Below are positions 1-64,000 of a stretch of DNA of 64,000 nucleotides, piece by piece. The DNA is from Branchinecta lynchi. Lineage: Eukaryota > Arthropoda > Branchiopoda > Anostraca > Branchinectidae. Location of the stretch: the NCBI GenBank assembly GCA_023053575.1, contig JAKZAP010000010.1, forward strand, positions 22,752,628-22,816,627, written 5' to 3'. A program made the translations under genes and the position numbers. How positions within the stretch are numbered: position 1 is the first letter of the stretch; each line of letters starts with the position of its first letter. The notes below the pieces were generated by a model, which made no database searches, was not told where the DNA came from, and saw nothing but the letters and a program-made list of their open reading frames with translations.

Positions 1-851
1 GTTTCGGACAGTTTTCTGTGGAGAACAGACAATTTCTCCGTGATATCCGGTAGCGAGTACTTACTAATAATTTTGGAATTTCTTTGCCAAGGAGGGAGAA
101 AAAGAAGAAATTTACAAAAACGAAAATAAGAGGATCGCAGAGCTTTAATATCCTTTTTCTTTAAAACAGGATAGACACCAGATAAAAAAACAATAGAATG
201 GTCACAGAAGGAAGAGTATAGTTTGCCAAGAGCTTTCCGATTGTATTTCCTCCTGTTAGCAACAATTTTCGAATAACCCAGTTGAATTTTTAGTCTACAA
301 TCGGAAACCGTCCGGGATCGGAAAGAACGAATATTTTTAGTAATGGTAATACCCAACCACCGAATAGAATCAACACTTGGAATAGAAAACTTCAAGCAAT
401 TTAGAGACGCGGATGGCCCGGAGTTAAAAATCAGATATTCACATTTTTTTACGTTTGAAGAGAGTCCAATACTGGAAAATGAAGAGGAAACCATCTGAAC
501 CAAACGCGACAACTCGCTCCTAGATCGGCTAATTAATAGAAGGTCATCTGCATAAGCAAGATATGAAACATTTGAAAAAACAAGGAGATAAGAAGAGGAA
601 ATATGTGTAAGCGTATCAGAAATACACATTTTGAATATACTAGGAGAAAGTATACCACCCTGTCTTACACCACAACGGACAGGAATCCTTGAAGCTGAAA
701 CAGAACCATTAGATTTTATTCGGAGGTAAGATTTACGATACCAATAACGAAGAAGAAATATAATGAAAAGATTAATGCCGTTCCTGTAAAGAGAGTAAAG
801 AGCTTGAGAATGCACAATACTGTCAAAAGCTTTAGAAAGATCTAGTGAAGA
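1..851 (-). CDS. LINE reverse transcriptase, partial (runs off window edge)
   Basis: An uninterrupted 283-codon frame on the minus strand runs off the left edge, so its C-terminus is outside the window. It reads DLSKAFDS near its start, then GVRQGGILSPSIF, then the catalytic LAYADDLLLIS, then a thumb-type WLGITI segment. These are motifs of the palm of non-LTR (LINE) reverse transcriptases, which copy element RNA into DNA at a nicked target. The clade cannot be fixed by eye; CR1/L2/Jockey-like groups are possible. A TAG at 852-854 ends the open frame upstream, and RT-like sequence continues beyond it in another frame, so the copy is probably dead although this stretch is intact. No endonuclease domain is visible. 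Confidence 0.85.
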
Positions 852-945
852 CTATAACCCTTTTTAGACGAATCAATGAGGAGAAAAGGAGTCTTGTATC
901 TTATAACATAAACTACATCTGCAACTTGCGCTTTAAGATCAAATA
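852..945 (-). pseudogene. Frameshifted upstream part of the same LINE RT
   Basis: Translated on the minus strand in a frame offset from 1-851, this reads ADVVYVIRYKTPFLLID, the kind of sequence that precedes the DLSKAFD block in LINE reverse transcriptases. The frame ends at a TAG close to the junction. A single indel here would explain the break. Confidence 0.5.
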
Positions 946-1168
946 AATCTTATCTACCTATTTTTCATAGATCGACAGCAGGCGGAAGGGGTGGTTGGAA
1001 AACGATACCCTGCGTTTCTGGTTATCAACCACCCTCATCCGGGTAGAGGGAGCCAGAAGCCGCCTTGCTTTTAATGCACTTGTCTCTGTCTCGAACAAAA
1101 AGACAGGCCCGCAGATGTTCGCACACCTGCCTATCCTACGCAGAGCTAGCTGAACAAAGAAGCCCGAC

Positions 1169-1263
1169 GAAATGGGATTATGAGGGAGCAAATGGCGGAA
1201 AGGAATAAACTGATTTCAACCAGTGACAACGAGCTATACCAGGGGTCTATCGGCTCTACTTCA
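1169..1263. repeat. Dispersed repeat, copy 1
   Basis: About 95 bp is clearly similar to 2274-2376: AAATGGG, GAGGGAGCAAATGG, CAACGAGCTATA/CAAGCTCTAT and ATCGGCTC/GTCGGCTC occur in the same order and orientation. No termini or TSD can be defined. It may be part of the LINE upstream of 1-945 or an independent short repeat. Confidence 0.5.
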
Positions 1264-1919
1264 GTACATCAACAGACACGTTTTCATTCGGCTATTCCTA
1301 GGCGACGAGTCCACGTAAGGTAAGTTCAAAATACATAGTAAACGCAAACATAGCTGGCCAAAAATATAAAACGACAACTATGACGTAAGAAGGCCGTATC
1401 GCATAAAACAGATCAACAGGCAAATATAAAAAAAAATATAAAAAAAATAAAACGGATGCATAATAACTCAACCATCTGATACAGCCTCAGCGAGGTTGTG
1501 ATGGATCCGAGCAATTTTAGAAAGAAAATTAGCATGTTTTTTTTATGATATCTATTGGGTTTTTTAATCGATAAGTGTCCATCATAAAAGAATTCGACTC
1601 AAATTGTGGGATCCGACAAAGATATTTAGCAAAATTGAAGAAGGTAGTTTCGATGAGAGAGAAATTACTCGCTAAGAAAAAAGGAAGTAAAGGAGAGAAA
1701 AGAAGGGCATGAGAACAGTATTACAAACTTTTGCCAGAGACCGGCGGGAAAGATAATCGCGAAGTGATATTACTGCCCCAAAGCTTGCTGCAATCCGACA
1801 TGCGTTTGGAACTGAAGCACGGCACAATGAAAGCGTGGGGCCATACGGCACTACATGATAAGTGAAAAAATCGAACGGTTTTAAAGTCGAATTATTAATA
1901 GAAAATGAAACCAAATTAT

Positions 1920-2255
1920 TTATTATATCATTCGGCCTAGGGCCCTGAACTAGTAACTCATGAAACTGGTTTTCACCATCGTGTTCAGCGTGTCTTCTTA
2001 CCTCATAATCGACTATCAGATTAGTTGTTTAAAAATATTCTGTTTGCCCCTTAATTTGAACTCCCTCCCCCCACCCCTAAATGTAAGGCCACAGAGCCCA
2101 TCTGCGAACTTGACCTTACCCTTGACCCAATGAAGCCTCACACCAAATTTCATCAAAATTTCGAGAGTTATCGTGCTCACAGACAGACGGACATTTTTGC
2201 GATGTCATAGGTATCCCTCATTTTACGTTTTGGGATCCCAAAAAGCGCAGCACTG
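1920..2255. repeat. GGGATCCC-family repeat, right-end part
   Basis: Matches the right half of the element at 4591-5508: GGTTTTCACCATCGTGTTCAG, the CCCTCCCCC tract, the CTCACAGACAGACGGAC stretch, GCGATGTCATAGGTATCCCT and the terminal TTTTGGGATCCCAAAA. The left half is absent, so this is a truncated copy. Confidence 0.6.
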
Positions 2256-2273
2256 GTCGGACAAGGGTCCGTC

Positions 2274-2376
2274 AAAATGGGTTCGTGAGGGAGCAAATGG
2301 TGAAAATAAAGGAGTTACTGTTTTCACCTAGTGGCAACAAGCTCTATCAGGGGCCTGTCGGCTCAACCTCAGCCTT
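2274..2376. repeat. Dispersed repeat, copy 2
   Basis: Second copy of the repeat at 1169-1263. It ends directly before the open frame at 2380 and joins the truncated GGGATCCC-family copy on its left. Confidence 0.5.
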
Positions 2377-2379
2377 TAA

Positions 2380-2694
2380 ATGGCTCTCCCCTTCACTAGA
2401 TTAGATGCGTCATATTGTTTGGTTTTCCATCTCCCTGACTATACTGATAAGAGTGACAAGGTAGGATATAGGGTAGCAAAAGGGGTTGGGATTGGCTTAG
2501 TTGGTTTAAAGGAACGTATACTATTTTTTGAGTGCCCTATTTTTGTTCGTGAACACTTAGATTTATTATTTCACCTTAATAGGATCAATGTTCCTTTTCC
2601 ATTTCATCTTGATTTGGTTTTTAAATTTAGGAACGTTAAAAATATTGTGTTGGAATATTTTAGGAAAACTAAACGTTTGGATTTCGAATTATGA
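2380..2694 (+). CDS. Possible LINE ORF2 C-terminus
   Basis: A 104-codon open frame with hydrophobic and basic residues in the style of a LINE reverse transcriptase C-terminus. It is followed by an AT-rich 3' tail containing AATAAATTCATTCACTC near 3100-3115, as expected for a LINE 3' UTR. No catalytic motif remains, so the call rests on position and texture only. It could also be a chance ORF. Confidence 0.3.
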   Translation: MALPFTRLDASYCLVFHLPDYTDKSDKVGYRVAKGVGIGLVGLKERILFFECPIFVREHLDLLFHLNRINVPFPFHLDLVFKFRNVKNIVLEYFRKTKRLDFEL

Positions 2695-2797
2695 TTTGAT
2701 TTAAAAGTATGTGCTTTTTAGTGTTTGATAAAGGAACTCACAGTGTGTATTATTTAGTTGGTTTTTTTTCTTTCTTTTTGATTAGTTGTTTGTACAA

Positions 2798-2822
2798 ACT
2801 TATTTATTTATTTATTTATTTT
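2798..2822. repeat. TTTA microsatellite
   Basis: Tandem TTTA units inside AT-rich sequence downstream of the possible LINE C-terminus. Confidence 0.8.
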
Positions 2823-4590
2823 ATAACCCACTGAAAAGACAGAATAGCGGAGTACAAACAAGGAAAAACAACACAAAACACTAAAATACACTAAAATTCA
2901 CTCTAGAAGAAGGGACAAGCCGTGATGTGCGGGGAAGCTGAGATGGGACGTTGTGCACAATTTTTTACTTATGGCCGAAAGTTTCAGCGATATATCCGGA
3001 TGTGATTTATGTGATTTATAGTTATGTGATTTATTAGTTTATTTTATATGTTTAGTTATGTTTCTTTGTTAGAAGTTGTGAAATGCCGTAAGGCTCACTT
3101 AATAAATTCATTCACTCTATTCTCACGAGATTTCTCCCGGATTTTAAAGAACAGTCAGTTCAGTTGCTACAGTGATTCGGTCGGCGGGTTCTTAGGGTGT
3201 TATAACATGTTCTCAGATCTTGCGTAGCTGTGCCAACAGGCGGGAAATAGGTACAAAAAAATTGCCAATCGACAGGACTGGTTGTTGTGAACATGATCAA
3301 ATTTGTCTGTAAAAACCCTACTCATCACTTCGACATCTTAAGATACAGATATTGCAAGTCGGCCATTTTCGTTTCAGCTTGTGTACTCGTGTCGGGGCCC
3401 GGGTTGTGCTGATGTCTCCAACGATAGCAGCCGATGAGATCTGCCGTTTCACCAGGCTCGGTCTTTGGTGAACGGCCCATTTCAAACTGTAAACACTAGT
3501 TGCGTTTTTTCTCCTATTTCGCGTTTTCGGACTATTCAGATGAAGTGAATTCCTTTTCTTGCGTTTCTGTCAGAAAACGAATCGATAAGGTGCTCCGATT
3601 GTGAATTCCCGAACCTTCCCTCTCCGTTCTCATCCCTGGTTGGTCAACAGAGTGTGGGTGTTCCATATGCATGAACACGTATTTTAAAGGCGGGCACAGG
3701 TATGAAAATATTGACATCTAGACGGTTTGGGGCGGGTTGTTTGGTCCTAAAATTGTGGATTTAATCCGGGTGGGTCTTTTCAAAGTTACGATATTTGGGA
3801 TTTTATACGTTAATAAAAAGGATGGGTGGTTGTCAATTTTATTTTATTTCTGAGTCGAGTAACATATCATTCAATAGCTCACGACATAAAGACGAAATAT
3901 ATTATAAGTCGAGATGGTTTTACGCCGATATTGAAACTAGAAGCTTTTTCGTGCGTACAGTACAGGAACAAGCTCATTTTCGGAACGCACTGCCCAAGAT
4001 TTAGGTGAAAGCACTGCGCGAAAGCGAAGCGCTGTGGAAATTTTCCGGTGCTTATGTTTAGGCGACTATGCCTTTTAACTTATATATCTAAACCCAAATA
4101 TGAATTTGAACTCGCGTACGGGGAGGCTCTTCCCAAGAATTGCTGCCGCACTAGACTTTCTCCCTTTTTCGCGTATAGTATTGGTACTTGAAAGTTGTAT
4201 CGATGCTCTGGTTGTGCTGATCTCTCCGGCGATAGGAGCCGTTGGACTCGGCCGTTCCACCAAGCTCGGTATTTTGTGCTGGGCCTGTTTTAAACTGTAA
4301 AGCCCATTTCAACGCGATATACTCCCCTATTATTTGTTCCCCTCCCGAAATCGTTAATTACGTTAAGTTGCCCAGCCTGTGTCACGTGTAGTGCCGTCGG
4401 CAGCTTTGCGAACAATGTACAGCTTTAAGCGCATCTGAACGTTAATTTTTTATTTCATTTTATATTTTATTAGTAGTGTGTTATTGACCATATTTGTGAT
4501 AAGACGTCGGTATAAATGCCGCAAGACAATACATACACATAGATTTTTGTTATGTCTGAAAAGCCACCCATCGCTTGTCCATTATCTATT

Positions 4591-5508
4591 TTTGGGATCC
4601 CAAAACGTAAGTGGAGGGATACCTATGAAATCGCAAAAGTTGTCCGTCTGTCTGTCCGTCCGTATGTAAGCAAAATAACTCACGAAGGGAAAAAGATATT
4701 TTATGAAACTTGGTGGGAGGACCCTTTGGGTCAAAGTACAGGTCAAGTTCGAAGATGGGCTCTGCAGCCCTATATTTGATGGTGGAGGAGGGGTTTTGCG
4801 ATCTCATATACGGACCATTTGCGATCTCATATACGTCTCGTATCGCCAAAATTAACAAGACCAAAGGTTTCGATGGGATCCCAAAAATTCAATATCTGAT
4901 CCAGACAACTGGGTCTTGTCTTTGCCAGATCCAGTCTTCGCCAGACTCCTTGAACATTTTTTCTATTAAAATTCAGAAACAGATCAACTACAAATAAAAC
5001 TTTGAACTTTTAACAATTTTCCGGTTTTCGCCGGATTCCGGGCGAACTACATGTCCGGGTAGAAAACTGTTTTCACATCGGTGTTCAGCATATCTTCTTG
5101 CCCTAAATCGAACATCTGATCAACTCCAAATAAAACTTTTAATTTTAACAAACTTTCCGGTCTGGGGCGGATTCCGGGCGAACTAATTGTCCGTCGAGAA
5201 AATGGTTTTCACCATCGTGTTCAGCATGTCTTCTTACCCCATAATCGACTATCACATTAGCTGTTTCAAAATATTTTGTTTTCTCCTTAATTTGAACCCC
5301 CTCCCCCGCCCCTAAATGTAGGGCTACAAAGCCCATTTACGAATTCGACTGGTCCGACGACCCAACGAATCCTAACACCAAGTTTCATCTAAATATCTCA
5401 TTCCCTTCGCGAGTTATCGTGCTTACAGACGGACGGACAGGCGGACGGAGAGACGGACGACTTTTGCGATGTCATAGGTATCCCTCCACTTACGTTTTGG
5501 GATTCCAA
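4591..5508. mobile_element. GGGATCCC-family inverted-repeat element, near full length
   Basis: The left end reads TTTGGGATCCCAAAACGTAA then GTGGAGGGATACCTATGA, and the right end is its inverse (TCATAGGTATCCCTCCAC then TTACGTTTTGGGATTCC). Each end is followed inward by GACGGAC/GTCCGTC tracts and a GATATTTTATGAAACTTGG-type block. Internal sequence (TTCCGGTC, GGATTCCGGGCGAACTA) is itself repeated within the element. It is about 918 bp long, and I see no coding capacity. Partial copies lie at 1920, 21360, 42785 and 44575. Confidence 0.65.
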
Positions 5509-5630
5509 TAAGAAATTCCGAAATTATACTCTGGCGGCATTAAGAATCGTCCAGAAATATCAAAGGGTTGTATTTTTGGCCCCAAAAGGCCACCATTTCG
5601 TCGTTGCTGAGGCGGCCCCGGAGTATTACT

Positions 5631-6066
5631 CCTGGTTCACACTGCGGCGATTTCGCGCAAAATTCTGTGTCATGCGACATACGACAAAAATCGTACGACA
5701 AGCAACGCAGAACTCTGCGTTTTGTCGTAGTGTCGGATGAACTGAAATATTTCCACTGATCCCACGTAACGCATGTGATTTTTTTAGGGAAAGAAAAAAA
5801 ATTAGTTAATTTTCAAGACTAAAAATTGCTCTACCTTCTTCTGACTGTAACCCTTGGATGGCTGAATGCAAAACATCTTCTGAATAAACTTGTATTAACC
5901 TGTTTTGAACAAGGTGTTAACGTCGTTGTTTGTCCTTTTGCAGAATAATATCGACGAAAAATTTCGTTTTCCTTGGTGATGGGATGGTTCATGCGATTAC
6001 GTCGGAAATCGGAACATCAAAGAAAAATTGTGTCGCACACGAAGCAGCAGTGTGAAACAAGGGTTA
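5631..6066. mobile_element. Possible MITE with TGGTTCACACTGC-type ends
   Basis: Left end TGGTTCACACTGCGGC and right end the inverse of TTGTTTCACACTGCTGC, about 435 bp apart, both next to TTACTC. The ends are imperfect and the interior is unrecognised. The ends resemble those of the better-defined element at 18400-18734. Confidence 0.35.
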
Positions 6067-6615
6067 CTCTCACAACTATTTGTACGCCAATCAAGGCCTA
6101 GCACGTTGAGGGCCTCCATGTGTTCTTGGCATGTGACTTATCCTTTGACAAATAATAGTCTAACGACGAGTGACGACACCCAAAAGAGGAAGTCTTCAAG
6201 CGGTTTCAACATTCAGTAATCTCAATAAACCCGGGCATAATTAGCGTCGAGGCTACTGAGCTCAACAAAAAACGTCACAACCTTGGCGAACTATACAGGA
6301 AACGATGCGATTCAGACTAGTAATGTATTCTTTATTTTCGGGTCGGACTACAAGAGGCATGGCATGCCAGGAAGATATTGATGCGGCTATCCGGGTGGTC
6401 AGCCCGTGGACTTAACTCTGCCTCGCTTCTAATTTCCACGATGGAATGCACAAACTTTCCAGTTTCCAGTCAATTAGACAACTTGAAGTCTTGTTCCATC
6501 ACCTCTGAACGAAATACGTAGGTGGCGCTGTTTCCGACACCTCTGCTCAAGGGGCTGAGCCACACTTTTTTTCCAGCACTCTATCGTACTCGACATCGAA
6601 GTTCAACAAAAGCTA

Positions 6616-6908
6616 GTTGCGTTTTTGATCGAAGTTTTGTTCGCCGTTCGCTAAGCCGCTTGCTTAATTTCCGTTTTTGAACGCCGTCGAAGTTCACCGT
6701 TTGCATAATTAGTGTTTTTACGACTCCGGCGATCCTTGCCAGGTCGACGTTTCTTCGACGATTCAAGCAAACTTCGAACTTGCTAGCGCATGAACTTCGA
6801 CGGTCAGAGTTTGAAGGACGAAGGAACTGTGACCGGCGACCAAAAACGGTATTTAGGCAGAGACCTTTGAGATTGAAGGTAACTTCAAACTTCGATCAAA
6901 AACGCAAC
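6616..6908. mobile_element. TA-flanked MITE, GTTGCGTTTTTGATCG ends, copy 1
   Basis: Long terminal inverted repeats: GTTGCGTTTTTGATCGAAGT on the left and its inverse on the right, both flanked by TA. The 293-bp interior holds ACTTCGACGGTCAGAGTTTG-type sequence shared with 12905-13123 and 24754-25027. There is no ORF. A TA target with long inverted repeats suits a Tc1/mariner-type or similar non-autonomous element. Confidence 0.75.
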
Positions 6909-7344
6909 TACTGAAGTTAGAAAGCAGGCGGGTCTCCCCACCCCCCCGCCAAACTGTGCCAGGAAGGTGCCGATGCAATGCGCTTATGGATAGACGGGCT
7001 AACTTAGCTTCGGTTCCCCCGTCTCCGTAAGCCGTTTCAACACCGATGGTCATAATACATCAATTTTAAATTATTGACTGTACGTTGACTTGTATGTACC
7101 CCTGCATCATTATATATTTTTTTTATAAGGACCAAAAGCCGATTATCAGCTGTGACCGCCTTCGGTTTCAGTATATATTGGATGGTTGGAGAAAATTCCC
7201 AAACACTCACACGGTGGCGTTGTTTCCGATGCATGTGCTCAAGTGCAGTATCAGAATTGCGTTTCTAGTAGCCAAACCCGCTGGACACTCTGCTAGAAAT
7301 TCGATTATAAGTTACGTTCAGGAGCTTAATGGTAAGCACCTGAT

Positions 7345-7520
7345 AAATATTCTTTGAGCCCAAGCTGACTTTGAAACATTTATTCAAACAATGTTTACAA
7401 CGGATACGTCAGCTATGATTCTTCATCAGCGATATTTCGGCCCTTCTTGGCAAGGGTCCTCGTCAGGCTGTCAATAGTGTCAATCCTCTGGTTCAACTTC
7501 GGGGAAGGAAACAAACCTTT
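7345..7520 (-). mobile_element. Hammerhead-bearing small retroelement, subfamily A, partial
   Basis: Begins with the inverse of GGGCTCAAAGAATATTT and continues through the AACGGATACGTCAGCT block and the ribozyme core. It extends into CTGGTTCAACTTCGGGGAAG, which is shared with 43679-43926. The inverted second arm seen in other copies is missing and no TSD is visible, so the copy is truncated on the right, where AT-rich DNA follows. Confidence 0.7.
7424..7472 (-). ncRNA. Hammerhead ribozyme-like motif, subfamily A
   Basis: Read on the minus strand: stem I GACAGC, core CTGACGA (7466-7460), stem II GGACCCTT/AAGGGCC closed by GCCAAG, core GAAA, then TATC, then stem I GCTGATG. This is the type I hammerhead order with a two-pair stem III (AT/AT) and C as the base after which cleavage is expected (position 7431). 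The consensus CUGANGA...GAAA...UH is established; activity here is inferred. Confidence 0.7.
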
Positions 7521-8584
7521 ATGTCTCCACATTTTTTTTCTTTTTTTTTACTCTCTTTCTTTACCTCTTTTTTCTGTTTTTTTTATAAATATATATTTTT
7601 TATGAAAATATTTTTATGTAAATATACAACTAGATTAGTTTTTCTGTTATTATTTATTGATTAATTTTAAGTTATAAGGTGGTTAGAAGATCCAGCCACC
7701 CACAAGTTTTTTGTCTTTTATGTGGTTGTTGAATTTTTTGTATAATGTAAAATATATCTGAATCTGAATCTCCTTCCCAAGACACTCAAGGATATTCCCA
7801 GATACTCAACGAGAGGTTGTCCACTCTCAATTTTAGTGTACAGCAAGTGCACAGTGCCGGCAACGGCTGACACCAGCAGTCGTCGGTTGCCATGTTTTAA
7901 AACGTCAAAATAAGCATTTTGTATGCGTTTTAAAGATGAATCGCCTAATTTATGGCCGGCACCGGTGACGACGCATACGATTTTGGTCGGTGCCGGGAAA
8001 GGGTGTAAAGCAGGTGCTGGGGAGTGGGTAATCCCTCGATACTCAAGCATGCTCGTCAAAAATGATACATAATCTCAAGTCCTCAATTAGGCTGCAAACA
8101 CTCTGAAGAACAAATCATGAATTGGCCCTTGCTAAATCCAGGAAGCGAATTCTACAACTCGTACTGTCTTGCAATTTGCTCGCAGGCCGACGCCTCGATA
8201 TCTGGGAGGTTCAACGGAACTCAAATCCTGCCAGCTGTGGGAGAGTATCGCTCGGAAAAAAGATTAAACTGCGTAGTTGGATTCTTGCCAGTTAAAGAAA
8301 TGTTGATAAACAACTCAAAGTCTTAAGTGGAAATACGTGTGGAGATCGTACGGGATTATGACACAAAACAGGATAATCTCAGCTTGGCAACGCTGGTTAC
8401 GAAAATGGACACGTGGGAAATAGATAAAGAGAGTGGGGCGTTTATCAACGTGGAGATGAAGTTCTAAACAAAGTCATTCGCCAGGCTATTTCCAATTAGC
8501 AAACACGTGACAAACATCACGTACATCACACAACCCGTACTTACCGAGGGGTTGCGCACTGGTGCCCCATGGTGTACAAGTTCC

Positions 8585-8696
8585 CTGCCTCATGCCTGCC
8601 TCACGTGCCTCATGCCTGCCTCACGTGCCTCATGCCTGCCTCACGTGCCTCATGTCTGCCTCACGTGCCTCATGCCCGCCTCACGTGCCTCATCGC
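8585..8696. repeat. 20-bp tandem repeat with CACGTG, array 1
   Basis: About five units of CTGCCTCACGTGCCTCATGC, each carrying a palindromic CACGTG E-box core. It sits inside a dispersed repeat whose flank includes GAGGGGTTGCGCACTGG and ATGGTGTACA. The same array with the same flanks recurs at 11190-11350. Confidence 0.85.
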
Positions 8697-8929
8697 CCGT
8701 TCTGGTGACAAGTTTAGGGATTTTTGAAAATTTTCGCTCAGCTACGAGATCTGTGATGAATAACAAAAAGAGAGGGAGCTTCTTATCCCCTCAGGAAATT
8801 TGAACTGGGTTGTCCATGCGGATTATTTGAAAGGTAAAATAAATATTTCTTGTTAGTTGATTAATGCCTTTAATAAATAAATTAACTCTGACAGACTTAG
8901 GTATACTCAGGACTATTCAAAAGACTACT

Positions 8930-9232
8930 CAACGACTATTATTAAGGCAGTCTGTTCGTGTCCCTGATATGCCTACCAAATTTCATCGTCCTAGTACCGA
9001 ACTCGCGGGATCACCGAATTCCCCCCCCCCCCAAACTCCCGCCACAGTGCCCGAATCCGGTCCGGTTCTCTCAACGATGCATCTAGGACTTGTGCTTGTT
9101 CTTCCGACCAAGTTTCGTCCCGATCCCTCCACTCTAAGCGTTTCCCAAGAATTCCGGTTCCCCCTTCCAGCTCCCCCCAAAGTCACCGGATCCGTTCCGG
9201 ATTTTAAGTGGGTCGTCTGAGGCACGAGATCT
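8930..9232. repeat. TTTCATCGTCC-family repeat
   Basis: Contains TGATATGCC, AAATTTCATCGTCCTAG, GATCACCG, CCGAATCCGGTCCGGTTCTC, GATGCATCTAGGACTTGTGC and GTCACCGGATCC. All recur in the same order at 10400, 32210, 53755 and, inverted, at 56290. The open frames it contains (8864-9220 and its antisense) are by-products of the repeat. Confidence 0.65.
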
Positions 9233-10394
9233 CTCCAAACGTCATTGTATTGCGAGAGCAACACTTGGGTTTTGTCCTCGTTTTTTTTTTTCCTATGCCG
9301 CCGATTTCATTTTATTCCTGGTAATTGGTAAGGGTCTAATCTGTGCGGTTTTTACGGAAAGTGTGGACCTTAGGCCGGATTGATGAATATGACATTACAA
9401 TTTGGAAAGCTCCGTAGAACTCTTGCCTGGGGCCAAAAAGAATGTTTTTTTTACTTGTCCTCGAGCCAGAGCCTAGTACGGTGTGCGAAGTGAAGAGGAG
9501 TTATATAGCCTATGTCAGAGAGGACTATCTGAAGTTGTGCAGCCAACCTTTCGTTTCATCAAACCATGTTTCTGGTTTCGAGTGCATGGGACTGGGACTT
9601 GTAAGTAATAATCGGCTGTTATGCTACAATCATCTTCAGCGATGAGGGGTTTGCAACTTTTGCTAGCTGGTGTACCCATTATTTGTTTCCGGTGAACTTG
9701 ATTTCTATCACGGGAGAGGGACTTGTAAGTAGGAATCGGTTCACGAGGGGCTAGAAATTTTTGCAAATTAGTGCATATTGTATTCGATTTCTATAAATAT
9801 GACGGTAAGAAAGTTTGTATCCATGGTCTATCACTATAACCTAGGATTAACTGTTTACGCAAGGGGTACAAACGATAATGTAAAACAATGAGGTAGTTTC
9901 GTAATAATTGATAGCGTCATCTATGGTATTTTAATCCTGAAAAGTTAAGGATAGCTTTATCATACCAACTAGATTATATAAGATATTGTTCCAAGTTTTC
10001 ATCCGTCACGATGTCTACGGAATGAAAAGGATAAAGCTCAACTGACCGCAAATTCAATTTAGTCCCTTCTTCCGATATTATTTTATTGTTGTTTTTACAA
10101 CGCTATAGAATATCTTTTAATTGATCATGTGATTCTCCTTTTTAGAACAAACCGTTTTAAAAGCTTCGATAAGTTGACAACTCCAGCATTTAACCGACAG
10201 CGAAGAAACAAAACCAAAGTGTTGCGAGAGCAACACTTTAGTCGGCGAAGCCGGACAAAGGTTGCCGCATGACTTCACGTTGCCCAGGCAACGTAGGTCT
10301 AGTTTTTCATTGCTATCCGATCACCCGTTCAAAAGTTATAAATACCTCAAGATTCCGGATTCCCCTCCCTGCACTCCCCCAACGATGCTCGGAT

Positions 10395-10560
10395 CGGGGA
10401 AATGATGCAACAATCATTTGGAGTCCCTGATATGCCTGCCAAGTTTGATCGTCCTAGCGTATGTGGAAGTGCCCGAACTAGCAAAACCCGGACCGACCGA
10501 CGGACGGACAGAAACTGCGATCGCTATATGGCACTTGGCCGAAGGGCAAGTGCCATAATA
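10395..10560. repeat. TTTCATCGTCC-family repeat, right end
   Basis: Ends with the family's characteristic right border: a GACCGACGGACGGACAG tract, GCGATCGCTATATGGCACTT, and a hairpin made by TGGCACTTG and CAAGTGCCA. The hairpin sits at the boundary in this copy and near the ends of the copies at 55560 and 56296. Confidence 0.6.
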
Positions 10561-11189
10561 ACATGTCAAAAATGGCTAAGAAAGCAACCAAAGTTTCGGC
10601 GTTCGGCTGAATACAGGGTCGCAAATGGATGCATGTTTTCAATGATTATTTCCCCCCTTCTCCGGATGAAGAAAAATATTTTAAGATCTGGGAAGTGAAT
10701 AAACTTCAAAGAAATGACGTAGGAATGCAAAGAAGTTCCGGTAAATTCCAAGGTAAAATCTCGGACAATTCTGGTATAATCTTGGAGCTGCCCCTCCCCA
10801 CCCCCTCCCCCTACAAGGAAGGGCTTGTGATGCCCCTAGGTCTACTGTAAAACCAGTCAGGGTTTCACACTCAATGACTATGGTGTCAAAACGAACCGTC
10901 AAATGTAGGCCAAAATCAAATGGTCAAATGAGAATCTTCTGCAGATGACGCGCGGGAATTTTTCCGTCCCATCCGTTACATTGCAAGATAGACGAGTTAG
11001 ACCTCTTATATTACTATCATGATACTCTGTGGCCTGAACAGTACTGTCGGTACTTGGTACTTTCAGAGATTCGCCACAAACGAATTGCTTAATCGATATG
11101 TAATATCAAACAAATATGTTGCGACATTTTGACTGACATTGCTAAGATTTTTTGGTCGATGACTTCAATTCTACGCAAGTTGTATTTTC

Positions 11190-11350
11190 ATCGTGTCTGC
11201 CTCATGTCTGCCTCACGTGCCCCATGCCTGCCTCACGTGCCTCATGCCTGCCTCACGTGCCTTATGTCTGCCTCACGTGCCTCATGTGCCTCATGCCTGC
11301 CTCATGCCTGCCTCACGTGCCTCATGCCTGCCTCTTCTGCCTCTGCCTCA
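11190..11350. repeat. 20-bp tandem repeat with CACGTG, array 2
   Basis: About eight units or part-units of the CTGCCTCACGTGCCTCATGC repeat, more degenerate than the array at 8585. Flanked by ATGGTGTACACGAAATCGG and GTGCGCAACCCCTCGGTAC, the inverse-side flank of the same dispersed repeat. The three overlapping open frames here are artefacts of the 20-bp period. Confidence 0.85.
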
Positions 11351-11813
11351 TGGTGTACACGAAATCGGCCAGTGCGCAACCCCTCGGTACTTACTTGCGA
11401 ATTAGTAGACTACATCGTTACAGCATACCGTAGCTGACCACAGGTGACCACAGCCGAGAGGTAGACAAACCCGTGAAAACATTACGAATACCCTCGCGAA
11501 TACCTCGACGAATACAGACAGGCAGATGGAAAAAATCAAGACCTTAATATTCCTCTAGAATCTCAGAATTCCTTCAGCAAAGCCGGTTCCTCAAACAGGT
11601 CCTATCGAGGCGTCATTTTCTTTGGGGGGGGGGCATGGTAGATTTTCAATCTTGAAATAGGTTTCAAAAGGCTAAAAGAATGATTTTGCTTTAATGTTTA
11701 TTCGAAAACTATTTCAAATTTACCCCCAAAACAGTAAATAATTTTGAGTTTATGTAATGAGCCTGAAAATCCCCCCCCCCCCAAGGCTCACTAAAATGAC
11801 ACTACTGGGCCTA

Positions 11814-12338
11814 TCAACAGTTTCATGCAGGAATTACAAGACTTGCCCTGGAAATATATTAGTTTCCAATTTACCAGACAACGTAGCTGAATCAAGAACT
11901 GCATGTATTAGTAATTTGACTAGAGAACTCCACCAAAAATCGATCAAGAAAATCAAACGAATGAACTTACGATTCGGGTGGGAAAGGGGTGAAGAAGGGA
12001 AGGGGATGGGCACTTGGGAACTGGAGAAACGAGATGTTTGGGGGAGTTCGCAGGGGATGTTCGAGGGATGAATCAACAGTCAACAGTTTCATGCAGGAAT
12101 TACAAGACTTGCCCTGGAAATATATTAGTTTCCAATTTACCAGACAACGTAGCTGAATCAAGAACTGCATGTATTAGTAATTTGACTAGAGAACTCCACC
12201 AAAAATCGATCAAGAAAATCAAACGAATGAACTTACGATTCGGGTGGGAAAGGGGTGAAGAAGGGAAGGGGATTGGCACTTGGGAACTGGAGAAACGAGA
12301 TGTTTGGGGGAGTTCGCAGGGGATGTTCGAGGGATGAA
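11814..12338. repeat. 266-bp head-to-tail duplication
   Basis: 11814-12079 is repeated at 12080-12338. I find one base difference (GGGATGGGCAC versus GGGATTGGCAC) apart from the copy ends. Near identity in a region of decayed repeats implies a very recent duplication or an assembly error. Open frames on both strands simply follow the duplication. Confidence 0.9.
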
Positions 12339-12834
12339 AATTGTCTGAAAGTGACTTAGCCAATACTGAACATTAGTTTTTATGTTTTTTGCAGTATTGA
12401 TGTTACTTCTTGTGACATTTTAAGGTGGAAGAATCTTGTGTACATATCAGTATAGCCTACACTTGCCATTCTTTTTTCATTCTACCCTCAAATGGCGTTC
12501 AAAGAAATGCTATGTCTGTTTAAAACCCACTGTTATCTCTGTTTCCTAATACGTGTCAACTTTTCCTTTCCCACAGGTTCCATAACCAATGGCAAAAATA
12601 CACATATGGTCACTTCCTTCGGGTTACAAATTGCTGGGTCTTAACCCCTTTGCTCATCGCCTGTCACGATTTTCTGCCGAATAGAAAATAGTTATTAATC
12701 CTTGATTCCAAATAGTTATCCAAATAGTTATTAATTCTTGCAAATATTTTCAATGTCTTCTTCCGTTTTTATTTTCTTTCTGACTTGAAACGGATTGCAA
12801 CGGATCAAATGAATGTTTGATGCTGATCTATGTG

Positions 12835-12904
12835 TTTTTTGTACTTTTTTTTCGACCAGCAGGCACCCCCCCCCCCCAAAAAAAAAAATCCTGAATACGG
12901 GCCT
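12835..12904. mobile_element. hAT-like MITE fragment (GGATACGGGCCTG right end)
   Basis: Matches the right part of 13424-13597: the TTTTTTGTAC stretch, GCAGGCACC followed by a poly-C run, and ATACGGGCCTG at the end. The left end is missing. Confidence 0.6.
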
Positions 12905-13123
12905 GGTCACCGGTCACAGTTTTTTGTCCTTCAAACTCTGACCGTTGAACTTCGTGAGTTAGCAAGTTCAAAGTTTGCTTGAATCGTTGAAGAAATGTCG
13001 ACCGGGCAAAGATCGTGATAAAATCGCTAATTAAGCAAATGGTGAACTTCGACGGCGTTTGAAAACAGAAAGCAAGCAACAGGCTACGCTAACGGCGAAC
13101 AGAACTTCGACCAAAAACTCAAC
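12905..13123. mobile_element. TA-flanked MITE, GTTGCGTTTTTGATCG family, left-truncated
   Basis: Shares the ACTCTGACCGTTGAACTTCG and GGTGAACTTCGACGGCGTTT blocks with 6616-6908 and 24754-25027, and ends with CAAAAACTCAAC next to TA. The left end is replaced by the hAT-like fragment ending at 12904. Confidence 0.65.
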
Positions 13124-13423
13124 TATTGTCATTGGCAAAGTTGCAGCTCCGGATGGATTCAAACAAATCGTCATCTCGATCGTCGTGTAGAAAATCTCAG
13201 AAACAAATCTCGTCTGGCCTTTACATCCTGCAGAACGAAAGTCAAAACGGAAGGACTGACCCACATGCAGGTCGAAATCGAAGATGAGAGCCAAAACGAA
13301 GACGATCCTTCATACCAGTTTTATTCAATTACCCAAGCGAGTGTCGGCTGGTCGCCTTGGGCTAACGAACTGACGTAGCCGAAGTAGATACTGGAATCTA
13401 AGTAAGTTTGTAACCCGCCGGAG

Positions 13424-13597
13424 CAAGGCCGTATCCAGGGGGGGGGGGTTAGGGGGTTGAAACACCCCCCGAAAAATACAAAAATACTCATTTTTACAGG
13501 CTTTTCCCTCTGATCTGTGTCTTTTTTGTACTTTTTTGTGCGACCCGCAGGCACCCCCCCCCCCCCCCCCCGAAATAAATTCCTGGATACGGGCCTG
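13424..13597. mobile_element. hAT-like MITE with perfect 8-bp TSD
   Basis: Ends CAAGGCCGTATCCAGG and CCTGGATACGGGCCTG are inverted repeats, and CGCCGGAG is duplicated on both sides (13416-13423 and 13598-13605). An 8-bp TSD and short inverted repeats are typical of the hAT superfamily. The 174-bp interior carries one poly-G and one poly-C run. Non-coding. Confidence 0.85.
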
Positions 13598-14078
13598 CGC
13601 CGGAGTAAAGAAACGGGAAATTTAGAAACAATTTAAACTATACATTTTTTTTCGAACAATAGACGTCAGCCAGGATATGATGAATCATGTCCTGTCCCCA
13701 ATGGGGCGATTCGAGTGATAAACAATTTCCTGTTTTCTTCAACAGTAGCGGTTGTGTCTTGAATGCTGAATTTTTAAACAAAATACATATCTCAGATAGC
13801 GATAGCGGTTCCGAAACGATCTTGGTAGGTTCACAAAAGCTTAACTAATTTTGTTACTTTCAATCAACGATAAGAAAAAAAATGAGCTTCATTACTACTA
13901 AACCATAACCTTACAAGACCATTATTATAACTGAGCATTAAGTTACGACCCGCATTCAAAGAATAAAACTGTCTTATTTTCTACATATTTATAAATGTAA
14001 ATTAAAGCAACCCCGCTTGCAAATATTTGCGACCCCCCCCCTCCCCCCGGAAAAAAGGGGGAGTCTACTGTGAATTCA

Positions 14079-14275
14079 ATTAGATATTCCTTCAGCCCAA
14101 GCTGACTGCGAATTATATTTGACAGTGCAAAACGGATACGTCAGTTTTATCACAAGTTCATTTTCGAATTCGACCAGCTTGAGCCTGTGGAGGACCCTTG
14201 CCAAGAAAGTCCGAAATACAGCTCTACTAGAATTAAGCTAACGTATCCGTTTTGCACTGTCAAATAATTCAACTA
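14079..14275 (+). mobile_element. Hammerhead-bearing retroelement, subfamily B, degenerate hairpin copy
   Basis: Two inverted arms (TTTGACAGTGCAAAACGGAT left, its inverse at the right) flank a ribozyme-like segment at 14179-14218: TTGAGC, CTGTGGA (decayed core), GGAC/GTCC stem II, GAAA, TACA, GCTCTA. Core base changes make cleavage unlikely. Confidence 0.6.
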
Positions 14276-14289
14276 GCCTCGTGTGGAAT

Positions 14290-15332
14290 AACCATATGCC
14301 ACACAAAAAAAAACTAAAACTGAAAACAAGTAAGGATTCGTGTTCAAATGTAAACAGTACTTTTCAGTTTAGTGAGTAGTCAGACTCTCTACAGAAATGT
14401 AGGGAAATAAAGTAAGAACTCGCACCTGCTAGTGGACCATTATGTCACACACATATGTGATTTTAGCCGTCGTTCCGCCGCAGACGTGTAATCTCACTAT
14501 TCTAAGTCTACACCGAGACCTACGCACGGTTCCAATTAAATTCTGGCCTAGCAACCGCATTTATTCGGAACGACACTGACATAAGCTTAGTTTGGATGGG
14601 CTAAAATCTTTCACAATCTGAAGCACTAGCCTACTGGTTTTGCAAGTTTCCGCATGTTCACATACAGAGGAGAGTGAAATAAGGAGATTCAGCTTAATTA
14701 ATGATCAAGGTAATCTCTCCGAGGAGATCAGAAGAAACCAAGAGTAGCCTAGTCTACACAAACAAAATGAAAAACACCAACATAATCGGCTGTCCTGGTC
14801 CATTGAGGTCCTCAGTGTTGCACTAAGAAATCTATTTGTACTTAATTTCTGCTTCCATTCTTCACCAGATTACCAGCCCACTAAATTGTTAACTCGTTTA
14901 GCTAAAAGTAAACTTTTAATAAAAAATTAAGGAAACTTAAAAAGAAGATCATTCTGTGTTTAGAGTTTATTTAAAGAACGTAAATATGTTTAATTATTTT
15001 GTTATGTTTGGTGTTTTCATTCGTGACTTTTACTTTCGCAGCACCGTAACTCATAAGTAAACGAATGGATACTAACAAATATAAAATGCGTCTTTATTAC
15101 TTTATTTTACTGTTTTTCAGTCGAAGGTGAAATGATCTCGCTGGACAGCAGGCGACACTGGCTTGAGATAATTTAATTCAAATCATTCCACATCTTTAGA
15201 CATTAAGTCGACTGAATGACCAGCCTCCAGTACAAAGAGCAGCCCTAGTAAGCATCAAAGTGAAAACTCCATGTATTAGAGTGGGAAACCAGGTCAATAA
15301 CTGATCCCCAAAGCCCCCAACACCAACCCGCA
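14290..15332. other. No recognisable gene
   Basis: AT-rich sequence with no long frame, inverted repeat or splice-like exon that I could support. The last part may be the upstream, decayed portion of the LINE fragment at 15333. Confidence 0.4.
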
Positions 15333-15509
15333 ATCAAGATGGCTTCAGAGGATCCTGTCTTTGATTGTATATCAACAAAAAGAGCTTCTTTTTTAATTCG
15401 ATTTTTTGCGCCGAGTATTTGGAATCTACTACCATTAGATATCCGGAATTCGAATAACCTTATTTCCTTCAAGCGAGCAGCGAAAGGTCATTACAGGAAA
15501 ATTGTTTAG
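15333..15509 (+). CDS. LINE reverse transcriptase C-terminal fragment
   Basis: A 59-codon frame ending at TAG. It reads STKRASFLIRFFAPSIWNLL, then PLDIRNSNNLISFKR and a basic tail. This is the signature end of CR1/Jockey-type LINE ORF2 (the xWNxLPxxIRxxxxxxxFK pattern). The domains upstream are absent, as usual for 5'-truncated LINE copies. A T-rich 3' UTR follows. The minus-strand frame over it is a shadow. Confidence 0.75.
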   Translation: MKMASEDPVFDCISTKRASFLIRFFAPSIWNLLPLDIRNSNNLISFKRAAKGHYRKIV

Positions 15510-16758
15510 TTTTATCCTCCTCTGGACCCCTCCCTTTTTTTTTCTTTTTTCTCGTTCCTTGTTTCCCTTATTTTTCTCTCTTTTTCATTTAAAGCTGAAA
15601 CCATGGTTAATTCTTTTTCGTCTCCTTATTCCCTTTTCTTTATATAGAGAGTATTCGGATAGTTAATTATGTTTGTTGTTTAAATAATATCGGTTATTCC
15701 CTACCTTAGCCAAGTACCCCTTTTGTGCTCGTTTGTGCTTTCCTGGCAGGAATATTAATTGTGTATTTTTTGTTTTGTTTTTAAATATAGTCCAATGAAA
15801 CCGAAACTGAAACGTGTCATATCTATAGTATGTGCAGTACAAACAAATGAAATGAAATAGAACATTTATTTGACCCTTTTCGCAGATTTATGCACGCGGT
15901 TTTTGCCCAGACAAAAGAAGAGCCATAATATTATCATTCTCGAATACCGCGTATGTCTGCAGCAGAGCAATACCAGATGTTGTTTGAGTTTTACACCGAT
16001 CGAGGACAGACCAGATAGAACGACCCATGAACCGTCGAACGAATTACTGGTAGCATGGGTTATTAGGAAAGGTCATGTCGAAAGGAACAGACGAAGCCGA
16101 CAGACGGCAACAGGTTTTGCTGAAAGCTAGGGTGACCCTCAATGTTCTTAGCGCATCATCTCAACCGAGAGACTAATTTCCATCTGGAAATTTCCCGACG
16201 ATGTGCTTCGACAAACGAGATGAGTTTCTCTGACAACGGCAGGAACATATTCTCCCCCGGTCACCATGACTACAGCACATAATATTCTTTCGCGTTCAAA
16301 CTTTTCTTTGCATGACTGACACTTCTATGAACAAGCCACGGTAAGCAACTCCAAACGTCGAAAAAAAAAATATCGAGAATACCTAACCTCGACGGAAAAT
16401 CACAAGACACAAAAATAGTGAAAGAAGTGTGAAGTGAAAGAACTGAAATAGAAAGTTCAACCCTTCGTTCTTTTTTCATACCTGAAGAGGCTTGACATTC
16501 CATGGCCAGAACTAGTTATATTGTACAAAGTTGGGGAGAGGTTAACCCCTCCCCACCTGCTGTACATCCTTTCCCGGCATAGAAATTAGTGGTGCCAGCA
16601 CCGACGCCTGCCGTAGATTAATCAATTTTGCCTAAGCACGAACAAGATGAGAACAAATTTCTAACAGATGGGAACCGGTGCTGGCACCGGCCGGGAACTG
16701 CGGCAAAAGGCACTTTTGCTGTACACTAAAACTCAGAGTGGTCAACCCCTCGGCAGGC

Positions 16759-16865
16759 CCCTTTCTGAGTACGTCTGCCAAATTTGGCATCCCAGGCTAA
16801 GCAAAGATCAGGAGTCCGAAATCGAGCAAAGAAGAGCCTTTATTAGGATAATACTTGGGCACTAG
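16759..16865 (+). pseudogene. LINE RT fragment (EYVCQIWHP block)
   Basis: The frame contains SEYVCQIWHPRLSKDQ then EIEQRRAFIRIILG. This matches the conserved EYAxPVWHP...L..QKRA.RIILG block downstream of the LINE catalytic motif, and it also corresponds to YACPVWHSALTVDQ in the LINE at 36041. Only about 100 bp survives, ending at a stop. Confidence 0.7.
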
Positions 16866-17397
16866 TCATTACTGCTTCTCACACACTGAACGAATGAATG
16901 CCTCTGTTTTGTTACCCATCATCGGGGGGGGGGGGGGGGATGGGCGGCGGATCTATAGTTGATAACAACAAGGAAACAAAGAAAATAGAAAAAGATTTTC
17001 AAAAGCTCACAACGATAAACATGAAAGCCCAATTCTCGATCTCGTAAAACTGTCATGCATCAACTTGTTTCAGCCACCAAATTTTTAGCAGTCGACATCA
17101 CAGGACCACCCTTCCAGACTATACTACACCTTCCCCAGGCACTGGCTGTGAAATAATAATAACCAAAGACTCATACTTCCTCCTCCATCAACAAATTCAT
17201 CGGAGCGGTATCTCAAGTCATTCTACCTCGGTTTCATTGAATATTTTACTCTATTTAATCTTTCATTTCGCGCATATTCTCTTGCTTGTTAGTGTGCTAT
17301 TCGCATAATTAAAGAAAAAAAAATATCTGACATTCTTTATGCCTACAAAGTCGATTTACTCTATTGAGACCACCACACCAGTGGCGACGCTTCCAGG

Positions 17398-17551
17398 CAA
17401 GGCCTTATTCAGGGTAGGGGGTTCAACCCCCCCCCCCCCCCCCGGCCCCGAAAAATAATCATTTTTATAGGTTTTTCCCTATGATCTATGTCTTTTTTTC
17501 AAACCTGCAAGCAACCCCCTCCCCCGAAATATATTCCTGGATACGGGCCTG
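17398..17551. mobile_element. hAT-like MITE, second full copy
   Basis: Ends CAAGGCCTTATTCAGGG and CCTGGATACGGGCCTG, with flanks CTTCCAGG and CTGCCAGG (7 of 8 identical) as the decayed 8-bp TSD. 154 bp, with the poly-C run of the family. Confidence 0.75.
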
Positions 17552-17576
17552 CTGCCAGGTTACATTGATAATAGAT

Positions 17577-17739
17577 AGTTGACTACGTTAAACGGATACA
17601 TCAGCTGAGTTTTATCCTAGCAATATTTCGGCCGTTCTTGGCGAGGGTCGTTTTCAGGCCCCAGCTAGTAAAATGAAGCTGAGATCCGAAATTTCGCTTA
17701 AACAAAACTCAGCTGACGTATCCGTTTAACGAATTCAAC
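17577..17739. mobile_element. Degenerate hammerhead-element hairpin
   Basis: Inverted arms (GTTAAACGGATACATCAGCT left, inverse at right) flank the minus-strand ribozyme relic: CTGAAAA in place of CTGANGA, a GACCCTCGCCAAGAACGGCC-like stem II, then GAAATATT. Both arms also carry the GTATCCGTTTAAC block. Core mutations suggest it is inactive. Confidence 0.55.
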
Positions 17740-18399
17740 TATGCCCCACAGTCAGCTTGCAAAAAGCAAAAGAAGCAAACTTTCGCATGCAAACCGTTGA
17801 AGGGTCGCGTAGCGCAGATTGGCAATCTCCTAATACCCTCGGGGTTAGCACATCACAAAAATTTAGTGAGTGACTAAGCCAGGAACAGATAGAGAATTGT
17901 CACGTTTGGTCATTTTTGGTCGGAATCACTTTATGTCGTACTTAGTGAAAAAAAATAAAGTATAGTGACAATTTACTCTATGGTGCGACGTGTGGCAACC
18001 CATTCTGCCCTTGCCGGGAGTGCGATGCGTGGTCGAGGGAAAATCCTCCGACACTTCCCGCGCTTTTCCCTGGATTTCCCTAGGCACCCATTTGAAGCTG
18101 GGTGGACTTTTGACTTGTTATCTGGAAAGCCCTCGAAGCTCAAGCGCTCCTTGAAGGAAAGTCATATCGTGTTCTCTCCCATTTCATCTTGTCGTGAATG
18201 TCTACTTTATTAGGTTCCAGCTCTTTAAGACCGTACTCGGGCAATAAAATCAATTTATTTCCTAATCGGGAGCCTTCTCTCATTCATGACTCCAGAGCCC
18301 GAGTGAATTTCAGTAAAAGTCCGTCATGTGTCCAGAGGATCAATCTTGCCATATACCGTATCACTTTTCCGTCGGTCGGACAGAGGGAATTGCGAATAA

Positions 18400-18734
18400 C
18401 CCTAGGTTCACACAGACGTTCACACTGAGGCGATATCGGCGATTTCTGTTGCTTCGTCAGGCGATTTTTAATGTTGGGAAAATTCCACTTTAATCGGGCG
18501 ACAGTAGGATTTTATGCACGCAACAGCAACACGGACGACTCTTTTGATGATTCACTTTTAGAAAAATTAATTATTTTTTATTATTTTAATTATTTTAAGG
18601 AGTAAATTATTAATTATTAATTAAATTCTCTTGCCGACGAAAATTCAGTGTGAAAATTCAGACGATAAAAATCTTCTGTCGCTGCGATTGAAAAATCTCG
18701 TTCGTCGCCGCGATTTTCTCTTGTGAACCTAGGG
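18400..18734. mobile_element. Harbinger-like MITE, CCCTAGGTTCACA ends
   Basis: Ends CCCTAGGTTCACACAGA and TCTCTTGTGAACCTAGGG are inverted repeats flanked by TAA on both sides (18397-18399, 18735-18737). A TAA/TTA three-base TSD is the PIF/Harbinger preference. 335 bp, non-coding. A fragment of its right end lies inverted at 29751-29861. Confidence 0.75.
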
Positions 18735-18892
18735 TAAGGGTCCTTCCAAACGTGCTAGGGTGACGAAATTTGGCAGGCTTTTCTGGGACTCAACCGATTG
18801 ACAATTCTTGTCACTCCCGATGAAAAGCTTGCGTAGTTGTACGAACAAGTTGCATGTATTGATATGTATTAGCAAAGAATTCTATCATTTAT

Positions 18893-19095
18893 TTTGTCTC
18901 AGACTGGGCCAATCTTACGCAGTAGTATCCAGTAGCATCTTGTCTTGCTATAGTAGCATCCAGTCTTGCTAATAGTAGCATGCAGTAGAATGAAGTAACA
19001 AGGTACCCTTGACATAGAAGCATGTAGTAGCATCAGTTCGTACTGCATGCTACGTTTTCGTACAACTTCATACTACGGTACTATTTTGAGGTAAA
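18893..19095. repeat. TAGTAGCATGCAGTAGCATC-type dispersed repeat, copy 1
   Basis: Matches 30470-30655: CTCAGACTGGGCCAATCTTA, repeated AGTAGCATCC units, AGAAGCATGTAGTAGCATC, TACTATTTTGAG, and TTTTTCACTGGG/TTTTTCATCGGG. Internally it is built of degenerate AGTAGCA/AGTAGTA units. Confidence 0.65.
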
Positions 19096-19447
19096 TTTTT
19101 CACTGGGCTTCCCGGGTCCCACCATCCCGAAGAGAGGGGGAGCCTGGAGTCTTGTCGTGAGTGTTTAATCTTATCAGTTTTCGGCTTTCTGGGAACGAAG
19201 TCAGTTCCGAGTTGTGAGTCCTTCTCCCGTTCATAACTCGAAAGCTCAAGCGAATTTCAATACAAACTCTCATGATTTGTCTCTGTCTTTAGGAGTTAGA
19301 TCGGAAAGGTTTTTAGCAATTCCAACGTTTAAATCGCCTCCAATTCAAACCAGGACTCGGTGAGACCGTGGGATCATCTAGTGCAAGTCTCAAGCTCAAA
19401 CTAGACCCCCATCTGCCTTAAAATACCCAACTGCTATAACGGCTTAC

Positions 19448-19706
19448 CGGGTCGCAGCGCAGGCAGTGTCCTCACTAGCATATCTGCATCACATTCATCA
19501 ATTCGTCGCAACTGCCCTTCTTTGACCAAACAGGCACCCAGCATCCTTCCCATGACCTTGTTGCTGAAATGCAGCTTCTCCACTGTCTCTTCCCAGCTAC
19601 CAACGGGGAAGCTTGGGCTCCGGATGAGACACCTAACTTCTCCCGCATCACGAAATGACGAACGACCATCTTTGTCCACTTTGGTGATACGCACTATCTT
19701 CTTGGC
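19448..19706 (-). CDS. Internal exon of an unidentified host gene
   Basis: An 86-codon open exon plus one base on the minus strand. The acceptor is GTTTTATTTCAG before GCCAAG, and the donor is CCCG followed by GTAAGC. The peptide is well mixed and not repeat-like: a KIVRITKVDKDGR start, then SPSFPVGSWEETVEKLHFSN, KVMGRMLGACLVKEGQLRRI, DECDADMLVRTLPALRP. It enters in phase 0, which matches the phase in which the exon at 20750-20931 leaves, so the two probably splice together across an intron of 1,043 bases. I do not recognise the family. The next exon would lie to the left in phase 1; I could not find it. Confidence 0.65.
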
Positions 19707-20154
19707 CTGAAATAAAACTTTTTCGTATACCTGATTTTTTCAGCGAGACCAGATCGCAGCGTTGTCCCTACAGCTTACATGCTGTCGAACAATAAGTAAG
19801 GCCACCTACTACCCTAATGCCTTGGACACACGGACCAGAATACTGGCTGATTTTCTCAGATTGATGAAAATTAAAGAAAGAAGGATTTGCTATTTCTGAT
19901 TAAAACCAACTCTTCTCTGTAGTGACGCTAGCAACCCTGCGGGTGGCCCGAAGCACTCAGGCCAGAGGGGGGGTGGGCTGAGATCCCTCATTTCAACGAC
20001 TCCTGGATCGTAATATACGACTCGCACGTACCGACAAAAATGGACTGTTCCCACTACGCGGTAATGGCGCATATTCCCCACCAAGAAATAATAGAGCGGT
20101 GTAAAACTAGCTGCAATTCATCAGCTGAAATCAGTCTTGTCATCAAAATTTGTG

Positions 20155-20232
20155 TACAGGGGCGTCACGACTGGGGGGGGGGGGAGGGAGGGGGGACGTC
20201 TCTCCCCCCAACGCTGTCGGCCAGTCGGTAAA
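20155..20232. repeat. Poly-G/poly-C-bearing repeat remnant
   Basis: A CAGGGGCGTCACGACTGG start, a G-run and CGGCCAGTCGGTAAA. Similar GCCAGTCGGTCAAGGCC with a C-run recurs at 20456-20480. The class is unclear. Confidence 0.35.
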
Positions 20233-20234
20233 AA

Positions 20235-20425
20235 TAAACAATTAGGCAAGAAGCGCCGCGATTTTTTGTCAAAACAGTTGATTTTTTTCATGAAAACAGT
20301 AGTTTTTTCTGAAAATTGGTCGATTTTTTGTCTAAATAGTCGGTTTTTCTGAAAGTCAGTGGATTTTCTTGAAAATCAGTCGTTTTTTTTCAAAAATGTA
20401 ATTTTGTTGTTTAAAACAGTCCTTT
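20235..20425. repeat. Degenerate tandem repeat, about 25-bp unit
   Basis: Seven or more loose units of GTCGATTTTTTGTCTAAAACA type (AAAACAGT, then a T-run, then CTGAAAA). The open frames crossing it are low-complexity artefacts. Confidence 0.6.
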
Positions 20426-20749
20426 TTTCTGCAGAAAAAGTGGGTAATAATTACCAGCCAGTCGGTCAAGGCCTCGTCCCCCCCCCCCAAAAAAAACATT
20501 TTGGCTAGTAATGCCTCTGTTTGAATATACATACCTTCATAGCCTCAGACATTTTTTAATCTGCCTTTTTCTAGAAAGCTTCTAGCCTTTAATGTGTTTC
20601 AAATCTAAACAAGAGCTGAAAGCTCACATGGCACTTGCAAACAATCGAGAAAAATGACCAGACGGTCCCATAAATACCTTGCCCCCCCCCCCCCCAAGCA
20701 TTTTGGATAGTAGGTAACGCGTCTGCTAGCATAGAGGCCAAAAATTTAC

Positions 20750-20931
20750 CTCTCGACTAGAATGAGCTATTCCAGCGTTTGAAGAACCTCTCCTGTCCTT
20801 GGAAACGAATTTCGGGTGTATATTAAAATCTTCCTTGTCCTTTACAAGCGTTGTTCCCACCTCAACCTCGCTTTGTAATCGACAGTTTTCCATCTGTTCT
20901 GGGCACACTTGTTTCGCGGGTCTTCTGCCAT
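20750..20931 (-). CDS. Internal exon of the same unidentified gene
   Basis: A 182-base open exon on the minus strand. The acceptor is AATGAAAATCAG before ATGGCAG (a weak pyrimidine tract) and the donor is CGAGAG followed by GTAAAT. The peptide GRRPAKQVCPEQMENCRLQS, then EVEVGTTLVKDKEDFNIHPK, then FVSKDRRGSSNAGIAHSSRE is polar and probably a linker rather than a folded domain. It starts two bases into a codon and ends in phase 0, matching 19448-19706. An AUG-initiated version would start at a Met inside the exon, but the upstream frame is open too. Confidence 0.5.
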
Positions 20932-21359
20932 CTGATTTTCATTGTGTTTAAAAATTATATTCCTTATTCTTTCACTAATAGTCAAACTTTGACCAACAAT
21001 ACTTATACTTTACTTTTGGTCTAATAAGGTATATCAATGTTATCCAGTCAGACTTCACTTTAACAACTAACCTATTGTAATTCTGACAGGCTAAAATCTG
21101 AAAGACCTGAGGCAGATACAAATCACATGGGAGCAGAACAGGTAGCCGTATTGCTGCCCCCATGAATCATGTCCCAACCTATGGGGGTTACGAAACCTGG
21201 TTTAAACGACTCGACTCGTCTTTAGAGACGGGTCTATGACTGAAGCTGTGCAGAGCCAAAATTAAAAAAAAAATTAAGCGTCTTGGATTTTTTTTATTAA
21301 AATGAATGGCCGGGACCTCGCCGAGACAAACGACTGATATGACGTAGCAAAAGGCATGT

Positions 21360-21715
21360 GGGGGGGGGGGGGGCGGAATCCGGCTTAGACCGGAAAACCT
21401 GTTGATAGTAAAGGTTTATCTAAAGTTGATTAGAGGTTTGATTTAGGGGTAAAGAGACATCCTGAATCCGTTTACGAAAATTATTTTCCGGCCGGCAAAT
21501 AGTTCGCCCTGAATCCGGCCAACAGTTTGCCCGTAATTTTTCTATAGATCACCAATACGATATCATTTATATTTATTTTCGAACGGCTGATTAATGAAAA
21601 AAAGATAAACGTTTAAGGAGTCTGGCGAAGACCAGATCTCTAAAAGCCCGATTGTCTGGATCAAAAAGTACAATAAATATTAAATTTTTGGGATCCCATC
21701 GAAACATTTGGTCTT
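21360..21715. repeat. GGGATCCC-family repeat, internal part
   Basis: Poly-G run, GGAATCCGGCTTAGACCGG, CGGCCGGCAAATAGTTCGCC and a terminal TTTTTGGGATCCCATCGAAA. These match the interior and one border of the 4591-5508 element. Confidence 0.5.
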
Positions 21716-21756
21716 GTTGTATTCTTTGCCCGTGGGGGAGGCCTAACAGATAGTTA

Positions 21757-22042
21757 GAGCGTGTTCCACCCTACTTACCGTAGTTACTACGCATGACGTC
21801 ACGAATTCTGGCTTTTTGCCGTCAAGGCTGGAACGATTTTTCTATTTTCCAGCAGGATTTCACGCCAGGGGTGAATTACTACGCTCCCGACCATGGTAAG
21901 CAAATAGTAACTGTTAGTTACTATTACACACTGTTAGTTACTATTCCGACAAGGTTGGAACGGTCAGCATAGTAACTTTTCGTGAGGATGGAACGGAAAT
22001 AGTAGCTTATAGTAACTATTGTTAGAAGGGTGGAACACGCTC
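21757..22042. mobile_element. Harbinger-like MITE, GAGCGTGTTCCACC ends, copy 1
   Basis: 286 bp with inverted ends GAGCGTGTTCCACCCT and AGGGTGGAACACGCTC, flanked by TTA on both sides (21754-21756, 22043-22045). The subterminal GTAACTACGCATGACGTCAC carries a TGACGTCA-like palindrome. The opposite-orientation copy at 41545-41830 has exactly the same length. The minus-strand open frame here is internal to the element. Confidence 0.9.
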
Positions 22043-22519
22043 TTAGCGTACCGATCATCACAGGATCTAATGGTGTGACGCTGAGACTGTAGCATTATGT
22101 GCCAAAATGACCCCAGAGCTATAACACGTGGAAGGGACACAGGATCGTAGAGACGTGCATGGATATGTCGGCTATTCGCACACTTACAAGCAGAGAAAAA
22201 TAACACTAGGGAGTAGCGCCAAGACTTAACAAAGTTGACAAACACTCGAATGGCATGGACACTAGCACCACTAGCGATACAGAACGTCCCTACCAAAACT
22301 CAATCAGTCTATCACCAGCGCTAGCTCCGATAACTTCATATTCTGAACACAGCAGAATAATGATACAGCCTCACTTGTTTCCTTGGTGTATGAAGATCGC
22401 ACCTTTGCTTTACTAGAAATTTTAGAACCGAAAGTTTGTCTTGCTCTAATTGCCGCAAGTGTAGTGGGTGGCGCCATGACTATCGCCCGTTTGCAAAAGC
22501 ATGGAAAGCAAAGGTATTA

Positions 22520-22932
22520 GTCGCGTTTTTTGCAATCGCTTGGAACAGAAGTTGCCGTTTTTTGCGATCAACTGTCGACTGGAGGTCCAGTCGATCCGTT
22601 TTTTGTCTCTTGACTGGAGATCGACTGGGAACAAAGTCAACAGTCGATCCGATGCACCTTTCTCTTGGAGGTCCAGTCAAACTTGGTGCCAAATTTTGAA
22701 AACTGAAACATGTGGACCCAAAAACGTACAATTTACACCTCAGGAAGCGCCAGTACTGCAGCAGTTTCAGAGACTGCCGAGGGAAGAGTTGTGGGGATGG
22801 ACTGATTTATTGACTGATTTAGACCGTTTTTCGAAGGCTTGTTCTCGCTCCCCTATAAAGCGACAAAAAACGGTCAACTGGATGAACCCGGGAACAAGTC
22901 CCAATCGCCAGTCGATCTGTAAAAAACGCGAC
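22520..22932. mobile_element. TA-flanked MITE, GTCGCGTTTTTTGC ends
   Basis: Ends GTCGCGTTTTTTGCAATCG and its inverse-like CAGTCGATCTGTAAAAAACG then CGAC, flanked by TA (22518-22519, 22933-22934). 413 bp, with internal CAGTCGATC repeats. The end pattern GTYGCGTTTTT is shared with 6616 and 28473. The 145-codon frame across it is not a gene. Confidence 0.75.
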
Positions 22933-22984
22933 TATTGACGCTACTCCCTCGAGTTATTTGCTCTGCCAGCAAGAAAGTAGGGTG

Positions 22985-23290
22985 ACATAACACTTACATA
23001 CTTTTCCTAAAAAATCAGAGACTAGACCTAGCCTTATCGATTTTAGGTCTGAATATAGGCAGACCGAGATATTTGAGTTACCCTGTAAAGACAAAACACT
23101 GGCTGCCAAGCTTGGCAGAAATATCATCAGCGAATTTTTCACCAGTAAAAATAAGCACTCCACTCTTACTCTCATTGAAAGTTAGACTTAGAGGACATTT
23201 TCGCGAAAATGAGAAAGACGATCGGGCATTGAACGGCTGAGGAAGATGGGTTCCGTCCATGCGGAATGCGGAAATGCCCATTCAGCTGGA
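22985..23290 (-). pseudogene. Decayed LINE reverse transcriptase fragment
   Basis: Minus-strand frames read PLSLTFNESKSGVLIFTG, then LKYLGLPIFRPKIDKARSS in a second frame after a stop. This resembles the LINE segment after the catalytic box (NxxKSxVLxF...xKYLGxPI). Stops and frameshifts are present. Confidence 0.45.
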
Positions 23291-24653
23291 TGGGAGCATA
23301 TGAGTGGGAAGGTCCACAAAACGTCCCCCTATATTAGGATTAGAACTCGGAGACAGAGGCAAAATTTTCTTATGGGTTTCGTCCTTTCTTCCTAAATCTT
23401 TTCACTGTCTCCTTTCATTTTTATTTATGTTCTTCCTCGACATTGGTTGTTACGTAGGACAAGCATGTTTCACGCCTGAGATCTTGGCTTTGACGTGACC
23501 CACAAGATAGAGTAGGTTTGTCTCAAGCAGAATATGAAGATTGGATTGGGACTTGTTCATGTGTCCAGGCTCTGATACGGACTTAGAACACTACTTATGA
23601 CCCGAGACGATCAGGGTCGGACAGTCGCGGACAATATTAATGCCACCATTTTTTACAGCAAGTCCGAACGGATAGGTAGAGGCTTTTTTTTTTACTTTTG
23701 GATGGAAGTGCGAAAATCAGGCCAAAAAAAAATGATCATTTGCCCGCATCATCAGCCTAAAATCCATCACGGATGTAATACAAGGACGTTTCCTGTCAAA
23801 TCCCTCTCATTGATCGATAAAGATCCCCAACGAATTCCTGCCACCAGATGGTTCGCCCCGGGACAATTACGGGCAAATTTTCTCACGATGGGTGACATGC
23901 CTCGGCGAACAAAGAAAAAAGAACCAACCAAAATGTGTACACTGTATAACTGCAAATCCGTTATAGGTTCTCTATTTTTTTTCTTTCTATTTAATGTTTA
24001 CGTTTGTAATACACAAGCAGATTATCAATGTGAATAAAAATGATCAGAAGGGATAAGTCTATTACGACGACTGTATTTGTATGTGAAGAAGCACTCTCAA
24101 CCTGATGTTATGGCGAGGGGTGTAGTAGGCCGGACATAGATGGTAAATGTCCTTAGATACAGTCATCGGTGTCAGGACAGCCTAGGGCGTCTGGTGGCCT
24201 ACTAAACGTGCAGACTTCACGGGTTCATTGTGGATTCCCCAGGATCGATTCAAACTAAGGTTTGCGTACCGAACCACAATAGGTTATAAACCACCCATCA
24301 TACACTAGGCCCTTCGGGCCAGCCCACTCTAAGGAACGTTGACCAAAATTCATAATAATGACCTATGGTCCGTAAATATACAAAAGGCTTTATTCTTTGG
24401 TACTTACAATATAAAACAACCTTTATGTAAAAAGGCTTGTTGCCCGGTCGAGACCCGGAAAAGAAGTATGAAGAAGGAGATGACTCATGCTCGCCAATGA
24501 GTCATGAACGTGAGGTAATAAATAATGCAAGAATCACGGCAGTATAGAAGATTGAAGAAACCGAATGGGAAGGGATTAATCCTGCCTAACGGCGGCAGAA
24601 ACTAACAGTACGGGGTGCAGACGGCACCACCGTAACAAGTCTGTTAGGATCTT

Positions 24654-24702
24654 CTTCAGAGATATTTCGGCCCTTCTTGTCAAAGGCTCTCTTCAGGCTG
24701 TG
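24654..24702 (-). ncRNA. Hammerhead ribozyme-like motif, diverged
   Basis: Minus strand: CACAGC, CTGAAGA, a weakened stem II, GAAA, TATC, then TCTGAAG. The core is intact but stem II pairs imperfectly (GAGCCTT against AAGGGCC) and the first stem I pair is lost. It is an isolated fragment next to a TA-flanked MITE. Confidence 0.45.
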
Positions 24703-24753
24703 GCTGGAAATATTGTAACAAGTCAATGACTGCAGGTTTATTCCAACAATATA

Positions 24754-25027
24754 GTTGCGTTTTTATCGAAGTTTGAAGTTACCTTAAACCTCAAAGGTCT
24801 TTGTTTAATTATCGTTTTCGGTCGTCCTTCGTACTCTGACCGTCGAACTTCGTGAGCTAGCAAGTTCGAAGTTTCCTTGAATCGCCGAAGAAACGTCAAC
24901 CGGGCAAGGATCACCGGAGTCGTAAACACACTAATTAAGCAAACGGTGAACTTCGACGGCGTTTGAAAACGGAAATTAAGCAACCGGCTACGCTAACGGC
25001 GAACAAAACTTCAATCAAAAACACAAT
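24754..25027. mobile_element. TA-flanked MITE, GTTGCGTTTTT family, copy 2
   Basis: Left end GTTGCGTTTTTATCGAAGTT after TA. Interior as at 6616-6908 but in inverse order. The right end is decayed (AAAACACAAT in place of AAAACGCAAC). It abuts the hammerhead-element arm at 25030. Confidence 0.65.
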
Positions 25028-25096
25028 AAATGCATTAAAGGGAAATGTCAGCTACGATGCTTTCGCAACGACATTTCGGCCCTTCTCGAAGCTTAA

Positions 25097-25650
25097 AGGC
25101 CCATTCACAACGGGTTTTAGCTAATACTCGGTACCAGCCAGTTCCGGAAATCGCTCTGAGACCGAGAATTCTGGGTTTGTCGTTCGCAATTGGTATTGGG
25201 ATTAGGATACAGGATCAGTTTAGGATACCAGCTAGTCTCGCACACAAGTTGAAATCAGTTCAACTTTTCAGGGTACTAGCCAATCAGATTATTTTGGAGA
25301 ATACTGAGGAATATTCTGATTGGCTAGTTTCGAACCAAGCCCAATAGATACAATCACATCCACTCCTTGCTGTCTTAAAAACCGAAAGCGAATTTAGGTC
25401 GTGGTTATTCAGTCTGACTTGGTTCAGCATTAGCCAATCGGAACATTCCTGAGTACTCCCCTAAGTAATGTAATTGGCTAGTACCCTGAAAAGTTGAACT
25501 GATTTCAACTTGGGTCGAGACTAGCTGGTACCCGAAACTGGCACCAATAGCAATTGCGAACGGCAAAAACCCAGCTAATTCTCGGTCTCAGAGCGATTTC
25601 CGGAACTGGCTGGTACCGAGTATTAGCTAAAACGCGTTGTGAATGGGCCT
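25097..25650. mobile_element. Harbinger-like foldback MITE, AGGCCCATTCACAACG ends
   Basis: 554 bp. AGGCCCATTCACAACGGGTT and its inverse define the ends, and the inverted arms extend far inward through ATACTCGGTACCAGCCAG, ATCGCTCTGAGACCGAGA and CAACTTTTCAGGGTACTAGC. TAA flanks both ends (25094-25096, 25651-25653). Non-coding; the plus-strand 100-codon frame is inside an arm. Confidence 0.85.
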
Positions 25651-25705
25651 TAAGTTAGGTACTGTTTGCAGGCTCGTTTCTTCTCCAACGCTGTCCCTGA
25701 AGTTC

Positions 25706-25751
25706 GACAGCCTGACGAGGACCCTTGCCAAGAGGGGCCGACTTATCGCTG
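25706..25751 (+). ncRNA. Hammerhead ribozyme-like motif, GAAA mutated
   Basis: GACAGC, CTGACGA (25712-25718), stem II GGACCCTT/GAGGGGCC, then GACT instead of GAAA, TATC, GCTG. Stem I pairs four bases. Loss of the GAAA strand should abolish cleavage. Confidence 0.5.
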
Positions 25752-25805
25752 CCAAAGCATTGTAGCTGACATACCGGTCTTATGCATTGTCTGAATATAT
25801 GTTTC

Positions 25806-26243
25806 AAAAAAATCAACGAAGAAACCAACGAAAATGCGGTTTGTAAAGGCCAACGAGTATACTCAGATAAAAGGCGAATATTTCGGAGTTATTCACCAGT
25901 ACTGAGCGAGAACACTCGTGATTGTTATTCGCAGGTATTGGTGAGTGGCTCGCTGTCTTTATCTTAGGCTTTCAATTCTTCCAATTTTGTTTTAATTTCC
26001 GATTTCTTGTTGGTTTTCTGCATTAGTTTGGTTTTATTGGTTGTCGATCTGGTTGATCTTCATCCTTGTTTTGACGTTTATCCTCAAAATTTTCTGTCTG
26101 CACTGAAGAAGGGAGGCGGTTGTCTTCCCGAAATATTCACCTTATATCTCAGTATATTCGTTGGCCTTTAAAAACACCATTTTCGTTGGTTTCTTCGTTG
26201 ATTTTTGCGATATGTCCGGCCAATGTGGTTTACGAAATTATCT
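25806..26243. mobile_element. Palindromic element (family C) with 12-bp TSD
   Basis: AATATATGTTTC is duplicated at 25794-25805 and 26244-26255, exactly flanking a 438-bp insertion into the hammerhead tandem. The insert has inverted arms (AAATCAACGAAGAAACCAAC, AAAGGCCAACGAGTATACTC and their inverses). A hammerhead-like core lies in its right arm. TSD length and structure match the other hammerhead elements here, so it is probably a related but distinct family. A 29-bp piece of its arm recurs inside the MITE at 31675-32023. Confidence 0.65.
26103..26137 (+). ncRNA. Possible hammerhead core in family C
   Basis: CTGAAGA, stem II AGGGAGG/TCTTCCC (terminal mismatch, two wobbles), GAAA, TATT. Stem I pairing next to it is poor, so this is a weak candidate. 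Confidence 0.3.
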
Positions 26244-26310
26244 AATATATGTTTCCCAGTCAATTCGGGCTCAAGGAGTATTTAATTATTGCAGGTTCGT
26301 TTCTTCCAGC

Positions 26311-26356
26311 ATCAGCCTGAAGAGGACCCTTGCCAAGAAGGGCCGAAATACTGCTG
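26311..26356 (+). ncRNA. Hammerhead ribozyme-like motif, second tandem unit
   Basis: ATCAGC, CTGAAGA (26317-26323), stem II GGACCCTT/AAGGGCC with GCCAAG loop, GAAA, TACT, GCTGA. Stem I pairs five bases here (TCAGC/GCTGA), more than the four of most subfamily A copies. The stem III/cleavage site is altered (TACT for TATC). Confidence 0.55.
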
Positions 26357-26591
26357 AAGAATATCCCAGCTGACTTATCCGTTTTCATATTTTTTGTTTA
26401 TATTTCGGCCCTTACGCGTTCGATAAAGATAGGATAAGACTTTATTAACAAATAAGATACTTGACATTAGACATTTTTTTTTAATTTCATCAAAAACAGA
26501 TACATTAAACAAAAAATTTACCATTAACGGCCACTTTTAAGACAAAAGAATCCTGATTATGACCGCATGAATCCGCTATATCATTCCTTCA

Positions 26592-26970
26592 TTACACAAA
26601 ATAAAAAATAACATTAAATAAATATCCTTTCCTCTTATCGCACTTCTTTCGTTTCAAAGAATGGGATTTAACCATTCTCTTGAATGATGCCAGACTTACA
26701 GCCGCTCTGACCGATTCTGGAAGGTCATTCCAGACGCTCACACCTATGTTCCTGAGAACAAATCCTGCTCTTGTTGTATTTCTTGTCTTGTGAGCTAAAT
26801 CCTCCGAATGTCGGGTAAAATAAGGGATAAAACGAGTAAGTGTTAAAAAAAAACATAAGTACTCAGGGCTTACCTTTTTATACTTTGAAAAACAAATATC
26901 GCTCGCTGATAATCACGAAGCTCACCTATGTTCAAAATCCCATTCTTTCTAAAACACTCCGCAGTATTCT
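26592..26970 (-). pseudogene. LINE reverse transcriptase C-terminus, 5'-truncated
   Basis: The minus strand reads GELRDYQRAIFVFQSIK upstream, then after an interruption LTRFIPYFTRHSED, NTTRAGFVLRNIGVSVWNDL, PESVRAAVSLASFKRMV, and stops at 26592-26594. The VSVWNDLPESVRAAVSLASFK segment is the standard C-terminal signature of CR1-type LINEs. At least one stop and frame change separates the two blocks. AT-rich 3' UTR continues to about 26440. Confidence 0.8.
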
Positions 26971-27239
26971 GACAATTTTGAAATTGTCCTCTGAGACTTT
27001 ATGAAGACTCTTAAAGCACAATGGACACTTCTAATGCTTTACTTTGTATTAAATGCTTCACAAATAAACATTTCCGACTGCCTTTAGAAGGCGCTACGGA
27101 AATTCGGCCGTTTTCTTGTTATCACTTGTCTTTCCCTTTCTGGCATTTCGGCGATCCGAATCTTAGGAGCTGGGTCGTGGCAGGAAATTCAAGAACTCCC
27201 AGCAATGCTTGATATAAAAGGATATATCTGAGATGTCAC

Positions 27240-28440
27240 CAAAGTCAAGCCGCAGATGCAGTTTACCCGATCGTTCTAGTGTTTCACCAGAAGTTCCGTG
27301 GCTTAAAGTGCCTATTAAAAGTTTTTCTTTGTGGAATAGTGTTGTGAAGCTTGATTAGCTTGCTTTATAAAATGTACCAGAATATGCAATAAGCTTATAT
27401 AAAATAACATAGCTACAAAAATCATTCAAAAACAAATAACATATTCAAATCTGAATTATACAAGCTGATGTATGCATAAAATAAAGATCTACTAAGTATT
27501 ATAAGAAACATCACTTTTATCTTTGCCCAAGCTAGTAAACTGAGCATGTACTGGCCCCAAAAATTACGCTCTGAAATATCACACAGAGGAAACTGTTGAA
27601 AAAGCTGCTGACCTAGGGGGTAAGCGCATTGTTCCTAGGTTGTTACAGAGTGGTATTGGGGTAGTTTGATCTGCCAATTGAACTTTAAGAGCACGGCCAA
27701 GATGGGTGCATAAGGAACTGTATGACAGTGCGTCCGTATTGTATGTGTTGTTCTGATGCAAAACTAGCTGTAAAAGAAAATGCATGTTACATATGCATGT
27801 TATCTCCAGTCTATATGTGTATGCAGTGATCTTTTTTTCATTCACAACACCGCCACGTACTCATTAGATTTTATCCCATAGAGTAGGCTAAATAATGAAC
27901 TTTAACACGTTTCCCTGTATATGTAGAATTCACGTGCGACCTCATCGGCTGATTCATCAGACAAAACAGACTATATGTATATTTTATACATTAGCAAAAT
28001 TGAAGTTCTCCAAACAAATAAAGAAAAAGCCGCAGATGACGTATTTTGTCATCAACACAGAATCCTAATGAACACTGTATTCAACATTTTTTCTTACTGT
28101 TAACCGTGTTTTTTTCTACGCTTGATTAAAAGATAGTTATGGTATTTCTTGTCTACAGCCAGTACTGGCTGTACTTCAAGTCTAATGGGCTTCGCTACTG
28201 AAGAAATCCTTCAAAAAAAACTTTCAACTTGAGGAGAGGTGGTAACCGTTAGCTGGTCTTGTCATGGGATTGAAATCCGGTTTAAAGTCATTTGCATGAA
28301 GCATCAATCGAGCACACCAAGGTATCAGGGTATCGAAAAGGTAGTCGGCCCGAAACTTTATGACCCTTGAATGGGTCGCAGCAACATGAAGGAGATGCTT
28401 CTTTCGACAGCTTGGATAAAACATTAATGTTTTTGAATAA
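27240..28440. other. No recognisable gene
   Basis: AT-rich sequence. Frames at 27579-27845 and 28224-28515 lack motifs, codon structure or splice borders that I could support. No inverted repeat was found. Confidence 0.4.
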
Positions 28441-28472
28441 TGTCAGATTATCGGAAAGAAGGCGTGGCAATA

Positions 28473-28835
28473 CTTGCGTTTTTGCAGATACCATGCTATC
28501 TGGTACGACGGTCAAAAGGCGTCTTTACAGTTATCGTGGTATCTGACCAGTTATCGTGGTATCAGATATTCAGATACCACGGTCCAACCGTGGTAACTGG
28601 TTGTGGTATCTGAAAAAGTCATCTCACTTTCATCAGTTTTGTCAAATTGGTGAGAAAGAAGTTTAGCACTTAATTATGTAACTGTATGTCAGTTTTTCTT
28701 TTGGGATGATTTCAAAAAGTGCAACTTCGACAATAGTCGTTTTTGCAGAGCAACCGTATATCAAGATACCACAATAACTGCAAAAACGACCAGTTACCGT
28801 GGTAACAGATACCATGGTATCTGCAAAAACGCAAC
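28473..28835. mobile_element. TA-flanked MITE, TTGCGTTTTTGCAGATACCA ends
   Basis: 363 bp. Left end CTTGCGTTTTTGCAGATACC and right end the inverse of GTTGCGTTTTTGCAGATACC, flanked by TA (28471-28472, 28836-28837). The interior is rich in TACCACGGT/ACCGTGGTA palindromes. Confidence 0.8.
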
Positions 28836-29446
28836 TAATATTTCTGCACCGATGCCAACACTTGAAAAATGTACCGAGGGGAGCGGTATACTGCTCGTCA
28901 TCCTAGTGAGATGCATACGGGATAGCGAGGGGTTGCCACGAAGCTCGCCAAAAAGAAGACCTGGCAGTTGCCACGTCCTCACGCTGTCGTCCGAGTCGAA
29001 GTATTAAAGTTCAATGGGCGGATCAAACAGTCATGATGCCACATTACCATCCCCTAGAATACAATGTAATATCATAAATCAGCAGATTCCTCGACAACTT
29101 ATTTTCACTAATAAATCGTTACGCCGTTTTCTGCTGCCTGCCTTTAATCCGATTTACTAGTTTCGACAAATATAGGTGGAGTTTCTTTTTTCGTATCTAT
29201 TCGTTGTTATTACATACTCCGGATTATTTGTAATGTTGATAAATATTCATATTAACGGTGTTACCTGAGAATTCCTTGTAAGCTCTGGAATCAGCGCAAG
29301 TAGGTTGGTTATATTTGTACACTTTGGTAGTGTTGTAACTATACATCCAGAAAAAAAGAATTTCTTCGCTACTACACAACAACAGAAAGTTTAATCAGAT
29401 AACACTAGAGCAATCTCCCAGCTACAGACGGTATATTTGAGCAACC

Positions 29447-29584
29447 ATGGCGCTCTCGTCACTCAGCTCTACAAAAAGATTGATTTTCGCGCATGGCCGA
29501 GAGTTTTTGAATTTCCGCGCCTTGCAATACCATGCTCTGAAATCGTCTCCGCCGATACGCCGAAGAGTCAATGACAAGCGATAA
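29447..29584 (+). CDS. Candidate 45-codon ORF with good start context
   Basis: ATG lies in AGCAACCATGGCG, close to the animal Kozak consensus. The 45-residue product MALSSLSSTKRLIFAHGREF... is basic and amphipathic at its N-terminus, as in a mitochondrial presequence, and is followed by AATAAA within 10 bases of the stop. TTTTCGCGC (E2F-like) lies inside the frame. Equally likely to be a chance ORF or part of a 5' exon; no family is recognised. Confidence 0.2.
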   Translation: MALSSLSSTKRLIFAHGREFLNFRALQYHALKSSPPIRRRVNDKR

Positions 29585-29750
29585 CAATAAAACGGCTTAT
29601 TTTTTAAGGGCTATCTACTGCAAGTCACTAATGTCTATGTGGGAAGCATTTTAGAATAATTAAAGCATAGTTACTGCCCATTGTGCTTTAAGGTCCCTTC
29701 AGAGTGAAAAAAGCTCTTACGTACTCCCTTCACACTGAGATACTTACCTT

Positions 29751-29861
29751 AGGTTCACACAGAGCAAATAGCGGAGATGAACGAGAGTTTTCAATCGCAG
29801 CGACAGAAGATTTGTATCGCCTGGATGGTCACGCTGAATTTTCGTCAGCAATAGAATTTAA
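29751..29861. mobile_element. Fragment of the CCCTAGGTTCACA Harbinger-like MITE
   Basis: CCTTAGGTTCACACAGAGCA, CGAACGAGAG/TGAACGAGAG, TTTTCAATCGCAGCGACAGA and GAATTTTCGTC match the inverted right end of 18400-18734. The other end is absent. Confidence 0.6.
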
Positions 29862-30357
29862 CGCGAAAAATGTAGCTATGTAGCTACATAAGCCTATGTA
29901 GCTCTCCGTAACGTACAAGTTTTCCTCCGTAATGTAAAATTCAAGAGTTGAAATTTGTTACCTTAAGAAACATAACGTATGGCAACGTAAGAAGATGAAG
30001 GAGAAATTAAATAAAAAGGATTTACCTGATCTGATCGCCCATTTTTCTAAGAGCGACCATGGAGCTATGACAGAAAAAATAGCATCCTTGTCACATTATC
30101 TCGAAACAGTACAATGGCCAAGCAACTAAGAAACAGTATCCAACCTCGAATTCATATAACCTCGAACTTGGTCTGAAAATATTACAACCAAACTTCTGTG
30201 CAGTTCTAAAGTTATCTTAGGTCATTCAAGCGGTCTTTCTTCACAGTTCGGACCTTGCTATGACTGCGATCTTTCCTCTTAGCCTTTTTGGGGCCAGTTG
30301 GAGGTTGTAAAAATTGGAGGTTGTGTACCCCTCCAAGATTTTGAAATTTCCCGATAA

Positions 30358-30430
30358 AAACTTGTAGCCTGCGTAGGTAGTAGTACAGTAGTAGTATGGT
30401 AGTAGTATAGTAGTATGGTAGTAGTACGAA
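30358..30430. repeat. TAGTAGTA simple repeat
   Basis: Imperfect AGTAGTAGTATGGTAGTAGT units. It forms the left side of the dispersed repeat that continues to 30655. Confidence 0.7.
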
Positions 30431-30455
30431 AATGTTGCATGTAATATTATGTAAT

Positions 30456-30655
30456 AGCAAAGAATACTATCATTTAATGTGCCTCAGACTGGTCCAATCT
30501 TATGCAGTAGCATCCTGGCTTGCCATAGTAGTATCCGGTCTTGCTAATAGTAGTATGCAGTAACACGGTAGCCTTGAAGTAGAAGCATGTAGTAGCATCG
30601 TTAGTATGCTACTTGTTCGTACTACTTCATAGTACTATTTTGAGATGACTTTTTC
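30456..30655. repeat. AGTAGCATC dispersed repeat, copy 2
   Basis: Same element as 18893-19095, in the same orientation, with the CTCAGACTGG...AATCTTA start and the TTTTTCATCGGG end. Confidence 0.65.
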
Positions 30656-30853
30656 ATCGGGTTACCATAGATAGACAGATAGATACGATCTATCTACCTA
30701 TCGTCAGATGCCAGGAGTGGACACGATGGAGGAAGGGGCAATAACACAATTTATCTTCTCTTAAAAACAATTTATCTTCATTGTGTAGTAAATATTAGAA
30801 TAAAATAGACAATTTAGTGTGTTCTTAAACTGACATTTTATTTAGACTGATAT

Positions 30854-30995
30854 CAATATTCTTTGAGCCCAAGCTGACTTTGAAACATTTATTCAAACAA
30901 TGTTTTCAACGGATACGTCAGCTACGATTCTTCATCAGCGATATTTCGGCCCTTCTTGGCAAGGGTCCTCGTCAGCCTGACATTGTTTGAATAAA
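30854..30995 (-). mobile_element. Complete minimal hammerhead retroelement, 142 bp, 11-bp TSD
   Basis: TAGACTGATAT is duplicated exactly on both sides (30843-30853 and 30996-31006). In the sense (minus) direction the element starts TTTATTCAAACAATGTCAGG, runs through the ribozyme core and GCTGACGTATCCGTTG, repeats AACATTGTTTGAATAAATG and ends GGGCTCAAAGAATATT. It is the cleanest single insertion of the family and shows that a unit of only 142 bp can mobilise. Confidence 0.85.
30933..30981 (-). ncRNA. Hammerhead ribozyme-like motif in the minimal element
   Basis: Minus strand: CAGG, CTGACGA (30975-30969), stem II GGACCCTT/AAGGGCC, GAAA, TATC, GCTGATG. All core bases are intact, but the base next to C3 is G instead of C, which costs the first stem I pair. 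Confidence 0.65.
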
Positions 30996-31224
30996 TAGAC
31001 TGATATTTCAAGCACGTGTGGCGGTACGAATGTTTGTGTGGGAGTGTATTTAGCTGAGTTCTGGGATTATGAAAACCAGGCTCTTAAAACAAAATATCGT
31101 GCTATATAGCTATTTATGGCCCAAATAAACACTGACGTAGACTACCGAGACAAAACGTAGTCGACCCACAAAATTACGATCCCCCAAAGGATGATGCCAC
31201 ACAAATGAGACTTCTTCAAAATAA

Positions 31225-31545
31225 TAAACTAACATCTTTATGGCACTTGCAGCAGCATAGCGATTGTTAGTTACGTTGTTGTCTTGTCCGGGAACTCGAT
31301 AAGCTAGACAACAAAACTTGGCATGGTTGGAGGGAGGGTGGTAGGGTGGAGAATTTCACGACGTCCTTAATTTACTTTCTTGCACAATCTTCCCGCAACA
31401 AGTGATATATGAGCTCGTAGCTCTTGTTTCTGTAAGCTAGGACGGTGAAACTTGGCATGTTAGAGGGGAGTCAGGAAATTTGGCGATGTCCTAATTTGCT
31501 TTCGCGCACAACCTTCCCGTAAACTCGTAGCTCTTGTTTGTCTGA
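31225..31545. repeat. ATGGCACTTG / GAGCTCGTAGCTCTTG repeat
   Basis: Starts TTTATGGCACTTGCAG and holds two tandem blocks with AAACTTGGCATG, a G-rich stretch, TTTGCTTTC/TTTACTTTC, GCACAAyCTTCCCG and CTCGTAGCTCTTG. It shares borders (ATGGCACTTG, AGCTACGAGCTC) with the TTTCATCGTCC family. Confidence 0.5.
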
Positions 31546-31674
31546 CACGCGATACTACCTGAAAGGAGACATGGCAAATTATATTACAATGCCAGTAGCT
31601 CAAGCCGTAAGGGTAGAAGTTTCTAGAATAGTTGCTCTCTGTTCTCTTGAAAATAGCACACCTTGAAAAACAAA

Positions 31675-32023
31675 GAGCGTGTTCCTTCTAACAATAGAAA
31701 CTATTAGTCACAAAAAATCAACGAAGAAACCAACGAAAATAGGGTAACTATTAATTACTACTTTCATTCCAGCCTCGTAAAAAGTTATTACGCTGACCGT
31801 CCAGCCTTCTCGAAACAGTAAACTAATAGTATCTATTTGCTTGCCTTGCCGCGCTCGGAAGCACAGTAGCCATGGTAACTACGAATCTCTGTGATATGAT
31901 TGGCTGGATTAGCCCGTGGCACGATATTTGGCTGAAAATAGAAAAATGCGTTCCAGCCATGACGCCAAGATGCCATCGTGACGTCATGCGTAGTAACTAT
32001 AGTAAGTAGGGTGGAACACGCTC
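31675..32023. mobile_element. Harbinger-like MITE, GAGCGTGTTCC family, copy 3 with foreign insert
   Basis: Ends GAGCGTGTTCC and AGGGTGGAACACGCTC and the shared interior (GTTACTAC/GTTATTAC, ACGCTGACCGT, CCGCGCTCGG, ATGACGCCAAG) identify the family. It is longer (349 bp) than the 286-bp copies, partly because AAATCAACGAAGAAACCAAC and a few flanking bases, identical to the family C arm at 25806, sit near its left end. The flanks (AAA/AAT) are no longer a perfect TSD. Confidence 0.75.
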
Positions 32024-32209
32024 AATATGTCTAGTAGGTGGTGTCTAACCAAAAGAGTAAAAGTTCATGGAATATTGGCGTTTTTTGCAGTTTTCTTCTT
32101 CTTCTGTCGTGCATGCGAATCACTTCTACAACGCCACCAATAACTGAAGCCACGGCCGAAGAAGTTTTCTAGACCATACTCCGGCTGGCTTCTTCGATAT
32201 CTTGAACAA

Positions 32210-33375
32210 GAGCTACGAGCTCATATGGCACTTGTACGAGTAGGGTGTACAAGAAAGTAGATGAGAACCTCACAAAATACACCCGCCACCCAAAAATGCG
32301 GTTCGGAAATAGAAATAGGATATTTAGTTTCACTCATTTCTGAGCAGTTCCGGCATCGTCTCGATTGTCTGTAGCAAATGCACATGACTGTTCAAACTTT
32401 CATCCCAATAAATCCATTTGTTTGATCCCTAGACGTGCTACACGATTTCCGGTACTCACTCTATCTCCACCTACCGTGGCCGAATAAGTTCCATCCCGAT
32501 CGCTGCACTCTAAGCGTTTGTCAAGATTTCTGGTTCCCTCCACCAGCTCCCCCCCCCCCCCCCAGTGTCATCGGATCCGGTCCGGATTTAAAGTGGGACG
32601 TCTGAGACACGAGGTCATCCTAAATATCAACTTTCATCAAGATCCGACCAACCGTTCGCAAGTTAAAAATACCTCAATTTTGGCTTCCCGTCCCTCCACC
32701 CCCCCCCCCCAGATGGTCGGATCGGGGAAGTGACTATTTCCTATTTAGTCTGGTCGGATCCTTGGCATGCTTGCCAATTTTCATTGTCCTTGCACATCAG
32801 GAAGCATCGAACTCGCGGGATCACTAGAAATTAGCACTCCCCCCCCCCCCAACTCCCCCAAAGTGAGCGGATCCGTTCCGGTTATGTCAGTCAGGTATCT
32901 AGGACTTGTGCTTGTTCTTTCTACCAAGTTTCATCCGGATCTCTCCACTCTGAGTGTTTTTCAAGATTTCCGGTTTCCCCTTCCAACTCCCCCCAATGTC
33001 ACCGGCGTCTGAGACATGAGGTCCTTCCATATATCAAGTTTCGTTAAGATCCGACGACCCGTTCGTAAGCTGAAAATATATAATTTTTCCAAATTTTTCC
33101 GGATTCCCCGTCCCTCCAGTCCCGTCAAGACCCACCCCCAAGATTCATCGGATCCGGTCCGGACTTGAAATGAGACATCTGAGACACGAGATCTTTCCAG
33201 ATATCAAGTTTCATTAAGATCTGATCACCCGTTCGAAAGTGATGAATGTCCCTATTTTCCGGATTCCGCCCCCTCCCCCACGATGGTCGGATCGGGCAAG
33301 TGACTATTTCCAACTTAGTCTGATCGGGTCCCTGATATGCCTGCGAAGTTTCATCGTCCTAGCTTGCGTGGAAGT
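32210..33375. repeat. TTTCATCGTCC-family repeat, long copy
   Basis: Starts CAAGAGCTACGAGCTCATAT then GGCACTTG. It then holds several rounds of AAGTTTCAT(T/C)AAGATC, GATCACCCGTTCG, GATTCCC...CCCTCC, ATGGTCGGATCGGG and AGTGACTATTTCCAACTTAG. It stops at TTTCATCGTCCTAGC. All frames in it are by-products. Confidence 0.6.
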
Positions 33376-34147
33376 GCCCAAACTATTATTTATGTTTCTT
33401 GACTATGTCCAGGTTAATCAGGTCGTCAATCTTTTAACAATATATACTCCCGCATTCGCTCCCTAATACATCCAATATTCCTGACAAGTTCCATTATCCT
33501 AACAATGTAATTTGTTTAGATTATCCACTTTGTGCATATTCCCGCATTCGCTCTCTCATAGGTCTCAAATGATTTGTCTGTGAATTATTTTGAGTCACAT
33601 AAAAAGTTAAAATAACAAAAATAAATAATATTCAAGTTAAGCCTGCACTTCAGTTTCTAGTTCCATATTCGGACAGCATTGCCCCCCCCCCCCCCATACT
33701 CTAACCTAACTTGCCAACCTGTAAAAACTAAACACTTGACTTACCCCCCGCAAAAACCACAATTACCACCACCCCGGCGGAACCCCCTAGCTCCGGTACA
33801 GACCGCCCCCCCCCCCCCCTCACACACACACAATGTTAATGCAATATCTATTTATGATCAGTAGGCTAGCCCACATATAGAGGCGAGCTGCCAGCGAGCC
33901 ACCGTCACGCGTTGACATTTAACTCGCGGTTGGAAAAATCCTTACACGCTCGCGGTCAAAACTGCAGTTTTTAATAAGATTTTCCAATGTCCTATATATT
34001 TGCATTTGGGGGGGGGATGACTGGGGTGGGGGTGGTACCCGATGGATTTTCGCCAAGGGGATTTGGTGATAAATATTCCTTCAGCCCAAGCTGACTGCGA
34101 ATCATACTTGACGGTGTAAAACTGATAAGTCAGCTATATTTTATTAG

Positions 34148-34192
34148 ACCTAAATTTCGGACCTTCTTGGCAAGGGTCCTCTTCAGGCTCAA
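34148..34192 (-). ncRNA. Hammerhead ribozyme-like motif, subfamily B
   Basis: Minus strand: TTGAGC, CTGAAGA, stem II GGACC/GGTCC (fully paired here through a compensatory C to T), GAAA, TTTA, GGTCTAA. The first stem III pair (A-T) may still form, but TATA has become TTTA. Confidence 0.6.
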
Positions 34193-34309
34193 GCCGCTCA
34201 AGCTGGAAATTAAACTCATGCAAAAACTATTAAAGATTCTTCCTTAAATATCTGATTTTGTGAACTTCTTCTCTGAAAATTGGTTGGAGTTAAAGCTGGT
34301 GCTGTGATT

Positions 34310-34513
34310 TTATTTTGGACACGGCTGCTGTTTTTGCTGTTCGATTGGGTCGTCGAAAGGGTAGATATTCTTCTGCATTTTGATTTTGGAGTCAACTGTC
34401 TCTTCTTCTTCTTTCCAGCTAAGATGGATACTTGTCGGCGGCATGTATGGGCGATTTGAAGTTCTGTACTTTGGTGATAAATATTCCTTCAGCCCAAGCT
34501 GGCTGCGAATCAT
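34310..34513 (-). CDS. Short ORF inside subfamily B element
   Basis: 67 codons in the sense of the ribozyme. The core reads LSPKYRTSNRPYMPP, then TSIHLSWKEEEETVDSK. It aligns in the same frame with 52298-52534, with part of 41848-41946 and with a minus-strand remnant at 57095-57185, and the length differences are multiples of three. No domain is recognised. Retrozymes are normally non-coding, so this is either a real small protein, a relic of a longer parent, or chance. Confidence 0.4.
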   Translation of the reverse strand: MIRSQLGLKEYLSPKYRTSNRPYMPPTSIHLSWKEEEETVDSKIKMQKNIYPFDDPIEQQKQQPCPK

Positions 34514-34865
34514 ATTTGACGGTGCAAAACGGATAAGTCAGCTATATTTTCTTAGAGCTATATTTCAAGAAAGGCCGAAATATAGCTATAATAAAAATGT
34601 AGCTGACTTATCCGTTTTGCACCGTCAAATATGGTTTGGGTGGGGGGGGGGGGGTGTCCGTGTTTTTTGTTTGTTTTTTTTCACCAGGGAGGTTTTCACC
34701 TAGACCCGGTGGGCTTTTATACAGCAAAAGCTGCTTGAAGATCGGATTAGGATCAAGAATACAGAATTACTGAATGAATTATTCGGCTGAAATTTTGCTT
34801 CTGAAATAATTCAGCGCTCTTGCTAGGGGTCCTCTTAAGACCGTAGGAAAAAAATACAAATTCTA

Positions 34866-34900
34866 GCCAGAACAGGACCCTTGCCAAGAAGGGTCGAATC
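34866..34900 (+). ncRNA. Decayed hammerhead relic
   Basis: AGGACCCTTGCCAAGAAGGG followed by TCGAATCATTGC keeps stem II but has lost both core strands. An inverted partner (GCTAGGGGTCCTCTTAAG) lies 50 bp to the left. Confidence 0.4.
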
Positions 34901-35745
34901 ATTGCAAAAAAAAACAACATTTTAGCAACACCAAAAAGGCTTCGGAGGTAGCTTGGGCTTAAAGGACCTGTCTTGCCTATAATACTAACACAACCTGCTT
35001 CCATAATCACTCCATATATTTGTAAACCCGGAGAACCCAATTTCGTACGGTACATTCTAGGCCCTCTAACAAAACCACGCTGATTTCTCACTTGCCGTGT
35101 CTTGCTACCTTCAATGTGTATCACACTGTCGACGGTTTTCTACGACAAGTTTTTCCATCAGAGAAAAACCGCTTATGTAAATTATTTCTCTGTTTTCACT
35201 ATAAGGCAACAGGTCTTGGAAAGGGCTTAAAACAGCAAAAACAGTGGGTTATTTCTTGAAAGTACAGCTTAGTTTTAAAGTACTCAAATGTATTAAAATA
35301 CGGTAAGTTGAAGAGTATATAGTGCGAGGGGTCCTTTAAGGAATACTAATAGAATTATCAGTCGTTTATCGACCTTCAACAAACGGTGGGTTACACAACA
35401 GAAATGCAATGATATACGAGACCAAATTCCAATTACGCCACTACTTCCCTTCCTATAGTCCTCCGTTATTATATACACTTCTTACAGCCCAGTCGGTAAA
35501 GATAAAGGAGGAGCTGAGACGGAAAGCCCAGCTTGTGGGAAAACAATTGCTGACACTGGGAACATGGCTCATGAGAAAATAATAATGCTGATTACTCCAA
35601 GGAATGTACGAGAACAATCTTTAACAGAGAAACTGGAATAGCAATAAAGAAAACAAGTAGTTTCGAATATTGGTGTTATTTCACTGTCAGCGCGCATTAC
35701 AAGTCCTTGAAATGGAGGGGGGGGGGGTGTAAGCAACAATTGAGA

Positions 35746-36040
35746 TATTCAAATTCAAATTCACTTTATTTATCCAAAAATTCTTCATTGCGAAAAATAG
35801 CATAGGAAAACGTCAACAAAATTTCACTAACGTACAAGTACATACTATACTAAAAACTTCATGCAATATACAATTTTGGTACAATTTTGGCTAATATTAT
35901 ATACAATTTGTTTCTGTTACAATAATATTCAATCATCGGGTCAAATACTTATGACTACGTGTAGAAACAACACACTGAAATCACAATTAATAAAACAAAT
36001 ATAAACTTGGTCACAACTGATAAAAATAACAACAATATAA
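35746..36040 (-). other. LINE 3' UTR with tandem 6-bp tail
   Basis: Minus-strand downstream region of the RT frame, ending in GTGAATTTGAATTTGAAT. Short tandem 3' tails instead of poly(A) are known for CR1/L2-type LINEs, and this marks the 3' end of the insertion. Confidence 0.65.
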
Positions 36041-37165
36041 TCAAACAGAGTTAAAATGGCGAATAAAATATGGCGCAAAAGATTTCAGATATCGCTCAGA
36101 TGATTGAGATGGAGGGAGCTTCAGCTGGGGTTTACTAGCAAGTTTAGCCGCTCTTCTTGTGGCCCTTACGTCTTCCCACTCTATGAAATCCGGTAGTATG
36201 TCCCTGTGATCATCGGAGTTTAGTAATTTTTTCCCGAAATTCATAACTAGTTCGTGACGTCTTTCCTTTAACGTTTGTAGTTTTAGGACTTCGAGGCTTG
36301 CCTGGTACTCGACGTACTCGTTTCCCATGATAATTTTGCAGGCACGTTTTTGTATATTTTCGATTCGGTCACTCTGATCGACAGTAAGGGCACTATGCCA
36401 AACAGGACAAGCGTATTCGACACTTGGTCTCACATATGTTTTAAAGCATGTTAGTAGTGTGTTTCTCTTGAGGCCAAACCTTCTCAGGTACGAAAATGAC
36501 TTGAGTAAACCTGCTGCTTTGGACTCGATGCTGGCAACATGGGTACTCCATCTCAGGTCATCGTCGAAATGAACACCTAGGATTTTTACGGAGCTTGTGC
36601 ACTGCAGGTAATCAGTAGGAAGGTCAGGTACGTCTTGCTTGAGGAAAGTGACACGGAAGAGGGTACTTTTTTCTTCACTAACTGCAAGTTTTACTTCATT
36701 GGCTTCATCCTTGAGCTGAGTGAGAAGGGCCTTCACCGGTTCGACAGGGTTGTTGTCAGAGAGGAGGCGGAGCAGGGACATCGAGAGATCGTCTGCGAAT
36801 TTGTACCGTGTTCTCAACTCTCGCATGAGTCTGTTTATGACCAATAAGAAGGCCAGGGGACCAATTTTGGACCCTTGAGCGGCTCCGCAGGAGATTCCAA
36901 GAAGTTCAGAAGTGTCACTTTCCTCGAGCTGCACGCATTGCAGTCTTTCAGAGAGAAAGCTTGCCAGCATTCTGACAGCGATTTTCCGGGCTCCCATGTC
37001 GATTGCCTCTTTGATGACAGTTTTGTGATCCAGGTAATCAAAAGCTTTTACAAAGTCGGCTATGATACAGTCAATGTACGCCCCCTGCTTTTCCAGATGT
37101 TCAAGCATATCTTGCAGAAAGCGCACAAGGTAATGTACTGTGCTGCATGGTATGGTAGTACTTTT
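36041..37165 (-). CDS. LINE reverse transcriptase, 5'-truncated
   Basis: The frame is open from 37165 (after a TAA at 37166-37168) to the stop at 36041. There is no ATG at 37126; the codon is GTG, so any true start is lost. Ordered motifs are CSTVHYLVRFLQDM, IIADFVKAFDYLDH (palm aspartate), GAAQGSKIGPLAF, YKFADDLSMS (catalytic FADD), VKILGVHFDDDLRW, PSVEYACPVWHSALTVDQ and IQKRACKIIMG. This is the palm, thumb and C-terminal part of a CR1/Jockey-type RT; the endonuclease and N-terminal RT blocks are missing. It is intact for about 375 codons, so the insertion is relatively young. The plus-strand frames over it are shadows. Confidence 0.9.
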   Translation of the reverse strand, partial: KSTTIPCSTVHYLVRFLQDMLEHLEKQGAYIDCIIADFVKAFDYLDHKTVIKEAIDMGARKIAVRMLASFLSERLQCVQLEESDTSELLGISCGAAQGSKIGPLAFLLVINRLMRELRTRYKFADDLSMSLLRLLSDNNPVEPVKALLTQLKDEANEVKLAVSEEKSTLFRVTFLKQDVPDLPTDYLQCTSSVKILGVHFDDDLRWSTHVASIESKAAGLLKSFSYLRRFGLKRNTLLTCFKTYVRPSVEYACPVWHSALTVDQSDRIENIQKRACKIIMGNEYVEYQASLEVLKLQTLKERRHELVMNFGKKLLNSDDHRDILPDFIEWEDVRATRRAAKLASKPQLKLPPSQSSERYLKSFAPYFIRHFNSV

Positions 37166-37984
37166 TTACTCTGTGTTATAGTATGTTCAGGATTGTACTG
37201 GTAACTATATCTTCTGAAGATCACTTCTATATAGATTTATCTTTGTTAAATTCGGACGCAATCCTTAAGTTCTGAACCAGGTTAGTCAGTCCTGAGGACA
37301 ACCCCAACCAATGCCAACTTCGCACATCCACCCTTCATTGTTGACCCCGGTTAAGATCATATTATATACTGACTATAGTCATCCCCATTCACGACGATTT
37401 TTCGCAACCCGGACAAACAAAGCCATAGTGACTATATAATAACAATGTAAGAATCATATTTAACTTGATTGGTAGAGAAAACTAATACACCCACAGATTT
37501 TCTTTTCTTCGAAAGTGGGTTGATAAAAAAAAAAAAAAAATCACCTGCAGTTTTGAAGGCTTACCGACGAAACATCCCGAGCGAAACCTCCCCGTGGCAA
37601 ACAGTGTAATATGCCTTGCCCTGGACTAACTGATCCGTAGTAAATAGTAGGCTAGTTCTAGGTCATTCATCTAAGGCAACATACCACAATCAATTTTATT
37701 TTTATTTTTGTACCGATAAGCTCCTGGGAGGAAAGAAGCGGAAGCCTCATTTGGCTAAAAAAGAAGCAAACAAGGAGAACGCAAAAATCAGCATAGTGCG
37801 TAATGGTCGAAGTTCCAGATCTTGTTTAGTGAACATCGTATTGCTGACGATAATATCAGTCAATTTTAATCTCATATTCCCACGCTCTGATCTTAAATTA
37901 ATACGCTTTGAAAGAATGCTGGGTCACCTTGAAATTTCCCCCCAAAAATATTTCATTTTTGGTTATTGTCCATTTTCGCTGCGG

Positions 37985-38120
37985 ACTTTTCGCCACGGGA
38001 ACGTTTTACGTGTGGACGTTTACCCATGGGCAACGTTTTGTCATGGGGACGTTTTATCATTGGGAAGTTTTGCCATTGGACGTTTTGTTATGGAGACGTT
38101 TCGCTTGGGGACGTTTTGCC
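37985..38120. repeat. 16-17 bp tandem repeat (GGACGTTTTGTCATGG)
   Basis: Eight or so degenerate units of TTTTGTCATGGGGACG / TTTTGCCATTGGACG. The overlapping plus-strand frames reflect this repeat. Confidence 0.8.
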
Positions 38121-38166
38121 GAATACCACCGTTTTGATACGAGTAATCCAATGTGTGTTGTCTCAT

Positions 38167-38628
38167 TTAGCATACTTTTTCTGCTTTTGTCGGACAGAGA
38201 AGAAAGTACAACATAGACCACAGCATAGTATGTTTAGCATATGCTGAAGTAAATAACGCGACTTTTGTTTTATCAGCCCACATTCCCAGGAAAAGAAAAG
38301 CTGGGGGTGTGTTAGTATCACCTACCAATTGAGGTGTGATTCCTGCGCTAATATCAAGTTTAATATGGTGGTACGACCGATTTTGATTAAGGCTAGACCC
38401 GCAAACCATCCTTTCAAAAAGGGTCGGATCCCTGCTCTCACCATCGCTACAGAACTGGGCTCTTGTTCTCGGACCCTTGTCCATATCCATATGAAAGATG
38501 TTATTCAGTTTGTAAAAGCGAATTTCCTTTTTATATTTTTCACTTCCGTTTTTGATAGCTTTGTCATTTGAGCGGATGATAAAAACATTCATTATTACTG
38601 AAGAAGTCAGGCCCCATGTATTGCCCAC
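38167..38628 (-). CDS. Unrecognised 153-codon open frame
   Basis: The longest frame in this stretch outside known repeats. It contains YKLNNIFHMDMDKGPRTRAQ and a lysine/arginine-rich middle. I see no domain, no splice borders and no coding-like context. Listed because it does not overlap a recognised repeat; it may be chance. Confidence 0.15.
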   Translation of the reverse strand: MGNTWGLTSSVIMNVFIIRSNDKAIKNGSEKYKKEIRFYKLNNIFHMDMDKGPRTRAQFCSDGESRDPTLFERMVCGSSLNQNRSYHHIKLDISAGITPQLVGDTNTPPAFLFLGMWADKTKVALFTSAYAKHTMLWSMLYFLLCPTKAEKVC

Positions 38629-39087
38629 TTTTATCGTGAAACTTCTTTTTTAGTTTTCATGTGTTTCGTGTAGTTTTCTCATTTCCAATCATGAAACGCA
38701 AGAAAGGAACGACTTCAACGAATATTTGACAAGGCTCTTACGAGTGATTTAGCGCCCTTTACTTTTTCGCAATGGCGGGTTATGCTTTTGTTGAAGGAGC
38801 ATTACCGACTATCAACAACTAGTTCTCATTCGAAAGCGGGCGAAATGTAACGCAGCTACAGCATGACTAAAATATCTGTCTTATCAATTCATGTTCTCAA
38901 CGAGAGCCTGGCTCACACCTCCGGACTATGGCCTATCTAGGATAATTTTGTATTTGATCTCTCTGGAGCTTTCGAGTAGCAAGATAATTACTCAGTCTCA
39001 GACTAGGTTCTGGTCATAGACGTATGACCAGGTCATAGAAGAAGCCGTGATGCCTGTTTTGCAAATCTTTTGTACCCACATTTCCAA

Positions 39088-39350
39088 ATTAGGCGATTTA
39101 ACGTGTTTATTGGTTCTCATTCTTTATCGAATTTGGTAATTATTCCAACTTTTGTTCAGTCCGGGTCGATTTCACCGCATTCGGTACGTCCCTAAGTAAA
39201 TTCGGTGATTTAACGTATTTATTTGGTCACATTGATTTTTCTCAAGTCTGTATCTTTTCTACCGCATTCGGTCAGTCAATTTCATAATTCGGTCATTTAT
39301 CAGATTCATTTGGCTCTGATTCGTGACCGAATTCGACAGTTCATCCAACT
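39088..39350. repeat. Three-copy tandem repeat, about 90-110 bp unit
   Basis: AATTCGGTGATTTAACGTAT, TTATTTGG, TCAGTCCGGGTC and ACCGCATTCGGTCAGTC recur in order at about 39090, 39198 and 39290. No function is evident. Confidence 0.6.
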
Positions 39351-40075
39351 ATGTGACAAGTATAAAGAGATATAGGACCTCCTTATAGGCTACTCCACCG
39401 GCTCTTTTGAGGAATGAGCAGTCAAGCGGCTATCTTAATTTCAATACTGCCAAAACCGCACTTGGAAACCCAGGAGAGTAGTGGCGGAGCACAGTATCTT
39501 GAAGCTTGGGAACCTACAACGGCGTAATCTCTTTGCGGCTACTTCCCTACCCTGGTTACGATATCGTGAGAGCTGGATCTAGCCAAGAACAAATAATCCA
39601 ACAGAACCTCCGTCTTTGGTCCCCATGCAGCGAATATGGATACCCCGAGAAAACTGAGCGGAGCCAGAGTTACTTGCTGTAAGGTTTGAGTCGATACCCC
39701 TCTACTTCCCTCTTCACCGCTGCGCATACCAGACGACAAACTGTAGGATGCCTACAGGGGTGGAGTAACCCGTCTGCAGCGAGTCTACAGAAATAGGGAG
39801 ACTGAGCTTCTAGTGATTATTTTTTCTAGCTGCTAGTCCCTAGCAGACGCTCATATCTTTTTTGATAACAGAGACCAGTTTCCCTTGTCTTTAGGACGGC
39901 GAGGCGTAGGCTTGATGTTCTTTTCGCCGGTGACGTCATAACAAACAATCAGAAGCAAACATGCCTACCTGAGAGTGGAAGTTGTCGTCTGAACACGTCC
40001 AGACAAGAAATCGCTCACAAAGGAAAACCCTCAAGAGATTTGTCTGCTGATTTTGGAGTATTATATTATAGAGGC

Positions 40076-40453
40076 TAGTGTTGGGCGATATTTGGATTTT
40101 TCGATATATCTATATTTTTACTTTCGATATTCGATAATCGATATATCGATATCGATATTTCTTTAGTATGTTTCTCTATAGTATAGTCTTGGTTCGCCCA
40201 AATTTACTAAAGAAATTGTCGTTAAATAGCATCTTGCGTCAGCTCAAACTGCGGATAAATAAGAACTGAATTACGGAAAATATACTGCTCCAATTTCGGG
40301 TATGTAAATGTTGGTTATGTTGGATTATTTACAAAAATTATGAGTGAAAAAATATCGTTCTCGATATCGATATTTACGTTTCGATACTCGATATCGATAT
40401 TTGGTCCGATATATCGATATATCGTTATCGATATCAAATATCGCCCAACACTA
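40076..40453. mobile_element. hAT-type MITE with perfect 8-bp TSD
   Basis: Ends TAGTGTTGGGCGATATTTG and CAAATATCGCCCAACACTA are inverted repeats, and ATAGAGGC is duplicated at 40068-40075 and 40454-40461. The subterminal regions are long runs of CGATATATCGATATCGATA. The ends fit the hAT consensus (YAGTGTTGGGC). 378 bp, non-coding. Confidence 0.92.
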
Positions 40454-40912
40454 ATAGAGGCCGAAACCAGGCCGAAAGCAGTATCCAAGGGAGAACTATC
40501 ATCTTTTGAAAGCTGTGTTTCTGATACTATTACACATTTGGCACAGGGATTGAAAGAATCAGGTGAAAACATTTTCTTGATCTAGTCAGCAAGTTATGGG
40601 TTCTCAGCAAATTATATGTCAAATAAGGGCCTCCGAACCAATCAGCCACACAAATGCACTCGTATTTCCAGGTGCAATTACATCAGCATGAAATCAGCAG
40701 GGTATCACGTGTTCACCCTTTCTTCAGTTATTTTTTTGCCCGTCCGGTTCCGTGTTTATAGCTCCTTTTTTCTTACGTTTATGTGTGTTATGGTCAATAT
40801 TTTACACCTACGACTAGGTAGACTACTATCTGTTACGCATGTTTCTTTGCTTCTATTAATGCCTATTATTTAGCTTGTGCTGTTATGGCCATTTCTTTTT
40901 ATAAAAACTTAA

Positions 40913-41373
40913 GGTTTAACTGAAAAGCCAACTTATTTTGTGTCATTTAACTGAATACACTGAATTAATTGAATTCTGCTAAAGGATTTTTTTTATTTCC
41001 ACTATCTGCTCTAGTTATGACGTTCAGAATATCTGCCGCCGTCCCAACAACATTAATTCTACTATGACGCGGGAAAATTTCATCTTAATACAAATGCGGC
41101 TTTTTAGTGGGCAGTGGTGAGCTTGGTTAAGACTGCTTAGTGCGAAAGAATTAAAAAAAAATCATATATCTTTCTCGTAAGGCATACAACATAGATACAA
41201 ACGCATAAAGCCATAGAGGTACCGCGAATCAAATTCCGTTATTCGAAAATCGATTATTCATTTATAGCAGAAAGACGAAATAACGCATTTTCAGCGGGCC
41301 TTCAAACCAATTCAAGTGGATAAATGATGGATGGGTAACTAGATTGTCCATCCCAGCTCTTTTCGGTTAAGCT
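40913..41373. mobile_element. TTAA-flanked MITE, deletion derivative of the 57404-63966 element
   Basis: Flanked by TTAA (40909-40912, 41374-41377). Ends GGTTTAACTGAAAAG and the inverse of AGCTTAACCGAAAAG. The left 140 bp resembles 57404-57580 (CAACTTATTTT, ACATTGAATTA-type, CGCGGGAAAATTT/CCGCGAAAATTT), and the right 140 bp resembles 63820-63966 (AATCGATTATTC, AACGCATTTTCAGCGGG, GGGTAACTAGATTGTC). A TTAA target is known for piggyBac and Kolobok superfamilies. Confidence 0.7.
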
Positions 41374-41394
41374 TTAAACCTTGAAAGAAAATTA

Positions 41395-42130
41395 AATATT
41401 CGTTCGCAGCCCAGAATCATGTTTGACAGTGCAAAACGGATACGTCAGCTGCATTTTATTAGAGCTATATTTTATATAACCTTATCCCTTAGCAGTGTGG
41501 AACTTTCATAGCTAGACACAAGTAACCGTCTTGGCTGAAACTAAGAGCGTGTTCCACCCTTCTAACAATAGCTACTATTTCCGTTCCATCCTCACGAAAA
41601 GTTACTACGCTGACCGTTCCAACCTTGTCGGAATAGTAACTAATAGTTACTATTTGCTTACCATGCTCGGGAGCGTAGTAACTACGCATCTCTGTAACGT
41701 GATTGGTCGGATTCACCCCTGGCGTGAGATCCTGCTGGAAAATAGAAAAATCGTTCCAGCCTTGACGGCAAAAAGTCAGAATTCGTCACGTCATGCGTAG
41801 CAACTACGGTAAGTAGGATGGAACACGCTCTAAGAGAAAGGTGATAGCAAAACCGAAATGCGGAAAAATATCTACCCTCTCAACGATCCAGCCAAGCAGC
41901 AAAAAACAGCAGCCATGTCCAGTATGAAATCCTATCACCACCTTTAACTCCAAGCAACTTTCACGAAGAAATTCACAAAATCAGAAACTCTAAGCTAGTC
42001 TTTCGTTGTTTTCCCACATATTCATTTTCCAGAGTGAGCGGCTTGAGTCCCGAAGAGGACCCTTGCAAGAACCACACTACAGCTCTAATCAAATGCAGCT
42101 GGCGAATCCGTTTTGCAATATCAAGCTTGA
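41395..42130 (+). mobile_element. Subfamily B hammerhead element split by a Harbinger-like MITE
   Basis: The left inverted arm (ATATTCGTTCGCAGCCCAG, GTTTGACAGTGCAAAACGGA) lies before the MITE at 41545. The body resumes at about 41833 with the DSKTEMRKNIYP-coding stretch, AGTTTT-rich sequence and a decayed ribozyme at 42046-42096 (CCGAAGA for CTGAAGA, GAAA lost). Further DNA (41475-41540) separates arm and MITE. Confidence 0.6.
41545..41830. mobile_element. Harbinger-like MITE, GAGCGTGTTCCACC ends, copy 2
   Basis: 286 bp, inverse orientation to 21757-22042, flanked by TAA (41542-41544, 41831-41833). Its sequence is nearly that of copy 1 throughout, so this insertion is young. Confidence 0.9.
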
Positions 42131-42784
42131 AAGGAAAACCTATCAGAAATCAAACAAAAATCTAGTTCACCTTTAGGATAGCCAAGACTAGACTTCCATT
42201 CCCCTCGCCGCGATATTTCCACTCATTTCCGATAAGAGAGAACTTGGGAACCTTGCCAGCACAAATATGGCCTCTCGTTTCTTGCTGTGTGGTTCCCGGA
42301 GTTGGGCCGTTTCGAACCAGCACATCTGAATCGGATGACAGACAGTCCAATCGCATCTGGATCGAGGTATTATAATCACAGGCTCGAAATCTGAAATACG
42401 ACAGCGAGGTTTCAATTGTCGCAATTATAATTACTCATAGCACTGGATATCTGTGAGTTCAAACTGAGGAAAAACAGTCTAACTGCATAGCTTTTTGATA
42501 AGTTCTAAAATTAAGATGATCCAAGCACATACCTACAGCAATCAGAGGTGTGCAGCATCACGAACACGTTAAAGAAGAGATGAACTAAATGCCCAAAAAG
42601 CCCGAGGGCCCTGGCAACACAAAAATTAATATCTAATAAACTCTAAATCCCATTAATCTAACAAACTTGCTCTAGGGTCCATCGTAAATCTGACGTATGG
42701 TCCCAAACGGAGTGGCAAACTGCTCGAGCAGAGTTACTCACCTCTCTCATCACCCTGAGAAAAGGTTAAACAAGGCTAAAGCCT

Positions 42785-42965
42785 TTTGGGATCGCAAAAC
42801 GTAAGTGGAGGAATTCCTATGACTTCATAAAAGCTGTCCATCTGTCTGTCAGTCTGTAAGCACGATAACTCTCGAAGGGAATGAGATATTTTGATGAAAC
42901 TTGGTGTGAGGACTCTTTGGATCAAGGGAGAGGTCGAGTTCGTAGATGGGCTATGTAGCTGAACA
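42785..42965. repeat. GGGATCCC-family repeat, left-end fragment
   Basis: TTTTGGGATCGCAAAACGTA, GTGGAGGAATTCCTATGACT, CTGTCTGTCAGTCTGTAAGC, GAGATATTTTGATGAAACTT and TTCGTAGATGGGCT match the left side of 4591-5508. Confidence 0.6.
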
Positions 42966-43678
42966 TTTATAGGCTAGCTAGCTTGTGGGTAAGGTAAGGT
43001 AGGTAACTTGTGAGTAGCAACCTGAAGAAGTGAATGCACGTGCGGTTCCTTCAGTGCTTACAGCACTTTCGCGGAAGAAGGTTGTTGGTGTAAAGTTATT
43101 ATTCGAAGAGGAGTTGATTTTAAGCAGGAACAGCGTATGCTGGCCCATTTTCAAACCACAGGCGGCGATGTACACGATATTAACAGGGACTTTAAAATAC
43201 CAAGAAAATAATATAGCAGGGTCACATACTCAATCTATTGGACGATACCGTAATAATAATATACTATAACATTACTACTTAAAAGTCCAAGCAAAGATAA
43301 CATGGCATAAACACAAATAAATAACAAAATCACTGGAGAGATATTTTCTCTTGCTTTATGAGCTGGATTCATGGAATGTAAAATAAGAATTAGCCGAAGG
43401 AAATAACACTGGGAATTTACTACTAAGAAATAAGCAAGTCAACATCGGTTAAAGAAACATCTCCTTGATGGTAGTTGGTGAATGGAGGGTTTGGAAGACG
43501 AGAGATAGGACAAATTGACAAATTGATTTATTAATTTTTAGTTTATTTTAGTGAAGGTTTGATTAGTTATATAATATGGTAGTAGATGTGTGATGGTTGC
43601 GTTTTTCAAGCACGTATGTGCTTTGTTTGTAACCGGTCGTCAAGCCGGAATGAATTTTTTCAGTAAACTTGTTGAATC

Positions 43679-43926
43679 ATTTATTCGAACAATGTTTACA
43701 ACGGATACGTCAGCTACGATTCTTCATCAGCGATATTTCGGCCCTTCTTGGCAAGGGTCCTCGTCAGGATGTCAATCCTGGGGTTCAACTTCGGGGAAGG
43801 AAACAAACCTGTAATGATTACAGGTTTGGGCCGAAATATCGCTGATGAAGAATCGTAGCTGACGCATCCGTTGTAAACATTGTTTGAATAAATGTTTCAA
43901 AGTCAGCTTGGGCTCAAAGAATATTT
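43679..43926. mobile_element. Hammerhead retroelement, inverted-arm copy with 14-bp TSD
   Basis: AAACTTGTTGAATC is duplicated at 43665-43678 and 43927-43940. The 248-bp element starts ATTTATTCGAACAATG and ends GGGCTCAAAGAATATTT. Left arm and right arm are inverted copies of the unit, joined through GGTTCAACTTCGGGGAAGG and GATTACAGGTTTGGG. The left arm keeps the whole ribozyme on the minus strand; the right arm keeps only its 3' half. Confidence 0.85.
43725..43773 (-). ncRNA. Hammerhead ribozyme-like motif
   Basis: Minus strand: GACATC, CTGACGA (43767-43761), stem II GGACCCTT/AAGGGCC, GAAA, TATC, GCTGATG. The core and stem II are perfect; the proximal stem I is weakened by two changes (GACATC for GACAGC). 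Confidence 0.6.
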
Positions 43927-44574
43927 AAACTTGTTGAATCCTGAACAAAAATTAGCCTGTTCTACAAGCCCCTAGTAGGTATTTTTTTTGTTCCTTCAAC
44001 TCACGTCTTATACCTTCAACCGTCATCACTGATAGTTGTTTCAGACAAACAAGAACATAGATGCGCACTTCCATGGTAATTCTGCATGCAGGCATATTAT
44101 GCAACTCAAATGAATTTGGTTGGTACATGTTCAATTGCACCACAATCCCATTAGAACTTGATAAGAGCGGATTTGTTTACTCCTGAAAGGTTACATTACA
44201 GGTAGTATACATGAATTGACTACCTGTGTGGCTGTGTACAGAAGGTTCTTGGCCTTTCCAGGCTGATAACCAATGCACGTCTCCTACTTCCCGGAAACAG
44301 CACTAAGGGATCAACGTTTGAACGGGTTGTTTAAGCCATTCTTATTGCTGTATATTCTAGCTTGCCTTCACTGTTGCCCACGGGCCGCATCTGAATCCTT
44401 CGAATTTTCAGCAATAATTTCGTTTCTAGTAATACTATATTGTAAAAGACGAGGCTTTTGCTTCTACGTTCAAGAGAGAACATGCGGTTTAATGCCTTTT
44501 GCCCCCCCCCCACCCCCAATGAACATATCTATCATCAACGTTGAACTAAAACTCTGATAACTCTCTCATCACTA

Positions 44575-44776
44575 AAACTCTCTCATCACACAAAGTTTCA
44601 TCAAAATATCTCATTCCCTTCGAGAGTTATCGTGCTCACAGACAGACGAACAACTCTTGCGATATCATAGGTATCCCTCCAGTTACGTTTTCGGGTCCCA
44701 AAAATCGTTCCAGCCTTGAAGGCAAAACGCAAGAATTCGTAACGTCATGCTACGGTAAGTATGGTGGAACGCGCTC
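44575..44776. repeat. GGGATCCC right-end fragment joined to a Harbinger-like MITE fragment
   Basis: 44575-44702 holds AAAGTTTCATCAAAATATCT through GATATCATAGGTATCCCTCC to GTTTTCGGGTCCCAAAA. 44703-44776 continues as CGTTCCAGCCTTGAAGGCAA to GGTGGAACGCGCTC, the end of the GAGCGTGTTCC MITE family. The junction is abrupt. Confidence 0.6.
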
Positions 44777-45060
44777 TATATTCCTTCAGCAAAAAAAAAG
44801 GTAGGCTACGAATCTCCCCGACGATATGAGTTTTGAACCATGCTTCAATTTAAAAGTGAAAGCTTCTCTTTTCAGTTCATTAACTTACGGATGTACTGCA
44901 CTTTTTCTGTGTGATGGATGCTGATTCTGTGCTTGTGTTACTGTTACAATTTTTTTTTTTTTTACATTACCATTATTAAAAAACAAGATGGTAAAGTAAA
45001 ATCTGCCTGCACTTCATTCTCATCCCACCCCTTTTACCTCTGACACAGCATATAGAGAGC

Positions 45061-45596
45061 TTGCACCATACCCAATGAAACGGACGGGATCGTAACGAAA
45101 AAATTTAACATTACGAAGTATAGGACTTTCATAAATTACGCGCGTTTTATCATCATTCTGAGTCAGGGACTTGCTGGAATGTTAATGGGGGTATTCCTTA
45201 ACTGTATAATTCTATTTTTGTAAAAGAGTTTCCATGGAAGTAAGAAAGGCGTCAAAGTTTGTAAGCAAAAGACGGAGTCTCGTCATATTGGTCAATTATG
45301 GCATTTTTTCAAATCCACGTCATCACCGACCAATAGGATTCGAGACTCTTTTTTTGTATTCAAACTTTGAAGCCTTCAAGCTCTTACTTCCATGGAAACT
45401 CTTTTGCAAAAACATTATTATATGGTTAAGGAATAGCCCAATTAACATTCCAGCCAGTCCCTCACTCAGAATGATGATAAAACGTCGATAATTTATTTTC
45501 TAAGTTGAAAGTCCTATACCTCCCAATGTTAAATTTTGTTGTTATGATCCCGTGATGATGATGGAGCAACATCCGTTTTCATTGGGTAGGGTGCAA
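45061..45596. mobile_element. Large foldback element (536 bp)
   Basis: The ends TTGCACCATACCCAATGAAA and the inverse of TTGCACCCTACCCAATGAAA start two inverted arms of roughly 230 bp each (AGGACTTTCA/TGAAAGTCCT, ATCATCATTCTGAG, CCTTAACTGTATAAT-like, GAGTTTCCATGGAAGTAAGA and inverses), nearly the whole element. No clear TSD. Non-coding; the plus-strand frame lies inside an arm. Confidence 0.75.
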
Positions 45597-46084
45597 TATC
45601 TATATACGAAATAGCTGCGGGATTGGCTCTGAACTTGTTGTAAGAAACAATGACGATTATGCCTCGCTTACTGCGAGAAATAAACTTCCTGAAACTAGAA
45701 ATCTACCGTATACAACAATTTTGTTTCGTTGTTATTCTGCTTTGTAAAACTATCAGAGCTATTCAGGCCAATTTTATGATAGAGATTCTGACTGAAATCA
45801 CAGACCGCGAATTTCCAGACCGGTTTATAAGGTTAACTTTCGAATTGCGGACAAGAGTAAATTACCGCTTTATTTTTTATACAGCAACACAAACGGTACC
45901 GAATCACTGCCTACATATCAAGGAAAGGAACTTCGGGATTTGGATTCTCACTGACTGCTTATTTTCGATTCGTTGTCTGTTTTCAACTTATTTCTATAAC
46001 CCCAATCCCTTGATCACAATAAAACCCACACAAAAACCCTCTCATGGCACTAGCTTTCACCTCCTTCATTACAGGTCCTTCTTT

Positions 46085-46190
46085 TATCTATAACCTGAAC
46101 AGGTCCACTGCAGTGGAAACCGAAATATTTCTGTAAGAAAATCTCAGTTAACTTTTGTTCTGGCGCCATCAAATATTTCTACGTCTATCT
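46085..46190 (+). mobile_element. Highly diverged hammerhead-element relic
   Basis: CTGAACA (46096-46102), a stem II with GGT/ACC plus CCAC/GTGG around TGCA, GAAA, TATT, then CTCAGTTAACTT and GGCGCCATCAAATATT in the places where subfamily B has CAGCTGACTTATCC and GCACCGTCAAATAT. Order and spacing support an old copy; the G8 to C change would inactivate it. Confidence 0.4.
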
Positions 46191-46849
46191 CTGAATTCAG
46201 GTAGCCTTTATTTGTCACTATTCTTTTATTTTGGTTACAGAGAAATTGCCAATTCAGTCTTGTATCCTGTGCTGTTTTCTGGCTCATACGACTGGTATTA
46301 CTTTCTCTGCTTCACGCAAACGTATCATCCGCATATACCTGGTTTTCTTTTTCAACTCGAGAAACTTCGAACCTACCATTTGTTCACAGACTCTGATTCA
46401 ATCTCTTTCGCCCAGACTTTTGCTACATAATGCTGCTACGTGTCAGGCAGCACGAATGGCAATGCAACGGATCCATAAGCCAACGGTACTTGACCTTAAA
46501 ACATCCGAGAGCTGAAGGCAAAATATCAAATCAAAACCCAAATTCCCAGGGTCATCATCAATGCAGCGAAGGCCTGGTTGCCTCTGCTGAAGGTGGATAC
46601 TAAAAATACGTTTCTTTTTGCGTTTACCAGGGTTCAAACAGCTTGATTTGTGGGTAGTCGACATCTAGAAGGTTTGTCGAATACATAAGCAGACGTGGCT
46701 CTCATTACAACTGAGACGATATCATGTATTTCTAGATTCGAAGATATGCTAAATTCACAAATGAACGTGGAAGTTGTAACTGAAATTAAAGTTACAAAGT
46801 TAACGTTAAAATCTAAAGTTAAAAAACAAATTTTAACCATTTTTTAGCA

Positions 46850-48590
46850 TTTGACTTTTACAGTTTACTAGTATTTATTCATAGGCTACCAAAATCTTTT
46901 CCACTTCTTCAAACAGTATTATTGTTACACATTTTGTTTTAAATGTTCGGCTGAATTTTTCGAATTGTTACGCTGCCATGTAAACTGCATATTTTTCAGT
47001 CACTTTTTATTTAATTTTATGCTCAACTAATGTATTTCGAAGGAAAGTAATCAATAATGATGATAGTCAGATATTAAGATGATATATTATTCTGAGTCGA
47101 TATATTCTGGACAATTTAAAGCTCAAGTCTAAAGTAGATACAGTTTGTATTCTAACATACACGACTGCTTAAAAAACTACCGGGTTTTTACAATTCGCCG
47201 TGCTCACCCCCCCCCCCCCTCCTTCTGTTTAGAGAAACATGAACAAACTTGCATAACCGGTATTTCTGACCAATGAGCGCACAGAAACTAAAGACAGAAG
47301 CGCGATTCTTGTTGAAATGACAGGGCAAATATCAAAATCAGCGAAGTGCTGTTAGGGTGGAGAAAAAATAACATACGGAATTCAGGACCTCAGAAACGAG
47401 TTTGGATTGAAGGATTAAGGATGTAGAAGAAAACAATAGTTAGATCTATTTATTTAGTTTTCAGCTTTTGTTCTTGGCCTAAGGGCTTCATTAAACATCG
47501 ATCTATCTATAGGTAGGGTCTTTAAACATGAACTTCTAGTGATTTGCATCTGATAACATTTGATGGGCTAGACTGTTTTCATGTTCGACTCTTCAATATT
47601 CCTCCCAAAACCATTCACCCACAATCTGGTTCCGACGACACACCCAGATCTCAGAGAAATCGCGCCAATAATAAACTCAGACATGACCTACTTGCATGAC
47701 ATCAGAAAGGAAGACTTCGGGCAAAACCATCAAGGAGACCTTAATCTTGTACTTGTAATCACTTCAGATACCACCAATCTGGTAGACCATGGTCATCATT
47801 CCTTTTGCACAACACTTTATGGGCTGCTGTTTTGTTAAAAAAAAGGAAATCACTCGTTCAGACTCACTTCAATCACAACTGATGGCGGGGTCGCAGAATT
47901 CCGCAATTTTTTGCTTTTGGACAACAGCGGACCTGCCCAAGCCACTAAGCTCTGACAACCAGGGTGTATCCCTAACAAGGAGAGCAGAGAAAACACGTCT
48001 TAAGATGCTGATTGCTTCACAATTTATTTACTGTACAAAACAAGCATCTCCTATTTAATAAATCCGTGGAGAACAAAAATATCTGTACACTTGCGCGTCC
48101 TCTATACAATTAAGAGAATGCACCTGTCAGTGGGGGGAAACAGTGAGCCCACCAATTCACGATAAGTCCGACCGCACGACACGAAACAAAAAACGAATAT
48201 TCTACAAATAAACTTTCAAAAACGATCAAAAATACGCTGAGATACCTCTGAACTCGATTCGGGGGGTCGATTTACTTACATTTACTCGCCTATCTACAGA
48301 ATAAAAAAAGAAATCACAGGCTTTCTTTATAGAAAAATCGGCTTTGTACCTCTCGAAAGGGAAAATAGTACGTCGTATCGTGAATGGTGACAATTAGTAA
48401 CTCAACGAAATACCCGACATTGGCAAAAAATCACGTTTTGTGTCGAAAGTCACCATTTGAAAAATCGCGCGCACCAATCCGAACCCCAACGAGGAAACCC
48501 TAAGTCTCACGCCGGAGACACATTGCCACGTCATTGAGAATAACGCGTACAAGGTAAAGCTGCAGCTGTAACTGTCCGAGTCACGGTTGA
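46850..48590. other. Gene-poor stretch
   Basis: AT-rich with one C-run (about 47208-47220). The open frames at 47581-47838 and 47789-48058 show no motif. The right part may be the distal 3' UTR of the BTG gene (possible minus-strand AATAAA around 48023-48029). Confidence 0.35.
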
Positions 48591-48592
48591 GG

Positions 48593-48605
48593 TAAATAAA
48601 TAAAT
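48593..48605 (-). promoter_or_regulatory. AU-rich element in presumed BTG 3' UTR
   Basis: Minus strand reads ATTTATTTATTTA, three overlapping AUUUA pentamers including the nonamer UUAUUUAUU, about 620 bases after the BTG stop codon. Such elements recruit mRNA-decay factors, fitting an immediate-early type gene. It matters only if the 3' UTR extends this far, which is inferred. Confidence 0.55.
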
Positions 48606-49225
48606 CTGCGAACTCTTCTGTCGAATGAAACAAAAATCTGAAGGGATGGTTGCGATGGCCACCTGTCACTGGTTAGACATGATTTTACTTTGTGCAAGCT
48701 GCAATACTCCGGACTGGCCATGCTTTTACCGTAACATGACTAGTTATAAAAAGCAAACAGACAGAGAGCCAGTTAGGTTCACGCAAACTGATCACAGCAC
48801 TGAAAACTTCCTTTGCTCCACTGCGCGTTTGAGATTCAGTCTTTTTTCGTACTTGGTCCCAAAAACGACTCTGGGATTAACACAGACACAAAGTATTGTC
48901 CCTCCAGCAGTCACAGCTAGAGTTTTGAATTCTTGTACTGACAGGCATTTGTGTTGCACATCACGACGCTTCACAAGTTCAGGAGATGGATGGCTGGCGT
49001 ATTTTTTTCTTACGGATGAGATCACAGCACAAATCGAGGACTGGCAGCCTCAGGCTTTCCCACTACATGGGGAGTAGTCTCTCCTGAGGGAAACCAGGGA
49101 AGTCCCATCACGTCAGGTCATGTCAACACTTTAAGGCAGTCAAACTGAATCTGGATGCTCCCCCGGTCACCCGCAAGGGGGGCTGCTCCCCGTTCTACCG
49201 ACAGGTGCGCCCCCTCACCACCACT

Positions 49226-49771
49226 CTAACTGGAGACGAAGGTGGGGAGATGCTCAAACGCGAGGATATTGCGTGCGTCCATGGCAAAGTCCATTTTACA
49301 GGATGAATCGCTGTAGTCAAGACCGGGGGAGGAGGAGGGAGTGGACGTATACGACGAGTTTGACGGCGAGGGGGATGACTGGGCTTGCCGTATCGTCTCG
49401 GCAACGTGTCGCTCGTCGTACAAAACGCAGATTGAACCGTTCTCGCCAATCCGATATGATACCTCCGCTGGGTCCACCCACATAGTTAACTCACTTGGGA
49501 ACAAGGAATAAAGGAAACTGGCTGGGATTCCCGACTCCTCGCCTGCTCGAGCCAGCAGTGGGTCGATCTTGCCATTGATCCTTATGCATCTGTATCCAGA
49601 TCCCTTGAACGGCCTCTCGGTAAACCAATGGTCACTGTATCTTAGCCGCAAAGCCTCAATCAACCGTTCGCGGAACATATCCAACTGATGGTCAGGAACC
49701 GCCACGGAAGCTTTCTGGAGTCTTACAAGGCTGACCAGAAAATTTGCTGCCGATGTCACTTCTAGTCTCAT
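49226..49771 (-). CDS. BTG: BTG/Tob-family antiproliferative protein (BTG1/2-like)
   Basis: 181 codons in one exon. The N-terminal 120 residues form the BTG domain: box A around residues 45-65 (YSDHWFTERPFKGSGYRCIR then IN) and box B around 91-110 (FPSELTMWVDPAEVSYRIGE), followed by NGSICVLYDE. BTG1/2 proteins bind the CCR4-NOT deadenylase subunits CNOT7/8 through this domain, promote mRNA deadenylation, and restrain proliferation. Residues 131-160 are a Ser/Pro-rich tail, and the total length is close to vertebrate BTG1/2 (about 160-170) and far shorter than Tob. The ATG at 49771 is the first in frame and lies where BTG domains start. Vertebrate BTG1 and BTG2 have one intron in the domain; none is seen here, so it is either an intron-loss copy or a lineage feature. 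Codon use is GC-rich compared with the surroundings. Frames on the plus strand here are shadows. Confidence 0.95.
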   Translation of the reverse strand: MRLEVTSAANFLVSLVRLQKASVAVPDHQLDMFRERLIEALRLRYSDHWFTERPFKGSGYRCIRINGKIDPLLARAGEESGIPASFLYSLFPSELTMWVDPAEVSYRIGENGSICVLYDERHVAETIRQAQSSPSPSNSSYTSTPSSSPGLDYSDSSCKMDFAMDARNILAFEHLPTFVSS

Positions 49772-49840
49772 TTTCTTTTCAATGGTTTTCGATGGAAAGC
49801 GTTGAGGTGTTTTTATTGCAGTCGTCTCTCTTCACTAAAC

Positions 49841-49867
49841 AAGATGGCGTCTATCCAAGATGGCGGC
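49841..49867 (+). promoter_or_regulatory. Tandem YY1-type motifs upstream of BTG
   Basis: AAGATGGCGTC (49841-49851) and AAGATGGCGGC (49857-49867); the second is an exact YY1 consensus. In animal promoters this motif sits just downstream of transcription starts. Here it lies 70-96 bp upstream of the BTG start codon, so a BTG transcription start near 49870-49950 is inferred. Confidence 0.6.
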
Positions 49868-50362
49868 CGAACACCTGGAAGATAAACAAAGGAAAATCAA
49901 TATTCAGTTGCTATGAGCTGGGACAAAGAAAAATTCGGTGAAAGAAATAGATAAGAATATATAAAAAAGATATATTTTTAACAACATAATGCATTACGGT
50001 AGAATTTGAGAACAAACTCTTCTGATAAGAGAATGTAAACACACCCGAGCCTGGGGAAACAACAACGCAATTCCTGTAACTATTACCCATAAGATCTCAA
50101 AATGGATAAAAACTCGATCGAAAATGAACATCAAAATGAAACCAGCCCACCATTCGCAGAAAAAGTATTCCATCTGGTAAAAGTCTACGCCCAGGTTCGT
50201 CTACATTAGGCTAACCACAGCTGGATGATGGTATCGTCAAAACCGTATTTTTTTTATTTAATTATTATATTTCATGGGATAGTTCTCCTCGTAAGCTCAG
50301 CCTGGTATCGGATACCATCATCTTCCAAACAGGCCTATCCAAAGTAGGAAAACTGAACTTAC

Positions 50363-50539
50363 GAGAAGAAACGTATCGCCAAACTTCACTTGCTCAACGA
50401 ACCTTAACTTCAACCCGAAACCGGATGGTAGCACACTCCTTATCACTTTTGTTGTTAACTCGATAGCTTTCTCATTGCGACTGCTGGAAAATCTCCCGTG
50501 CTCCATCGAGCGCAGAACCGGATGGCAGGTCTTTGTCAT
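50363..50539 (-). CDS. Candidate first coding exon, unidentified
   Basis: 59 open codons from ATG at 50539 to a strong donor (TTCTC followed by GTAAGTTCAG) on the minus strand, directly downstream of an E-box/CCAAT block. The peptide includes MEHGRFSSSRNEKAIELTTK and VIRSVLPSGFGLKLRF. No family is recognised. It might instead be a non-coding 5' exon of the BTG gene, which lies 590 bp further along the same strand. Confidence 0.3.
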
Positions 50540-50541
50540 GA

Positions 50542-50594
50542 GGTCACGTGACCGTCAGCCAATCAGAAAAGGCGTCGCTCTCTCCGGATTGGCT
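50542..50594. promoter_or_regulatory. Palindromic E-box with CCAAT boxes
   Basis: GGTCACGTGACC (50542-50553), a perfect CACGTG palindrome of the USF/MITF/Myc type, then CCAATCAG (50559-50566) and an inverted CCAAT (ATTGG, about 50589-50593). This density suggests a promoter, either for the candidate exon at 50363-50539 or for BTG. Confidence 0.5.
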
Positions 50595-50639
50595 GGCACT
50601 GAGCTTTGTTCCTCGTAAGGACGATGGTTTCTACATTAT

Positions 50640-52280
50640 GTAGCCCAAAGCAGTTATACACAAAGCTCAACAGCTATACCATAACAAACACAAAATTATA
50701 GAATAAACTCAATAAGGACTTTAGCCCAAGGGCCTCGAAACAGTAAAAATAATACGCAGCTGTTAGAGTTTAAGGTATAGTCACGCCGACAGCCAACACA
50801 CTGGTACAGCTATTTGTCTGAAACTTCAATTTTACCTGCGCTGAGACTCAAAGCCAGAAAAGATTAAAGGAGTTTAGTTATATCATAAGCATTCTAGTAC
50901 TTGCAACATCCGGACCCCCCCCCCCCCTCCAAGATGAAGATACGACTCGATCCGACCGCTGGGTCATCTAGCGGTGCCGGTCGGAAGCGCCCGACATGGG
51001 GACGATTGAGTCAGTTTGACTTTGGAACTAACAAAAACAAATTATTGTAGCAGGCATATGTAAAATGTGTAGAAAAATCGAACAAATTATTCGCATTATC
51101 GATTTCTTAAAGTATTTTGTTTTCTATTTTTCTAGGCCAAAGAATTGAGGATCTTACTTAACTAGATCACAACAAACAAATGCCGTAAATTTACTAAAAT
51201 CGTTATTGTGATTTCTTGAAGATTCTGGAACTGAGCTAAATAATATTCAGCTTCCGAGACCAAAGAATGTCAAATTGGCCGACGATTTCTTCTTCCGACA
51301 TACCTAAACATCCACATAGTGATATACTTAGTTGTTTTAATCCTCATACACGCCACTCGATCTTCTCTAGTACTCTTTTGACCAGCACCAGGAGACCAAT
51401 GAATAGTTAATTAGCAATGGCGGATTGGCGTTCCAGAGTGAACTGTGTTCAAGTAATTTGTGGATAACGTTGGCTACCGCTAGGATTTTGGGAAAACAAA
51501 GGTAACGTTGTGTTCCTAAAAACCCGACCCATCGAAAAATGATGGTATCTCCCATCTTCTCGGCCCACATGAATCAAAGACTTTAACTACAAAACAAGAT
51601 CTTTTTGTCCTGGACAGCCTTGCCGGATAGTAAAATTATTAAATGATATACAAACAGGTAAAAATGAACCGTAATTAGATAGTCTTCAAATCTGCTCAGA
51701 AGGATTAATCCGAATTTTCCACTGATACAGCTGAGGAATGCTTCTTCCAACATTTGCTAACTTTCAACAGTGTTGTTTCGGTCCCAGTGGTAAAACAAAA
51801 CACTCACTCAGGTATAATAATAGAAGCCCTTAATAAGCCACTATAACTGGCTGGTAGTTGAGTTTTGTCACATGAATTAAATGGCACAAATGACACTGTT
51901 CAAACTTAACTCTAGCACACCTCTACTGTCTACACTATTCTACCAGAATCTCATTAAGTAGTTCGCCTATCTGACATGTTCATATAAAACGTCCAAGGTG
52001 ATTTTCTTTTTATCATATATAGACTATTTAACAAAAACAAGTGCGCAAGGGCTCAGGCGTGGATGTGAAAGTAATATCTTCATCACATCATATAAACAAA
52101 TAGCGATAGAACCAAGACATTTCACATTCCTAATAACCCAAAAAAAAATGAAATAACATATTTTGAAATCATCTCAGTTTAAAAGCTTTTAACGTAAACA
52201 AACCGCATTTAGAAATCCAAAGAAGATCTTCAAGATCTTGCAAGAACGGTTTCAGTTTCGATACAGAATGTCTTGCTAGC
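50640..52280. other. No recognisable gene
   Basis: AT-rich, with a C-run near 50916. The small minus-strand frame 51367-51570 lacks motifs. No repeat structure was recognised. Confidence 0.4.
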
Positions 52281-52297
52281 CAGTCCGACAATCAAAT

Positions 52298-52534
52298 ATG
52301 ATTGGCTGTCAGCTTGGGCTAAAATATCTATCACCGAAGTACGGAACTTCAAACCGCCCATACATGCCGCCGACAAGTATCCATCTTAGCTGGAAAGAAG
52401 AAGAAAAGACAGCTGACTCCAAAACCAAAATGCAGAAGAATCTCTACAATTTTCAGCTCCCCAATCGAACAGCAAAAACAGCAGCCGTGTTCATAATTAC
52501 TCCCAGCACCAGTTTAACTCCAACCAATTTTTAA
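52298..52534 (+). CDS. Short ORF inside subfamily B element
   Basis: 78 codons in the sense of the ribozyme: MIGCQLGLKYLSPKYGTSNR, then PYMPPTSIHLSWKEEEKTAD, then SKTKMQKN. It aligns with 34310-34513 over about 48 codons with a 3-base gap (LKEYL versus LKYL), after which the two diverge. No known domain. Confidence 0.4.
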   Translation: MIGCQLGLKYLSPKYGTSNRPYMPPTSIHLSWKEEEKTADSKTKMQKNLYNFQLPNRTAKTAAVFIITPSTSLTPTNF

Positions 52535-52592
52535 AGAAGAATATATTTAAGGAAGAATCTTCAGTTGTTTTTCCACGAGTTCATTTTCCAGC

Positions 52593-52640
52593 TTGAGCCT
52601 GAAGAGAACCGTTGCCAAGAAGAGCCGAAATATAGCTCTA
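52593..52640 (+). ncRNA. Hammerhead ribozyme-like motif, subfamily B, best preserved
   Basis: Stem I TTGAGC, CTGAAGA (52599-52605), stem II GAACCGTT/AAGAGCC (weakened), GAAA (52627-52630), TATA, GCTCTA. Expected cleavage is after A52634. Stem I pairs GAGC/GCTC; the fourth pair is G-C here against C-G in subfamily A, a compensatory change. Confidence 0.65.
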
Positions 52641-52949
52641 ATAAAATGTGGCTGACTTATCCATTTTGCACCGTCAAATATACAGTCCGACCCTTTAAAC
52701 CTCTTTTCCATTAGCAAGGTAATAACAAGTGCAATAAACCGAATCGTAGCAGCCTAATGCCCACTTTGTCACAATTCATTAACAACGGCATATCATCGAT
52801 CATATGACAATACCGTCCAGTTTCCAACTGATCATTAAGGATTAAAGTATGCCGCATGGTCTTATTTGTTGCTGTCACACCAAAATCCGCATCCATACAT
52901 ACAAGTATGCCAAGAGTTGAACTCGAGACATGTCACAAGCAAGCTTAAA

Positions 52950-53700
52950 TCATGGAAAATTTGGGCCCAGTTCTCCATAAACGGGAGGTTGGGAGTGGGG
53001 GGGGGGGGCAGAACCCATCAAATTTTAAATCTAGACCTAAACATCCTCGACTTTACCCAGCTTAGACTTTGATTCCAGTGACGGGTCAAAAACTTAACCC
53101 ATGGGCAACTTGGGCCCACTTGCCCATGAACGGGGAGGGTGATTCAACTCCACGTATATATTCCCAACCCTTAGAACCTATGATCCCAAAGTACAACGGA
53201 ATTTCATCGTCCTATCTCGAGTTATTGTCAAGTTAAAAACATTAAAAAAAATGGGCAATGTGGGCCCAATTGTCCCTGAACCAAGGAAGGTGGGGTTTTG
53301 GGCCCCGCAAAAAGCAAAAAGAGACCCCAATGCTTACAAACCTACCAAGATTCAACTTGATGCCTGTTGATTCCTGTCACGAGTAACGAACTTTAATCCT
53401 GGGCAACCTGGGCCCACTTGTCAATGAACAGGATGGGTGGGGGAGGTGTAATTTTAAAAACAATTTCGCAGCCCTAGGATCTACAAGTACAAGGAGTTTC
53501 ATCGTCCTACGTTCAGGTCTGGTTAATTTATGAACATAATACACTGGGCAATTGGACCATTTGCCCCTGAACTGGGTGGGACAACTAAACTCCAATACCC
53601 GCAAGTGTACCAAGTTCGAGCTTGAGTTATGAGCTCCACAAAATACGGTGATGGAAGCTGCTACAGTGCTGGCAATAGTAGATTGTTCCAAGGAACACCC
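52950..53700. repeat. Degenerate tandem repeat, about 145-bp unit
   Basis: ATGGGCAACTTGGGCCCACT, TGCCC(A/C)TGAACGGGGAGG and TTTCATCGTCCTA recur at about 52962, 53098, 53253, 53398 and 53546. It forms the left neighbour of the TTTCATCGTCC-family copy at 53755. Confidence 0.65.
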
Positions 53701-53754
53701 CACTAAAAATCAAGCTCTAAGAAAGTAACTTAACTTCCCTTGAAACAAGGGTTA

Positions 53755-55560
53755 AAACTTAGAAGCTAATATGGCACTTGCAACACTGGGCATGAGGATC
53801 AAGTAGGAACTTGCGTGGGTTTGTTGTGATCATTTGTAAGCAAACCCTTGAGAAAAGAATCATCATGGACCCCTGGAAATTACGAGAACGAATCGTTTGG
53901 TAAAACGTATAGTATTTTTGCACACGGTTGTGATGATACGCACTTTAAGGGAGCTAGAAATTCATCTGTAATCAAAACCCTCGAGACAAAAAATTATCAT
54001 GGACCCTTTAGGATCATGAGCATATATGCTCATATAAATAAAATAAAATAGTTTTATTTTATTTGTAGTTGATATTAATGCAGTGTTTGTTAATTATTTT
54101 GTCACATGTTTGACCCTAGTTGGTCGTATCCTAGTTTAAATAAATAAAAATAAAAATTGGTTTGGTCAGAAGTATTTTTTTCATTTGGCGTTTAAGATTC
54201 GCACTTCAAGGGAGCTAGAAATTAATTTCTAAGCAAAAACCATTGAGACAAAAATGAGCATGGAGTCATGGGGATCATGAAATGTATATTTTGCTTAAAA
54301 TTATTTTTTGTACTTTGCGGTTAAGATGAGCACTTTAAGCCCTTTAAGGGGTAGTCGGATCTGGGAAGTGACAACTTCTAAGCCAATTTTGTATTGTCAA
54401 GTCTCTAATGTTCAAGCCAAGTTTCATTGTCCTAGCACACTTGGAAGTACCTTAAATCGCTATCACCGGAATTGCAGACCTCCGCTCCAACTCCCCCACA
54501 GTGCCCGAATCCGGTCTGGTTCTGTCACTGATGCATCTAGGGCTTATGCTTGTTGTTCACACCAAGTTTAATCCCAATCGCTCCACTCCAAGCGTGTCAC
54601 AAATTATCCAGACCCCCCACCTCCTCGACTCCTCTCACACTGATCGGATCCAGTCCACACTCGAAATCGGACATCTGAGAAATGAGTTCTTACCAAATAT
54701 CAAGTTTCATTAAGACCCGATCACCCGTTCAAAAGTTAGACACACCTCAAGATTCCAGTCCACTCCCCCACGATGGTCAAACCGGAGAAACGACTGTTCT
54801 CAAGTTAAACTGGTCGAGTACCTAATATGCCTGCCAAAGTTTCATCTCCCAAGCACACCTGGAAGCACCTTAGCTCTGGATCACCAGAATTTCAGAACCT
54901 TACCTCAAACTCCCCCCATAGTGCTCGGATCCGGTTCGGTCGTGTCAACTATGTACCTAGGGCGTGTGCTTGTTCTTCCCACAAAGTTGCATCCCAATAC
55001 ATCCACTCTGAACATCTCACACGACTTCCGACCCCCCCCCCCCCCAAAGTCACCCGACCCGTTCCGGACTTGAAGTGTGATATCTGAGACACGAGCTCTT
55101 TCCAAATATCAAGTTTCATTAAGATCCGATTCCTCGTTCAAAAGTTATAAATACGTCAATATTCAATTTGATTTTTTTTTTCAATTTATTTGATAATAAA
55201 GCAAAACTTATCTCTCGTGGGCAGAGGCCAAATACGATGTTTTTTTGGTCATAAACAAAAATAAAATAACTTGTCAACAGGAAAAAAAATATAACAGGGC
55301 AGACAAATGCTAAAGATCATTCTGCTGCTTTACGAACCTTGGCACATGTTCCGGATTTCCCCTCCCTCTACTCCCCCCATGGTGGTCGGATCGGGGAAGT
55401 GACTATTTCCAACTTAGTTCGGTCGGGTCCCTAATATGCCTGCCAAGTTTCATCGTCCTAGCACATCCGTAAGTACCCTAACTCGCGATAACCGGACTGA
55501 CAGACCGACAGAAAAGTCATCAGTAGATAGCGCTTGGCCCGAAGGCAAGTACCATAAAAA
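53755..55560. repeat. TTTCATCGTCC-family repeat, longest copy
   Basis: Starts ATATGGCACTTGCAACACTG and ends with the GACCGACAGAAAAGTC tract, TAGCGCTTGGCCCGAAGGCA and AGTACCATAAAA. It contains three rounds of the AAGTTTCAT / GATCCGATCACCCG block. An AT-rich piece (55165-55345) appears inserted. Coding frames here are artefacts. Confidence 0.6.
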
Positions 55561-56289
55561 ATACTACGAAGAACGATTAAAAAGCAGTAGGGATGACACC
55601 AGTAAGCCTGCCTTACTTAGCACTTGGAAGGCCAAATACATATTTTCTTTTATAATGGAATTAGCACTACTCCTTGTCATTTTGTTATGTCTATCATTTT
55701 GTTCAAATTCCATAGACATTTCCGTAAACTTTGAATCAGCAACAAAAGCACGAATCTTAAATCACGTTGTCAAGAATTTCGTTACCTGTTGAGGAGGTAA
55801 CATCTGAACTCAAAAGTCTGAAGCTCAAACCAAAGCTAAAAGGAAGGAAAATCATAATCCAACGACTGAAATGTCATAATTTGAGACTGAAACAAAGATA
55901 GGCTAACCTATTTAAGGAGCTGACGAGTTAATTATTTACGCCTTTGTACCAAAATTCCACCACACAGGTGATTCATTTTCACATGAGCGAGAGATTCACC
56001 TGCTCTGGCAATTATCTCGAAAGGTAGTGTCCTAGATTTTGCATTTCAAACATAGTACTGGTATACTTATTTGAGCGTGTCCTAATCCTAATAGTAAACG
56101 GCCGCAGAAGAAAACAATAAAAATATGCCAGTCAACTTCTACTACACAATCCTTGCGAAATTTCATTTTTGTGTACAGTTTACACATGTTTAACTGATTT
56201 TAAAATACTAAGTTAATTTGCTACTATTTCTTATTCCAGGTTTTGCATTGTGCAAATTATAACCCCATGCAGAAACTATATCGTATTTT

Positions 56290-56745
56290 ATTTCTATGGC
56301 AGTTGCCTTCCGGCCAAGTGCCATATACCGATCACTTTTCCGTTGGTCGGTCGCTCGGTCAGTCCGGTGTTTGTGAGTTAGGGTACTTCCAGATGTGTTA
56401 GGACGATGAAAATTGGCAGGCATATTAGGGACCCGACCAAACTAAGTTGGAAATACTCACTTGCCTGATCCTACCATCATGTGGGGTAGGGAAGGGAGCC
56501 GGAATCCGCAATTTATTGACATGCATAACTTTCGAACGGGTGATCGGATCTTAATGAAACTTGATATTTGGAAAGACTTCGTGTCTGAGATGTCCCATTT
56601 TAAGTCCGGACCAAATACGATGAGTGTGGGGGTCAGTCGGAGGGGGGAACCGGAAATCATGTGAGTGGAGCGATCGGGATGAAACTTGGTGGGAGGAGCA
56701 AGCACAAGCCCTAGGTACATCATTGGATCAATATGTAGGATCAAG
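56290..56745. repeat. TTTCATCGTCC-family repeat, inverted copy
   Basis: Begins TATGGCAGTTGCCTTCCGGC then CAAGTGCCATATACCGATCA, the family's right border seen in inverse. It continues through CGATGAAAATTGGCAGGCAT, TCGAACGGGTGATCGGATCT and GATGAAACTTGGTGGGAGGA. Confidence 0.6.
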
Positions 56746-57037
56746 CACTAGGGTACATAAACTTGCAGAGAGATTCCTGTTACCTTGAATGCTACATATT
56801 GGCTAAATTGCTTATCAGCAACATCTTCAACTATTAACATTAGTGTTTTTTCACTTTTTGAAACACTTGTCATCAGATAAATGGCACAAAACCTTAAAGA
56901 AGAAATGTAGGGAAACTTGGCACCAAACCTCAAACAAAACTTCAAATCGACAGGTAAGTCTCTCTTCACAAAGATCCATACAGGATCCATCTGCATTAAA
57001 AATCAACTAACTTTTCGAATCAATTTCTCCAGGAAAA

Positions 57038-57232
57038 TTGCTCAAGAGTTGAAGCTGGTGCTGCAATTCTATTTTTTTCGCTGAAAGGGTAGTTTTTCCC
57101 CACTTTGGTTTTAATTTCACCTGTCCCTTCTTTCCAACTAACATGGATGCTTGTCGGCATTTCTGGGCATCTGTACTTTGTTGCCCAAGCTGCCTGCGAA
57201 TTCAGCTGACATATCCGTTTGGCACTATCAAA
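57038..57232 (-). mobile_element. Subfamily B hammerhead element fragment
   Basis: Carries GAGTTGAAGCTGGTGCTG, the ORF remnant (minus strand: KYRCPEMPTSIHVSWKEG then TKVGKNYPFS), GCCCAAGCTGCCTGCGAATT and CATATCCGTTTGGCACTATC. The ribozyme itself is deleted. Confidence 0.6.
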
Positions 57233-57575
57233 TATGATGGGAGATCATATTTCATTTGATTAGTAGGTTGAAAAAAAATGGGATTAGCCTGGACCACAAC
57301 TTCATATCTGAAGCCGGAAATTCTTGTTAGTCTTAGAAATTAGATTCTTCTGTTGATTAGACTTGATGAACAATAGTGTTAAATCAGAATTACCTATCCT
57401 TAAAGTTTAACTGAACAGGCAACTTATTTTTACATCTTAGATTCAAACACATTGAATTATTACAACACCCATTAGGGATTTTCATTCTGTCCACAGTAGT
57501 CTTCAGTAGGGACGTTGAGAATGTGGACGCTTTCCCATGGTGAATCCGTCCACAATTCGCCCGCGAAAATTTAAA

Positions 57576-57822
57576 ATGTCGACCAAACGTGATTTTTCAA
57601 GCTCATATTTTGGTCGAGGTCAGATATAGCAAATATCAGTCGTCGCTCAATCCTTGATTATAAAAACAGCTCAGAAGACTGCCTACTGACAAGGGTAACA
57701 ACCAGAAGACTTGCAGTGTCAAGGAAATCTTCCAGTGTTCTTCAACGGAGTGGAGTCAATGGAGGAATTTTTATGAAGTCACATGGTCCTCTTGGAACGA
57801 CTGATCGACAGAATCTTTACAG
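57576..57822 (+). CDS. Candidate 5' coding exon with a two-base frame break
   Basis: ATG at 57576 opens MSTKRDFSSSYFGRGQI and then stops (TAG 57627). Ignoring a TA dinucleotide before the TAG, the sequence stays open: ANISRRSILDYKNSSEDCLL, then TRVTTRRLAVSRKSSSVLQR, then SGVNGGIFMKSHGPLGTTDR, and meets a donor-like CTTTACAG/GTTTGT at 57822. The Ser/Arg-rich peptide looks like a disordered N-terminus. CCCGCGAAAATTTAAA upstream resembles an E2F/CHR-type cell-cycle promoter. It lies 172 bp inside the candidate TTAA element. Confidence 0.35.
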
Positions 57823-58139
57823 GTTTGTAGAATACTCTTATACCAATTTTTCGTAAAGTATCTTCAAATAATACTGAAGAAACAGGACAAACGACCTAAA
57901 CTGGCTAAAACTAAACTAGACTTTAGCGTAGCGAAGTCAAGTCATCTGCAAATAAGTCACTTTTAATCCAAGTAAATTGCGCACTCAGGGTTCCTCAAAG
58001 AGTTGCAAAGAAGAAAGCCTTTTTTACCCTTGTGCTTTTCAAAAAAATAAGGTAAAAAAATGAATAAATAGAAATAAAGCCAAGCAAATACACCACATAT
58101 GTAGTACCACACACCTATTAATTCAAATTAGTCCTTTGG

Positions 58140-58775
58140 CTTCTCACAACCTATAAAGACCAAGTTCATATCATGTTTCAATATACTACGACAAGAATGA
58201 CGTTCCGATTCTATATTTCCAAAGAAAAATGACTGGCTTTGTGAAAAAAAGCCATGGAGAATAGAAAGCCATACAGCCTGGAACATACTCAGCCTTAGGT
58301 CCTTGCAAATAGCTAGCCTACCAAGAAAATAGTCAATCCCAGAAGCAATCCTTAGACTTTTTGCCTTTGCAGATCCTGTGATTTCTGGGAATAGCCTACA
58401 CCTTGTTTACAATCTTGTTTGCATGCTTGTTGTTGTTGTTACCAGCTATAATCTTACACACTGCAACAGAGAAGTCTGTTGCTTTGCCTTCAAATATGAA
58501 ACAAGCAAGCCTCAATGTACTTTGACGAGAATGTCAGTCCAATTCTGTATTTCTGAAGAAAATGGACTGGCATCGACCTGCCTGTACCATGTGAAAAGAG
58601 CCAAAAAGGGAATGGAATGCCAGACAGCCTGGAACATACTCAGCCTTAGGTCCCTTGCAAAAAGCTAGCACACCAAGCAAATAATCGATCATCACAGCAA
58701 TCCTTGCACTGTTTGACTTTGCAGATACCTACTGTGAATTCTGTCCTACACAGTGCATATTCTATATTCTTGTTT
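58140..58775. repeat. Diverged tandem duplication, about 351-bp period
   Basis: CCTGGAACATACTCAGCCTT occurs at 58277 and 58628. Flanking blocks (GAATGACGTTCCGATTCTAT / GAATGTCAGTCCAATTCTGT; GCAATCCTTAGACTTTTTGC / GCAATCCTTGCACTGTTTGA) keep order. The 96-codon frame here lies in the second copy and is not conserved in the first. Confidence 0.75.
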
Positions 58776-59270
58776 GCTTTATTTTCACAAATGAAATCAG
58801 TAAATGAACAGGCTTAAAAACAAACCTAACCAGTAAGCCCATAATGACACCATCTGCACAGACAGTATACCATTATAGATCAAGCAGAAGCAAAATGTCA
58901 ACGTGCAGAATCGCAACTCATTGGTAACTGTTGAATATTTTCTTGATAAGAAAAACCCAATAAGAATCGCTGTGTAGTAGGCTAGGTCATCAAAATATAC
59001 ATTACATGTCAGGTTTTTATGAGAAAAAAATTAGCAATGGTTGGTTTACTAGGAGGTAATCAAGACTCTCAACCATACAAACAACAGGGATGACTTTGTT
59101 ATGTATATCTGGTACCATGCTGATTCGCCGCTCCCTGTTTGAGACCAAACCAGTCTTACTGCTTGAGACGTTTGGGTAGCATATAAAATGGCTCTTCAAA
59201 GAAACTATCTAGTCATACTTCTTGGTGAGGCCACATATAAATGTTTGGAGGAACTGTGACAAGATAACTA

Positions 59271-59586
59271 CACTGTAAATGTCTCTCCTACATCGGACTT
59301 TGGTGGTTGCACATCACACATCATCAGAGAGTTAAAATCCGAATTCGGAGAGTTAAAATCCGAATTCGGAGGGTTAAAATCCGAATTCGGGGAGTTACAA
59401 TCCGATACAGGATTAAAACGCTAGAATGCAAAATACTGCAGACTAGGATAACTTAATCTGCAGCATTTCGCATTTTAGCGTTTTAATCCTGTATTCGGAT
59501 TTTAACTCTCGGAATTCGAAATAAAAATCACCGACTTGGTGATGTGCAACCTCTAAAGACCGATGTAGGAGAGACTTTTTACAGTG
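59271..59586. mobile_element. TA-flanked MITE, CACTGTAAA ends
   Basis: 316 bp. Inverted ends CACTGTAAATGTCTCTCCTA and TAGGAGAGACTTTTTACAGTG, flanked by TA (59269-59270, 59587-59588). CACTGTAAA termini with a TA target fit the Tc1/mariner group. The left interior has three and a half 21-bp units of GAGAGTTAAAATCCGAATTC; the right arm has only one. Confidence 0.85.
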
Positions 59587-59631
59587 TAATTGGCTAGAAA
59601 TTCCATCCTTTGAAAACTGTTTCTATTTTAG

Positions 59632-59719
59632 GTTGAAGTGCAGTCGAGCCTTGAGAAGTTCAGAACAACCTTCCAAGATCAACCCATAGTTACTACCCCC
59701 CAGCAATCAGAGGACACAG
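59632..59719 (+). CDS. Candidate internal exon, unidentified
   Basis: Pyrimidine-rich acceptor TTTCTATTTTAG and donor ACACAG/GTGACT bound 29 open codons plus one base: VEVQSSLEKFRTTFQDQP then IVTTPQQSEDT. Its end phase (1) matches the start of 59759-59816, but the intron between would be only 39 bases, which is very short for an animal. It does not join directly to 57576-57822 in frame. Confidence 0.3.
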
Positions 59720-59758
59720 GTGACTAAAGGCTATCACTTTTCTGCGCCGCATCTATAG

Positions 59759-59816
59759 AAGCTTTGTTGGTAACAGCTGGTTCCAACCAACTTGATGAAG
59801 AAGAGTATCACATTAG
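59759..59816 (+). CDS. Candidate internal exon, unidentified
   Basis: Acceptor CATCTATAG and donor ATTAG/GTAGGT. In the frame set by the previous candidate exon it reads EALLVTAGSNQLDEEEYHI. Short, and supported only by phase match and splice-like borders. Confidence 0.22.
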
Positions 59817-61077
59817 GTAGGTTTCTAGCTTTTCAGTTGTAGATCTTGCATTTGTGACACATGTATTAGGATTCTTTTTTTTTTAGGTATTCTGAGGGTG
59901 TTAGCAGGGGGACAAATAAAATGGGAGGATAGTCAAACAGGCCAATACTGTTGGCTCATTGGTGCGAAAACTGGTTATGCAAATTTTGCCGAGTTTGCCA
60001 TCCAGGGTGAGGGGCTGTAAGGAGAGGCCAAGAAAAGCTACACCACTAGTTTCTGTAAATCCCCCTCTACCTCACCACCGCAATTGACAGAGTAAAATAG
60101 ATGCACAGGTTCATGAGTAGAAAACCTGCAATCTGAGTCCCTAATGGAGGTTTTGCTTATGTCTCAGTAGCAGAAACTGAAAGTTACCCAATACCTTATG
60201 AATCCGACTGCTTAGTGTGTCTATACGAGTACTGATTCTGAGACAATGGGGGATTGGCAGAAACTAGTCCACTTGGAGCGCTGAACTGGTGTAAGGCGAA
60301 TTGCGAGTTGAGTGTTCACACCTCAGAAGCTACTTACAAGGGCTTGGATGTTCAAAAAGCCCTTATTCACGTACGTGTTTGCAGATGGTAATTATCATGC
60401 CGGTAGCTAATGGCAAGAATTTGTTAGCTAGGATTGAATCTTTGAAGCTTGTTAATTAGCATAGCCCCTCCCCCCTCCCAGGATGTTAGTTACACCCCTG
60501 TCAAGGTGTAAGTCGAAACTAACTCCCCTTCATCCTCACGAAAATCATACATTTCTTCATATTACCTTTCTTGCCCAAAACTAGTATCTACTTTGAAAGC
60601 AAATATTCGTTGTATTTTGGTTCCAGTTTTTTTTGGACCAGGTTTGCTTCGTCCTTACTAAAATTATTTAATACTTCTTTCACTTTTACTCCCTTTCTTG
60701 CTCTTCCTGGCAATGCTTATTATGCATAACATATACGAGACATATTACACCCATAACGATAACATATTCACCCATAACGAGTTTCAAACACAACAGATTA
60801 CATCCAAGGTGTTGTCTGTTGAGTGTTGTCCATTGAACCTGAGCATCCTTGTGTTATCTGTTATGAAACTACTGACAGTGTTCAGTATTTTGAAAATAAT
60901 ATAATCTATATACCAATAAACGGGGTATTTTGGGTGGTTAATTAACTATGTGAGGACTGCTCAGTGCTCAGATAGCTGTGTGTTTGAAGAAGAAGACGGG
61001 GAAGCCATAGAGAAACAGTAGCATGAAGCTTTATATTCAAACATAAACTTGCATTCTAATTTTATGATTACTTTCAG

Positions 61078-61200
61078 GATAATATGGACCTGGCGATTTC
61101 AGCCTTGCAGGCTTGCCTTGTGCCAGTTACATTCGAACAGCTGTGTTGGTCATCATCAGTCAAAACTGCACCCGATTGGATGAAATTTAGTGAAGCATAA
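61078..61200 (+). CDS. Candidate terminal exon, unidentified
   Basis: Acceptor ATGATTACTTTCAG before GAT, then 40 codons and TAA: DNMDLAISALQACLVPVTFE then QLCWSSSVKTAPDWMKFSEA. A second frame is also open over most of it, so coding is uncertain; it could be part of a dispersed repeat. Confidence 0.25.
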   Translation, partial: DNMDLAISALQACLVPVTFEQLCWSSSVKTAPDWMKFSEA

Positions 61201-62923
61201 TGGGCTTTACAATGTTTTGAAACTCATGAAGCTAAAGAGATATACGGTTTTATTCTAAGTGCTTCATTGTGTTTTTGGCGTAAAATAGTAAAAAATAATA
61301 GACTGGTCTTTATTCTGAGCAGCTGCATTTCAGTAGTTTGGCCTAAGAAATGGGCTACTTGTCTGGACAAACATAGTTTGTAGACTGATACAATTTTTTA
61401 GCATCTTGATGGTTGTCAGGGTTTGGACACAGTGGATGGAAGGCAAACTGAGCTGAAGGTGAAACCTGGAATGTGCTTAGAATGGTGGGTGCTAAAGGTG
61501 CTAAAACATTGTTCAGGTAAGGTGCGTTAAATATCGGTCCTGAACCACAGGGTTAAGAGACACCAGCGGTTCAAATCAAATATCAATACTGCACCCAACG
61601 TAACAAAGGTGCCAAAATGCTAGTATATGTACTAATTGCTAGGTTTCATCTAAGACTTGAACAGTTTAGGCTCTGTTCCCCCTTGCTCTGTTTCTTCTTT
61701 CAAGGTTCCAAGCTTTCACAAAACAACACAACAGTCTGAAACTCAACATATTTTTGTCAATAGGTAACGAGCGTGTACATACTTTATCAGATTTTTTTTT
61801 CCTTCACAGATACTTCAAGCACTCAAACCGACAGACAACTCATTCCATTTTTTGTTTTGTTTAACTCACAGCTGGTCGATTTGAACCAGAAAATTAAAGA
61901 AGGAAAAATTTAAATTCAAAGAATGTAGGTAAAAACAACTTTTCATTTTGTGACAGGAAAATTGCTGCAAGAGACTCCTATTTACTGATACAAAATTTTA
62001 TATTTCACTATATTGTCAACTGTTTTGTAAACAGGGCCAAGATATGGAAAATTTAGAGAGGTGTCCAAATAAGCATGCTGCTACTGTTCTATCTGCATTG
62101 TACAGGCAAATCCTAGGGATTACTGAATGGTGGGAAATAGAACAGAAAATTTATAGTATTGGGTCTGAATGATTTTGACGAGGTTATGCAGTCCCACTGA
62201 ATATTTTCGGCTCTGTTTTTTTTTCAAAGCTCCAAGCATTCACAAACAAACATATAACAGTCTGGAAATTAACATATTTTTTTGTCAATATATAACAAAT
62301 CAGATTTTTTCCTTGACTGGTAGGTCAGACACTCAAACTAACCGACAACTTCGTAAAAATTATTTTACCTTGCTGCTATTTCATTTAAACCAGCAAATGA
62401 AAGAAGGAAGAGTTTAGAATTTGCGAAAAACTTTTTCATAAGCAAGAAAGAGTGGAATACAGCAAAGTTAGGGGAAAAAAGTGTGAAAGGCGTTGAATCG
62501 CATACTCTGCATTAAAGGAGGGGTTGACAACCTCAGACAAGATTTCAATTTTCCAGAGAAGTCTTGCCCTCAGAATAATCTATCTGGCTAAAAACGGAAC
62601 CAACAAATATGACAAACACACTAGATCGAAGCTAATTGAATGGTTTACAAAATTGACAGATACATATTGCTTCAGTATTTCTAGTTAAACATATTTTCTT
62701 TTCAGAAAAGATCCCTTCAGTTACCAAAGTCGATGACCCGAAAATACCTTTACAAAGCAGCTTGAAAACAAAGAAAAGGCACAGAATTTGAGTATTTTGA
62801 ACACATTAATAAGGGTTCATGCCCAAGAGCCAGAAGTTTGTTTTTTTTATTAAAAAAAAGTGATATTTTACCTCTTGACCGTCAGACAGCATGCACATTT
62901 CATTAAAACATTTTCGCTGAAAC

Positions 62924-63153
62924 ATTTATTCAAACAATGTTTGCAACGGATACGTCAGCTATGATTTTTCATCAGCGATATTTCGGCCCTTCTTGGCAAG
63001 GGTCCTCGTCAGTAAGGGTCCTCGTCAGTGCCTGACGAGGACCCTTGCCAAGAAGGGCCGAAATATCGCTGATGAAAAATCATAGCTGACGTATCCGTTG
63101 CAAACATTGTTTGAATAAATGTTTCAAAGTCAGCTTGGGCTCAAAGAATATTT
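62924..63153. mobile_element. Near-perfect hammerhead hairpin element with 11-14 bp TSD
   Basis: Two 94-base arms (62919-63012 and 63032-63125) are exact inverse complements around a 19-base centre, and the sense unit's tail GTCAGCTTGGGCTCAAAGAA follows the right arm. TTCGCTGAAACATT stands at 62913-62926 and again at 63155-63168, overlapping the element end slightly. Each arm holds a full ribozyme core, one per strand. Confidence 0.85.
62970..63074. ncRNA. Two opposed hammerhead cores
   Basis: Minus-strand core CTGACGA at 63012-63006 with GAAATATC, and plus-strand core CTGACGA at 63032-63038, stem II 63039-63059, GAAA 63060-63063, TATC 63064-63067, GCTGATG after the expected cut. Both cores and stem II are intact, but the bases 5' of each core (GTGC; TTA) give little stem I, and the long hairpin would compete with ribozyme folding. 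Confidence 0.6.
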
Positions 63154-64000
63154 ATTCGCTGAAACATTGAGTTAGTGTAAAATGAGGTCAGGTACCCCTC
63201 CTTTCCCTGCATTGTACAACAATACAAGCAAATTCTAGTGATTACTGAAATGTCATGCAATTCTACTTTCCATATTTTTGAAAAAAATCTTATTATTAAG
63301 ATAGAACGGTTCCGACAATGTTAGGCCATTTAGCAGCCATACAGTCCCCCTCAATCTGCCCTCAATCCTGACTGAATCGGCCATTCTTAGTGATTCAAAG
63401 GAATAAGGAAGGATTTACCTCAGATAATTGGATAAGTAACAGGTGGCAAAGGTTTGTCGAATGTTGGTCCGTAACCACAAGGTTGAGAGAGACCAGTAAT
63501 TTAATTAAACACTGTATCTCCCACCAACCCTGTAATAAAGGTGCCAAGACATTGCTAAAGGTGTTCCATCTGATGCAACAGTTGCTGATGATGAAAATCG
63601 GGCAGCCACTGTCAATACACAAGACACCTCACTAGCAGAAACGACGTTCCGCCATATCTAGTTTGTTTTTGGCACTGCAGACACTTTTAAGTTTATTTGG
63701 TACACGATCACGCTTGTATGGAATTCCGTCACAATTTAGTCGACGCCGGTTTATTTATTTGTTTGCTGCTGTTGTTGTTGCCAAATGTTCCAGGCACCAT
63801 AGAGCTATCACAAAAACGGGAAGAACGGCAAGCACAATGGTATAATCGCTTATTCGGAAATATCAGAAAAACAAACTAACGCTTTTTCATCGGGTTTTCA
63901 AGATTATTTAAGTGAACAAGTGATGGGTAACTAGATTGTCGTATCCTAGACCTTTTCGGTTAAACTTTAACTGCCCTAAACAGTAGGCTTAGCAGAAATA

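Follow-up and report, generated by a model that had tools for sequence, protein, structure and literature searches.

Hammerhead-bearing elements in the window

The 64,000-nucleotide stretch of Branchinecta lynchi DNA analysed here (the window) holds about 14 short, protein-free copies of mobile DNA, most of them centred on a hammerhead motif that consists of CTGANGA, a stem-loop built from GGACCCTT/AAGGGCC, GAAA, and TATH. The pattern CTGANGA-N4..30-GAAAT was found 12 times in the window, versus 1.55 ± 1.22 times (largest count 5) in 100 dinucleotide shuffles, and a single sequence family takes in nine of these 12 matches. Defined as window matches to the family consensus with up to 10 mismatches permitted, the family comprises 13 sites, located at 14185, 25712, 26317, 34868, 52599, and 63032 on the forward strand, and at 7466, 17657, 24696, 30975, 34186, 43767, and 63012 on the reverse strand. 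A covariance model (R1) built on four copies recovered the remaining nine sites with E-values of at most 6.7e-7, as well as two weak sites. The motif family is thus confirmed; the initial annotation had reported it at no fewer than ten loci, and all six coordinates that it singled out are among the 13 sites. These six were presented as the best cores, but 52599 (mismatches in stem II) and 26317 (TACT where TATC is expected) are not among the best. The elements measure 73 to 806 bp, with a G+C fraction between 0.39 and 0.45 in the 12 for which it was determined, and are delimited as follows.

7343..7525, reverse strand: A7; minimal hammerhead 7466-7427, predicted cleavage base 7431, tail end 7343, opposite end (7525) approximate; neither a target duplication nor, at E ≤ 0.01, an inverted arm was found
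14081..14266, reverse strand: D14; X start (ATTTGAC..., 14266), tail end 14081; damaged hammerhead 14185-14224 on the forward strand; target duplication CTAGTTGAATT/CTAATTGAATT, 11 bp with one mismatch, extended by eye
17575..17742, reverse strand: F17; decayed fold-back, hammerhead 17657-17618
24642..24714, reverse strand: G24; 73 bases in all, with nothing but short flanks around the hammerhead, and 10-bp repeats GACTTGTTAC on either side
25029..25834, forward strand: E25; hammerhead 25712-25751 (GAAA changed to GACT), inverted 3' half 25086-25029, right outer end approximate; split by another palindromic element, 25096-25651
26240..26395, forward strand: C26; hammerhead 26317-26356, read by eye as a single permuted unit (tail sequence, then hammerhead, then X side); both ends approximate
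30852..30996, reverse strand: A30; core 30975-30936; the inverted arm (30996-30980) is 17 nt long; target duplication ATATCAGTCTA (11 bp)
34062..34637, reverse strand: B34; an inverted arm is followed by a direct repeat of the 3' half, a non-coding interior, the hammerhead (34186-34147), and the tail; no target duplication found
34801..34950, forward strand: X34; decayed hammerhead 34868-34907, tail-like sequence downstream, ends approximate; on the opposite strand the model matches weakly at 34843-34801 (E=0.0028); at E ≤ 0.01 the element does not match itself in inverted orientation
41417..42130, forward strand: decayed copy of the B type, whose inverted arms (41417-41469 and 42078-42130) enclose further inverted repeats; damaged hammerhead near 42045-42085, whose model match (E=4.5) is by itself at chance level
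43672..43927, forward strand: A43; inverted arm bearing a full core on the reverse strand (43767-43728); the direct arm begins at 43828 and the tail ends at 43927; target duplication AAACTTGTTGAATC (14 bp)
46091..46176, forward strand: weak site in decay, matched by the model at E=0.0051 and followed by X-like ATCAAATA at 46168
52292..52681, forward strand: B52; one X-to-X unit, the two X copies being separated by 382 nt; stem II of the hammerhead (52599-52638) is damaged; target duplication CAGTCCGAC (9 bp)
62918..63155, forward strand: A63; two undamaged cores head to head, 63012-62980 (reverse) and 63032-63064 (forward), arms of 95 nt with 100% complementarity, tail ending at 63155; target duplication TTCGCTGAAACATT (14 bp)

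Core and stems of the hammerhead

The motif follows the type I hammerhead order, CUGANGA ... GAAA ... UH with stems I and II, as the initial annotation had read it, and all 11 core positions are intact in eight of the 13 sites. The two cleavage bases predicted earlier, 7431 (reverse) and 52634 (forward), both fall on position 17, and stem III is indeed reduced to a self-complementary AUAU. A closed stem III is absent, and the Rfam match above threshold that had been suggested as a check was not obtained: no hammerhead was reported in the window at the gathering threshold or at E ≤ 5, nor in 7400-7520 at E ≤ 10. This silence is plausibly explained by a stem III that amounts to AU/AU without a loop. 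Matches to MIR8742, MIR6440, and similar Rfam families were dismissed as palindromes, each scoring under its family threshold. As a ribozyme the motif is therefore assigned solely to the 'minimal variant' of the type I hammerhead, with cleavage predicted from sequence.

The five cores of subfamily A (7466, 30975, 43767, 63012, and 63032) are identical across 40 bases, and the inner four pairs of stem I are formed completely at 7466, three of them at 30975 and 43767, two at 63032, and one at 63012. In the stem alignment (A1; eight of the 13 sites, X34 being omitted as well as the redundant A copies), the stems are paired in 85.2% of 88 cells, versus at most 53.8% after sliding. Covariation is thin, with one pair changed on both sides and a score that was reached by 30 of 500 shuffles. 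Swapping of stem I arms between copies gave no signal in duplex energy, either for all copies (21368 of 40320 permutations did equally well or better) or for one copy per subfamily (379 of 720). The inner four pairs beat most swaps (576 of 40320 and 48 of 720 as good), and no signal was obtained for the outer helix (32608 of 40320 and 656 of 720), which had been read by eye in several copies and is not supported by this analysis. Departures from the consensus affect 9 of 99 cells at the 11 core positions and 31 of 252 cells at the other positions, only a mild depletion in the core; nine sites were counted, A30, A43, A62, and A63 being omitted here and from the codon count because their 40-base cores equal that of A7. 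In the LKRTLAKKGRNIA frame across the hammerhead, the same nine sites differ at codon positions 1, 2, and 3 in 8, 18, and 16 cases; this lack of a third-position excess gives no sign of protein constraint. Monomer and dimer folds did not contain the full active fold, and were set aside.

Arms, tails, and coding content

An inverted partial copy is present at the far end of eight of the 13 elements tested (the 57033-57238 fragment and the 46091 site were omitted), four lack one at E ≤ 0.01, and the arm of C26 measures only 13 nt. In subfamily A the arms range in length between 17 and about 95 nt; the inverted arm opens with ATTTATTC(A/G)AACAATG in three A copies, and ATATT(T/G)A forms the terminus of four. 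A fixed 3' tail is found at one end of the element only. Target duplications of 9-14 bp flank six of 13 elements tested and were not found in the other seven; this test omitted X34 and 46091, and its negative outcome for E25 is unfair, as that element was entered with its inner ends. Taken together, the layout is pLTR-like, with copies in direct and/or inverted orientation and an optional tail, and the link to Penelope terminal repeats made in the initial annotation gains support from the inverted arm that lacks the tail, the 3' tail itself, and the target duplications. The hammerhead block is common even to subfamilies that cannot be aligned in their flanks. The A copies are 95-98% alike, which, together with the perfect arms of A63, speaks for recent insertion and would not by itself indicate RNA cleavage. 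Six inner junctions were read, and none coincides with the cleavage site as predicted. Among the elements, direct repeats do not exceed the about 1.3 units of B34, the sole element with a direct repeat (period 408 bases).

All ten listed ORFs of at least 120 aa were scanned, yielding one BTG match, one RVT_1 match, and eight without a family; none of those with a family lies inside an element, and the BTG match indicates that the genome is that of an animal. A GIY-YIG pattern search gave no matches, and neither an ORF of the Penelope-like type (RT with GIY-YIG, or RT alone) nor a recognised Penelope protein was detected in the window. Consequently, it is layout and hammerhead, not an enzyme, that speak for a Penelope origin, and the elements are classed as derivatives that work like Penelope-like elements, not as Penelope-like elements proper. 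Searches of viral and genome contigs returned no outside copies; these collections are unlikely places to meet an animal element.

Origin and significance of the elements

Very probably, the sites represent short, non-coding, non-autonomous derivatives of Penelope-like retroelements, moved in trans and in some cases recently, and not canonical tandem retrozymes. The retrozyme reading of the initial annotation, taken in the published animal sense (small units in tandem, each with a type I hammerhead, that propagate via circular RNA), is unlikely. The G+C content and the unit sizes of about 156 (C26, by eye), 382 (B52), and 408 nt (B34) do agree with the values, 150-450 bp for the unit, given for such elements in PMC7229834, and a circular or tandem template would account for the unit-length, permuted appearance of B52 and C26. 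However, a tandem array of such monomers is absent apart from the partial repeat of B34, stem III is unable to close within one molecule, most elements carry inverted arms, and none of the six inner junctions falls on the cleavage site. Long inverted repeats such as 34509-34634 and 62918-63126 would also suit MITE-like DNA transposons whose terminal inverted repeats hold a hammerhead-like stem-loop by chance, but the variable or missing arms, the tail at a single end, and the unequal target duplications render this explanation highly improbable. That the repeats share a dead or coincidental stem-loop that never was a ribozyme is consistent with the negative Rfam result, the weak covariation, and the modest conservation of the core; it is nevertheless quite improbable in view of the complete motif order with its intact cores, the block shared between otherwise non-aligning subfamilies, and the report of a like motif type in animal Penelope elements (PMC7761336). 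The initial interpretation is, as a whole, partly supported.

As Penelope derivatives, the elements are best read as little beyond a pseudo-LTR, with a minimal type I hammerhead, site X, and a 3' tail. We infer that a copy would be transcribed, and that a Penelope-type reverse transcriptase/endonuclease supplied in trans would nick both target strands, each strand having its own start point for cDNA synthesis, the tail in one case and X in the other. Once these cDNAs had met within the repeat, the insert would be a fold-back that is fixed at both outer ends and variable in its centre, flanked by a target duplication of 9-14 bp. Two hammerheads, on one or two RNAs, could pair via AUAU and cleave each other, and cleavage does not appear to be what sets the inner ends. 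Minimal hammerheads were reportedly found dispersed in large numbers by Lunse et al. 2017. In vitro, a Penelope protein is described as cleaving and extending both target strands and starting internally, hammerhead cleavage being unneeded (PMC11167929).

The literature describes a 'minimal type I' hammerhead for which dimer action is proposed (PMC7761336, PMC7229834). As portrayed in these citing papers, such motifs share with ours the type I order, a stem III without nucleotides of its own, and a dispersed, numerous, non-coding occurrence, whereas here the flanking elements are delimited by fold-back, tail, and target duplication, and lack a Penelope ORF. Among the Adineta vaga Penelope elements, Pen2a_Av has an inverted pLTR that is 37 bp shorter, a 31-bp tail, and a 9-bp duplication, and its layout is that of B34 (an inverted arm, then two direct repeats around the interior, and finally the tail); the group is likewise characterised by a shorter inverted pLTR, two direct pLTRs, an optional tail of about 30 bp, and short duplications, but these measure 8-10 bp versus 9-14 bp here, where the interior is moreover non-coding (PMC3846280). 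'Short, nonautonomous Penelope elements', similarly short and protein-free, are reported from heliconiine butterflies in a passage that gives no structure and mentions no hammerhead (PMC6685494). Animal non-LTR retrozymes are also small, non-coding, and below 50% G+C, with a type I hammerhead, and differ in the tandem array and stable stem III that are lacking here (PMC7229834). Poseidon PAc of Anolis has a hammerhead at the pLTR/ORF start and a tail accounted for by an internal start of reverse transcription, but is autonomous and coding (PMC11167929).

Hammerhead motifs of this kind are already known to be common in animal genomes, and the find is real and largely expected. A tentative generalisation, on balance doubtful, is that the thousands of dispersed minimal hammerheads of animals are largely ORF-less, fold-back Penelope parasites, primed on both target strands from tail and X, with no cDNA end set by cleavage. 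If true, the ribozyme would serve another step, e.g., freeing or dimerising the template RNA. Insertions that are delimited, in part young, and flanked by target duplications illustrate what form dispersed hammerhead units can take, and their defined ends (X, tail, and inner junctions) offer a handle on dual-strand priming and on whether cleavage matters.

Hammerhead motif and its conservation

A pattern search of the window for CTGANGA-N4..30-GAAAT gave 12 matches against 1.55 expected, of which nine belonged to a single family that comprised 13 sites once mismatches were allowed. A covariance model built from four of these sites (elements A7, E25, C26, and G24, designated by subfamily letter and approximate kb) recovered the other nine at E<=6.7e-7, its E-values being rough. 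Two extra weak matches were found at 34843-34801 on the minus strand (E=0.0028) and at 46091 on the plus strand (E=0.0051), and 13 of the 28 matches were at chance level (E 0.3 to 9). The 46091 site gains support because it is followed, at 46168, by ATCAAATA, which resembles the inner site X described below. At 26103-26134 (+), approximately 210 bases before C26, another CTGAAGA...GAAATAT order encloses an unrelated stem II and is probably due to chance.

The motif runs from stem I through CTGANGA, stem II, GAAA, and TATH back to stem I, and its stem II contains a bulged A and the loop GCCAAG. Stem III of GAAATATC consists only of the pairs A15.1-U15.2 and A16.2-U16.1 (hammerhead numbering) and is loopless; therefore, it cannot close within a single molecule. 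AUAU is self-complementary, as noted in the initial annotation. An undamaged 40-base core is common to the five A copies, and all 11 core positions are also kept in G24, B34, and B52; one to three are lost in E25, C26, D14, F17, and X34, and stem II mismatches occur in B52 and others. The inner four stem I pairs are formed to different extents in the A copies (A7, 4; A30, 3; A43, 3; A63 plus-strand core at 63032, 2; A62, the minus-strand core at 63012 in the same element, 1).

Of 88 stem cells, 85.2% were paired, versus at most 53.8% with slid partners; this level was matched by 31 of 500 shuffles, and much of the excess is common ancestry. In one pair, both bases had changed (B34, B52, and D14 have G-C in place of C-G), probably in a single event; the covariation score was equalled in 30 of 500 shuffles, and swap tests of the pairing arms were weak or negative. 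Departures from consensus were mildly rarer at core (9 of 99 cells) than at other positions (31 of 252). A better argument for constraint than these statistics is that the motif block is retained between subfamilies with flanks too diverged to align, as in G24 versus A7 (52 nt at 87%).

Element architecture and target duplications

The 3' end ...GGGCTCAAAGAATATT(T/G)A (the tail end) is common to four A copies. Three A copies start with an inverted arm that opens with ATTTATTC(A/G)AACAATG, the reverse complement of site X, located ~34 bases inside the 3' end. B34 and D14 (minus-strand reading), two B-type copies, have the same layout, with ATTTGAC. Inverted arms were detected in eight of 13 elements tested (A63, A43, A30, B34, D14, F17, E25, and the decayed B-type copy at 41417-42130); at E<=0.01 none was found in A7, B52, G24, or X34, and C26 had an inverted match of 13 nt only. 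B34 combines two direct copies, 408 bases apart, with one inverted arm, and B52 spans X to X (382). Lengths ranged from 73 to 806 bases among 12 elements measured, the two longest of which contain other inverted repeats.

Target duplications were found at six of 13 elements tested (A63, A43, A30, D14, B52, and G24) and not at A7, B34, F17, E25, C26, the 41-kb copy, or the 57-kb fragment, this set including the latter and the inverted-arm set X34. In 150 random comparisons per element, the duplications of A63, A43, and G24 were unequalled, and those of A30, B52, and D14 were equalled in 1.3%, 3.3%, and 6.0%, respectively; that of D14 reached 11 bases, one of them mismatched, after extension by eye.

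Other features of the window
25096-25651: large palindromic element inserted into hammerhead element E25; 80% over 579 nt; ends AGGCCCATTCACAAC; flanking TTAA; presumably similar to a piggyBac-MITE
57033-57238: fragments of the B-type interior and X side; no recognisable hammerhead
11814-12338: tandem duplication, 266-bp unit, 99% matches
59392-59508: palindrome that yields miRNA matches below the Rfam threshold; adjoins the 21-bp tandem repeat at 59327-59405
49226-49831 (-): ORF of an animal gene; BTG-family domain complete (E=6e-38)
36041-37165 (-): ORF with RVT_1 (E=2e-15) and FADD motif; resembles a LINE by eye; PDB search at E<=0.01 without a match
554 (-): additional YADD fragment
1962-2244, 5198-5511, 44583-44704, 42784-42974: copies of a dispersed repeat containing stretches of CAGACAGACGGACA and GTTTTGGGATCCCAAAA; by eye similar to a SINE or MITE
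8586-8693, 11198-11334: two arrays of one 20-bp unit, TGCCTCATGCCTGCCTCACG, spaced ~2.6 kb

Relation to Penelope elements and inner junctions

Minimal type I hammerheads are reported to number thousands per genome in many animals, mostly dispersed and of a role called unknown, with some of them in Penelope pLTRs, and PLEs are named as likely movers of animal retrozymes (PMC7761336); one coral has over 6000 type I motifs, 1508 canonical and the remainder minimal (PMC7229834). In Pen2a_Av, two direct pLTRs are accompanied by an inverted one at the 5' end that is shorter by 37 bp; the tail measures 31 bp and the duplication 9 bp (PMC3846280). B34 is alike in plan but lacks the ORF. No copies were found in the viral or genome contigs searched outside the window. 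The titles and abstract openings searched yielded no description of fold-back, ORF-less, hammerhead-bearing Penelope elements; we make no claim of newness for such elements, because short nonautonomous Penelope elements are already mentioned for butterflies (PMC6685494) and two key Penelope-hammerhead papers lie outside that scope.

Six inner junctions were read, two each in A63 and A43 and one each in A30 and B34, and none falls at the predicted cleavage site. Both A63 arms and A30 begin at CTGACGA, the first core bases of the hammerhead, or <=7 bases upstream (30975-30982, 62980-63064), which places them 35 to 42 bases ahead of the predicted cleavage base; a transcript start, or a stop of the enzyme at the fold, are guesses at the reason for this closeness to CTGACGA. 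The A43 direct arm and the upstream direct copy of B34 start 12 and 7 bases, respectively, before the predicted cleavage base, and the A43 inverted arm extends past CTGACGA to ~46 bases on its upstream side.

For head-to-head inverts such as these, PMC3846280 favours self-priming on an antisense template, a possible explanation here as well. An Anolis Penelope protein is reported to cut the two target strands and extend each of them, to begin reverse transcription at internal positions, and to insert even where no hammerhead cleavage takes place (PMC11167929). The fixed outer ends and variable centres fit with two separate cDNA starts, at the tail and at X, one on each target strand, the two cDNAs being joined mid-element; the fixed X might distinguish such dual cDNA starts from self-priming.
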